Source: Chrysomallon squamiferum (Eukaryota; Mollusca; Gastropoda; Neomphalida; Peltospiridae). Taken from it: a stretch of 64,000 bases of DNA. The position numbers and the translations under genes were made by a program. This document shows positions 1 through 64,000 of this stretch, in pieces; position 1 is the stretch's first letter, and the number at the start of each line of letters is the position of its first letter. The stretch lies in contig CM022675.1 in the NCBI GenBank assembly GCA_012295275.1, forward strand, positions 13,931,517 to 13,995,516. The letters are read 5' to 3'. Under the pieces are notes generated by a model that saw only the letters and a list, made by a program, of their open reading frames with translations, was not told the origin of the DNA and searched no databases.

Positions 1-300
1 TAAGATCGGTTCCTCGTAATGAGCGGAGGCTCGCCACGTCGTTTTAGTATTTACCGTTCAGCTCTGTCAATACAACGTGAAATCCTTTACGTCGATTGTT
101 AACCGTCCCCTATGGAGATTTGGCATCTTCAGCCACAACGCTGCAATCAGCGTGTTGACGGTGTCTGTGCCAGAGGTATCGTTAAATACTCGCATTCGCC
201 CAGAAGTAACTCGCGCGCGATCAAGTGTTCGGTTGAGAAAACATCGACATGGACTTTGAGAAGCTGATCTTTTCTGTTCACCAGCAGAATGTCGTTAAAA
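1..300. other. Unique non-repetitive segment, unassigned
   Basis: Complex sequence, less AT-rich than its surroundings, with several CG dinucleotides. Open stretches exist on both strands, but none starts convincingly at ATG with a good context or matches a family I recognise. It may be the edge of an exon or regulatory element continuing off the left end. Confidence 0.3.
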
Positions 301-505
301 AAAGCGCTAGTGATTATAGACGTGATGTTAGTTATGTGATTATAGTCATGATGTTATTTACGTGTTTATAGACATGATGTTGATTACGTGATTACAGTCA
401 TGATGTTAGTTACGTGATTATAGACATGATGTTAGTTACGTGATTATAGTCATCATGTTGTTTACGTGATTGTAGTCATCATGTTAGTTATGTTGATTAT
501 AGATT
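300..505. repeat. 26-bp tandem repeat
   Basis: About seven imperfect units with the core GATTATAGTCATGATGTTA alternating with GACATGATGTTAG variants. Successive GATGTTA cores begin at 324 and 350, giving the period. Divergent minisatellite with no coding potential. Confidence 0.8.
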
Positions 506-1076
506 TGTGTTGGAATGAACACGTGTTTGAATGTTTCAGTGTAAGTCTCCTAATAGTGTTATTTTAATTCTCATGTATAAAAACATCACATGGATTACGA
601 TCCTGATGTTATAAAAATCTTCACTTCATTATGATCCCCAAGTCACAAAATCCATCACGTTGTTGTAGTCTCGATGCCCTACGATCAGTTTCTGTACACT
701 GATTAACAAATGATTATATTTTACATTAGAAAACTGAGGTTACAATGCTATTTAACTATCGAATTTCGCGTTTCCATTCTCTATGGTTACCGGTGACATG
801 ATTTATTTGTTGCCCATAAGAAACTGACGACGTCACATTTGTAATCTTTGCTATCAGTTTTGATTCAGATGAAATTATTAATACCAAATTTTGTCATTAA
901 CCGATCGATGAAGTCGTGATCCGACAACATGAACGAATGTGTCAACTACAACTACGTTCTGTGAAATGTGACATTTTGAATTTATTGTTTGGATGATAAC
1001 GAGAAGAAATGTATTTTTGAATCGCATTCAGCAAAAACATTCTACAGTACTAATCTGTAATAGTACTTTATACTGA
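506..1076. other. AT-rich intergenic DNA
   Basis: No convincing ORF, RNA gene or repeat was seen. The sequence is complex but unremarkable. Confidence 0.4.
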
Positions 1077-1094
1077 ATGAAATATTTGAATATC

Positions 1095-1096
1095 TT

Positions 1097-1127
<31 letters not shown>

Positions 1128-1131
1128 TTAT

Positions 1132-1190
<59 letters not shown>
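1095..1190. repeat. Compound (TTC)n-(TTA)n microsatellite
   Basis: About 12 TTC units pass directly into about 18 TTA units. The same TTC-then-TTA order recurs near 10,215 and 14,165. Confidence 0.95.
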
Positions 1191-1192
<2 letters not shown>

Positions 1193-1377
1193 TATTTTAT
1201 TTGTAGTTGTTGTTGTTATTTTTATAAACTGGTTTGATTATTTATTTTATTACAGCAGTGACAGAAACAGCAGCATACAGAGATGTAGGCTTTCTGCATC
1301 AGAACACTACCTGTTCAAGCAATCCTCTCGTGCTCTCTAAGTTCATTATTCAGAGGTTAATATATAGATATTTAAAC

Positions 1378-1378
1378 A

Positions 1379-1441
<63 letters not shown>

Positions 1442-1445
1442 ATAC
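1378..1445. repeat. (AAAT)n microsatellite
   Basis: Uninterrupted AAAT tetranucleotide run of about 16 units. Similar tracts occur at about 5,768, 5,945, 23,395, 27,480, 35,827 and 42,699. Confidence 0.95.
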
Positions 1446-1464
1446 AAATAACTGATAACTCGAA

Positions 1465-1600
1465 GTGTAAAGTGGCGCTGTTTTCATTCTCGGAATTCAC
1501 GTGCAATGTTTTGCAATCTCTGCCACAGTCGGCCACGTCTGTCCTGTCACGTGACTCTCAGTTTAAAGTGGCGCGCGCTCTTTTCACGTGATGAGATTTG
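1465..1600. promoter_or_regulatory. Three CACGTG E-boxes with a duplicated AAAGTGGCGC motif
   Basis: Perfect E-boxes lie at 1498-1503, 1548-1553 and 1585-1590. The middle one sits in the palindrome GTCACGTGAC (1546-1555), the optimal core for USF/MiT-type bHLH-zip factors. The motif AAAGTGGCGC occurs twice (1469-1478 and 1565-1574). The spacing and the island of complex sequence suggest an enhancer or promoter, but no gene is visible next to it. Confidence 0.35.
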
Positions 1601-1734
1601 TTTATCTACTTACTCACGCAGATAGCTATTGAGAAACACACTCAGCGAGTAGATGCTAAAGTATTTTGTTACTCGAACATTTCCCACAAATCCGAGTAAT
1701 TAGCGGAGAATGGAGAATTGTGTTACATTAACTG

Positions 1735-1986
1735 AACGTATGATGAAAACACACGCACGCACTGACGCACACACGCGCAGTGGGAGTCTGTGAACAGGTG
1801 AGAGAGATTTTGTAGGCATGTCTCTCAGCACGTGTAAGAAAGGTGACTCTGATACAGCGAGGGAAAGACTGGGGTGCAGGAGAAGTGAAGTGGCTGGGAA
1901 ATTCAGGAACAGAGAAAGTAAGAAAGATACCGACAAAGAGAGTGATGATGCGTGTGAGTGTGTGTGTGTGCGTGTGTGCGCGAGTC

Positions 1987-2063
<77 letters not shown>

Positions 2064-2250
2064 ACATACAATCAAAAACCAAATGAGGTAGCCAGTGAAA
2101 GAGGGAAACAAACAGACAAGCACAAATATACAGACATAGACAGAAAATCACAAAAAGCAAACACACACACACATGCATACATACATACATACACAGAGAG
2201 ATACATAGACAGACAGAGAGTCAGATAGATAGATAGATAGATAGATATTT
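1735..2250. repeat. Microsatellite-rich tract: CA/TG, (GA)n, (ATAC)n, (ATAG)n
   Basis: The main element is an uninterrupted GA run at about 1999-2062. TG-rich sequence lies before it, and ACAC, ATAC and ATAG tracts follow. Long reading frames on both strands are artefacts of the dinucleotide repeat. Confidence 0.9.
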
Positions 2251-2259
2251 ACAACACCG

Positions 2260-3340
2260 ACAAATATTAATCTGAGAAATGCTCATGGTTACTGACATGT
2301 TAGCAACGGTTGCTATGTCAGACCGTAGACATTAACCAGTTCGGAAGTGACGTTAAATTAGACTGACAACTGCAGGCTATCTCAGATAACTGGGATTTTA
2401 CCTTTGATACGCTTACGTTTGCTGGACTCTTGGCTTAGTAAATGTCGTGTGTTGTGTGTGATGTACCAGGCTAAAAACTGTTGTAACTCTGAAGTATTAG
2501 AACAACAACAACAAAAACAACAAGTACAACAAGCGATCTGACTCCGATGAACTGTGTGTTTAATGTAAAAAACTAACATGTCAGTTTGGTTGCAAAATGG
2601 AATTAGTTCGCATTGAAATGAATAATTTGTATTCTTGTTTGTTGTTTGAGTTTTGTGTTTTTCATATACTGCTCCACTTCTCTGTTGTTTTGTTTAACTA
2701 ATTGTTAACAGTTTTCTGCTAATTTAAAAGCGTTAATGTTACGATTTAATCTCAGTCAGGTGGTTCCAATTTTTAGAACTTTTACTCCTTTTTTTAATTT
2801 TATTTTCTTCCTCTGATTTTATTATTAGTTTCTCTAGAAACAGCGCAGTATATACTTATAATCTGGTGTACGTGGACATGACAGTAACTTTTATTAGAAA
2901 TGATGTTTATAAATAACATTATTTCTCGGTCGTAAAAAATGTTTGCAGATTTAATATAAAAAAAATATATTCCTCTTAACCTCCGCACCACCCCATTGCT
3001 CTCTCATCACACACACTAACAGTTTTTTATCTGTAATTAAATTCATATTTCGAGCTGTTCTGCAGTCTCTCTAGTTGTGTCAGACTACGTTAACTTTCCT
3101 AGTTTCTGTACAAACATGTATCGCTGTTTAATGTTACTTATGGCGTTCCGCTGTAGTCTCGTAGTTTATCGTTCTTCTTTGAAGCTCTTCTGCTCGCCCA
3201 CCAGGCTCCTGTGACGTCACCACGAATAAATAAATAATAAAGAAAAACGAGAACATTATTTACAACTGCTGACGTAAATAGTGTTTTCTTTTCACTCGAG
3301 AAAAGTTATAGATTTTTCACACCGAGAGTTCGCTATAAGG
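2260..3340. other. Intergenic DNA, no gene seen
   Basis: AT-rich complex sequence without a supportable ORF. A small inverted motif TAGCAACGGTTGCTA at 2301-2315 resembles paired RFX half-sites but stands alone. Confidence 0.35.
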
Positions 3341-3544
3341 ATTATTTATTTGTTTATTCATTTGTTCATTTGTTTGTTTGTTTGTTTGTTTTATTTATTT
3401 ATTTATTTATTTTAGATTTGTTCTTTTCGATAATACAAACAAAAGTATTTCGAAATCCGTCCACATAAGTCTTTCTAACAACATACAACACAACAAAAAT
3501 TCGAGAAAAATGAACAGCACCACCACCCCAACAACAACAACAAC

Positions 3545-3595
<51 letters not shown>

Positions 3596-3960
3596 GAAAG
3601 AAAAAGAAATAAAAAAAGACAAGTTTAAAAATAGAACTAGCAAGCAAAAGTCGAAGTAAACAGTCAAGATTTTTATGCAGTTAAAGAGAACAACATCAAC
3701 AACAACAAAAACAATCACAACAATTACAATTACAAAATTTGCAACAATAACAAATACAGCAACAACAATTACAAAAAAACAACTACAACAACAATTACAA
3801 CTATAAGTTACAAACAGCAGTTACAAGAATTACAACATTAACTACAACAAAAAACAATTACAACAACAACTTAAACAACAATAATAACATTTACCACAGT
3901 GCCAATTACAACAATAACATTTACAACTATAATAATAACAACAACAATTACAAACGCACA
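3340..3960. repeat. TTTG/TTTA, (AAT)n and AAC-rich low-complexity DNA
   Basis: TTTG and TTTA tetranucleotides at 3360-3412 are followed by (CAA)n and (AAT)n at about 3535-3593. A degenerate ACAACAATT-type tract runs from 3690 to 3950. The predicted poly-N, poly-I and poly-Y peptides are not genes. Confidence 0.85.
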
Positions 3961-4587
3961 CACATACAAACGCACACACATACAAACGCACACACATACA
4001 AACACACCCACACATACACGCTGAAATAGAGTAACTTCTGAGTTCAAAAATTAACTTATTTTTTCTGAGATCGGTGATCGAGAATCCACACAAGGCAAAG
4101 AAGCCTCTCAGAGTATATTGTGCTGAGATATTCACTTGTAGTGATGTACTCAGGAAATTTCTTATTAGATTTATAACACTTGCCACAAGCGAACTTAAAT
4201 ATGAGAGAGAAAGAAAGAGAGGTGAAGAAGAGAGAGAAAGACAGAGAAAGAGAGAGAAATGGAGAGAAAAAAAAGAGAGAAAGAGAGAGAAATGGAGAGA
4301 AAAAAGAGAGAAAGAGAGAGAAATGGAGAGAAAAAGAGAGAGACAGAGAAAAAGGATAGAAAGAAAGAGAGAGTGTGAGAGAGAAAGAAAGGAGAGATAT
4401 AGAAAGAAAAAGAGAGGGAGAAATAGAGAGATGGAGAAAAAGATAGAAAGATAGAAAGAAAGGAGAGAGTGATAGAGAAAGAGAGAGGGAGCGAGAAGGA
4501 GAGAGACCGAGAAAGAAAGAGAAATACAGAGAGACAGCAGGAATGCGAGAAAGAGAACGATATATATACATATGGATACAGACAGTG

Positions 4588-4625
<38 letters not shown>

Positions 4626-4632
4626 GCACGCA
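3961..4632. repeat. CACA tetramers, polypurine GA tract, (CA)n
   Basis: Degenerate ACACATACAAACGC repeats lie at 3955-4018. A strongly strand-biased purine tract (GAGA/GAAA, about 330 nt) spans 4198-4530, and a CA run spans about 4588-4622. The long purine strand could form triplex DNA. The long ORFs here are artefacts of composition. Confidence 0.85.
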
Positions 4633-4932
4633 CGGCGTGGTCCTGTGGAATGGCCTCCCAGATCCCCAGACCTTACTCCACTTGATTTTTACCTCTGGGG
4701 GCATTAGAAAGCCAACGAGTATGAGGAAAAGATACAAAACATAAATCATCTCAAGCAATGTATCACCAACGCCAATACAAGGATAATGTTCTTCAACATT
4801 GGAAGATACGCAATGAAATGTGTTTTCAACATAATGGCAGTCACGAAGAACATATTATATAAATAAAAATGGTTTTTCACATAAAAACGTTTATTTTTCC
4901 TTTGTATGGAATATTATGTGACACCCTTTATA
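4633..4932 (+). mobile_element. 3' fragment of a mariner-like transposon (dead)
   Basis: Translation from 4633 gives RRGPVEWPPRSPDLTPLDF followed by YLWGH, the hallmark C-terminal DDE region of mariner-family transposases; the D of LDF is the third catalytic acidic residue. A TAG at 4705-4707 interrupts the frame straight after LWGH, and the frame then runs on with plausible transposase sequence to TAA at 4864. About 65 nt later the DNA reads GTGACACCCTTTATA, which fits a terminal inverted repeat ending near a TA target site. The 5' part is missing, because the coding sequence begins abruptly beside a CA microsatellite. The element is an inactive relic. The family call rests on motif recognition only. 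Confidence 0.85.
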
Positions 4933-5099
4933 TCTAAGTGTTGTAAACTAAAGTTGTGATCTGCTGTGTTATTTAACTTCTCTGAGATGTAATCAGTACA
5001 AGTTATGATAACATTTAATTATTAAAAAAAATACAGCACCGCCACCCAGTCGTTCACTGCTAACTCAAGAGGTCTTTGTACACTATTTGTTCTGTGTTG

Positions 5100-5175
5100 T
5101 ATGTTGACGTACATAAATGTGTGACGTCAACAAGTCTATATAAATATAGTAAAACGGCACTCCGTAGTTTCTGTT
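5100..5175 (+). promoter_or_regulatory. Candidate CRE plus TATA-box core promoter
   Basis: A perfect cAMP response element TGACGTCA lies at 5122-5129, with a half-site TTGACGTA just upstream. A strong TATA box TATATAAATATA at 5137-5148 follows after 7 nt, which predicts transcription from about 5165-5175. This compact CRE-TATA pairing is typical of cAMP-responsive promoters. The first ATGs downstream (5274 and 5321) open only very short frames, so any gene would need a spliced noncoding leader. Confidence 0.4.
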
Positions 5176-5439
5176 TGAAGATGTACTGATCGTTGTTCCG
5201 TACTGTCAGAAGAAAAGCGATTGCATTTCACACTGAAGTGTGAATATAGTTTATCTCTCCAGACACAGTCTAACATGTTTACTGTGAAGACAACGGACCA
5301 CAGGGAGGAAAACAGAAAAGAATGCCGTCAGCGCCAATGAAGCGAATTATCTTGAATAATGGCGCATTTCTGTAGTCACGTGACTTTGGGCTAGCAAGCG
5401 TTGAAGTCTCAAATGTCAGACACTATCTATAAAAGTAAC

Positions 5440-5770
5440 GATGATTTTATTAACATCAACAACAACACCAGTACCAACAAGAACAGCATCAATAACAACA
5501 ATAACAACAACAACTACAACAACATTAAACCTGCAACAACAGTACCAACAGTATCAACACCACCACCAATAGCAGTACCATTAACAACATCAACAATATA
5601 ACCATCACTACCACCACTATAACCATCACAAAGACCGACAACAACAACGATGATGATGATGATGGTGTTGACGACGATGACGACAACGACGACAAGACAA
5701 AACTGCTTTTTGATGGCAGTCGCGGTGACAATTGTAAAACGATTATAATAAGAACGAAAGAACGAACGAA

Positions 5771-5805
<35 letters not shown>

Positions 5806-5947
5806 ACAGGTAATTAGGTAGGTAAGTAAATAATAAATAAGTAAACAAAATTAAAAAAATAGATATTCAGGTAAATAAATAGATATCTAAATAAATAAAT
5901 AGATACATACTAAATTAAAAATATATATAGATAAATAAATAGTAAAA

Positions 5948-5986
<39 letters not shown>

Positions 5987-5995
5987 AATAAAATA
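5440..5995. repeat. AAC/ACC trinucleotide-rich DNA and (AAAT)n tracts
   Basis: AAC, ACC and GAT-type trinucleotides at 5440-5690 are followed by AAAT runs at 5768-5806 and 5945-5990 with ATAG-like interruptions. Open frames here are low complexity (N, T and P rich). Confidence 0.85.
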
Positions 5996-5999
5996 AAGC

Positions 6000-7390
6000 A
6001 GCAAAGAATCAAAGAAACAGCTAGAAGCACGTTCGTGTAAGAAGTGTGATGACGTCACACAGACGGACAGACACTGCAGCCTGTGTTTGCAAGAAACTGA
6101 ACTAAACTCTTCAAGTATCTACACAAATCTACAATTAAATAAACTGAACCGGAAGTAACTCTTCAGCGCGGAGACACACAGTTATTGCGCTCAGTTAATT
6201 TGTGAGCTTGTGTTGAAGAGTTCCCTGGCTTGGGACACAAAACGACTGAAAATTACAGTGATGAAAACAAGAAATAAAAAATTGATGAAAATGATAGTTA
6301 AATGTAGCAAGTGAATTAGAAAGGAGAGACAGAAATATAAACAAAATAAAGTAAAATGAAAAACAGTTAAATTAAATGAAGTTAGAATGGACAGAACGGA
6401 ATTCAGTCAAAGAAGTCTAATAATAAACACGTTTAAGATCGTGTACACGATAATAGATTCACAACGGAACAAACTGTTTACCATTAATCAGAACCAGATA
6501 TTTTATCTTACCGTTTTATAGCCTGCTTCAAGATAAAAATATATTTTATAATGTGAGATTATATTACAGTTTCCACAGAAATGTATCATAGTATGCTGTA
6601 ATGTACATCATAATGTGCGATAATGTATTATCATGTGAAATAATGTATTATCATGTGAAATAATGTATTATCAAGTGCAGCATTTTGTCATAATGTGCGT
6701 CAGACTTTCTACAAATGCTGCAGTTTTCTCGTGACTTCTCTATCAGGGATGTTAGAATATTTTACTTGAAAACTTTCATTGTATCCTAGCTTTTTCTGGT
6801 AATTAATAACAAGTTCTATCCAAGACCCTTGTCTCTGGATCACTGCTGCTGAATCACAATCAATCAATCAATCAATAATATATCAAATAAACACAAAATA
6901 AACAAAATAAAAAGTTTACGCATGCATGTCTGTTCGTGGTTGTTATACAAATAATGTCACTGTAATACATTCTCAAAAAGTTGTACTTAAACTAGATTTA
7001 AACCACAGTGTTTACACAGTCCACAGAAATTCAGAAACAAAACAAAACAAAAAACAACAACAGCTAGTGGGACTAATTAATAGAAAGAGTGTTAACAGAT
7101 TAATTTTTAATTAAAACACTGTGTCGATCCGATTACTAGTGAAATCATCTCTCAGTTTAATCGCATTAAGACAGACAGAATTACAGACGAGACCGCCATT
7201 GTAACTGCTGTACAGGTCAGCCAAGTCAGAAACATCTTAAATAATGACACGTCTTGTTCTTCTTAATGTACGTGTGTACGTAACATAAAATATTTCAACA
7301 CTTAGAGATATACTCAGTTTCTGTATAGTTTACTGTTCAGAATTAAAAACAGATCGCTTTCTTCCAGGAAAAGCAAAAACAAACAAACAA
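6000..7390. other. Intergenic DNA, no gene seen
   Basis: AT-rich sequence. A small local repeat of about 20 nt (TAATGTATTATCATGTGAAA) occurs about three times at 6620-6675. The open frame near 6926 has no homology I recognise and lacks coding character. Confidence 0.35.
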
Positions 7391-7401
7391 ATAAAAAGGT
7401 G

Positions 7402-7403
<2 letters not shown>

Positions 7404-7465
<62 letters not shown>

Positions 7466-7800
7466 AAAACAACAAAAAAAAAAAAAAAAAAAAAAAAAAA
7501 GAAAAACAAGCAAACAAAACAAAACAAAACAAAAACAAAAAATACACAAAGAAAAAATACATATTATTTTGCTGCTCTTTGTTACAAAATAAAAATAAAA
7601 ATAAAATTAAAATAACGAGCAACAACACTAGCAATAATAACATCAGTAATATAATTATAACAATAAACAGTAACAACATTAAGAACAATAAAAATAAAAT
7701 AATAACAATAGCACAACGACGACGACGACGACTATAACAACAACAACAATAATGATGATGATGATGATGATGATGATGATAATAATAATAATAATAATAA
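7404..7800. repeat. Long poly(A), A-rich DNA and (GAT)n-(AAT)n
   Basis: Homopolymeric A of about 60 nt is followed by a second A run to 7500, then AAAAT/AACA-rich DNA. GAC and GAT trinucleotides pass into AAT units at 7715-7800. The A tract could be the tail of a retroposed sequence, but no body upstream was recognised. Confidence 0.85.
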
Positions 7801-8432
7801 TGGACATACACTTTTTAACCTTTATCGTTAAAAAGTTTTGAGATTTTCTCAAAACAAATCTTCTTTTCACTTCTAAAAACAGACATGCTTTCAATTACGA
7901 GTCACTTAACAAATTGAAAAAAAAAAAAAACCAAAAAAAAACTTCTCCAATTCTTGTCTTTGTGTTTCCAATTTTCATGCTATTTTTTTTAAAATCACTT
8001 TATCTTTGAAGAGGCAGCTGAAGACGTAAACAGATGTTAATAACATTGATTTTTGCTTTGTTTCATACGAATTTCTTAAGTTTTCATTTCACTGGTCTTC
8101 TTGTCGTGCAGTATTGTCTCTGCGAAACCTCGCTTTTCGCTTCTTTATCCAGACTCGACCTGGCAGAGATGGAAAAACAAGTGGCTGTTTGCTAAGCGTG
8201 TATCGGGTCACACTGCGACGTGGACAAAGAAATCGTATTAAGTGTTGATAGGATTCCGTGCAGAATTACGTAGCTGATTGTTTGATGTTGTAGACACAAA
8301 TAGAACTGATTAGAGTCTACCTGAGAAAGTTCATCTTTTTTCTTGTTTGATCATTAAAACAATCAATATTTGCATAAACATACTTAGACACACACACACA
8401 CGCACACACACACACGTACATATACACATACA
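7801..8432. other. Intergenic DNA, no gene seen
   Basis: Nothing supportable beyond a short A-run near 7918 and a CA microsatellite at 8390-8415 just before the SINE. Confidence 0.35.
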
Positions 8433-8590
8433 TGGCTGAACGGTGACACTATTCGCCTTCGGAGTCCGGGCGAATGTTTGCCATACGTTCGAGTCTCGTC
8501 AGCGGCATCTGACGGGTTTGCGAGGTCATTATTGGACTTTGTCCTCCTGCGCCAGTGCGTTCCTTAATATTGTCTATGTGCAGAGTCTAT
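8433..8590 (+). mobile_element. tRNA-derived SINE
   Basis: TGGCTGAACGG at 8433-8443 matches the RNA polymerase III A box (TRGYNNANNNG). About 53 nt later GTTCGAGTC (8487-8495) matches the B box. The segment ends in GTCAGC-type sequence that can pair with the GCTGA-type start, like a worn acceptor stem. A further GC-richer body follows to about 8590, as in SINEs with a central domain. No clear poly(A) tail or target-site duplication was identified, so the 3' boundary is uncertain. It is too long and too mismatched to be a working tRNA gene. Confidence 0.6.
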
Positions 8591-8950
8591 TCAAACGCAC
8601 GTAAGACAGAGAATATTCGAAACTACATATATACACACATACATACATACAGAAATACTTCCATTCAAACACAAACATACTGCAGTAAATGGAAGCAGCT
8701 GACGAGAAATGTAGAACATTCCTGAGCAGATTTGAAGAAAGTGTAACAGCTGTTTAAATGTGTCAGAGTGAAACACCCAAACAACCTGATCACTGTTCTG
8801 TCTTCTAGACTGCTATTTTATTGTATAGTTTGTTATACTGTCATATGATATGGTATGGTATGTAATATGTGTTGTATTACGTTACGGTATTTTATATTAA
8901 TTTGTGTTTTGTTAACAATAAAGTTTCTGTTACAATAATCATCATAACAA
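8591..8950. other. Intergenic DNA, no gene seen
   Basis: AT-rich, with a short (ATAC)n tract at about 8635-8650 and TATGGTATG-like degeneracy near 8850. Confidence 0.35.
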
Positions 8951-8960
8951 TTCTTCTGTA

Positions 8961-9165
8961 TTAATTATAATTTTAACCTAACGCTGTAGATTAATTATAA
9001 TTTTAACTTAACACCGTAGATTAATTATAATTTTAACCTAACACTGTAGATTAATTATAATTTTAACTTAACATCGTAGATTAATTATAACTATAACCTA
9101 AACTGTAGATTCATTATAATTTTAACCTAACGCTGTAGATTAATTATAATTTTGACTTAACACTG
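8961..9165. repeat. 30-bp tandem repeat
   Basis: About seven units of TTAATTATAATTTTAACCTA plus ACGCTGTAGA variants. TTAATTATAA restarts at 8961 and 8991, giving the period. Units differ by a few substitutions. Confidence 0.9.
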
Positions 9166-9780
9166 AATATTTTGTTAATTTAAATATTGTAAGTCGAGTC
9201 AATTAAGGTGACCACGTGTTAAAATTTTCTGAATTAAAATGTTCATCTACTTCGATATCAAAATATTCAATAATCATACTTAATATTATCTACAACAGCA
9301 TAATAATAATACTGTAATATCATCTAAAACCACGTCTTCTACAACCATGTTGTAATGTGACAGACTTAACTGTCACAACGTCAATGCAAATCTTTCAGAC
9401 GAGGTCATCTACATCAACGTTATGAAAATGACGACGTAGTATTTTGAGGACTCGAAAAGAGAACATTTATTTTCACACGAGTACTCGCAGATTGATTATC
9501 ACTCAGTCCACTTCGCTGATTTCCATCATAAAAATATAAATATAGATTTTACTTCAACAGGCCATTAATAAACCAATGAAGCTTAAAACAATTACTCATT
9601 AATCGACAACGTTCGTTAAATTCCGTATGTCATTAATTCTCTGCTGTCAGTCATTAACTCGGAGAATGTCGTTCAAATATAACGTAAAAAGAAATGTTTA
9701 CATTTTCACAAATCGTTGACGTGAAAGTGAACAAATATGGCGGAAACTTGCAATGATGGTCTCAGGGAGAATCATTTCTA
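9166..9780. other. Intergenic DNA, no gene seen
   Basis: Complex AT-rich sequence, no supportable feature. Confidence 0.35.
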
Positions 9781-9799
9781 TCTATCTATCCGAATGTCT

Positions 9800-10135
<336 letters not shown>

Positions 10136-10241
10136 AGAGTACTAGTCTTGGAGAGGTCCTTAAATGTATTTATATTGATCTTCGTGGAATGCTCACATTT
10201 TTAATTTTTCTTATTTTCTTCTTCTTCTTCTTCTTCTTCTT

Positions 10242-10272
<31 letters not shown>

Positions 10273-10467
10273 TTATTATTATTATTATTATTTTCGTATA
10301 TCTCCTGATGTGAGGCACTAAGCTGCAGTATTTTACACACACCTCTGACGACATCACATCATCTCCTACCACTACAACAACAACAACATTAACTTTACTT
10401 TTGCTGCTATTATTAGTACCATTATTACAGTTACAACAACATTATTCCTAATCTACTACTACTACCG

Positions 10468-10526
<59 letters not shown>

Positions 10527-11220
10527 GCTACTGCTACTACTACTGTTACACTTCTACTATTACTACTATCACCACATCTTTTACAACGATAACTTCTACT
10601 ACTATTATTACACTACTATTAATACAACAACTCACGAACTACTATTGCTACAAAAAACTACTTTTCGTATTACTACTACACCTACAACGACATACACAGC
10701 TGCTATTTTTACAGCTGTGCTTTTGTTAAGTTTCGCAGTTGGCTTAAAAACAAAACAAGAAAGAAAATTAATCTGTTTTTTCTGTAAACCTCTCTCTGCT
10801 TGTCTGAATATCATCTAGGCAAGAATTGTTATATTATTATTAGTAGTAGTAGTGCTGTTGTTGTTGTTGCTGTTGTTTTTGTTGTTGTTGGTGGTGTTGT
10901 CATCGTCGTCGTCGTCTCTGTTATATTGTCTTTCTAAGAATACACTAGAATTTAAAAAAAATTCTCTGAAGTTCCCTCTGCACCTTCTAGACCTTAAAAA
11001 ATAAGAATAAGAAAGGGAAAAGGAAATGTGAAATTAAAAATGTCAATGAAACCTTAAACCAAGCGCTAACCTAAGACAGAGCTAAAAAAAAAAAAAATTA
11101 TAAGAAAAGAAGAAAGAACGAAAAAAGGAGAAGGAAACAGAAAAAAAAGAGAGAAAAAAAAAGGAGAAGAAAGACGAATTATAACAAAATTATACAAATT
11201 GGCTGTAGCAGACATCTGTT
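10136..11220. repeat. Trinucleotide-rich DNA: (TTC)n-(TTA)n, (ACT)n, (GTT)n
   Basis: TTC units at about 10217-10270 run into TTA units to 10291. ACT units lie at about 10455-10530, and TGTTGT/GTC tracts at 10850-10915. An A/G-rich stretch spans 11080-11165. No gene was seen between them. Confidence 0.85.
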
Positions 11221-11224
11221 TGAA

Positions 11225-12090
11225 ACCTGTAGATAAAGGTGTAGTAGACAACACGTAGCAGAAAACAGTGTAGATAAACGTGTAGTAGACAACACGTAGT
11301 AGAAAACAGTGTAGATAAACGTGTAGTAGACAACACATGGTAGAAAACAGTGTAGATAAACGTGTAGTAGACAACACATAGTAGAAAACAGAGTAGAGTA
11401 ACGTAGACAACACGTGGGTAGAAATCGTAGTAGACAACACGTGGTAGAAAAAGTGTAGTAGACAACACGTAAAAACAGTAGAAAAACAGTGTAGAGAAAA
11501 CATTGTAGAGTAACAGTGGACAACACGTAGTAGAAAACAGTGTAGATAAACGTGTAGTAGACAACACGTGGTAGAAAACAGTGTAGAGAAACGTGTAGTA
11601 GACAACACGTAGTAGAAAACAGTGTAGATAAACGTGTAGTAGACAACACGCGGTAGAAAACAGTGTAGATAAACGCGTAGTAGACAACACGTGGTAAGTA
11701 ACGTAGAGCAGACAACACGTGGTAGAAAACAGTGTAGAGAAACGTGTAGTAGACAACACGTGGTAGAAAACAGTGTAGAGAAACGTGAAGTAGACAACAC
11801 GTGGTAGAAAACAGTGTACAGAAACGTGTAGTAGACAACAGGTAATAAAAAACATTGTAGAGAAACGTAGTGTAGACAACAGTGTAGAAAAATGTGGAGT
11901 AGGATACACGTGGTGGAAAACACTGCCGAGAAACGTATAGTAGTCAAACTGTGGTAAAAACTAATGTAGAGAAATGTGTAGTAGACAAAATGTGGTAAAA
12001 AAAATAGTGTAGAGAAACGTGCAGTAGACAAAACGAGGTAAAAAATAGTGTAGAGAAAGGTGAAGTAGAGGCAAACACGTGGTAGAAAAC
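11225..12090. repeat. 41-bp minisatellite array
   Basis: About 20 units built on GTAGTAGACAACACGTGGTA plus GAAAACAGTGTAGATAAACGT. Units restart at 11241, 11282 and 11323, exactly 41 bp apart. The right half is more diverged. Many units carry ACACGTG or ACACGTA. Because 41 is not a multiple of three and units lack stops on the minus strand, the array creates three long overlapping minus-strand ORFs that are not genes. Confidence 0.9.
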
Positions 12091-13077
12091 AGCGAAGATT
12101 TGAGTCATTGATTCTCTCTCGTAGACTTGTTCACTCGCCGCTCACTTCTCAGTGTGCAGTCGAGATTTTCCGTGTGCTTCTCGTTGCTTATTAATATTAT
12201 AACTCTTCTAAATACATCTGAAGATTTTTCTCTCCGTGTGTACTAAGTGATTCTGTCGTGGATTACTCTACTCTCAGTGTGTTGTTTGAAAACTCTGTAA
12301 ACACCGATAGGATTTACTACTGAAATTTTACTTTCGTTTGGGGATAAAAAGAAAAGAATTTTGTGATGTGTAAAATCTGTGCAAGTGAAGCAACCAGAAA
12401 CAAATGTAAGTATTCGATGTAAATTATACAGTTTGTATTTATTAAAAACGATTAATTCGTTATTTCTTTCATTCGTCATTTATTCACTGATCCATCATTC
12501 CGTTCTTTTATTAATTCGTCACGTTCTGTAATGTTATAAAAACTGATTTTGTAAAACTGATTTTGTAAAACTGATTTTGAAAAACTGATTTGTTTACAGT
12601 TCACATTTTTAAAAATGTTTTGATTTTCTTGTTGTGATGAATCACTTTCATAGCACTGTAGTAAATCTACTACATCCATTATAACAACAGCAACAACAAC
12701 AGCTACGACTATGACCTGCCGCTATTACTGTTAAAACCGCTACTACTATCACCACATTTGCTATGCTACTTCAGCTACTACAGTGACTATTACTTCAGAT
12801 ACAACCACAAACTATAACTACTAATACTATTTCTACTACTATTACTACTACTGTTACTACTTCTACCCTTACTACAAAACAACCGTTGCCAGTAATATAC
12901 TAACATTACTATTATTATAACAACTACTACAACAACTGCTACTGAGTTTCTTTTTATTCTTATTTTTATTTATCGCGTTCTTGTTCTTCTTGTTCTTCAT
13001 TTTCTTCTTGATCTTTTTGTTCTCCTTTTTCTTCTTGTTCTTGCTGTTGTTCTTTTTCTTCTTGTTCTTCTTTTTCT

Positions 13078-13080
<3 letters not shown>
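12091..13080. other. Intergenic DNA with short repeats
   Basis: A 14-nt unit (TGATTTTGTAAAAC) is repeated three to four times at 12543-12592. ACT/CTA-type trinucleotides appear at 12690-12950 and a TTC/TTG-rich tract at 12950-13080. No gene was seen. Confidence 0.5.
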
Positions 13081-13082
<2 letters not shown>

Positions 13083-13109
<27 letters not shown>

Positions 13110-13286
13110 GGATGCGTGTGTATATATGTATAAATGTATGCATGTATGTATGTTTGCGTATATGTGTGTCTATATGTATGTATGTATGTATCTATGTATG
13201 TATGCTTGTGTGTGTATGTACCTGTATGTTCGTATCTAAGTATACCTATGTGTGTATGTGTGCATGTTTGTACATTTGATTTTACG

Positions 13287-13342
<56 letters not shown>

Positions 13343-13470
13343 TGTATGTATGTATGTATGTATGTATGTATGTATGTATGTATGGATGTATGTATGTACA
13401 CACTCACACACACACATAAACCCACACCCACTCACCCACACACATACACCCCCCACACACATACATTAAA
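13083..13470. repeat. (TA)n and (TATG)n microsatellites
   Basis: TA runs at about 13083-13109 and 13288-13315 flank and lead into TATG units (13315-13395), then CA-rich DNA. Frames on both strands are artefacts. Confidence 0.95.
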
Positions 13471-13539
13471 TGCACACTTATTATTTTGTTAATTTCGACA
13501 TTTGAAAAGAATTTCGATATCACAAAGATGACTAACTGA

Positions 13540-13705
13540 TTTAATCCGAACGTGTCGCCTGCACCGCGGCCTGGCCTCGCTCTGATTGGATTATTTGATA
13601 ATCAACATTTCCAGCTCTCAGGCAGCCATGGGCCGGCGTTTGATTAAAGATGGCGGCTGCTCGTGCCAGTGATCCAAGTGATTAACGCGGCTGAAAATTA
13701 CAACT
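13540..13705. promoter_or_regulatory. GC-richer island with YY1-type and TALE/homeodomain-type sites
   Basis: A sharply bounded complex segment among microsatellites. AAGATGGCGGC at 13647-13657 is an exact match to the long YY1 consensus AAnATGGCGGC, as in many TATA-less promoters. TGATTGGATTA (13583-13593) and TGATTAAAG (13641-13649) resemble TALE/homeodomain or TCF-like sites. It could be a conserved noncoding element or an orphan promoter. No ORF is evident inside it or immediately downstream. Confidence 0.35.
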
Positions 13706-13734
13706 GAATGTTTTTAATTGTCAGCCTCAAAGTG

Positions 13735-13872
13735 AAAAAAAAAAGAAGAAGAAAAAAGAAAAAAAACAGAAGAACAAGAAGAAATATTGATGTTTTTTTT
13801 TTTACACCGTATAAAGAAGTCGATTATAATGATGGTGGCTTATTATTATTATTATCATCATCATCATCATCA

Positions 13873-13945
<73 letters not shown>

Positions 13946-14014
13946 CATCATCATCATCATCATCATCATTATTATTATTATTATTATTATTTATATTATT
14001 ATTTTTTATTATTA

Positions 14015-14046
<32 letters not shown>

Positions 14047-14168
14047 TTATTGTAGAAAAAGAAATTAATCTGAGATAAAAAAAAAACAGAACACACAAAA
14101 AAAAAAAAACGATTCAACGAAAACAGTTACATAATTTATATTTCATTATAGTTTACCAACCTATTGTT

Positions 14169-14199
<31 letters not shown>

Positions 14200-14205
14200 T
14201 TAATT
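13735..14205. repeat. A-rich, (TTA)n/(TCA)n and (TTC)n microsatellites
   Basis: A-rich DNA at 13735-13790 precedes alternating blocks of TTA and TCA (13838-14046). A-runs follow near 14077-14110 and TTC units at 14168-14197. Poly-L, poly-Y and poly-N frames are artefacts. Confidence 0.95.
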
Positions 14206-14264
14206 ATATATTTCTGACCTGTTGTTATATATTATATATTTTGTGACCTGTTTTATTTTCGGTC

Positions 14265-14605
14265 CTACTTATTACATGCAGTTACTATATTCAACTGACC
14301 TATATTACATGCAGTTACTATATTCAACTGAACTAGTGTTACATGCAGTTACTATATTCAACTGAACTAGTGTTACATGCAGTTACTATATTTAACTGAC
14401 CTACTATTACATGCAGTTACTATATTCAACTGAACTAGTGTTACATGCAGTTACTATATTCAACTGACCTATTGTTGCATGCAGTTACTATATTTAACTG
14501 ATCTACTGTTACATGCAGTTACTACATTCAGCTGACCTAATGTTACATGCAGTTACTATATTCAACTGTCCTACTGTTACATGCAGTTACTGTATTTTAC
14601 TGACG
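14265..14605. repeat. 33-34 bp tandem repeat
   Basis: About ten units of ATGCAGTTACTATATTCAAC plus TGACCTATTGTTAC. GTTACTATA cores restart at 14281, 14314 and 14348. Confidence 0.9.
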
Positions 14606-15831
14606 TGTTTTGTTACTACCACTTTGTATTTTCAGTTGTAAAATCGTGACTAACTGTCTTGTAAACGAGTAAAACTTGTGTGGATACGAGTAAACACTCA
14701 GCTGAACATGACGGCTAGTCTGCTTATATCTGTTTTTATGAGTTTTCTTTTCTCTTTGTTTTTCTTTACTTTATATTTTTTCTCGTTATTTTAATAATTA
14801 GCGTGGTAATGAAATGTTTTATTTTTGACTGTTGTTTACAAAAGAGATTTATTATTATTTTCTTTTACCTGATTTCAGGATGAATATCTTGCAGAGAAAA
14901 AAACATTTTTATTAATATTGTAAATGTAGATTTCTGATGGCAAAAAGCGTAATTTTTTTTAGAAAAGGAAACAAAAAAAATAAAAACACGTTTTTATTGA
15001 TGTGATAATTAAACAACTAAAGAAAAGGTAAAATAAAAAAATACATAAAATAGGTTTGTTTTTGTACGCATTTTATATATATATAAATATACATTTAAGT
15101 ATTCGTGTGTGTGAATATCTGTATATATATCTGTGTATGTACGTAATTGTATGTATGTAGTTTTGTATGCATGTGTGTGGTTGTTTGAGTATGTGTACGT
15201 ATATGTTGATGTATGCGCTTGTATGTATATGTGTATGTATATACATATACATAGACATACATACACACACACATATATATAATATGTATGTATGTTTGTA
15301 TATACATATACATATATACATACATATACATAGACATAGACATACATACATACATATATATATTATATTATATTATATTATATTATATGTGTATGTGTAT
15401 ATACACTTATGTTTACACACATGTGTATGTATGTATGTTTGTACCTATGTTTGTATGTATAAAAATTTAATAAATAGTGACATATATCCATGCAATGTAG
15501 CAGGTTTCTTGAATTTTATGTTTTTGTGAAACTTATGAGTTTTTCATAAATAATCTCACATTTTAAGTGCTGAAAAGATTTCACTCACTTCCATTTCTTC
15601 CTGCTTCCGAGAAATGTTCAGTGAAAGTTATATAGCTCATTTTAGAAATTACTCAATTTTAAAACTTGTTCAGGAAGAGGAATCATTAAAAACTAGAAAG
15701 TTTGTGGCTTTTGTAAGAATGGTTAAAATGAGTGCACTGGTAGAAAATGGGTTAAAACAATCTGATTTGTATTTACTTCTCATGATCAAAAAGTGTTTAT
15801 GTAAGGAATTTTTTCCCAGTTAAAAAAACCC

Positions 15832-15835
<4 letters not shown>
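14606..15835. other. AT-rich intergenic DNA with TATG/TACA repeats
   Basis: Degenerate TA, TATG and TACA repeats span 15075-15470. The only open frame outside the repeats (from 15614) has no recognisable similarity and unremarkable composition. No gene was supported. Confidence 0.5.
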
Positions 15836-15875
<40 letters not shown>

Positions 15876-16160
15876 GTCTATCTAAAGGAAAAAAAAAAAT
15901 TGTTTTTATAATTTAACTTAAATAGAAAAAAAAAAAAAAAAAAAAAATTCAAGCTCTTCCAGAAAATGTTGTTGTTGGAAACGTTTCAGCGATGTCTTGT
16001 ATGCAGCACGATGAAACACGAGAAGATACGAAGTGACACGGAATTTGCCGAAATAAGTCACGAAACAAAATACCCCGAAACGTTGCCAACCGACCTGAAG
16101 TTCTTTGTTATGTTTACTGACAGTAATTACTTCTACTCCTACATCTCGTCGAAATGTAAT
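15836..16160. other. (TA)n tract, A-runs and unassigned DNA
   Basis: TA run at 15836-15872, A-runs at 15885-15945, then about 200 nt of complex sequence with no feature I can name. Confidence 0.5.
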
Positions 16161-16165
16161 ATCCG

Positions 16166-17115
16166 CTATTAATATCTCAAGACTATTTTTCAAAATATGC
16201 ACTATTAATATCTCAAGACTATTTTTCAAAACATGCACTATTAATATCTTGGCACTATTTTTGGTAATATCCACTATTAATATCTTGACACTATTTTTGG
16301 TAATATCCACAGTTAATATCTTGACACTATTTTTGGTAATATCCACTGTCAATATTTTAAACTATTTTAGTAATATCAACTATTAATATTTTAGCAGTAT
16401 TTTAATAATATCCCCTTTTAATACATAACTCTATTTTAGTAATAACCTCTATTAATATCTTAAAACTAGTTTTAGTTTTATCCGCTTTTAATATTTTACA
16501 TTTATTTTTAGTAATATCTTAACGTTATTTCTAGTGACACTCGGTAATAATATTTTAACACTGTTCTTTTTTAGTTGTCTTTTTCTTTTTTTTAGCAAAG
16601 TCCGATATTAATATCTTAAAACTATTTTAGTAATATGAACTATTAATATTTTATTATTATTTTACTTATAACCACCATTGATATCATTACAGTATTTTAA
16701 TAATATTCATTATTAATATTTTAACACTATTTTTATGCTGCATCATTATAATGTTACATTAATAATATCTATTGTTAATATTTATCATAATGTTTTATAA
16801 AGTAATATTCAGTATTAATATTTTAACATATTTTTAAAATAATGTAACACGTTTTATAAAGTAATATTCAATACCAATATTTTAACATATTTTTAATAAT
16901 ATAACACAATGTATTATAAAGTAATATTTAATACTAATAATTTGACATATTTTTACTAATGCAACACAATGTTTTAATAAGTAATATTCAACATTAATAT
17001 TTTAACAGATTTGTAATAATGTAACACAGTGTTTTGTAAAATAATATTCAATACTAATATTTTTAACATATTTTAACTAATGAAGCACAATGTATTATAA
17101 AGCAATATTCAATAT
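16166..17115. repeat. 36-bp tandem repeat grading into an about 60-bp repeat
   Basis: The left part (16166-16400) has units such as CTATTAATATCTCAAGACTA plus TTTTTCAAAATATGC, 36 bp apart. It degenerates rightward. From about 16735 a longer unit recurs about six times, containing GTAATATTCA, ATTAATATTTTAACA and ATGTAACACAATG. Confidence 0.8.
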
Positions 17116-17224
17116 TAATATTTTTGCACTGCTATAATTTGCGAAAAACGAATTTCTGCTGCTGAAAAAAATAAAAATAAAAAATAGAAAATTAAAAGTA
17201 TCATTGAAAAATAAAATAACCAAG

Positions 17225-17640
17225 ATTTTATCTCACAGATATTAACTGACACGAACAGACGAACAGAGGAACAAGGATGATCATTTTAGTAATTCGGATC
17301 GGGCTGCGAATTGTAATTATTTTTTATAGTCTTTTGTGAGACGGGAATGAAATGAAATCATCGCGCGTGAAAACAGCGTGCTAAATGTGTAATCCCCAGT
17401 CGGGTAAAATGCATAACGGGCGATAAAGTAAGTTTATGTCTGAGCTGTCGCGCTGGTGTTTTCTCTTTGATGGGATATGAACGAGAGTCATGAATGCAAA
17501 TACACTCATTACAGACCGCAGACGCGTGCCAATAAAGTCAGCTCGAAAATAGATGGAACAAGTGCGAACAAAACTGATTTCTCGACGACACATCTCTTAT
17601 TAGCATCTGAAGAAGTTTATTGTTATAATCTATTAGCGGC
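17225..17640. promoter_or_regulatory. Candidate developmental enhancer (homeodomain/POU/GATA sites)
   Basis: About 400 nt of complex, non-repetitive DNA lies between two large tandem arrays. Sites seen: TAATTA (17314-17319, homeodomain core), TAATCC (17390-17395, Otx/bicoid type), GATAA (17422-17426) and the perfect POU octamer ATGCAAAT (17494-17501). Several CG dinucleotides survive. The segment has no long ORF. The site density and sequence island suggest selection, but conservation cannot be tested here. Confidence 0.35.
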
Positions 17641-19030
17641 GTGATATAATCAGTTGTAATACCTACTACTGTGATCTAATGACCTATAGTGTATTACTAG
17701 TATGATATAATGAGTTGTACTATAATACTAGTATGATATAATGAGTTGTACTATATTACTAGTATGATATAATGAGTTGTACTATATTACTAGTATGATA
17801 TAATGAGTTGTACTATATTACTAGTAAGATATAATGAGTTGTACTATATTACTAGTAAGATATAATGAGTTGTACTATATTACTAGTATGATATAATGAG
17901 TTGTACTATATTACTAGTATGATATAATGAGTTGTACTATATTACTAGTATGATATAATGAGTTGTACTATATTACTAGTATGATATAATGAGTTGTACT
18001 ATATTACTAGTATGATATAATGAGTTGTACTAGTATGATATAATGAGTTGTATATATTACTAGTATGATATAATGAGTTGTACTATATTACTAGTATGAT
18101 ATAATGAGTTGTACTATATTACTAGTATGATATATTACTACTATATATATGATATAATATAATTACTAGTATGATATAATATTACTAGTTGTACTATATT
18201 ACTAGTATGATATAATGAGTTGTAATATATTACTAGTATGATATAATGAGTTGTATGAGTTGTATATATTACTAGTATATTACTACTATATTACTAGTAA
18301 GATATAATGAGTTGTACTATATTACTAGTATGATATAATGAGTTGTACTATATTACTAGTATGATATAATGAGTTGTAATATATTACTAGTATGATATGA
18401 GTTATAATACATTATTAGTATGATATAATGACATAATATATTACTAGTTTGGTATAATGACTTTAATATATACTGATATGATATAATGAGTTATAGTGTA
18501 TTACTAGTATGACAAAATGAGTTATAATATATACAGGTATGATATGATAAGTCATAATCTATACTGATTGATATAATGAGTTATAATATATACTGGTATT
18601 ATATAATGAGTTATAATTATTGATATGATATAATGAATTATAATATATACTGTTATGACAAATGAGTTATGATTAATTACTTGTATGATATAATAAGTCA
18701 TAATATATACTGAATTGAAATAATAGTCATAATATATACTGGTATTATATAACTGAGTTAAGGTACTGGTATGATATAATGAGTTACAGTATATTACGAG
18801 TATGAAAAAATTAATTGTAATATACACAGGTATGATAAAATGAGTTACAATATATATATATAGATATGATATACTAAGTCATAATATATTCTGGTATTAT
18901 ATAATGAGCTATATACTGATATGATATAATGAGTTACAATATATATATATGATATGATATACTAAGTCATAATCTATTCTGGTATTATATAATGAGTTAT
19001 ATACTGATATGATATAATGAGTTGTAATGT
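17640..19030. repeat. 31-bp AT-rich satellite-like array
   Basis: Units read TATGATATAATGAGTTGTAC plus TATATTACTAG. TATGATATAA restarts at 17701 and 17732. The first 450 nt are nearly uniform. After about 18130 units are truncated and rearranged, and by 18500 they are diverged to ATGAGTTATAATATATACTG variants. Confidence 0.95.
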
Positions 19031-19531
19031 ATATTATTATATAATTAATTATAAAATATTGTTATTACAATATGATTAATCATAATCTTTTATTATTGTT
19101 ATGAAACGATTACTTATAACATATCACGATTATGATTTGGTTCCTATTATATGTGTGTTTAATATACTCTGTACTGTATGTAAATGTGTGTATTAATATG
19201 AATGTAGCTGAGACTACTTAATGCAATTTATTTATAATGAATGACGAACCGTCTGTTTTTACATTAATTCATTGCTTTTGCACCGAAATAGAAATAAAAA
19301 CTGAAAAATGAAAAGAGAAGCATTAGAAAGGAAATTAATATTTTATGACCGAACCTAAATCGTAGAATACGTTAATCTTAATTACTTCGAAATGGACGTA
19401 GTCAATCGAAGTCACATATCGATCTGTTCAACTCGCTGTTTATACTTCTTCTCACTGATTCGCTTCTTCAACACAAATTTAAACACGTACTAAACTTTCT
19501 TATAATATAAAGAAAAACAATATTACTTCTT

Positions 19532-19562
<31 letters not shown>

Positions 19563-19640
19563 ATGTGTATGTGTGTATGTGTGTGTGTGTGTTATAACGT
19601 ACATATAATTATACATATAATGTATATATATATATAATAC
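19031..19640. other. AT-rich intergenic DNA
   Basis: No gene was seen. A (TA)n-(TG)n compound tract lies at 19530-19592. Confidence 0.4.
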
Positions 19641-20376
19641 AACATTACTATTTTATATAATACATTTCCATTTTACATAACATAATACAACATTTTCATT
19701 TTATATAATACAACATTACCATTTTATATAACATAATGCAACATTACTATTTTATATAATACAACATTACCATTTTATATACCATAATACAACATTTTCA
19801 TTTATATGATATAATACAACATTACTATTTTATATAATATAAAATTACCATTTTATATACCATAATACAACATTTTCATTTATATAATATAATACAACAT
19901 TACTATTTTATATAATATAACATTACCATTTTATATACCATAATGCAACATTTTCATTTATATAATATAATACAACATTACTATTTTATATAATATAACA
20001 TTACCATTTTATATAACATAATATAACATTACTATTTTAATTAACATAATACAACATTACTATCTTATATAACATAATACAGCATTACTATTTTATATAA
20101 CATAATACAGCATTACTATTTTAGATAATATAATACAACATTACTATTTTATATAACATAATACAGCATTACTATTTTAGATAATATAATACAACATTAC
20201 TATTTTATATAACATAATACAACATTACTATTTTATATAACATAATACAACATTACTATTTTATATAACATAATACAACATTACTATTTTATATAGTACA
20301 ACATTACTATTTTATATAATACAACATTACTATTTTATATAGTACAACATTACTATTTTATATAGTACAACATTAC
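19640..20376. repeat. 28-bp AT-rich tandem array
   Basis: Units of TATTTTATATAACATAATAC plus AACATTAC. Early units alternate long and short forms (AACATTTTCATTTATAT). Late units shorten to TATTTTATATAGTACAACAT. The array stops exactly at the inverted repeat that follows. Confidence 0.9.
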
Positions 20377-20377
20377 T

Positions 20378-20469
20378 GTAGAAAATTCCAATATCTTAGT
20401 GCAGGCCAAAATACAACGTTATTGTGTTCTGTCGATTTTGGCCTACACTAAGATATTGGAATTTTCTAC
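20378..20469. other. Near-perfect 35-bp inverted repeat (hairpin)
   Basis: The left arm at 20378-20412 and right arm at 20435-20469 are reverse complements with a single mismatch (left C at 20402). They are separated by a 22-nt loop. The arms begin GTAGAAAATTCCAATATC and end AGGCCAAAAT before the loop. A transcript would fold into a long, almost uninterrupted stem. It could be a small foldback transposon, a hairpin-siRNA or young miRNA source, or a replication-slippage palindrome at the array edge. No TA or other target-site duplication is clear. Confidence 0.85.
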
Positions 20470-20930
20470 TTCTGTCTGTGCTTGTGTTTGTTATAACAAC
20501 GACGTGGACGCATGACGATATGATAACGTATACTGACGTCACACGAACTTGCTGACAGCATTTTGACGCTGTTGTGTTGAGCACGTGGTAACTGGATATG
20601 AAAAAAAGTTAGTGTGAAACACGATTTAGTAAGAAAATAGCGCAGTCATTATGTGCTGTAAAGTCACTTAAGGGTAGAAAATACTCACTCTCTCTCACTT
20701 TAAGAGCTGTTTCAGTTTTTGCTCGAGTTGACAGAATTAGCTGCGCACGTTGTCAAAAGTGTTTTTGCCGGCCACTTGACCGCGGGCTACCCACGTGACT
20801 GTGAAGTTTGTTCTCGTGATAAAGTCTCGTGTGTTTTGCAGTGTTAATGAGCTGCTGGAGCTCTTGTCGTAGTTTCGTTCAGCTGAAAATGACGCCGAGC
20901 TTAATGGTCATACAAATGCTCCTTCACACG
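20470..20930. other. Complex intergenic DNA
   Basis: Moderately GC-richer sequence with no supportable ORF or RNA gene. Confidence 0.35.
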
Positions 20931-21031
20931 TTTTATTTATTTATTTATTTATTTTAATTAATTAATTTATTTATTTTTAAATTTTATTATTATCATTATC
21001 ATCATTATCATCATCATCATCATCATCATCA

Positions 21032-21066
<35 letters not shown>

Positions 21067-21597
21067 TTTTTTTTACCATTGATTATATAATGACTGGCTA
21101 TCTGTTTTCCTGCTTATTTATCTATCTGTCTATCTGTCTGTCAGTCTCTCTATCTGTATATCTACATAATGACTGAGCATTCACAAATAAAACGACTTTC
21201 ACTTAGTCCTTAAACCCATGTCTTTGTGTGTCTCTGGCCCACTTAACTGTTTAGTCTTGAACGTCAGCAGGATGCTGCCTGGGTTAGAACGGGAGATGGG
21301 TGATATTTAAGACGAAATCGGCTATTTGCAAATACACCGTACATTTGTAGTGACGTTGAAAACAAAATGTTCAGACAGTTACAGATGTAGTGTATAACAG
21401 AAACGTAAAAAGTGAAATCTTACAAAATAACAAATTTTATAAACGAAATTGGGTTCAGTAGTAAAACAAATCAACGCAATTATCCCAGCCAACCACAAAG
21501 ACGAACATTTAAAAACTTATTTTTCATTAAATGGAAACATTATATCCACCACAATTATAAATAAAATAAAAAATTATTTCATTTTATTTCTTCGCAG
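20930..21597. other. Microsatellites (TTTA, TCA/TTA) and intergenic DNA
   Basis: TTTA units at 20930-20960, TCA units passing into TTA at about 21000-21066, then TCTG/TATC-like DNA near 21118-21165. Unassigned sequence follows up to the candidate splice acceptor at 21597. Confidence 0.6.
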
Positions 21598-21845
21598 GCT
21601 TTTACCAGCAGAAGCCACTCTATTCGACATTTATTTCGTTTCAGTATTAAAGCGAGACTGCTCATGGAAAATAATTGTTTATAAACAGCAACTATGGTTT
21701 CAGGTAACGCACAAGCGCACAACGATGAAACTAATGGAAAAATCCCCGAATCGTGGCAGTAACAGATGTTTGTTAGACTTGCTATCTGAGACTACAACAG
21801 TTTCACGTATTGAGTCGCTTGCTGATCAGTCTAAGCTGAGCTCAG
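21598..21845 (+). CDS. Candidate orphan internal exon
   Basis: A strong pyrimidine-rich acceptor (TTATTTCTTCGCAG) ends at 21597, and a consensus donor CAG/GTGAGG begins at 21846. The 248 nt between are open in one frame and less repetitive than their surroundings. The predicted peptide has mixed composition, including LLSETTTVSRIESLADQS, and matches no family I know. An alternative donor TTTCAG/GTAACG lies near 21702. No partner exons were identified, so it could equally be chance. Confidence 0.22.
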
Positions 21846-24702
<2,857 letters not shown>

Positions 24703-26115
24703 ATGTCACAGCATGTTGTTTTATTAACGACCGACAACTACAACGACACCGTCTTCTCGGCAACAGACCAGACTAATGTTGTGAGCGAGTCGCAGACGAT
24801 TTCCGGTGCGTCGGGAGTTACTTCCGGTACCATCCCGTCAGAACACGTTTGGAGTAATGAAGTAAGGGAGAGAATCGCTGTTGTCAGCTTCATAATGGTG
24901 TGCACAATAATCGGCAACAGCACACTCCTCTTCGTCATCATGTGCAAGCGTTCTCGCAGAATTAAAAGGGTCAACGTTTTCCTGGTGAATCTCGCTATCG
25001 GCGACATCGCCGTAGCTTTCATCACGAACACGACAGAAATCCTCTTCCTCGCCTTTGACGACTGGGCGCTCGGTCCCGCTGCCTGCAAGATTTCAGTCTA
25101 CCTGCAGATAGTGACGTTCGCCAGCGCCACCTTTCTCCTCACTGCAATGAGCATCGACAGGTACCAGGTGATCGTCAAACCTCTGCATTCTTTGGCTCAC
25201 AGACCCAAGATCTCGATCAAGGTGGCCGTTGCCTGGGTGATGGCCTTCATCTTCGCGTCTCCTCAGCTGGCGATATTCGTCCAGGTGGAGAAAGGAGTCA
25301 AGTACGACGGGACGCCGAAGCGGTTTTGTCTGAGTCGTGGCTACACGGCTGAGTGGCAGAGAAAACTCTACTTCACTTTCCTGACGACCTACATCCTCCT
25401 CGTGCCCTCCATCGTCATGCTGTACTGCTACACGAAGATCATCCGCGTCGTCTGGTCCCTCTCCGCCGAGGACGACATCGCTCCGGCTGACATCGTCAAA
25501 ACCAAATCCTACCAGTACGAGACCAGCTCGTCCCGGATGTCGGTACGCAGAGGTCACGTGACCGCCTGCAAGCGGAGGGTGGTGGTAATGACGCTGACTG
25601 TAATAACAGGATTTCTTGTGTGTACGGGGCCTTATTTCGTTGTTACTCTAATTCGTATTTACTCAGACTACAAACTACAGCTGCACGTTGCTCAGGTTGT
25701 CTCAGAAAACATTCTACTCACGCACAGCGCGCTCAACCCGCTGCTCTACGGAATATTCACGATGCGCGTTAAGCATTTTAATTCGCTGAAGAGCTGTTTA
25801 AAGTGCGGTCGCCGACCTGTGAAAAAACCTAAAGGAAAACAGTACCTTCTGAACGGCGCCGACTGCCGGAATGTGCGAAAGGGTCACGTGATTCAGTTAA
25901 AGTACTCTACCAATCAGAATCCATTTATTGAAGAAGATAGCAAATCAAAGAGTGCCAGCTATGACGAGTATCACCCATTGAGGAGAATTCGAAAAACACC
26001 TGTAGACGTAATTAGCAACAACGGACACACGGACACATTTGATTTCTCCACCGTTTTGTGTAACGACAATGCAGAGAAAGCCGCCGACGTACGGCTGCCG
26101 AAAACGAAAAGCTAG
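24703..26115 (+). CDS. Rhodopsin-class GPCR, neuropeptide-receptor-like
   Basis: An intronless 470-residue frame encodes a complete seven-helix receptor, predicted in the plasma membrane and signalling through G proteins. The start is the ATG at 24703 (A at -3); an upstream in-frame TAA at 24667 excludes a longer genomic frame. Seen in order: extracellular N-terminus with an NDT glycosylation site (Asn14); TM1 about 58-80 with GN (71-72); TM2 with NLAIGD (Asp101); Cys128 and Cys209 for the conserved disulfide; the DRY box at 152-154; TM4 Trp178; TM5 Pro235; TM6 with GFLVCTGPYF, where the usual CWxP is CTGP; and TM7 NPLLY at 345-349. Cys365 and Cys368 could be palmitoylated. A tail of about 110 residues rich in Lys and Ser follows. 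TM2-TM3 resembles the vasopressin/oxytocin, neuropeptide S, CCAP and GnRH receptor group, but the ligand cannot be named. The CDS is clearly GC-richer than its flanks. Confidence 0.93.
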   Translation: MSQHVVLLTTDNYNDTVFSATDQTNVVSESQTISGASGVTSGTIPSEHVWSNEVRERIAVVSFIMVCTIIGNSTLLFVIMCKRSRRIKRVNVFLVNLAIGDIAVAFITNTTEILFLAFDDWALGPAACKISVYLQIVTFASATFLLTAMSIDRYQVIVKPLHSLAHRPKISIKVAVAWVMAFIFASPQLAIFVQVEKGVKYDGTPKRFCLSRGYTAEWQRKLYFTFLTTYILLVPSIVMLYCYTKIIRVVWSLSAEDDIAPADIVKTKSYQYETSSSRMSVRRGHVTACKRRVVVMTLTVITGFLVCTGPYFVVTLIRIYSDYKLQLHVAQVVSENILLTHSALNPLLYGIFTMRVKHFNSLKSCLKCGRRPVKKPKGKQYLLNGADCRNVRKGHVIQLKYSTNQNPFIEEDSKSKSASYDEYHPLRRIRKTPVDVISNNGHTDTFDFSTVLCNDNAEKAADVRLPKTKS

Positions 26116-26640
26116 AGAGAGCGTCTTTAACGCTTGTTTAATTGGATGCGGTGCTTTCATCCTGGAAGGAAAATAAATGAAGAAAAAACATCTTAATGTG
26201 CTATAAATCAGCGAAATGACAATCGCATGACCGCTTCCGAATGGTTTTCGTGTTTGTTGTTAGAAACCGCGCTGAGCGAATCACCAGAAAAGACGACGGA
26301 GTGTTGAATAGCCGGACAGGCGTCACAGTCCTATCAGAAACCATGGAAACGAATCACTTGGATACGGGCTTAAAGGAAACCATCATTCCATAATGACATG
26401 AAGTTGATAGTGAAATCACTTATTACTTTCTCTGTCTTCCTTAATTTATTCTTTCCTTCTTTGTTCTTCTTTTCTTTTCTTTTCTTTTTCTCATTTATTT
26501 TTCGTTTTGATTTTCATCTCTTCCTTCCCTTTTTATTAAACATTTACTGTCTGTTTATAATTCCTAAACTGAACTTCATAGAATCCTGAATTTTCTATCG
26601 CAAACTCGGATAGCATCAACAAATAATAAATAAATAATAT
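26116..26640 (+). other. Probable GPCR 3' UTR and downstream DNA
   Basis: AATAAA at 26172-26177, about 57 nt after the stop codon, is a candidate polyadenylation signal. A pyrimidine-rich stretch lies at 26420-26530. No further gene was seen. Confidence 0.4.
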
Positions 26641-27018
26641 TAAATGAATAAATAAATACTAAAAATTATGAATGATTTGTTTTAATTTCAGGGGTATAGC
26701 CATATCCTTCTTTTATAAATCATAAAAGGACAATCGAGAAAAAATAATAAAAATAATAAAATAAAATAAAATAAAATAAAATCAAATAAAAAATCAAGAG
26801 AATTACGCAGGTGAGTTTATAAAATAAGGATTTAAAAGGTTTCTCTGATGGACAATGCGTTTACAACTATCAAGAAAAAAAAAGACAACAAAACAAAACT
26901 TAAATTACATGTGAACAGCTAAATTATTATTATTATAATTGTTGTTGTTGTTGTTACTGTTGTTATTACATTATTATTATTAATATTGGTATTATTATTC
27001 TGATTACTATTGTTATTA

Positions 27019-27055
<37 letters not shown>

Positions 27056-27507
27056 CCATGAAACATTCAAAGATATTTACATAAATAACTTGATACCACT
27101 AATGTTATAATAAAATGATAATTAATTTATAGATGCGCGTGCAAAGACCGGCCATTTTGAGAAAATTATGATTTTGAGAGGGATTTTCGGCTTATCGAAA
27201 ACATATGACATTTATAACAATTAACATTATTTATTTGTATCACTGATATATAATAGATATATTCATGTTATGCACGTATGTCTTTATAAACTTGTCATAA
27301 ACATTAATTTCAAATTTCAATGAAATTATTACTAGGGTTAATTCTTCATGAACTTTTTCGCTGTCGTCTAAAAATTCGGACCAGTGTCTTCATTTCTTTG
27401 AATTGTTCTCTTTCACTAATAATCATGAACGTCGCTTACCATGAAGCAAATATTTTTAAAATGTTATTTATTTATTCATTCATTTCTTTATTTATTTATT
27501 CTTTCAT

Positions 27508-27558
<51 letters not shown>

Positions 27559-28239
27559 TTCTTTCATTTTTTTTTTTTATTTTTTTTTATTATTTAAAAA
27601 AAAAAAAATAATAATAAATTATAGGTGTGGTAGTATAAAAAATCTTGAAATGGCAAAACAGTGGATCACCGCATTCATTCTCACTGGTCTTCAGTTCTCT
27701 CGTGGGGGTGGGGGAGGGTACAAAAAATAATAATAATCATAATTGAAATAACAAAAAATAATTTATTTCAATTTGTATTCAATATAGAGAATATTCATTA
27801 AGCGATTGTTGTTGTGGTTTTTATTTTTTTATTTTTTTGTTTGTTTGTTTATTATTTATTTTATCACATTAATAATTTATTAATTTAATTGTTTGTCTGT
27901 CTGTTAGTTTGTTTGTTTGTTTTATCACATTGATAATTTAGAAGAAAATAACGTAGTTTTTTGGACAGGATGACGAATGCTACAGAGTCACACACATTCA
28001 TTAACCAATAAACAGCGTCGTGCATGACATCATCAATAAATGTTACTAACAGACTTGAATACGAATTATCTTTCAACTGGAACAGTAATTTCAGAGTCAG
28101 ATGGAGTTTACAAAATTTATAATATTCAGTCATTAATCATAATTACATTCAGTGATAACACCTTCCTTCAGAATCGTTATTAGGATTAAATTTAGATTTA
28201 AACGTATTTCTAATTCAATAATATACCTGTCGAGTCTTA
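26641..28239. other. AT-rich intergenic DNA with simple repeats
   Basis: AAAAT units at about 26758-26785, TTA units at 27025-27055, and a long TTTA tract at about 27470-27560 followed by T and A runs. The frame across the TTTA tract is an artefact. No gene was supported. Confidence 0.6.
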
Positions 28240-29150
28240 ACCGTATTTGTAACAATGTGATAAATTAAGAACTTATCAAAACTAAAATTTATTTTCAACT
28301 TTTTGTTAACACTCATCATAAAATTATTCATTTTATACGAAAAATCCCATATAATTAAATCTAATCCTAACCCTAAGCTAACCTTAACCCCAACCCTCAT
28401 CTTTACCCTAATGCTAATACTAACCATAGCCCTAAACTTAACCATATTCTTACTTGATACAAAATTATTAATTAAGGATTTATTCAAATATAAAATTTAA
28501 AATAACTTTTATTTCAAAAAAATTAACTTGAGAGAGTTCTTGATGAATGATAGGGTAATGGTTAAAATACGTTTTATTTTAATAAAATATTAATTTAACT
28601 TAGTGTTTGTTAAACGTAACGTTATGGTTAGAGTTAGGATTAGGATTATCATCAGTGTTAGTATTTGGGTTAGCTTTAGGTTTAGATTTATGTATGAATT
28701 TACCTACAGAGAGTTTTCGTATAAAAACTGAAAAATATTATGATGAGTGTCAGAATAACATTGAAAAAAGCTTTTATTTGAAGAAGAAGAAAAAAATAAC
28801 AATTTGGCAAAGTTCACGGTGAGTGTTAGGATAAAAGCAAAAATAACTTTTATTTAGAAAAATGAACTTGGGAAAGTTTATGAAAGCGTTTAAAATACGT
28901 TTTATTTTAATAAAACCTTAATTTATGAGTTTGTTTTTAGTAACGTTACGGCTAGGATAGGGGTTAGGGTTAGGGTTAATTTATGAGTTTGTTTTTAGTA
29001 ACGTTACGGCTAGGATAGGGGTTAGGGTTAATTTTCAGGATAGTTTTACCGTTATGTTTACAGTTAGGGTTAGTATTATTGTAAGGTTTACGTTAGGGTT
29101 AGCATTATTGTAAGGGTTAGGGTTAGCATTATTGTAAGGGTTAGGGTTAA
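28240..29150. repeat. Interstitial telomere-like repeat block in inverted copies
   Basis: The left part (about 28360-28445) carries degenerate CCCTAA/CCTTAA units. The right part (28620-28680 and 28955-29145) carries TTAGGG/TTAGGA units, with GGTTAGGGTTAGGGTTA at about 28961-28977. Flanks are shared: ACACTCATCATAAAATTATT near 28307 matches, inverted, ATATTATGATGAGTGT near 28735. AAAATAACTTTTATTT occurs at about 28499 and 28841. TTTGTTTTTAGTAACGTTAC plus GGCTAGGATAGGGG is tandemly repeated near 28930 and 28990. Unequal AT-rich modules therefore alternate with telomere-like modules. This may be a transposable or satellite element rather than a chromosome fusion scar. Confidence 0.75.
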
Positions 29151-29264
29151 ATAAATAAATAAAATAAAATAAAATAATAACAAATATAATAATAAAAAAA
29201 AAAAAAAAAAAATTAAAAATTAAGATTTACAAGAGAAAAAAGAAAAAAGAACTAATATATATAC

Positions 29265-29295
<31 letters not shown>

Positions 29296-29550
29296 CATAT
29301 ACATAAACATATAATTAAAAAAAACTGAGTTATATGTTAAAATGCTCGTTTTAAAGGACTGAATTTTTTTTTTAAAAATTAAAATGTTCTCAAATAACAA
29401 ACTTCTTTTATATATATATATAAATATATAATCTACCTAGACCATATAATAAAATATATACAAATAATGAGAAAATGAAAAAAAATATATATATATTGAA
29501 AAAAAAAAAAACTTCATCTTTAAAAAACATAAATAAACAAAAACAAATAA
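29151..29550. other. A-rich and ATAC-repeat DNA
   Basis: AAAT-type tract, an A-run near 29193 and ATAC units at 29265-29292. TA-rich DNA extends up to the start of the 1.26-kb duplication. No gene was seen. Confidence 0.6.
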
Positions 29551-30808
29551 CAACTGAAGAATACATTTTGAGAATCAAAACGAACCCCCCACCACTATTG
29601 CTCAGAAACATTTATATAAAGCACTATTAATTTGTAAGTTGAAAATCAACATACTTAGAAAACAGAATATTCTAACAAACATATATAGATACCACATAGA
29701 GATAAATCAGATACGACATAAAAAAATATATTCATCAGTATTTTAGTAAATTATTCATTCTTTCTTTCTCCCGTCGTTCATTATTTACTGTGTTTTTCTT
29801 CCTGTCACATTCTTTCTGCTTCTAAATGTAGTGTACAAAAACATACTGTAGAACCATAAATAGAAATTACACATAAAGCACATTTACAAAAACTGCAAAG
29901 TCAAGCATTATATTTTACAAAATAAATAATGTACTGCAAGACTGCAGAAATTATTACATATATATATATATATATTAAAAACAAAGTCATTAAAAAACAC
30001 AATGCAATACATTTATTTATAATGTTATTAGAAATATATACTGAACAAGGGAAGGGATCTACAATATTTGAAATGCTTACGTGGAGACAGTAAAACAGTA
30101 AGCAATAAAACAGTTAAATAAAACTGGTATGTAAACAGTTTACTGCAGTAAAATCATATTAGATGAAACACCTCAATCTGATATCTCACACACACACAAA
30201 CACATACACACACACACGCGATCACACACCCAAACAGCACATCAGAGCAGTGCACAGAAAAGATACACACCATAAATTAGAATGATTAACTCTACAGATC
30301 TATCTTTACTCTGATGTAACTTTTACATAAATGTAATATAATTATTAGAATAAATTAAATATAAAACGTTTATTTATCTATATGTTATTTATTAAATTAC
30401 TTTTGATCTTGATATGAATGCCAGTAAATAAATAAATAAGTATCACATATAATGAATGTAATCGTGCGTAACCGGGAAAAGGGACGTAAGTGTACAAAAT
30501 AATAATCTCGAGGAATCACGCGCGATTTTGAATCACGCGATTAAAATGGCGGCTTGTTGCTAGGCGATTGTCGCAGCGCATATTCAAAGGGAAAACACCG
30601 AGAAGGACTGGTTAGTTAATGGTTTCTGTTTTGGAGATAAAGGTATACTTAATTTGTTTTTTCATATTTAGTTGTATTTTTATAGTATGCCACTGTATTT
30701 ATAGGTCATGAGGATGAGGTTTGTGACTCTTAGACTGTGTGACACTGAGTCGACTGACACTGACAGTCAAATAATGGTGGTTTAAAGAAAAGTTTTTATT
30801 TTTACACA
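29551..30808 (+). repeat. 1.26-kb tandem duplication, unit 1 (upstream region of copy A)
   Basis: Aligns collinearly with 30809-32057. ACCACTATTGCTCAG begins at 29591 and 30848, an offset of 1257. Shared landmarks are GCACTATTAATTTGTAAG, a CA tract with CGCGATCACACACCCAAAC, the YY1-type promoter block and the block AGGTCATGAGGATGAGG. Unit 1 extends to the junction GTTTTTATTTTTACACAAAA. The two units differ by scattered substitutions and small indels. Confidence 0.92.
30475..30640 (+). promoter_or_regulatory. Copy A promoter 1 (YY1-type, TATA-less)
   Basis: AAAATGGCGGC at 30543-30553 is an exact long YY1 consensus. It is preceded by CTCGAG and CACGCG motifs and followed by GTTGCTAGGCGAT, which resembles an RFX X-box half. 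A candidate noncoding exon ends with GTTTTGGAG and a GT-containing donor-like GGTATAC near 30641. The order is repeated upstream of copies A (second unit), B and D, which supports a genuine promoter. Confidence 0.6.
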
Positions 30809-32057
30809 AAACTGAAAATACATTTTGAGAATCAAAACGAACGTCCCACCACTATTGCTCAGAAACATTTATATAAAGCACTATTAATTTGTAAGTTAAA
30901 AGTCAACATACTTAGAAAACAGAATATTCTAACAAACATATATATATATATATATTCATCAGTAATTTTAGTAAATTATTCACATTCTATCTTTCTCCCG
31001 TCCTTCGTTATTTACTGTGTTTTTCTTCTTGTCACATTCTTTCTACCTCAGAATGTAGTGTACAAAAACATACTGTAGAACCATAAATAGAAATTACACA
31101 AAAAGCACATTTAGAAAAACTGCAAAGTCAAGCATTATATTTTACAAAATAAATGATGTACTGCAAGACTGCAGAAAAATAAAAGTATATTTGAATACTT
31201 TTGGTAATTATTACATTTATATATATATTAAAAACAAAGTCATTAAAAAACACAATGTAATTCACTGTGCATTGACATTTATTTATAATGTTATTAGAAA
31301 TATATACTGAATAAGGGAAGGGATCTACAATATTTGAAATGCTTACGTGGAGACAGTAAAACAGTAAGCAATAAAAACAGTTAAATAAAACTGGTATGAA
31401 AACAGTTTACTGCAGTAAAATCATATTAGATGAAACACCTCAAATTGATATCTCATACACACACAAACACACACACACACACGCGATCACACACCCAAAC
31501 AGCACATCAGAGCAATGCACAGAAAAGATACACACCATAAATTAGAATGATTAACTCTACAGATCTATCTTTACTCTGATGTAACTTTTACATAAATGTA
31601 ATATAATTATTAGAATAAATTAAATTAAAACGTTTATTTAACTATATGTTATTTATTAAATTACTTTTCATCTTGATATGAATGCCAGTAAATAAATAAA
31701 TAAGTATCACATATAATGAATTTAATCGTGCGTAACCGGGTACAGTGACGTAAGTGTACAAAATAATAATCTCGAGGAATCACGCGATTAAAATGGCGGC
31801 TTGCTGTTAGGCGATTGTCGCAGCGCATATTCAAAGGAAAAAAAACCTAGAAAGAATTGGTTAGTTAATTGTTTCTGTTTTGGAGATAAAGGTATACTTA
31901 CTTTGTTTCTTCATATTTAGTTGTTTTTTATTGTATGCCACTGTATTTATAGGTCATGAGGATGAGGTTTGTCACTCTTAGACTGTGTGACACTGAGTCG
32001 ACTGAGACTGACAGTCAAATCTATGGTGGTTTAAAGAACAGTTTTTATTTTTACACA
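30809..32057 (+). repeat. 1.26-kb tandem duplication, unit 2
   Basis: Second collinear copy of the upstream and promoter segment, directly ahead of copy A's long intron. Diverged homologues precede copy B (41,700-43,340), and parts precede C (49,380-49,760) and D (60,240-60,560). The block therefore belongs to the repeated gene unit. Confidence 0.92.
31725..31890 (+). promoter_or_regulatory. Copy A promoter 2 (duplicated YY1-type)
   Basis: AAAATGGCGGC at 31790-31800 lies in the second 1.26-kb unit, with the same upstream AACCGGG, GACGTAAGTGTAC and CTCGAG elements. The following TTAGTTAATTGTTTCTGTTT and donor-like GGTATAC are preserved. The X-box-like motif is eroded here. Being nearer, it is the likelier promoter for copy A. 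Confidence 0.6.
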
Positions 32058-34375
32058 AACGTATTATATTCCATTAATGCATTTAACGTACAGAAATTAA
32101 ATATCTTCTTAATTATTACTTCAAATATTTACATATATCGTGTAATTAAGAGATAAATGTAAATAATCGAAACGATAGGCAGATCAGTCCTGCAGAGGTT
32201 ATCTCCCCATGGCATTGATTGGCGATTTTTCTAAGCATCCAAGCAGAATTTCTCAGAATCATTTATTGAGAAAAATTGTTTTTGAAGTCTCCCCATATGT
32301 TCAGTCCTGAAGTCCATAGCAACTAGTTATTATGCATTTTTAGGAGCCATTAACCCTAAGACTTTTGGTAGTTGCAGGAAGAATGAATTAGAATTTATCT
32401 GTGTTCACTACACATTTGTTAAATTTGTCAGAGTTTAAAGAGTGGCTGATCTGCCATTTTTACCATCAAATTAAATTTTGATTTATATTTTATTATCATT
32501 TTTTAGATTGAGTCTCATATGATATGTTTGAAATTCTTAATTTTTAAAGTATTTAGACATAATATTTATTATCGCATTTTAGGGTGTTTAAAATGACACA
32601 GGAAGCCATTTAAAACAAAATCAGATATAGGTGTAAAAATCTTTAAGTAGCACATCATATCTTTCTTTACAAATGCAACTTAATGTTTTATTCTTAAGTG
32701 TTTTAAGTAATTAGTTGTAAAATAAAAAAAAATAATTAACTGTGATGTATATATTTCTTAAAAGCTGTTGAAAGCATTTGATGTTTAACAACAATCCTCT
32801 GCAAAATACAAACTCAGCAAATCCAGAATGGTCTGGCAGGTACCCATTAGTTGTAATAAAATGTCTATATTCATGAAACAAAAGGCAATTAGAGATGCAG
32901 CTGTGATAAGTTGTATATGTGATGCAGAAATACAGCTTTAACAGCAAAACAGAAGTTACCCATCATCTGACCATTGTTGACATTTTCACTAACAAAAGGT
33001 TCAAGCAAGATTAAAAATAAATTTATGATACTAAAAAAATAATAAGGAAATGGTCATTAGTGGGTTTGTTTATTTGTCATTCTTGAAATATTACAACTAG
33101 TTGGATTCACAGAATATATTGTTTTGTTGTTTTAATTACTATGTGATCCTAACATTCTGCAAACAAAATACTAATCTATGTCTCAAGAGACAATAATCAG
33201 CAAAACCTGAAGCGTCAAGACTTGAAAGCTATCAGCGTGCTTATCTCAGCCTGGTCATAGCAACTAAACTGCATTGTAAATCATTAAAGTATCCTTCTTT
33301 TACTTACCTCATTTTAATAGAAAAAACAATAGATAAAGAAAGTTGACATCACAACTGTTCTTCTGCTCTTGTAGTGTGCGGCTATGTTTAGTGCAGTGAA
33401 AACTGGCAGATTTTTTAGTTTAATTAGTAAAGATTCATAAAGATATGGTTACAAAAATCCAAAAAAAAAGAAAATATGTTTTCTACTCTAGTTTAATGTG
33501 AATGATGAATATTTACTTGAGCCTGAGGGTTTTGTGCACCAGTCCTAAAAATAAGTAAAAATTGAACTAATATCTTGTTAGATGATTAAATGTTTGGGGG
33601 TGGCCATGTGAGAAGAGCCTACTTTTGGTCAAACTTAGATAGCTCGAGTGTTGGCTCCCAAGAACCTTGATCTGTGAAACTGAGAGTCTGGTCCTGGCTG
33701 AGTTACTGTAGAAGTTAGTAATAATTATAATAATAACCTTTGAATAATAAAATGTTGATATGTCAAAAAGCTTTATATACTCAGTCCTATGTAGTCCCAG
33801 AGTGCTATATGGTCCCAGATATAATAGAAATTAGCCTTTCGAAACTCCAAGTTCTGGAATGGTCTACCTATTGTAATACTGAAATATAATGTTTAACAAT
33901 AAACATCTGTTCAGAATATCATTATCCAAAAAGTAATGAAAATCTGTTTCCATGGTTTCTTGAAGAAATTGTCTTCCATTACAGTGTGTGTATTACCACA
34001 CAGATTTGTTAAATTTCATGAGAATGTTCATTTTCAACATGTGTAACTATTAACTGCTGTTTACATAGCACAAATAAAATGTTTTACACAATAAACTCAT
34101 GATGCTGGTTTCTCTTGGCTGATCCTGTTTCAACTTGCTATGGGTGCTTAATTGCACACCCTGTGTGTGAAGGAATGAAGAAAGATTATTATTATTATTA
34201 GGAAGAATGAATTATACTTGTGCTTTCCCTCCATAGTTGAGAGTGTACTTTGATGTTCTGTGTCATGTACATTTTTTCTAAACATACAAAGCTTATAAAT
34301 TATTAGTTGATCCCCAAAATTTAAAAAAAAGTCAAAAGAAATCTAGAAGTTCTGTTTTAAATTCAGTTTTCAACA

Positions 34376-34426
<51 letters not shown>

Positions 34427-34759
34427 TCAGTTTTATTACAAACATAATAACAACCTAAGTCAGCATGAAAAACAATATTTTGGTTGAAATTTCCTTGACA
34501 TTTGAAATTTCAATTTTGGTGTTTTTTTAGAGAATTTACTCTCACATGTTCACCTGGCTTCCTTATGGGATAATCTTGAATTCAGAAAAACCCAAATATG
34601 TGTGTGTGACCTAATCCAACATCACGATTTAAAAACTAGAACATACGTTGAATTGTAACTTTTAAATTTTTTTTTATTGTTATTATGTTGTTTATAAACA
34701 CATCTATAGAACCAAATGAAATAATAACAATGTATAAGGCTAAGATTTGTATTTTGCAG
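32058..34759 (+). other. Long 5' intron of copy A
   Basis: No coding exon was seen. Shares patches with the copy D leader (for example ATCCTCTGCAAAATACAA near 32795 and ATCCTCTACAGAATACAA near 61223), so it is part of the duplicated unit. A TG run lies at 34377-34424. The acceptor for the first coding exon ends it at 34759 (TTTTGCAG). Confidence 0.5.
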
Positions 34760-34866
34760 TTCAGCTAATATGGATGATAATTCAGAAGTCAATCCTAATC
34801 CCAGTGCTCTTGCTTTGCATGGCAACAGTACAGATCCTGGACACCATTTACAGCAGCAAGTGTCAG
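34760..34866 (+). CDS. Copy A first coding exon
   Basis: Acceptor TTTTGCAG, then TTCAGCTAAT and ATG at 34770. Coding length is 97 nt (32 codons plus one base), ending at donor TCAG/GTAATTAATAAC, so it leaves phase 1. It encodes a short Ser/Asn/His-rich leader beginning MDDNSEVNPNPS. Homologous exons exist in copies B, C and D. Relative to B, A lacks 18 nt at its 3' end and uses the GGTA that flanked the lost segment as its donor, so frame and phase are kept. Function unknown; no signal peptide or domain is recognisable. Confidence 0.7.
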
Positions 34867-35826
34867 GTAATTAATAACACAGTACGTCTCTACAATGTAG
34901 TTTTGATGGGTAGTTCTAAGCAGAAAAAATTATTATTTATATCCCTAACAATGAACTTTTTTAATATATTGTTTAGTGTCAATGAGTTCTATTCTGACAA
35001 AAGACAAAGTTATTACTTATTTCTGTTCCTTTTACTGGCACTTTAAAGTGTGTGCTGACAATTTTAAACTTATAATGCTGTTGGTGGAAATAAAGAATTA
35101 GTTTTGTTTGTATACACACAGTTCTCTGATTTATATTGATAATAAATAAACAGTTCTAAAAGTTACATATCCTGTTTGTTTGACACATGAAAACAAAAAC
35201 AATATTAATTACTGTTTGATCTCTATTACGACTGTTGTAATTATTCTCGGATTTGTTTGATTTATTTTAATACTGTAAAGTAATAATTATTTCTTAGCAC
35301 CTACAAATAATCAGTTAACAATATTAAACATTTTTTTAATATAGTTATATCTAATAATAACATATTTTAATAATACTATATGCTGCCATTGTTCTGTATA
35401 TAGATAAAAAGATTTTGGATAAATTCTGCTTGTGAGTTGCGGATATTTTAACTTTACTTACCATTTTACAGGCATGAACCCAGTTGTGAAACCAACGACG
35501 CCCAATCCCACAAGAAGAGTGTTGTGTATGGAAATAAAGTTAAAACTAGTAAGTCAAAAACTGAAAGTTTTCTTTTCTATCAGACTCTGCGATCTGAACA
35601 ACACACACACACAGACACACACACACATTTCTACACTAACAGATTATTAAACTATTTAAAAGTTTTTCATCATGTTTTTGATGGTGTGCATACTCCAGTG
35701 TTTTTAAGTATCATTATTATCTCCAGTAAATATTGAAATACTGCACAAAGTATCATTATTATCACCAGTAAATATTGAAATAAAATGCAAAATATTTATA
35801 AAACAACAACAACAATCACAAAACAA

Positions 35827-35862
<36 letters not shown>

Positions 35863-36060
35863 ATTATCAAGAAACAACAACAGTGGCAGTAGGAGTAGCA
35901 GTAATTATAGTAAAGTCAATCACAAAGATATATAATAATAATGTTACACATTTGCTTTTTTATGACTAAGCTGAAGAGTAATTGTACAGATCACTCTTAA
36001 TAATTCCTGTTAACTCATCAGAAACATAAATTTACTGGTTTTATTTTTGTATTATTTCAG
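34867..36060 (+). other. Copy A intron sequence with a possible small exon
   Basis: The first 350 nt match the intron after the first coding exon of copies B and D. A further exon may begin at 35472 after TTTTACAG, encoding MNPVVKPTTPNPTRRV in phase 1, but no donor there restores a consistent phase. AAAT units lie at 35827-35862. Confidence 0.4.
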
Positions 36061-36093
36061 CAAAAAAACATGGAAGAGCATCCAATATTAAAG
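36061..36093 (+). CDS. Copy A 33-nt microexon
   Basis: Flanked by TATTATTTCAG and AAAG/GTGAAT. Length 33 nt. In phase 1, set by the first coding exon and the NTPase exon, it adds KKHGRASNIK and then completes a Glu codon with the next exon. Three homologous 33-nt exons exist in copy C, which supports it as real. A phase 1-1 exon can be included or skipped without changing the frame. Confidence 0.65.
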
Positions 36094-36325
36094 GTGAATT
36101 TTTTTCCTTGCACAGATTAAAACAAAATGTGCATTAATAACAAGATAATCATCTAGTTGCTTTTAAACTTATGATTGATGTTTTCATTAAATTCTGATGA
36201 ATGAATATTAAAAACTTCAAATTTGATTCTTACTAAGAAATTATAATGTTAATGTTTATATAGTACAAACAATTATAAAGCCATTTATAATAGATTTTAA
36301 TATTTTTTGTCTTCTTGTGATACAG

Positions 36326-37347
36326 AGTCTGCCAAGTCAGTGATAGACTCAGTTGACACACGTCTCATTGTTGAAACAAGAGCAAAGAAAAGAGGTCTAA
36401 CACTTTTGAAGAAGGATGGTGTTGTGATTGTAATAGGAGGTCCAGGCTCAGGAAAGACAACTCTTGCTTGGAGCATGATGAAACAGATAGAAGAAGAAGA
36501 GAATAGAGAATATTATTTGCTGACTCATCACTCTGAATTCAGTGACATCGATCTGTCTCCAGGTAGAAAATGCATTTTCGTCATTGATGACATATTTGGT
36601 AAGACTAATCTCATTTCAGATTTTATGTCGTCATGGCAACCAAAATTTTCAAAAATGTGGAGTCTTGTTCAAGATGGTTCTGTTAAATGTATTATTACCT
36701 TACGAAATGAAATATTTGCAAAAAGCAAAACCAGTTTGAAGGAATATGATCTGTTTAAAGAGAATCATCTCCTTGATCTGCAGAGTGATGACTATTGTCT
36801 GAATAAAGATGAAAAGAAGGAAATTTTAAACACTTATCTCAAACAAGAAGATGTTACAATGGGTGAAAAGGACAAAGACATTGTAATTCAAGAACTATGT
36901 ACAGAGTTAGGATTCCCTCAGATGTGTGTTTTTTATGTTAAATCAAGTGATGCACAAAAAAGTGGAGTCGAGTTTTTTAGGAAACCTGTAGAATATCTCA
37001 CACAACAGCTGCAAAATATGAGAAGTGACAAATCCTTACAGATCAATTATCTGGTTCTGCTGCTGATTATGTTTAAAAAAGGGAGTCTCAGTATTGATTT
37101 GTTGAACCCATTTGAAAATGACAGTGACAGTGAAATAATGAAATTAGTAAAACAGCTAGAGCGTGTCTGTCCAAGTCTAAAAAACACTGGTCTTGAAGAC
37201 ATAAATAAAGCAGCTAACCTTATGTGTGGTACCTATTTGAAGCTTAATGACAGTAAGTACACATTTATTCATCAATCAGTGTTTGATGCTTTGTTTCTGA
37301 TGTTTCAGTCAGAGTTTCCAAAGAAAGCAAAAGAATTGCAATGTTGA
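36326..37347 (+). CDS. Copy A STAND-type P-loop NTPase exon
   Basis: The acceptor TTGTGATACAG ends at 36325, and the frame then opens in phase 1 for about 340 codons. Walker A is GGPGSGKTT (36436-36462). Walker B is CIFVIDDIFG (36571-36600), with adjacent Asp residues. ITLRNE (about 36695-36712) fits a sensor-1-like strand ending in Arg. A helical region and the winged-helix-like segment YTFIHQSVFDALFLMF follow. This matches the novel-STAND (nSTAND3-like) NTPases that invertebrates fuse to ankyrin repeats; it would act as an ATP-driven oligomerising switch in the cytoplasm. The TGA at 37345 results from small deletions relative to copy C, which continues past this point. The product would be an NTPase without its repeat sensor unless the break is spliced around. 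The family call is from motifs; an immune role is inference. Confidence 0.8.
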
Positions 37348-38290
37348 GACACCTGCAGTGTCTAACAAAAGTCACATTACAATGACTTTGAGAACTGACT
37401 GCTTTTATGTGCTTGCTCACAGATTTACTGACTTGCTGCAAGTGAATGTGTTGTAATATGGAATTGACAGATCAGAAAAACAACCTTTTGGATATTTCTT
37501 GTTTGTTTGGTGATGAAAATGTTGTGTCAACAACTGATACATCATGTATAGTTGCATTTTCAAAAACAGACAGTGTAACTATACTCAAAGAACTATTAAA
37601 GCCTCAAAAGAAGATAAAACTGAATAATTACTCGCAGTTGTTGTATCTATCTATTGATTCATGTAATATGAATATTGACTTTTTAGAGACTGACTTTATA
37701 AATAAGGAGAAAGACAACAGCAAAATGAATGAAAAAGCTGTGAAACTGTTATTGGTGAGGCTCCATAAACAAGTAAGATATGAGTCAGATTTCATACCTT
37801 TGATGACATCACTGATTCATAAAGTTTTTGATGAGTCATCTTTTTAAATAGCTGGTTACCATTGATATAATAAACAAATTTAAAGACTGCTTTTATTGCT
37901 GCAGGTCAGAGTAATTCAAGTCTTATTAAAGAAATAGTAAAACCGAAACTAGATTGTTTAATGATGAGAACAGATATAAAGTAGTTTTAGCAGCAGCAAT
38001 ATGGGGTTCTGTTGACACAGTGAATTTTCTCACTGACCAGAGATGTAATGATACAAATGATAACAACTGGAAGAAAAGTCAAAAATTGAAAGTAGCAGTG
38101 ATGGTTAACAGTGCAGATGTTGTTTAGTGTCTCCTTGATAAAGGAGATGATCCTCATGCTCATGTAGCTGTTAATAGGAAATTGAATGATTAGTTTAACA
38201 TTGTTGATAAAAACTGTGCTTCTAATGTCATTCAGTGGTTAACAGAGACCAGATTGCATTTTATAGGCTTCAGACCCACCTCTCCACGTT
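37348..38290 (+). pseudogene. Copy A linker region, degenerate
   Basis: Continues the NTPase-to-ankyrin linker seen in copy C, but out of frame. A deletion joins TTGCTG to GCAAGTGAATGTG, removing about 260 nt present in C (about 53,260-53,520). An open segment at about 37446-37847 (containing AVKLLLVRLHKQV) matches C's AVKLLLVRFHPHV-type segment. Stops and frameshifts continue to the first ankyrin repeat, which is cut off near 38290. Confidence 0.75.
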
Positions 38291-39015
<725 letters not shown>

Positions 39016-39883
39016 GATGTTGTTGTAAAATGTCAACAATGAAGGTAAAACTCCTTTTCTTACAGCTGTGAACTACAAACAGAACAAAAAAAATGGAGTG
39101 TTGGAATTCTGTTTTACATCTTTTTAAACTAGAAAAATGGAGCTTGTGTTAAAAAACATTAAAGTAAAATAAAATAGTGTCAACAGAACAAAATAGTTTT
39201 GTATTTACAGATCATGGAGCTGATCCTAGTTTAACAGACAAATATAAGAATTCTGTTTTACAACTGGCAGCTTGAACTTGGAAATACAGAAACTGTGACA
39301 GCACTGATTCAAAAAAGTGTTGATGTAAATATTAAAAACAGCAGAGGTGAAACTCCACTTCTTACAGCTATATATCATTATAGACATCCACATCATTGAT
39401 TCAATAATGATAGCAAGTGGGAAATAGTTTTGTATGTAATGGAACATGGAGCTGTAACCAATTTTGCAGACAGATGTAATAATTTTTTTTACACCTAGCA
39501 GCTACTGATGGAAATATAGAAATTGTGAGAGCACTGATTGAAAAAGGTGTTGATATAAATATTAAAAACAAGGAAGGTGAAACATCTATTCTTACAGCTG
39601 TGAAGTATGAACACAATAAACTGGTTTTGTATTTATTGGAACATGGAGCTGATATAACATATAGATATAAGAATTCTGTTTTACAAATAACATCTAAACA
39701 TGAAAATAAAGACATTGTGAAATCACTAATTGAAAAAGATTTTGATATAAATATTATAAACAGTGGAGGTGAGACTCCTCTTCTTACAGCTCTGAATTAT
39801 GATTGTTGTTAGTGGCATTCATACATGAATGATGAACACTCCAAAGCAGTTTTCTGTTTCTGAAACATGGGGCTGATCCTTAA
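39016..39883 (+). pseudogene. Copy A ankyrin-repeat segment, disrupted
   Basis: About eight ankyrin repeats in two alternating types: VLQ/VLHIA..NIEIVRALIEKGVDIN and ETPLLTAV..KLVLYLLEHGADP. The best open stretch is 39525-39812 (about 95 codons, three repeats). Frameshifts and stops separate the rest. The last repeat ends HGADP followed by TAA at 39881, as in copy B, so this looks like the ancestral stop. AATAAA at 39895-39900 is a candidate poly(A) signal. Confidence 0.8.
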
Positions 39884-41690
39884 ATATAAAATTTAATAAA
39901 ATACTGGTGTAAATTACTAATTTATTTTAAAATTAATATGAATATACCAAACATAGTATATCTTTCTCCTTTTTAATTCAAATATTATTATTATTATTAT
40001 TGCATATGTATCCAATTAATGTTGAAAGATTCTTTTTTTTTTTTTTTTTTGAACATTTACGTTTATTATTTTTGTTTTTCAGAATTGTTTTTATATGTTT
40101 TTTTTCTCTTTTGCTCACTTTTATTTAATTTCATTTAGTTTAATTTTATTTCATTTTTTATACCCTTTTTTCTAACATTAATTTACAATTAATGTAGATT
40201 AGTTGATTTAAATGATTATACGAGGGAAGTAAATGCAAATCATTTAATACAGTGGTGCATTGTACTTCAAACTATAAAGTGAAGAAACATTCAGTCTGGA
40301 GTTTGAATGATGTGTGTATGTTAAACTGCATGCACTGTAAATAACTATGAAGTTTATTTCTTTTAACTTTGTCATGAACTGAAAACGAAACTCAGATTTT
40401 TAGTTGTTTTATTATAACATTCATAATTGTTTCATTTAAGGAATAACCACCAAATTTTGGATTGACAGAAACATTATTATTATTCATTAATTAATTATTT
40501 ATTTATGTTTTATTGTAAGATTTAAGTTTAGTGTTTTTGATTATTTGTACTAATAAGAATATGAATATACGTGTGTGTTATAATTTTTCTATAAAGAGTT
40601 ATGTAAAGAATAAATGTACTAACACTACTGAAAATAAAATAAATTTTACTTACTATTTACACTTATATGAAAGTGGAATTAAATAAGAAATGTACAAATT
40701 AAGTAGATTTCATTATTACTACTATCATTTTTTTTATACATTCTTAATGTGTGTGTGTTAGCTAAAGTGTAAATATGGTAAAATGATTGAAAATAAACTA
40801 TTTTAATCTGCAACAACATGTATTTTGATTTTTTCTAAAATTTCACAATTCAACCACTGCCCAATAATTTACATAAAAGAGACCATTTTGGGAGTTCTTG
40901 CAAAATATACCTTTCTCCTAGAATGAAGTGGAGAATTACTGCACAAGTTTTTTCTTGAAGTTTATCATTACATATTTAGGTTTGGCACATACATGTTATT
41001 GTTCTCAAATACCTACTGTTTGTTCATTGTGATTGAATATATTATTCCAGGTGAATATATTATTGAAAGGTGACTATAATATCAGATTTGATTGATTTTT
41101 GAATGCCAATGTATGAATCCAGGTGGAGTTTAAACTGCTGCTTTCATTTGGCCACTGCCCCATAACTGACATGAAACAAAGCAAATTGGGAGTTCTCATA
41201 AAATATGTCATTCTGCTGGAATAAAATGGAGATTTACTGCACAAGTTTACTCTTAAACTTTATTATTACATATTTAGGCTTGGCTCAAATATCTTCCAAT
41301 TTTAAATTATGCATTTGTCCATTGTCATAAAATGTATTATTCCAGATGAAAGATGACTGCCATATGAGATTTAACTGATTTTTCTATGCCATATCCAGGT
41401 GGACTGTTAAAACTGCTTTTTTGGGCTATCATTCTGAAGAAGGAAAGTTTGTAACTTGTGAATCTGACTAGGTGATTTCAATGGAAAAAAGCATATATAA
41501 ACCAGTTGTTAGTGAAATACAAAACAGATATTAAAAGAGAAATAACTGAAATGTTCTGAAAAAAATTTAAAAAAAATGAAAAAAACAAGATAAAATTGTT
41601 TACTTCTTTGTAATTATTGTTTCAGTTGTTTCGGTAGATTTTTAACTAGACTAAGTTGTGAAAGAATTGAACATTTACAATTAGAATAAT
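39884..41690. other. 3' flank of copy A, with a local about 300-bp tandem duplication
   Basis: Matches the 3' flank of copy B (TTCATAATTGTTTCATTTAA near 40420 and 48160). Segments at about 40854-41125 and 41150-41415 align with each other (shared TTACTGCACAAGTTT, TACATATTTAGG and ATCCAGGTGGA). No gene was seen. Confidence 0.6.
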
Positions 41691-41699
41691 AAGAATTAA

Positions 41700-42121
41700 G
41701 AGTAAATTATTCACATTCATTCCTTCTCCCATCCTTTGTCATTTAATGTGTTTTTCTCTACCTCTCACAATGTTTCTACTTCAGAATGTTGTGCACAAAA
41801 TCATAATGTATAGCCATAAATAGAACTTACACGTAGAGTACACATAGAAAAACTGCAAAGTGAAGGGTTATATTTTTACAAAATAAATAATGTACTGCAA
41901 GACACCAGAAACATAAAGTATACTAGCATACTGTTGCCACTGATTGGTCTAATGTGTGTGTATATGTGTATATACATGCACACAAACACACACATACACA
42001 TATATATATACTGACATACACGTACACATACACGTACACATACACACATGTATGTAATGTATAAGTACATTAAAAAAGTCATTGAGAAAAAATCACAGTA
42101 TAAATGAATACACATTAACAC

Positions 42122-42152
<31 letters not shown>

Positions 42153-42292
42153 GATATATTGAAGAGGGCATCTACAATATCTATATTATTTATATGAAGA
42201 TGGTAAAACAGTAAGCAATAAAATACAGTTAGAAAATACTGGTATATAAAAAGTACTGCAGTCAAATCTATAGGAAAGACTTCAATGTGATA

Positions 42293-42343
<51 letters not shown>

Positions 42344-42694
42344 TACCCAGACAAACAGAAATACCCACACACACAGAACAAGAGAGCAATGCACAGCAGA
42401 GATGAGCGCCAGAAATTAGAATCATTAACTCCACTGATCTGTCTTTACTCTCATATCATATTTAAAATTACAACTTTAAAATAATGGGTCCAAAAGTAAA
42501 CATGTCTACACAAATAAAAATAAATTAAAAACAATTAAAACACTTCAACAATTATCTGTACATCAAGATGACAAACGTAATTTATAGTTATTTATTTACT
42601 TCCATTAGAAAACGTTTTATGTTCAGTTAATTTTCTCGCCTAATTATTATAGTTTTCGGAGAGTTTGATGTAACATAACTATTAATGTATGCTC

Positions 42695-42780
<86 letters not shown>

Positions 42781-42995
42781 CTTCGAATTGTAAAGAGATC
42801 GACTTATAGATAATTTTAATATAATTAATAGAATAAATAAAATTAACATTTTTATTTACCCATATTATATTTATTAAATTTTTTTTTCTTGATACGAATG
42901 CCTATAAATAAATAAATAATCATTGCATATAATCAATTTAATCGGGTGTAACCGGGTACAATCACGGAAGTGTACGAAATAATAACCTCGAGGAT
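41700..42995 (+). other. Copy B upstream region
   Basis: Diverged homologue of the 1.26-kb upstream units of copy A (shared CCATAAATAGAA, AAAAACTGCAAAG and GGTAAAACAGTAAGCAATAA). Contains TA (42123-42147) and CA (42294-42337) runs. AAAT-(AAT)n at 42699-42778 expanded within the unit. Confidence 0.75.
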
Positions 42996-43135
42996 TCTCG
43001 CGTGATTTGGAAATGCGATTAAAATGGCGTGTTGTTGTAAGATGGTGGTCGTAACGCAAAGTAAAATGAAAAGACTAGTAGGAATTAGTTAGTTAATTTG
43101 TTTCTGTTTTGGAGGTAAAGGTATATGTAAGTTTT
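42945..43135 (+). promoter_or_regulatory. Copy B promoter (YY1-type)
   Basis: AAAATGGCGTG at 43021-43031 retains the YY1 core ATGGCG with a changed tail. Upstream ACGGAAGTG (about 42964-42972) is a good ETS-type site that the A units have as ACGTAAGTG. CTCGAG follows. The candidate noncoding exon ends TTTTGGAG/GTAAAG, a good donor. Confidence 0.55.
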
Positions 43136-44411
43136 TCTTCATATTCAGTTTGATTTCTTAGAGTATGTCACTGTATATGTTATATTAATTATAGGTCATG
43201 AGGGTGTGGTTTGTCACTCGGACACTGTGACCCAGAGTCGGCTGACGGTTGAGTCTGTGGTTTCGAGAAGAATTTTTACCTTTACACATAAATATTATAT
43301 ACCATTAATATATCTAAAATATAAAAGTTAAACATATATTAAATTATTACTTCTAATTGTTTGCATATATTGTGTAACTAACAGATAAATATAGAAAATC
43401 GAAACGATAGGCAGATCAGTCAATTCACTTCGTTCACAAAATCAGGAACGTAACAGTATCGTGAGTAAGCACTTTTCATGCAGAGATTATCTCTGTTATA
43501 TTTATTAATTACGTGAAATTATCAGAATTTAAAGTGATTGAACTGACTTTATTTTTGTCCTCATTGAATTAAATTTTAATTTATTTTTTAATTTTGGTGG
43601 TTTTCTTAAGTTAACGATTCACGTGACATTTTAGTCGTAATATTTATTTTTAAGTTGATTAAAACGGAACAAAAACTGAAACAGATGTAAAAATCTTTAA
43701 ACAGCACACCATAACTTTTTTTTATAAAATGTACCTTAATTTAAGTATTTTAAATAATTACATGTAACTTGTTAAGATTTTAAAATACTGTCTTGATATT
43801 CATATTGTCTATTTTTTTTCTTCTTTTGGTTTTTAAAACTTTTAGCTGTGCGATAATATACAATTCAGAAAAGAAAAGTGTATGTGTGTGTGTGTGTATT
43901 TAACAGAACCTAATATCACAATTTAAAAAACTAGAATTTTTTTTTTCTTTTAAACATATTAAAAAGTGGTGTCTTTTTGTTGCAGTACTAGAAGTTATTG
44001 AATAAGTATTTCTTTTCTCAGTTTTCGATTTTGTTGAAAAATTAAAGTTGGTTTAATCAACTGGTTTTTAAATGTACCTGTAAAAATGTGTATTTAATAT
44101 AACCATGCAGATACATCAATCAGGTAAAAATATAGTTCTGTTGTGAAATACACTGTGTGTTTTTGTAAATACTTGTTAGACATGCTGTGAGTATTTTTGT
44201 TTTTGTTCCTTGTTTTTATGTTTTGTAAACTGTACCATTGCCAGTAAAATTAAAGAATAGATAAAGAAATGAAAAGAACTAGATGATTAATTAAAACTTA
44301 TAAGGGTTTTTTTTTTTTTTTTTTTGTTAATAAATATATCAATAGAAGCGAATGTAATATTAACAATCTGTAAGGCTAAGATTTGTATTAAAACTGATAT
44401 TAACATTTCAG
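43136..44411 (+). other. 5' intron of copy B
   Basis: Contains the conserved block GTCATGAGGGTGTGG (about 43196) after an acceptor-like ATTAATTATAG, possibly a second noncoding exon. A T-run lies near 44306. Ends at acceptor TAACATTTCAG. Confidence 0.5.
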
Positions 44412-44546
44412 CCAATATGGATGATGAAAAGGAGAATTTAGAAGTCCATTCTAAAACCACAGCTGTTTCTGACAACACCACAGTTCCATTCACTTGTAAC
44501 TCAGATACTGTACAGCCTCAAGTGTCAGGTATGACATCTTGTGAAG
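44412..44546 (+). CDS. Copy B first coding exon
   Basis: ATG at 44417; 130 coding nt (43 codons plus one base) to donor GAAG/GTAATTAATAAC. Encodes MDDEKENLEVHSKTTAVSDN and ends MTSCEG in phase 1. An internal GGTATGA could also act as a donor and corresponds to the donor used by copy A. Function unknown; Ser/Thr/Asp-rich leader. Confidence 0.68.
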
Positions 44547-45655
44547 GTAATTAATAACACAGTATTTTTCTACAATGTAGTTTACTGTTTTGATGGGCAG
44601 ATCTAAACATACATTTTTATTATTAATATCTGTAACAGTGCAGTTTTTCTTTCAATGTATTGTTTAATGTCAAACAGTTTTACTATGACAAAGGACAAAG
44701 TTATTATTTATTTCTGTTGCTTTTATTTTCACTTTAAAGTGTGTAATGACAATTTACAGGTTATAACACTATTGCAACAAGTAGAAAAATTACTCTCGTT
44801 TGTATGCACACACTTTTCTGATTTATACTGATAATAAATTAATAATTTAAAGATTTTTATATCCTTTTTCTTTGACATATGAAAACTGTAGAACAAGACA
44901 CACTGATTACTGTTTGATTACCATCATGGCCTTTGATATTATTCTTGTATTTATTTCATTTACTTTAATACTGTAAAGTAGTACTTATTTCTTAACACCT
45001 AAACATAATGAGTTAACAATAATAAACACATTCTTTTTAAACATATATACATACATTCAGTGATAAGATTTTGTTAATAATGTACATAGATAAAAAATTT
45101 TTTTTAGTAGAAAATCTGTTTGTAATTTGTGGATTTATAGGTTTTCATTTACTGTTTTAGAGATCCAACAAGAGCACAGTCAGTGACAGAAAGAAAGTAA
45201 ATATCAGCACAGTTCAGAATTACCAACTATCTCATGACAAGAATGCTGTATTTGGTAGATAACAGAACAGCACAGCCTGGTAATCATTAGTACTTTTCTG
45301 TCAGATTCTGTGATCTGAACAACATGCATGCACATGTTGAGACAGACACACACACACACACATTTTCACTAACAAGTTATTAAATTTTACATTGTAGTTT
45401 TGATGGTGTGCATACCTTAGTGTTTTTAAAAGATCACCATAAATACTGAAATACTAAACAAATTATCATTATAATCTCCAGTCAAGGTTGAAATATCAAA
45501 CAGATTATCATTATTATCTCTTATAAATATTAAAATGCTATGCAAAGTGTCATCATTATCTCTAGTAAATATTGAAATACTGTGCAAAGTGTATATAAGA
45601 CAACAGCAATCACTAAACAATCAGAGCAATAAATAAATAAATAAATAACAATATC
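44547..45655 (+). other. Copy B intron; NTPase exon absent
   Basis: Starts like copy A's intron. A remnant of the second exon (AGATCCAACAAGAGCACAG near 45161) is visible. The microexon and NTPase-exon positions are missing: the intron runs directly into the linker near 45655. Confidence 0.6.
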
Positions 45656-47311
45656 TTTTAGCAGCATGAACATGAGGTTCTGTTCACACAGTGAATTTTC
45701 TCGTTGACCAGAGATATAATGATACAGACGAAAACAACTGGAAGAAAAGTCAAGTACTGATATTTAACACAGCAGATGTTGTTCAGTCTACTCGATAAAG
45801 GAGCTGATCCTAATACTCGTGTAGCTGTTAAAAGGATGTTGGTTGATTGTTTTAACATTGGCAATAAAAACTGATTATAATCTGATTCAGTGCTCAACAG
45901 AGACCAGATTGAATCTATTGCCATCTGACTCACCTCTCCACATTTCAGTTCTGCATGATGACTTAGATTTGGTGAAATCATTGGTGAAAAGAAATGCTGA
46001 TATTAATGCAATGAACAGTGAGGGAAACATACAAACAGAACAAAGTAGTTTTGTGTTTACTGGAACATGAAGCTGACCCTAATTTAACACAGTGATAACA
46101 GTTCTGTTCTACCAACAGGAGCTAAACAGTGAAATATAGAAATCGTCACAGGTCTGATAGAAAAAGGTGTTCATGAACTCACAGCACTGAGTAAGAAAGG
46201 TGTTGATGTAAATACATTAAACAGTAGATGTAAAACTCCTCTTTTTAAAGCCTTGAATTGTCAACAGAACAAAGTACTTTTGTATTTGCTGGAACATGGG
46301 GCTGATCCAAATTTAACACAGTGATAACAGTTCTGTTCTACCAACAGGAGCTAAACAGTGAAATATAGAAATCGTCACAGGTCTGATAGAAAAAGGTGTT
46401 CATGAACTCACAGCACTGAGTAAGAAAGGTGTTGATGTAAATACATTAAACAGTAGATGTAAAACTCCTCTTCTTAAAGCCTTGAATTGTCAACAGAACA
46501 AAGTACTTTTGTATTTGCTGGAACATATGGCTGATCCTAATTTAACAGACAGAGGTAACAGTTCTGTTTTACACATATCAGCTGAACATAGAAACAATAG
46601 AAATTGTGACAGCACTGAGAAAAAAGGTGCTGATGTAAATGTTTTAAACAGTACAGGTAAAATTCCTCCTTTTACAGCTTGTAAACTACAAAGAGAACAC
46701 AGTAATTCTGTATTTACAGGAACATGGAGCAGATCCTAATTTAACCAGCAATGAAAATAGTTCTGCTTTACACCTTGCTGCAAAATGTGGGAAAATAGAA
46801 ATTGTCTAAAACTCATAGAAAAAGATGCTAATGAAATTTTAAAAACAATGAAACACCTCTTCTTACAGCTATGAACTACAGATGGAGCTGATCCTAATTT
46901 AACAGATAGATATAAGAATTGTGTTTTAACTGTAGCAGCTACACATGAAACAATAGAAATTTCAACAGCACTGATTAAAAAATGTGCTGATGTAAATATT
47001 ATAAAGACTAGAGGTGAAACTCCTCTTCATACACTGTGAACTATAAACAAAGCAAAATTGTTTATTATTTACTAGAACATGGAGTTGATCCTAAAATAAC
47101 AGACAGTGAAAACAATTCTGTTTTACACATAGCTCCTAAATTAGGGAATAAACAGAAATTGTGACAACTCTGATTAAAAAGGTGTTAATATAAATATTAA
47201 GAACAATGAAAGTGAAATTTGTCTTCCTACAGCTCTGAATTATCAGTGGCATTCATACATGAAGGTTCCAAAGGACATTTTGTATTTCTGGAACATGGAG
47301 CTGATCCTTAA
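45656..47311 (+). pseudogene. Copy B linker and ankyrin repeats, disrupted
   Basis: The linker (from GTTCTGTTCACACAGTGAAT) matches copy A near 38000. The first ankyrin repeat at 45930-46020 reads SPLHISVLHDDLDLVKSLV, the same first-repeat signature as copy C. About 14 repeats follow in alternating types, with many frameshifts and stops, including a 229-bp duplication that itself shifts the frame. The last repeat ends HGADP with TAA at 47309-47311. No copy of the NTPase exon exists in this unit, so it could at most encode a leader plus ankyrin protein. As read, it is a pseudogene. Confidence 0.8.
46085..46542 (+). repeat. 229-bp near-identical tandem duplication within copy B
   Basis: AGTGATAACAGTTCTG starts at 46091 and 46320, offset 229. 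Over roughly the first 190 nt I saw only one difference (CTCTTTTTAAAG versus CTCTTCTTAAAG). The unit spans about two ankyrin repeats and is not a multiple of three. Confidence 0.93.
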
Positions 47312-48231
47312 ATTTGCATGTTGTATAATTAAATTAATGTTTAAACTTAAAATGAATATATGCAACATAGTATTTGTTCTTTATTGATTTAAATATTATT
47401 ACTGTTATTGTTATTGCTATAATTATTATTATTATTATTATTATTACATTTGTATCCAATTAAATCTTTGTTTATTTTTTCTCACTCACTTTTTATTTAT
47501 TTATTTATTTATTTTTTTTTGACAGCTAAGTATGTTATTTTTATTTTTCAGAATTGTTTATGTATATTTTTATTTTATTATATTTTATTACACTTTCTTC
47601 TGGGTTTTTAACATTAATTTAAAATTCATTCCCTTAATAGATTTGTTGTTTAAAATCATTGAATGATGCTTGTATGTTAAACTGCATGCATAGTAAATAA
47701 ATGCACTTGCTGAATTAAACGTAATCTGTTTTGTGGCCAATTTGTGTCTTGTTCTTTCTGGGAAAGCGTCTCATGTTTTCCTGTGCTTTCAGTATTTTTA
47801 ATCTTTATTTTTGATTATGTATGTGTGTATTTACTGTTTAACTGTCACGATTTTGTCGTTTTTCTTTATTAGTAAAGGTGTATATTGAATGATCTGAACA
47901 CAGCACTAATGTAATTGTCTAGATTTGGTTAATGAGTGATAATAAAAAGTAAGAAGTAATTGTTAATACTTACTAGTTTGTTTCGAGTGTATTTTATTAT
48001 AAATATAGTACATAACAAATATGAATGGTTTAGCAGTCACAACAGTAAGGAAATAAAAACTGATTTACACAATAATGAACGAGAAAATATTAGTCAATTT
48101 GTTATAACTTTGTCATCAAATGAAAACTAAACATTGATTTTTAGTTCTTTTATTATATCATTCATAATTGTTTCATTTAAGGAATCACCACTTGGTCTTT
48201 GAATTGAAAGAAACATTACTATTATTATTAC

Positions 48232-48297
<66 letters not shown>

Positions 48298-48309
48298 TAT
48301 TATTATTAC

Positions 48310-48351
<42 letters not shown>

Positions 48352-49120
48352 GAAATGTATCTTCAGTGGTTTTTTCTTTTTTTTTCTTATGAATTTCTTA
48401 TGATTTATTGCACCCACATTATTAGCTACATAATTATATGAAATACGGTTATACTAACTGATACGTACATTATTAACGTACGTGTATGTGTTATAATTTT
48501 TCTGTAAAGAGTTAAATAAAGAATAAATGTGCTAATACTATTGAAAATAAAATAAATATTACTATAGACATTAATTAAAATAATATTTATATGAAAGTGG
48601 AATTAAATAAGAACTGCACAAATTAAGTAGATTTCATTATTTCTACTATCCTTTTTCTTTTTCTTAATATGTATGTTAAATAAAGTGTAAGTATAGTAGT
48701 GCTTCATAACTTACATGCAACAAAATGTATAGGAAGTTCTTGCAAAATACACGTTTCTTGCAGAATAAAATAAAGAATTACTGCAGAAGTTTTTTCTTGA
48801 ACTTCATCATTACATATTTAGATTTGACATTAAAACATTATGCGTTCTTAAAGACTTACCGTTTGAAAATTACGCATTTGTTCATTGTGAGAAAATGTTA
48901 TTCCATAAAATTTGTTATCACTACAATTAACAGAATGGCGTCAGAAGTAATTGCTCGCTCACTCTGCCTTGTTTCAAGATTCGACTGTTTCCTTTACCAG
49001 AAGCAAACGTTGGTTTAAAAACTGAACAAAAAAACCAACATAACATGATTGCTTATTTCCTCGCTCACGTGACAAAGGTAATCGACGAACTCTGCTTGTT
49101 CTCTGCCCTACCTCGGTGCC
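47312..49120. other. 3' flank of copy B with (TTA)n
   Basis: Homologous in patches to the copy A 3' flank. TTA units span 48212-48350, giving poly-L and poly-I frames that are artefacts. Possible poly(A) signals are present but not assignable. Confidence 0.55.
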
Positions 49121-49365
49121 ATTGAAACTGTGTTGCGCTTTCCTTTCCACCGCAGTTTGGAAGTCGTTTTCTTAAAGTTGTCCTCGTCATTTTCACTTTC
49201 AAAACCTCAAATAAATATTCTCTCGAACAGTCGAAACGTACAGGATCAAATTCTAAAAATGTTCTGTGATATTGTAATGTCTATATGTGTGCATGTGTGT
49301 TTGTGTATACATGTAATGTATATGTATATTCAAAACAACGTAAATGAGAAAAAATCACATTAAGA

Positions 49366-49408
<43 letters not shown>

Positions 49409-50273
49409 AGGCATATACAGCAAAACAGTAAGCAATAAAATACAGTTAAATAACTGGTATGTTAAGAATTTATTGCAGTCAAATCATATTATAGGAAACT
49501 CAGTAATCTGACATACGCATGTTATCTCACGCATACACAGAGACAGAAACGCACACAAACGTGCACAGACATAGAGAGATACACACATATTCAGATACAG
49601 AAATACACACCAGCACACCCAGACATAGACATACTCAGACACACAGAAACACAGAGATACTCACGCACAGACAGAACAAGAGATGAGCACCAGATATTAG
49701 AATCATTAACTTTACTATGATATGATAACTAAAACAACAACTTTAAAATACTGAGTCTAAAAGTAAAAATGCCTACAGAAATTACTAAAAAAAAAGAAGA
49801 AGTAAAACTCTTCAATAGCTATTTATACAAAAACTATATTATTCCAAAAACATTTGGTGAAAATAAAAATTGTGAACAAGGGACTATCAGAGATAACTCT
49901 TTCTGTAGAGGGACGTCTGAGTGAGGAGAACAGGTAACTCCAGATTCCTGAAAACAGAAGAGTTCCAGTTCCATTGCTTTTCAGAGCATTAGTACAATAT
50001 ATATTAAACAGAAAACCTTTAAAATAAACGTGCGAGTGTCTGTGTGCGCGCATGCGCATATATGTGTGTGTGTGTGTGTTAACCGTCTAAACTTCCACTA
50101 AAATTTGTTGATCTGCCTATTGATATACATACCCAAGTGTTTATATACTTAAGAAAACACACACACACACACACATCATTATATAATAATAATAATAATA
50201 ATGATAATATGTATTATTATTATTATTTTCATTATTATTACTGTTACTGTTATTGTCATTGTTATTGTTTTTG

Positions 50274-50317
<44 letters not shown>

Positions 50318-50460
50318 TTGTTAAGCAGAACTATAATAATGACAATTATGTTTTTAGTAACCTTCGTTCCGTTACCGATAATAAATAACTAAATAACCAA
50401 ATAAATACATAAATATATAAATAAATAAATAGCTAAACCGGTCAGTTACAATTATTTTTT
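49121..50460 (+). other. Copy C upstream region
   Basis: A partial homologue of the copy B upstream block (GCAAAACAGTAAGCAATAAA near 49419; ATTAGAATCATTAACTTTAC near 49696). CA run at 49370-49407 and TTA run at 50278-50318. No gene was seen. Confidence 0.6.
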
Positions 50461-50477
50461 TCTCTTATATATTCGGG

Positions 50478-50669
50478 CATTGTTATGGCGCATTCGCAGG
50501 TTGCTCTCGTTCTGGTATCCTTAGCAACGGTTTTCACCAGCACCGAGCCGACGTTTCTGAATCACATGGTGACAGTTTATGGTGATCTTGGGGTGATCCA
50601 GAGTTTTGTCCCGATGGAAGTTTCGTTGTTGGTTTGGGTATGATTTGTGTTAAAACTGATATTTTACAG
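50478..50669 (+). promoter_or_regulatory. Copy C diverged promoter and leader
   Basis: Only an ATGGCG core remains (50485-50490). An X-box-like GTATCCTTAGCAAC lies at 50515-50528. The first coding exon starts only about 185 nt downstream, so the long 5' intron of the other copies has been lost. Acceptor TTTTACAG ends at 50669. Confidence 0.35.
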
Positions 50670-50824
50670 TTCAGCCAATATGGGTGAGAAAAATGAAGAT
50701 TCAGAAGTCAACTCTAAAACAATAGTTGTTTGTCTGTCTGACAACACCACAGTTACATCTACTTGTAACTCAGATAATGGACACCATTTACAGCTGCAAG
50801 TGTCATGTATCACATCTTTTGAAG
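50670..50824 (+). CDS. Copy C first coding exon
   Basis: TTCAGCCAAT then ATG at 50680; 145 coding nt (48 codons plus one base) to GAAG/GTAATTAATAAC. Encodes MGEKNEDSEVNSKTIVVCLS and ends ITSFEG in phase 1. This is the longest of the four homologous leaders. A split relationship with A is visible in the shared GHHLQ and QVS residues. Confidence 0.68.
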
Positions 50825-51732
50825 GTAATTAATAACACAGTAGTTTTCTACAATGTAGTTTACTATTTTGAGTGGGGAGATCTAAACAGAGAATATTTTT
50901 AGTTACATCTGTAACAATGCAGTTTTTCAATATATTGGGGGGGGGGTTCTCCAAAAATTCTTCTTGTAAGTTGTGAATTTAAATAATTTCATTACTGTTT
51001 CACAGATCCTTCAAGAAGACAGTCAGAGGTAGAATAAAATAGAAATTGCAATATAGTTAACAAATACTACACCGTATCGCAGTGCAATAAAGCTGTGTTA
51101 GGAAATGAAGTTGGGAATACTCATAAGTTTTCTTTTCGTTGTAAGTTTGATTGATAACCGTCTACACAACCCAGTAATCATTAGTACTTTTCTATCAGAC
51201 ACAGTGACCTGAGCCACACACACACACACACACACACAGACAGACACTCAGGTTTATGATTTATGAACTGAACTGTGTGCACAAACATTTTCATAGAAAA
51301 TTAAACAGCTATCACTGAACTACACACACACACACACACACACACAGACTGTTAGACTGAATTAGAGTATCGTCTTAATACAAGTCATTAAAAAAATTTA
51401 TATACCTATTGAAGCACTATGCAATATATTAATATTATCACAAATAAATAGTAAAATAATATAAATGTATCATTATTATCACCAGCAAACATAAACTATT
51501 ATACAAAGTATATAGAACAACAACAATTAGAACCGAATCAAAACAATAAATAAATAAATATCATCAAGAAACAGTGACAATGGCAGTAGTTTGACAATAG
51601 TAGTAATTACAGTAAAATCAACGACAAAAATGTAATAATAATGTTACAAGCTTGCCCTTTTATGACTAAACTGCTGATTAATTTACTCACCAAAAACATA
51701 AACGTACTGGTTTTATTTTTATATTATTTCAG
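50825..51732 (+). other. Copy C intron sequence
   Basis: Opens with the conserved AATTAATAACACAGTA. A second-exon remnant (ATCCTTCAAGAAGACAGTC after TTTCACAG, about 51006) is followed by CA runs near 51220 and 51325. Confidence 0.5.
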
Positions 51733-51765
51733 CAAAGACTGATAGAAGAATTTCAAGTTTTAAAG
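51733..51765 (+). CDS. Copy C microexon 1 (33 nt)
   Basis: Between TATTATTTCAG and AAAG/GTACTT. In phase 1 encodes KTDRRISSFK. Homologous to the copy A microexon and to the two that follow. Confidence 0.6.
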
Positions 51766-51957
51766 GTACTTGTTTTTTTCCTTGTATAGTTTAGAACAAA
51801 TGTGCATTAATAATGAGATAATGATCTAGTTGCTTTTAATCTTACAAGCTCTGTTATGACTAAACTGAAAAGTAATTGAACAAATCACTGTTATTAATAA
51901 TTCTTGTTTGCTTCACGGTAATAGAAACTTCCTGGCTTTATTTCTACATTATCTCAG

Positions 51958-51990
51958 AAAAGGCTGATGGAAGAATATCCAAAATTAAAG
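51958..51990 (+). CDS. Copy C microexon 2 (33 nt)
   Basis: Between ACATTATCTCAG and AAAG/GTAAAT. In phase 1 encodes KADGRISKIK. Surrounding intron sequence is also repeated (for example ATTCTTGTTTGCTTC and ATTCCTGTTTACTTA), so exon and intron were duplicated together. Confidence 0.6.
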
Positions 51991-52153
51991 GTAAATCTTT
52001 TTTTCTCATCTAGTTTTGAAAAATATGCATTACTCTTAGAAGCTCGCAGTGTTATGATAAACTGCAGATTAATTGCAAACATCACTCTGTTAATAATTCC
52101 TGTTTACTTATCAGTAATAGAAACTCACTGGTTTTATTTTTACATTTTTCCAG

Positions 52154-52186
52154 AAAAGACTGATGGAACAGCATCCAATATTAAAA
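52154..52186 (+). CDS. Copy C microexon 3 (33 nt)
   Basis: Between CATTTTTCCAG and AAAA/GTGCTT. In phase 1 encodes KTDGTASNIK, the closest of the three to copy A. Its donor is weaker because the last exon base is A rather than G. Confidence 0.55.
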
Positions 52187-52360
52187 GTGCTTGTATAGTC
52201 GCTTTAAATCTTATTGATATTTTCATTAAATTCTGATGAACAAATATTATGGCAAGAGACTATAGCATTATTTTAAGAACTTGAAATCCTGATTTATATA
52301 ACAAAACATTTTCAAAACAGTTTATAATAGATCTTAATTTTTTAACTTGTTTTGATACAG

Positions 52361-53219
52361 TTTCTACCAGGTCAAGGATAAACTCTGTTGACTGGAGGCT
52401 CTGTGTTGAAATAAGAGCTGAGAAAAGAGGTGTTATACTTCTGAAAAAGAATGATGTTGTGATTATAGTAGAATGTGCAGGTAAAGGGAAGACAATTCTA
52501 CCTTTGTGCATGATGAAACCATTAGAAGAAGAAGAGAACAGAGATTCTTACTTGCTGAAATTTGATTTCTTTACAGAGAATCATCTCCTTGACTTGCAGA
52601 ATGATGACTGTTGTCTGAATCACGATTAAAAGTATAGAATTCTAAACAAATATCTCAAACAAAAAAATGTCACAATGGACTGTCATTTGTAGATCATGTA
52701 CAGAGTTAGGATTCCCTCAGGTATGTGTCTATTATGTTAATTCAAGTGATGCACAAAAAAGAGGAGTTGAGTTTTTTCAGAAACCTGTAGAATATCTCAG
52801 ACAACAGCTAGAAACTATGAAAAGTGATGAATCCTTACAGATCAATTGTTCTATTGGTCATAATATTTCAGCAAGGCAGGTTCAGTATTGATTTGTTGAA
52901 CCCATTTGAAAATGATAATGACAGTAACATAATGAATTTAAAAAAACTGCTAGAGCGTGTCTGTCAAAGTCTAAAAGACACCGATCTTGCAGATATAAAC
53001 AGAGCAGCTGATGTAATGTGTGGTACCAATTTGAAGTGTAATGACAATAATTACACATTTATACATCAGTCAGTGTTTGACTGTTCGTTTCTGATGTTTT
53101 CATCAAAGTTTCCAAAGAAAGCATCAAAGTTACTAGAAGTGTGTCCTGTCTCCATGTTGTTAGAATATGTTGTGACGCCTGGAGTGTCTAACAAAAGTCA
53201 CAATGACTGTGAAACCTGA
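52361..53219 (+). pseudogene. Copy C NTPase exon, degenerate
   Basis: Acceptor TTTTGATACAG as in copy A. Walker A is degraded to ECAGKGKTI (52471-52497), losing the first Gly. After YLL about 216 nt present in copy A (36523-36738) are missing in frame, removing Walker B and the sensor region. A TAA at 52627 and a further small deletion near 52680 break the frame. Downstream similarity resumes (CTELGFPQVCVYYVNSSDAQ, then NPFENDNDSNIMN and YTFIHQSVFD) in two frames. It cannot encode a working NTPase. Confidence 0.85.
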
Positions 53220-54130
53220 CTGCTTTGATTTTCTTGCTCGCAGATTTACTGACTTGCTGGCATCAAGCAATGCCAGAAAAATTATTTCACATCCATCACT
53301 GAAAAATGAAGAGTTTGTAAAGTATATCATAGAGGAAAAAAACTTTTGTTATGGTAAATTGTCTGAAATATTGAATCAGAAACTAAAGTACAGGTACATG
53401 ACTGTAGAACAGAATTTGGTAAAAACGTCCGTATGGAAACTGAAGAAATTGTACATTTCTGTGACAGTTATTAAGTGTATTCAATAGTGAAAGTAATATG
53501 TATTAATTCATCATTTGTTGCAAGTGAATGTGTTGTGAAATGACTAAGAGCTTTGTCGAGGTTTTCTTGCATCAAATCTGTGTAAAATACAATACCTATA
53601 TCAGAAAAATCAACTTTTGGATATTTCTTGTTTATTTGGTGATAAAAAATATTGTGAAAATATTCCTACAATCAGATGTTATTCCAATTTTTGATACATA
53701 CAGTTTAGTTGCATGTTCAAAAACAGATATCCTTACAATACCCCAAAACTGTTACCGTATAAAAATGTGAATTTGAGTATGTATTCCTGGTTGTTACCAC
53801 TTTCAATTTATTCATCTAACATGAACATTGCCTGTTTCTTGGCTGACATTATAAATACTCAGAAAGACAAAAGTGAAATAAAGAAAAAAGTTGTGAAACT
53901 GTTATTGGTTAGGTTCCATCCACATGTACATCACACAATTGTTCACAGATACTTCGCAAAATCAGTAATTGATAAAGAAAATGATACGAGCCATATTCTT
54001 AAGAAACTGGTTGCCATTGAAATAATAAACAAAATTGAAAACACTGCAGTCATTGCTGCTGGTCAGAGGAATTCAGGTGTTATTAAAGAAATAGTAAAAC
54101 TGAAACCTGACTGTTTAAACGATGTGTGAA
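53203..54130 (+). pseudogene. Copy C linker region, frameshifted
   Basis: Helical linker between NTPase and ankyrin repeats. Segments include DCFDFLARRFTDLLASS (from about 53218) and VVKLLLVRFHPHV with VIAAGQRNSGVIKEIVKLK (to 54129). They lie in different frames separated by short indels. Longer and better preserved than in copy A, so it is the best guide to the ancestral linker. Confidence 0.7.
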
Positions 54131-56769
54131 TGACAGTGAATTTTCTCATTGAACAGAGACGAAATGATAAAGATGAGAACAACTGGAAGACAAGTCAACT
54201 ACTGAAAAGCTATGATGTTTAACAGTGCAGATGTTGTTCAGTGTCTCCTTGATAATGAAGCTCTTAATAGGACATTAAGTGGTTTGAATGGAAAACTAGA
54301 TTAAAATTGTTGGACTGCGACTCGCCTGTCCACATTTCAGCTCTGCGCGGTGATTTAGATTTGTTGAAATCACTAGTAAAAAGAAATGCTGATATCAACG
54401 CAGTGAACACTGAGAGGAAAACTGCACTTCATAAAGCTGTAAGTCATTGTGGATTTTACACAAAAGAATTACTTTTGTTTTTACTAGAAAATGGAGCTGA
54501 TGTTAACATCACAGATGATGATAGAATTCAGCTTTACACTTAGCAGCTGAAGTTAGATATATGGATATTATAACAACATTGATTGAAAAGGGTGTTGAGG
54601 TAAACAGTACTAACTATGAAGGTAAAATTTCTCTTTTTACTGCTCTGAATAATACTGAAAAACAACCATTTATGAGTGATGAACAACGGAGAGCACCGAT
54701 TGAGAACAGTGGTGGTAAAACTGCTTTCTTTCCAGTTGCAAGTCATTTGCATTTGCAGAAGAGGTCAAACAGCTTCTGTTACAGCTGTGAACTCTAAACA
54801 GAAGAAAGTAGTTTTGTATCTGCTGGAACATGGAGTTGATCCTAACATAACAGACAGAGATAACAATTCTGTTTTACAGATGGCAGCAAAAACATGGAAA
54901 TATAGACACTGTTTCAGCATTGATGTTAAATATTACAAACAATGAACGTAAAACTCCTCTACTTACAGCTGTGAACTACAATCAGAACAAAGTAGTTTTC
55001 AGTTTACTGGAACATTGAGCAGATCCTAATTTAATAGAAAGTAAAAACAATTCTACTTTACACCTAGCATCAAAACTGCGAAGTATAGAAATTGTGACAG
55101 TACTGATTGAAAAAGGTGGTAAAGTAAATAGTTAAACAAGGAAGGCGACATTCCTCTTCATACAGCTCTAAACTGTTGTCAGTAGCAGTCACATAGTAAT
55201 GATAAACTTTGTGAAGTAGTAATATATTTAGTGGAATATGAAGATGATCTTAATTTAAGAGACAGTGGTAACAGTTCTATTTTGCACATAGCAGCGAAAC
55301 ATGGAACTATAAAAATTGTCACAGCATTGACTAATAAAGTTATAGATGTAAATATTATAAATAGTACAGGTGAAACTCCTCTTCATACAGCTGTGAAGTA
55401 CAAACAGGACAAAGTATTTTTGCATTTGCTGGGACACGGAGCTGATCCTATTTTAACAGACAGTGATAACAATTCTGCTTTAGTCATAGCAGCTGATTAC
55501 GGAAATATAGACATTGTGAGAGCACTGATTGAGAAAGGTGTTGATATAAATCTTAAAACCAGTGATGATGAAACTCCTCTGCTTAGAACTTTAAGGGATT
55601 ATGAATATTGTCAAAAGGAGTCTCTTAAAGATGAACGTTGCAAAATGGTTTTGTGTTTACTGGAACATGGAATTGATCCTCATGTGACAGACAAACATAA
55701 GAATTGTGCTTTACACAGAGCAGTGTTACAAGGAAATATAGAAACTGTGAGAGCACTCATTGGTAAAGGTGTTGATATAAATCTTAAAAACAGTGACGGT
55801 GATACTGCTTTGCTTAGAACTTTAAGGGATTATGAATAATGTGATAATGAGTTTCTTAAAGATGAACGTTGCAAAGTGGTTTTGTATTTACTGCAACATG
55901 GAGCTGATCCTAATTTAACAGACAGCGATAACAATTCTATTTGACACATAGGAGCTAAACAGGGAATTATAGAAATTGTGAGAGCACTGACTGAAATAGG
56001 TATTGATCCAAATCTTAAAAACAGTAGTGGTGAAAATGCTGTTTCTACAGCTTTAATTCATTATAAATATATATATTTTTTTACTAATCAACACTTGAAA
56101 ATAGTTTTGTATTTACTGGAAAATGGAACTGATCCTAATTTAACAGTCTTGTATAGCAATTCTCCTTTACATCTAGCAGCTGAAAATACAGGGAAATATA
56201 GAAACGGTGAGAGCACTGACTGAAAAAGGTGTTGATATAAATCTTAAAAACAGTAGTGGTGAAACTGCTCTCCTTACAATTTTAAATGATTATGGATATT
56301 TCCATTCTGAATCTGTAAAATAGGACGTCGGAAAGTAGTTTTGTATTTATTGCAACATGGAGCTGATCCTCTTTTAACAGATAATGATAACAATTCTTCT
56401 TCACGTATAGCAGCTAAAAAGGAACAAATAGAAATTGTGAGAGCACTGATTGAAAAAGGAGCTGACGTAAACCTTAAAAACAATGAAGGTTAAACTCCTC
56501 TGCTTACAGCTGTAAAATATGACAAGAACACTGCAAGCTTCTATTTGCTTAAAACAGACAGACAGAGCAATTCTGTTTTATACATAGCAGCTAAACGTAG
56601 AGACATAGATACTGTGACAGCACTTGTTGAGGAAGGTGCTGATGTAAATGTTGTCAATGCTTTGGGAAAACTCTTCTCAGGATAGCTAAAGATGAATTTT
56701 GTAGAAAAAATCGTTTCCTTTCTACTGAATCATGGTGCAACATATAAATTAACTGGTATATTTTATTAA
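54131..56769 (+). pseudogene. Copy C ankyrin-repeat array, interrupted
   Basis: About two dozen ankyrin repeats in 66-residue pairs. The first repeat (about 54307) reads SPVHISALRGDLDLLKSLV. The best frame runs from about 55201 to 56223 and is broken by only two point nonsense codons: TAA at 55837-55839, where the paralogous segment has TAT, and TGA at 55942-55944 in a VLHIA-type position. Some repeats carry an extra 10-14 residues (RDYEYCQKESLKDERC). Elsewhere frameshifts are frequent. The C-terminal end after the last HGA is YKLTGIFY then TAA at about 56767, unlike the HGADP-stop of A and B. Confidence 0.82.
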
Positions 56770-58204
56770 CAAAAGTTAGTTACTACATGATGGATAAAAA
56801 CAGAATTTGACTGGTCGCATTTATAAGTAAAATAAATCTCATAATGATGGAGAAATTTCTTATAGCTTTATTACAAATATAAAATAACTAATTTCTGCGC
56901 CCTGCTCTTAACAAATAAATATAGAAAACAATTTGTACCTGTATTTTCCATTGATTTTCTTGTTATTAATTTTCATTCAGTATGACAGTCAGTACTCTTT
57001 TGAATTTAAATTAAATACAAACAAAAAATTATAATACAACATACCTGACAATTCCATTAAAACTTTTTAAACATTAAAAACAGGTGTCTTTGTACACTGT
57101 GAAGGGAAAAGTTTTATATCAAAACATTTGAATCCTGAAAATCAGCCTGGCAGTACAAATGATCTTGTTAAAAGTTGAGAACAAAGGAAACTACTCTAGT
57201 AACATTATCAAGTGACAAGTCGAATGTCACTAGATCTTCTCCCATCAGATGTAATACTAATACAAAAATATTTACCTAGGTAGATACTTGAATGTATTCT
57301 TGCTTGCTTCATTTCCACAGAATAATAAATTGTTGATCACCGTTTACGTTTATTTTAAGCTTTTTTCTTTTTTGTTTGTTTGTTTGTTTTTTTTGTTGTT
57401 TTTTTTTTTTTTTTTTATTATTAGTTTGTGTTTTTTGACACCACTTGTAAAGTCTCCTGTGTTGATCAGAAAGGAATTCAGTGTTTCCAGAAGAATCTGG
57501 TAATATAACCACATGCTATCCTAAATCATGGATCCTATTTTGCTCAAAGATCTCGTAATAGGATTTTCCATCAGTTATTTTGCTGTTGTGGGTTGTGTAT
57601 TGTTGTATTTTGTTCATTTCCACATCCTTGTCAACAAAAACTGCTATTTCATTTCCAGATTCTAATTCACCGAGTGTCTCATCGAGCACTAGAATCAATG
57701 TTGTCATCATCAATAATCTTATCAGTCCCATATGTGTACTTTGGCTTTGTCCCATGGACGTTCTTGTAAATCAGAACTTAAAGCAGCAGTTTCCTGGGGA
57801 TGTTCCAAATGGAAGATGGGAGAACATTAGTATAAAACATGTACTCATATTTGGTTCAGATAATTAATAATGATTTTTTGTAGGAGAGGGTTCCAAAGCA
57901 AATTCATATGGGCTAACGTTGCCTGCCTTCTTGGAGACATTTCTTTAGAATGACCAAAACAAAAAAGTGTTGCCATTCTTTAACTGTAAACAGCAAATAT
58001 AAGTGAAATATTAAAATTACTTACTGGACGTTCTATTTAACCATGTGTTTTATGAAACTGGATGCCATCTTTAGAATATTCTTATGTGAACTCTTTCATT
58101 TGACTTCATTATTTATGTAATGTTATTTTGGGATAGTTATGTCTTAAAAATATGTACATTCTTAACAGACTGATTGTCAAATAAAAGAATAATAATCCAT
58201 ACAA
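56770..58204. other. Intergenic DNA downstream of copy C
   Basis: AT-rich. T-runs lie at 57390-57416. Open frames on both strands at 57516-57867 have no similarity I recognise and look like chance. Confidence 0.4.
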
Positions 58205-59300
58205 AAGTCAGCACAAATGTCAGTATCTAATTGTTTGTTAGTTTTTTGGTTTGAATCTTTATTTTATTCAGCATGCTTACTAAAAGTTCGTTTGAAAACT
58301 AAAGACGGTATCTTTACAGAAAAAGAAAAACTAATTTGACGATAAAAGAATAAATATATATATATATATATATATATATTTTTGGATAATGTCGGTTCTG
58401 TTGAGGACAAGAACCTGCCAGTAAATCAATTGATTTCCCTCTAAATGATTTCAATTTTAACACCATCCACTTATCAGAAGAACAAATATTATATTACTCA
58501 AACAGTGTTATTGTTTTTATTACTGTTTAAACAAGGTTATTGTATTAGCTTTTATTAATTACTTCGGTTTTTGTTTTGTTTATCTGTTTAAAAGATATTT
58601 ATCTCTTGTTGTTATCACCACTACTATTATTAATAATAATACTGTTTTGTTGTTTTATGATGTATCTGATCCTGATATGTTTCCAGTACATTTTTCCTTG
58701 AATATTTTCTGGTAATTTTAATCTTTATATGTAATAACTGTTTTCGCTCTGTTAAAATACTTCAATTGAATACGCATTAAATTTGCATATTTCCTGACGT
58801 TCCATCGAAAACCAGTATTAACATATAATTTCAAAAATTAAACTCCATTTTTCCATTATCAACAAAAAATAAAAACAATTAAAACAAATCAGCCCAAATG
58901 TCAGTAACTAATTGTTTATTACTTTTTTTATTTTGAATTTTTATTTTACTCGGGTATATTTACGGAAAACAAATTTTCATCGATAACCCTAACCCAGTTA
59001 TTTTTTTTATATTTTATTTTATTTTTTCATTATTATTATTATTATCAGAATTTTTTAACAAAATTTGGTATTAGCATTTATTAATTACTTAGATTGTTTT
59101 GGTTTGTTTATATGTCTAAAACATAATTATCTGTTTGTTATTACTACTACTAATAATACTACTTTTTTGTTTTATGATATAACTAACACAGATATGCTTC
59201 CAGTATATTTTCCTTGAATATATGTTTAATAATTGTTGTGACTTTGTTCAGATATTTCCGTTTTTCAGTTGACAAAGCTTTAAATTTGCATATTTGCTGA
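58205..59300. repeat. Diverged tandem duplication, about 680-bp offset
   Basis: CAAATGTCAGTATCTAATTG near 58214 matches CAAATGTCAGTAACTAATTG near 58893. Later landmarks (TATTAGCTTTTATTAATTAC and TATTAGCATTTATTAATTAC; TTTCCAGTA and TTCCAGTATATTTTCCTTGA) recur in the same order. Noncoding. Confidence 0.75.
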
Positions 59301-59410
59301 TGTTTTATCACATACAAATGTTTTTCTGTTTTCTTATGCGTTCCAATTTTCGAGAAATTCTGCCCGTGTCTGATAAACATCAAACTGGCTTGGCACAAAT
59401 ATCAAATCTC

Positions 59411-59442
<32 letters not shown>

Positions 59443-60235
59443 GTTATATGTTGTCTGTATGCAGAAGAGAATGCAAGGGGTTATTTAGTCTGCGAGATCC
59501 GTCCGTGCACGTGTACGACCGAACTGTATGAAGTTTTCACAGCTAAGTCGGGTCCTATGTCGTACTACGCAGTATGAATGCGCTGTAGCATAACCAGGAA
59601 TTTCATTTCTTTCCGCTGATATCTTAAATCTTAAACAAAAACAGAAGGAAATGAAACAGATAGAATCCTTTAGAAACAAACCACAACAAAGAAAAACAAC
59701 AACAAAAAAAACATCATCAACAACAACAAAATATCCTGAAACAAAAATGCCCTTCAACTTTAAAAAAGCAACATAAATAAACAAAATAAAGTAATGACTT
59801 CAAAAATAAATAAATAAATAAGTTTTAAAATGTGAGTAGTTATAAATCAGTGGTGGTAATACGATGAAATATTTTTCTTTTTTTTTTTTTTTCTCACATA
59901 ATTGTAATAGCTTTCGGATAGCTTGATGGAACAGATTTGTTACTGCACACACACAAAACAAAAAAAAAAACCAACCAACAAACAAACAAAACAGAAACAA
60001 CTATAAAATATACAAATAAAAATAAAATAAATAAAATACAACGAAATAAAATTAGAAAGCAAAACAATGTATATAAGCGAATGTAGGTCACGTGAACAAA
60101 CTTTCCTTTCGGACACTTTCTCTATTTTATATAAAAAAAAAAATCCCAAGTCCTTCGAAATCCTAGAAGATAACTGTTGCCCGAATATCTGGGAAAAGAG
60201 TTAATTTGCCCAAATTCTGTCAAGATAATAACAAA
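59301..60235. other. Intergenic DNA with simple repeats
   Basis: TATC units at 59408-59442, AAC-rich DNA at 59690-59730 and AAACA/AAAT-type DNA to 60060. No gene was seen. Confidence 0.5.
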
Positions 60236-60239
60236 TAAC

Positions 60240-60385
60240 ACATAAAGAAAGTAATCGGGTATAATCGGGTACAAAGTTCACGCGATTAAAATGGCGGCTT
60301 GTTGCTAAACGGTTGTCGCAAATTAAAACGAAAAGATTAGTAGGAGTTGATTAGTTAATTGTTTCTATTTGGGAGGTAAGTGTAT
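60240..60385 (+). promoter_or_regulatory. Copy D promoter (YY1-type)
   Basis: AAAATGGCGGC at 60288-60298, preceded by CACGCG and followed by GTTGCTAAACGGT. The candidate noncoding exon ends GGGAG/GTAAGT near 60376, a near-ideal donor and the clearest of the four. The upstream CTCGAG-containing segment seen in A and B has been lost. Confidence 0.6.
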
Positions 60386-62731
60386 ACTTAATTTATCTCT
60401 TCATATTCAGTTTGATTTTGTATAATATATCACTGTATTTACATGTTATATTAATTATAGATTACGAGGGTGTGGTTTGTCACTCTCAAACACTGTGATA
60501 CCGAGTCGAATGACAGTCGAATCTGTGGCTTTAACAAATGTTTTTAGCGTTACACAAAAATATTACATACCATTAAAATATTTAAAATATAAAAGTTAAA
60601 TGTCAAGTTAATTATTACTTCTAATGGTTTACACATATCGTGTAATTAAAAGATAAATAAAAAAGAAATAATAATAAAATAAAAAAACAAAAACAAAAAC
60701 AAACAAAACAAACAAAGATAGGCATATCAGTCAATTTACTTTGTTTAAAAAATCAGAAACGTCACATTAATGCACTTTTCATACAGAGGTTATCCCTGTT
60801 ATAATTGTTAATTACCGTGAAGACTGACGGAGACATGGCATTTTTGGTTTTATCAAATCCAAAATTTCTCAGAATCCTTAATTGAGAATAATGGCTTTCG
60901 AAGTCTGCCATTTTTGTCATCATTAAATTAAATTTTTAATTATTTTGATTCATTTTGATTTTGTTTTTTCTTTTATTTATTTATTATTATTATTATTACA
61001 TTCTAACAAAACATTATAAATTTGAAATTCTGCATTTCTAACATATTTAGTCACAATATTTATTATAGCATTTTAAGGTGTTTAAAATGACACAGGAAGA
61101 TATTTAAAACAGAAACTGATGTAGATGTAAAAATCTTTAAACAGCATATCATAATTTTCTTTACACATGTAAGTTCATTGTTGAATCTTAAATAATTAGT
61201 GGTAACATTTGATGTTTAACCGTAATCCTCTACAGAATACAATCTCGGCTAGTCTTGGAGCCCATTGTAGTTTTGATGGTGTGCACATACTTATTAGGGA
61301 CAGAAAAATGTCTATATTTATGTTATAGATCTAGGTGTAATACGTGGTATATCTGAAGAAGAAACATAGCTTTAACTGCGAAACAAAAGTTATCTATCAT
61401 CTGACCATTGTTGACATTTTCACTAGTGGGGCTAATAAAATCTGCAAGCAAAAATAAACCAATTTTAAAAATCAATTTATAACGAAACATACAGTGATTA
61501 ATTTTTCCTTCGTATTTGTGCAATACTGTAGCTACTTGGACTCACAGATTAGTTTGTTCGGTTGTTTTGTTTAGTTTGTGATCTCAAAATTCTGCAAACA
61601 AAATACTAATCTATGTCTCAGAGCAGAAGACACAGTAATCGGAAAAAACCTGAAGTGTGCAGACTTGAATCCTATCAGGTCAGCCAGTGTGCTGTTATCA
61701 GCCTGGACGTAGCTACTAAACTGCATTGTTTACATGTAAGTCATTGAAGTATTTTACGTTTCTTTCACTTTAAAGTGTGTACTGACAATTTCAAAGTTAT
61801 AATGCTATTGGTGGAAATAAAGAATTAGTATGGTCTGTACACACACAGTTCTCTAATTTATACTGATAATAAATTAATAATTCAAAACGTTTTATGTCCT
61901 GTTTGTTTGATACATGAAAACTGTAGCTCATTTTAATAGAAATAACATACCAAATCAGGAACTTTGACGTCACAACTCTTGTTCTGGTGTATGGCTTATA
62001 GGCTCTAGCTAATGTTAGAACAGTGAAAACTGGCAGTTTAGCTTAATTAGTAAAGATTCATAAAGCTATGGTTAAAGAAAAGTCAGCCCCGCAAGGAAAA
62101 AAAAGAAAACAAAAACACAAATCAATCGGTAAACATTACCATTTAACTACAAAAATTCTTTGAAGTCTTCCTGCAGTTACACATTATACAATAATCACTG
62201 GCCCATTGTTCTGCGTTTATCAACGGAAATAATCGCTTAAGGATTCCAGCAGCTCACGTTTCCAAAGGCTAATTTTTATTAAATCAGTAGGCTTCGCCCG
62301 TGAAGGAAGCAGGAGAAAACAAAGGAATTAAAAAGTAAGTTTCCAGTCTCTTAGAAAGCTCAATTATTTGTATTTTGATACATGTGGGTGATACATGATA
62401 CGGTTTTCACTTGCCTGTGGCTATTTTTACTTCCCAGGGTGATTGGCTATACATCAAGTGCACACACTCTGTGATTATGTGAGTGAATTTCTGTGTGCGT
62501 TTTTCTGTGTCTGTGTGCAAATGAAAGAAGAAGGATTATTGTTATTATTTGGAAGAAATCATTTTGCTTTCTTTTCCACAGTCGAGAGTGTACATTGATG
62601 TTTTGTGTCATGTTCTTTGTTTTCTAAACAAACAAAACATAACTTTGCCCTAAAAGTAATAAAAAATCGATTTCGGTCGATTTTCAATATTTGCTGATTT
62701 CCTTGTGGGATAATCTAGAATTCAGAAACAA

Positions 62732-62767
<36 letters not shown>

Positions 62768-62910
62768 AACAGAACCTAATATCACAATTTAAAAACTAGA
62801 ACAGACATTGTTTATTGTCATTATAATGTTTATAATAATATGTATTGAACTGAATGTAATATTAAGACTCTATAAGGCTAAGATTTATATTAAGATTTGA
62901 TATTTTACAG
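60386..62910 (+). other. 5' intron of copy D
   Basis: Matches copy A's leader in patches. Contains an ectopic copy (about 61761-61926) of the intron that follows the first coding exon. TG run at 62738-62764. Ends at acceptor TATTTTACAG (62910). Confidence 0.55.
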
Positions 62911-63038
62911 TTCCTTCAATATGGGTGATGAAAAAGAGGATTCAGGAGTTTATTCTAAAACCACAGCTGTCTCTACAGGTAACTCAGATGCTGTAAACCA
63001 GTCGCAGCCACAAATGTCTAGTATCATTTCTTGTGAAG
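62911..63038 (+). CDS. Copy D first coding exon
   Basis: ATG at 62921; 118 coding nt (39 codons plus one base) to GAAG/GTAATTAATAAC. Encodes MGDEKEDSGVYSKTTAVS and ends IISCEG in phase 1. Compared with B and C it lacks a short NTTVP-type stretch in frame. Confidence 0.66.
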
Positions 63039-63342
63039 GTAATTAATAACAAGGTCTTTTTCTACAACGTAGTTTATTATTTTGATGGGCAGCTCTAAAT
63101 TTTTCATTATGTTGTTTAATGTGAATTGGTTCTACTCGGACAAAGGACAAAGTTATTATTTATTTTTGTTGCTTTTTCTTTCACTTTAAAGTGTGTACTG
63201 ACAATTTCAAAGCTGTAATGCTATTGGTGGAAATAAATAATTATTATGGTCTGTACACACACAGTTCTCTAATTTATGCTGATAATAAATTAACAATTCA
63301 AAACGTTTTATATTCTGTTTGTTTTATACATGAAAACTGTAA
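63039..63342 (+). other. Copy D truncated intron
   Basis: Homologous to the start of the copy A and B introns, then stops abruptly at ankyrin sequence. Microexons, NTPase exon and linker are absent. Confidence 0.6.
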
Positions 63343-63720
63343 AACACACTAAGTAGTTTTGTATTTATTGGAACATCGAGCTGATGTTAACTTAACAGAC
63401 AGGGATAACAATTCTGTTTTACATCTTGCAGCTAAGTATGGAAAAAACAAATTGTGACAGCACTGACTGAAAAAGGTGTTGCTGTAAATATTAGAAACAC
63501 TGAGGGTAAAACTCCTCTTTTTACAGCTGTGAATTCTCAACAGAACAAAGTAGTTTTGTATTTGCTGGAATATGGAGCTGATCCAAATTTAACAGATAGT
63601 GATAACAATTCTGTTTTACACATAGCAGCTAAACATGGGAATATAGAAATTGTGACAGCATTGATTAAAAAAGTGTTGATGTAAATGTTATAAACAGTAG
63701 AGGTGAAACTGCTCTCTGTT
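63343..63720 (+). pseudogene. Copy D ankyrin remnant
   Basis: Nearly four ankyrin repeats. The best open part is 63454-63684, with VVLYLLEYGADPNLTDSD and VLHIAAKHGNIEIVTALI. One-base deletions at about 63442 and 63672 shift the frame. Similarity ends near 63715, before a full repeat is completed. No splice acceptor is evident at its start, so it is unlikely to be translated with the leader. Confidence 0.75.
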
Positions 63721-64000
63721 CTAGTCTTTCAGTTTTTAACGAGACGAAGACAATTATATTTTAGAATTTTTATATTATTGCCGTTATTATAATTTTATTT
63801 ATTTATTTATTTATTTATTTTATATTGTGTTATTATTATTGCTATCATTATTATCATCATTATCATCGTCCAGTTTATGTTTTGTTTCTTCATTTCCTTC
63901 ATTAACCTACTGTCATTTTTTTCTTTTAATTATTTCTTTTGTTTTATTTCTTCAAACATAAATTATAGTTATTTATTTACTTACATTAGAAAACGTTTCA
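63721..64000. other. AT-rich DNA to the right edge
   Basis: TTTA units near 63795-63820 and ATC/ATT trinucleotides. The last 40 nt resemble the copy B upstream region near 42585 (AGTTATTTATTTACTT and AGAAAACGTTT), so another unit may start just beyond the window. Confidence 0.5.

Follow-up and report, generated by a model that had tools for sequence, protein, structure and literature searches.

Does a row of tandem units that encode an NTPase and ankyrin repeats represent a young family still being born and lost around one working gene, or the remains of something older? We addressed this question for one locus in a window of 64,000 nucleotides (the whole stretch of DNA analyzed). The results make it very probable that the locus comprises at least five units of a large animal nSTAND3-ankyrin family, arranged in an array that is old and for the most part dead, in which one unit, A, perhaps survives as a STAND-only gene.

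Organization of the array

Self-comparison of positions 28000-64000 (blastn) revealed four plus-strand units arranged head to tail: A (~29552-39900), B (~41700-47320), C (~49417-56750), and D (~60278-63740). They have long blocks in common, at roughly 64-88% nucleotide identity, as a first-pass annotation had described. That annotation counted four copies; the array contains at least five, since unit E begins at the right edge of the window (~63953) and extends 6728 nt past it, to C11:14002244. It is the one further unit in the 20 kb of downstream DNA examined. Coordinates of all parts are given in Table 1.

Table 1. Parts of the tandem units in the window
Feature	Positions	Strand	Evidence
A0, extra upstream copy of unit A promoter/5' block	29552..30810	+	88.6% identical to 30810-32059; 4.4% substitutions
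Unit A promoter/5' block, CG-richer core near 31780-31830	30810..32189	+	Matches B 42802-43421 and D 60278-60658
Unit A coding exon 1, 97 nt, phase 1	34770..34866	+	Open from ATG; donor GTAATT; paralog homologues
Unit A 33-nt microexon (KKHGRASNIK)	36061..36093	+	Phase 1 in and out; in-frame joins
Unit A nSTAND3 NTPase exon	36326..37347	+	Conserved module complete, followed by a stop; PF20720 E 6.6e-26
Unit A decayed linker	37348..38208	+	8 frameshifts/stops and 97-aa deletion vs paralog C11:6059994
Unit A decayed ankyrin repeats	39181..39895	+	4 frameshifts in 207 codons
Unit B promoter/5' block	41701..43517	+	blastn to A and D
Unit B coding exon 1	44417..44546	+	Open, donor as in other units
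Unit B remnant linker	45640..45938	+	2 frameshifts, 3 stops in 93 codons
Unit B decayed ankyrin repeats	45981..47308	+	13 frameshifts, 2 stops in 397 codons
Unit C upstream 5'-block remnants	49417..49829	+	blastn to A and B, 71-75%
Unit C coding exon 1	50680..50824	+	Open, donor as in other units
Unit C three microexon-like copies (51734, ~51959, ~52154)	51734..52187	+	Direct-repeat family D19
Unit C decayed NTPase exon	52361..53201	+	2 frameshifts, 1 stop, 73-aa deletion
Unit C decayed linker	53202..54330	+	7 frameshifts, 3 stops in 393 codons
Unit C decayed ankyrin repeats	54307..56754	+	9 frameshifts, 3 stops in 745 codons
Unit D promoter/5' block	60278..60821	+	72-74% to A and B
Unit D coding exon 1	62921..63038	+	Open, donor as in other units
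Unit D decayed ankyrin repeats adjoining intron 1 (no NTPase or linker)	63332..63740	+	2 frameshifts in 130 codons
Unit E start, copy of B	63953..64000	+	blastn of B vs window end and downstream DNA

Coding exon 1 is open in all four window units and ends at the same donor, GGTAATTAATAAC. The NTPase exon is present in units A and C only, again as first described. The same description gave every unit a promoter block and a linker, which holds for most units but not all. The CG-rich promoter block occurs in unit A (twice), B, and D, and the unit A block also matches three dispersed paralogs on contigs C11 and C10 at 70-81%. For unit C, the self-comparison gave no match to the CG-rich core, although the more-upstream stretches 49417-49570 and 49578-49829 did match; in unit D, intron 1 runs directly into ankyrin sequence with no linker between them.

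All four window units are broken as genes, and by the present exon model none of them can encode a full-length family protein. Lesion counts in A, B, C, and D confirm the proposed independent decay. The claim of one intact unit stands for the NTPase exon of unit A, which has no lesions in 335 codons (reference: paralog C11:6059994), and fails for its tail, where linker and ankyrins carry 12 frameshifts or stops in total. The linker contributes eight of these when aligned together with the NTPase; six are found when it is aligned alone. The 33-nt microexon at 36061-36093 was absent from the earlier list of gene parts. Another suspected unit A exon, 35472-35548, was dropped: including it disrupts the frame, and the matching stretch of paralog C11:2866375 contains a stop.

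Unit C is decayed throughout, with 25 lesions in addition to the 73-aa deletion. Its NTPase has an altered Walker A motif (P-loop) and a deleted Walker B region, and thus does not retain the Walker motifs; its microexon-like copies read KTDRRISSFK, KADGRISKIK, and KTDGTASNIK. Unit B contains 20 frameshifts and stops, one of which, a linker stop (45646), lies at the junction left by deletion of the NTPase exon between ~45648 and 45656.

Unit E matches unit B (42622-47217) at 89.9% over 4.7 kb, together with the 3' flank of B. Because the two units have the same NTPase-deletion junction, the deletion predates their duplication, and an already NTPase-less unit was copied. Both also carry a 229-nt tandem duplication within the ankyrins (copies 98% identical in B) whose length is not a multiple of three; hence repeat amplification can proceed in broken frames. 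Substitutions between B and E are distributed unevenly, 3.5% over linker and ankyrins and 6.5-10% in the flanking pieces, which would suggest, rather than prove, local conversion.

A large nSTAND3-ankyrin family

The NTPase of unit A belongs to the nSTAND3 family (PF20720), with E 6.6e-26 and 91.3 bits against a cut-off of 27.2, and covers model positions 2-154 of 155. It falls below the cut-offs for NACHT (21.6 vs 26.7 bits) and NB-ARC (16.6 vs 23.5 bits), so the profile check confirms the STAND assignment made before it. The nSTAND3 profile matches 16 of 16 sequences (unit A and 15 paralogs), and the unit A Walker A (GGPGSGKTT) and Walker B (VIDDIFG) motifs are near-invariant across the 16-member alignment. 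Each of these 16 members also matches the PADLOC candidate defence protein PDC-S73 at E <= 1, with 5e-12 as the best value.

More distant relationships were sought in several ways. The unit A NTPase exon had no protein homologue at E <= 0.001 in a set of 5.8 billion proteins (2,277 candidates). Compared by sequence with solved structures, the unit A NTPase gave weak P-loop matches only (best E 0.025), and the family profile matched short P-loop stretches, with a highest-ranked hit (RecA) built from summed weak repeats. The single-sequence structure model of this NTPase was poor (mean pLDDT 43) and was used for no fold search.

Within the genome, the unit A NTPase has at least 121 matches; this and the following counts come from 119 scored of 134 candidates and are lower bounds. 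At least 70 matches are near full length, with coverage of 300 or more of the 340 residues. Besides unit A, these comprise 56 at 58-73% identity, seven at 41-46% (all on C4), and six at 26-29%. The close members, at least 57 with unit A, lie on seven contigs (26 on C14, 13 on C10, 12 on C11, three on C3, and one each on C13, C12, and C9). Among the matches listed, 51 of the 56 close paralogs are stop-free across the match.

Longer stretches were examined around ten close and two remote loci. Giant single open exons are found at C11:6059994 (2,420 codons), C14:18994574 (3,756), and C9:20329282 (1,423). The long frames at C10:2738795 and C14:1284988 are overstated, being partly masked N; the 1,765-codon frame at C11:12681365 stops within its ankyrins, outside the control stretch, and C11:2866375 is split into two overlapping frames. 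In all four paralog ORFs scanned (Pfam), nSTAND3 is followed by ankyrins. The fusion of NTPase and ankyrin repeats proposed in the first-pass annotation is therefore real in these paralogs and broken in the four window units. Seven paralog ORFs, some cut by locus ends, have ankyrin anchor counts of 11-64. The 33-nt microexon and its splice sites were found in eight of ten paralogs scanned as well as in unit A, and the upstream exons, introns, and promoter block are common to several dispersed paralogs at the DNA level.

The family exists in large numbers elsewhere in the genome, for which gene structure and a GPCR point to an animal source. Intact-looking members combine a short exon 1 and the 33-nt microexon with a giant exon, which encodes the NTPase switch followed by a linker and some 10-60 ankyrin repeats. 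No N-terminal effector was recognized in the predicted N-terminus of 32-48 aa plus the 11-aa microexon, which may be preceded by further 5' exons. Sir2 gave no match at E <= 0.01 in the four giant-exon paralog ORFs scanned.

By a 50-aa window measure, internal ankyrin repeats at least 85% identical span at least 100 residues in seven of the eight close paralogs long enough for the test (the exception is C14:607034) and in neither of the two remote members; C10:2738795 and C11:2866375, with open frames under 900 residues, were left out. By entropy, the most variable repeat positions fall in the finger and inner-helix region, which we take to be the binding surface. The near-identical repeats and this variability are consistent with a fast-changing sensor, and its members probably serve as rapidly evolving sensors inside the cell, which may act in immunity. 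If they work as other STAND proteins do, a ligand bound by the ankyrins would release the NTPase, which would then oligomerize and signal. Titles and abstracts searched, which mostly did not cover subscription journals, yielded no description of an animal nSTAND3-ankyrin family.

Paralogs provided controls for the lesion counts. The ankyrin stretches of three of them (2,041 codons) have no lesions, nor do four of five control linkers; the fifth, C14:1284988, has three. When 19 paralogs were aligned over NTPase and linker, five had linker lesions and one an NTPase stop; these 19 have the best-scoring NTPases and are biased towards clean NTPase exons. Some of the paralogs serving as living references are therefore themselves damaged (C14:1284988, C11:12681365, five of 19 linkers, and one of 19 NTPases).

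Unit A: a STAND-only gene or a pseudogene

The exons of unit A join in frame through GT-AG splice sites and yield a product of 383 aa that ends at the edge of the NTPase module. Its frame terminates at a TGA (37345-37347), and paralog C11:6059994 continues for ~2,060 codons past the equivalent point. Two explanations compete. Unit A may be a living STAND-only gene, in which the ankyrin sensor was lost by a frameshift just beyond the NTPase module and the bare switch was kept by selection; its product would perhaps assemble together with full-length members of the family and act as a regulator or decoy. Alternatively, all units, A included, are plain pseudogenes, and the clean NTPase of A reflects recent death and chance. 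We give this second explanation about an even chance; since several tests were tried, survival as a STAND-only gene is put somewhat lower, as a serious but doubtful possibility.

Branch-specific omega does not separate A (0.52, 0.35-0.78) from the clearly dead C (0.62, 0.38-1.06), other paralogs ranging from 0.34 to 0.88. This overlap favors the pseudogene explanation, as do the five of 19 sampled paralogs that combine linker lesions with a clean NTPase, with the reservation that these 19 were the best-scoring NTPases. Lesion distribution points the other way: the tail of A is about as densely damaged as that of C, and none of the 12 lesions of A falls in the NTPase (P 0.002, a post hoc value, the exon having been picked beforehand as open).

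As omega failed to separate the two units, we turned to positions invariant in 18 other paralogs (C10:2738795, where the locus enters a masked stretch, was left out). The NTPase of A is changed at 5 of 121 invariant positions and carries novel residues at 29 of 211 variable ones (P 0.005), whereas its linker is changed at 11 of 78 and 24 of 194, respectively (P 0.69). Invariant positions are thus spared in the NTPase relative to the linker of the same unit (P 0.016; 0.009-0.046 once positions near lesions are removed). In unit C neither the NTPase (12 of 94 invariant vs 24 of 158 variable, P 0.71) nor the linker (7 of 88 vs 32 of 278, P 0.43) is spared, and the two do not differ from each other (P 0.34). 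The NTPases of A and C differ directly at invariant sites (P 0.023); an earlier version of the test, based on 21 paralogs, counted changes at 4 of 104 sites in A and 11 of 84 in C. On single genes the test is low-powered, reaching P < 0.05 in only one of 18 paralog NTPases and five of 18 linkers, and this weakness speaks for the pseudogene explanation. Simultaneous recent death of the whole of unit A would not be expected to yield a contrast between NTPase and linker.

Gene conversion could yield such a contrast. If the NTPase exon of A had been refreshed from an intact paralog after the death of the tail, a clean NTPase would likewise lie beside a decayed tail, and the uneven divergence of B and E suggests local homogenization between those two units. 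We nevertheless consider this improbable. No close donor is found among the matches listed, where the best full-length match is 73% identical at the amino acid level and the best long partial match 80% over 241 residues (C11:6078106); furthermore, the terminal branch of A is the fourth-longest of 23.

Age and duplication history

The NTPase exons of A and C are 81.2% identical at the nucleotide level, within the range of their identities to 21 paralogs (77.5-83.8% for A, 79.0-84.6% for C). They do not group in the NTPase tree, where support around their placements is low (55, 66). In the exon 1/intron 1 tree, from which unit C was left out as too short, strong grouping among array units is confined to B and E (100). 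The intron 1 sequences of A and D are locally 83-88% similar, an affinity that suggests at least one local duplication. The array is thus old. The data do not demonstrate a single clade, but as the placements of A and C are weakly supported, its units may have an old common origin. Recent duplications comprise B to E, with 3.5-10% substitutions, and A0/A, with 4.4% (main aligned pieces).

The rapid duplication that the first-pass annotation assumed is not supported across the whole array: the distance between A and C is no smaller than that separating them from dispersed paralogs, and the sole recent unit-sized duplication observed, B to E, copied a unit that had no NTPase. The head-to-tail blocks common to the units and the B-to-E and A0/A duplications would also be expected if the tandem family were young, were still gaining and losing copies, and had unit A as the only gene that works. 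This is nonetheless unlikely, because the A-C distance equals that to paralogs on other contigs, the NTPase deletion common to B and E means that a dead unit was copied, and the tail of unit A has 12 lesions. Least probable is that the units are cargo of a transposable element spreading the gene: close paralogs do lie on seven contigs, as the dispersal raised as a possible refutation in the first-pass annotation would have it, but most of them sit on just three (C14, C10, and C11), and in several the promoter, introns, and microexon are all retained, as fits segmental duplication and would not be expected of retrocopies.

The history most compatible with these data is therefore that of an old array. 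The split between units A and C would be of about the same age as the divergence of the dispersed paralogs. The NTPase would then have been lost by deletion in B, and hence in its copy E, and in D; unit C would have decayed throughout, and unit A would have lost its sensor. The later duplications, of the A promoter block and of B to E, would have copied noncoding or already dead DNA.

Comparison with known systems

With dead units and intact-looking members in one genome, decay can be compared domain by domain, and the family can be set beside several STAND systems. The closest in NTPase type are the Avs5 anti-phage proteins, reported to combine an nSTAND3 domain, a predicted NTPase, with C-terminal repeats (PMC12931631). 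The family described here has the same nSTAND3 NTPase profile and the same C-terminal position of repeats. It differs in that its repeats are ankyrins and no effector was recognized, whereas Avs5 is described with a Sir2-like effector at the N-terminus and with repeats of the TPR, Sel1-like, or pentatricopeptide type (PMC12931631).

In their repeats, the proteins resemble fungal NLRs, for which Dyrka et al. (2014) reported high internal conservation, a feature rare among metazoan ANK, TPR, and WD repeats at 0.8% (PMC4986451); that figure counts repeats of all metazoan proteins, and our 50-aa window measure differs from the exact criterion used there. Both have a STAND NTPase followed by repeats, here ankyrins, with near-identical internal copies. 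Fungal NLRs, as described in that source, are of the NACHT/NB-ARC type and often have a recognized effector, unlike the present nSTAND3 proteins with their short N-terminus. Near-identical internal ankyrin repeats, a feature described mainly for fungal NLRs (PMC4986451), are thus found here on the NTPase family of Avs5 (PMC12931631).

A third comparison is provided by the TRADD-N expansions of marine invertebrates, in which STAND NTPases or ankyrins are reported among the linked domains (PMC8195603). The present family is likewise expanded and contains a STAND NTPase and ankyrins. The expansions in that report are centered on TRADD-N and Death-like adaptors, none of which was recognized in the four paralog ORFs scanned.

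For unit A, the nearest parallel is NRG1C, a truncated plant NLR regulator, reportedly an NLR fragment kept after domain loss whose function has been tested. Unit A, as proposed, would also be a fragment retained after domain loss. The two differ in that NRG1C belongs to a plant family and retains other domains. If unit A is indeed a kept STAND-only protein, it would be an animal case in which loss of the sensor turned a receptor into a possible regulator.

Divergence of the array units and neighboring features

Comparison of units B and E demonstrates that the NTPase deletion of unit B is also present in unit E, and that a 229-nt internal duplication is common to both. The divergence between them is uneven: the dead linker/ankyrin part (45359-47217 in B) differs by 3.5%, whereas the flanking pieces differ by 6.5-10%. 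This lower divergence inside than outside suggests local conversion between the two units.

The copy number of the region containing the microexon, a 33-nt coding exon upstream of the NTPase exon, varies among loci, with three in unit C, two in the dispersed paralog C11:12681365, and one found in unit A. In another dispersed paralog, C14:18994574 (L043 and L044), the open exon comprises 3,756 codons, and near-identical internal ankyrin repeats account for about half of it (1,914 residues).

The stretch surrounding the GPCR ORF has a GC content of 46%, compared with approximately 30% for the window.

Features within and adjacent to the window
Feature	Position	Strand	Remarks
ORF of degenerate tandem repeat (CFLPRVVYYTF-like units)	11066-12130	-	more than one frame (several) open
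Rhodopsin-family GPCR ORF, intronless, 481 aa	24670-26115	+	Pfam 7tm_1, 2.3e-44
Telomere-like repeats, GGGTTA-type, degenerate	29000-29150		a short way upstream of array
Unit C microexon region, three copies	51734-52187	+	direct copies of microexon region
Unit E, fifth array unit, copy of B	L029:1-6728 (downstream stretch, outside window)		sequence shared with B
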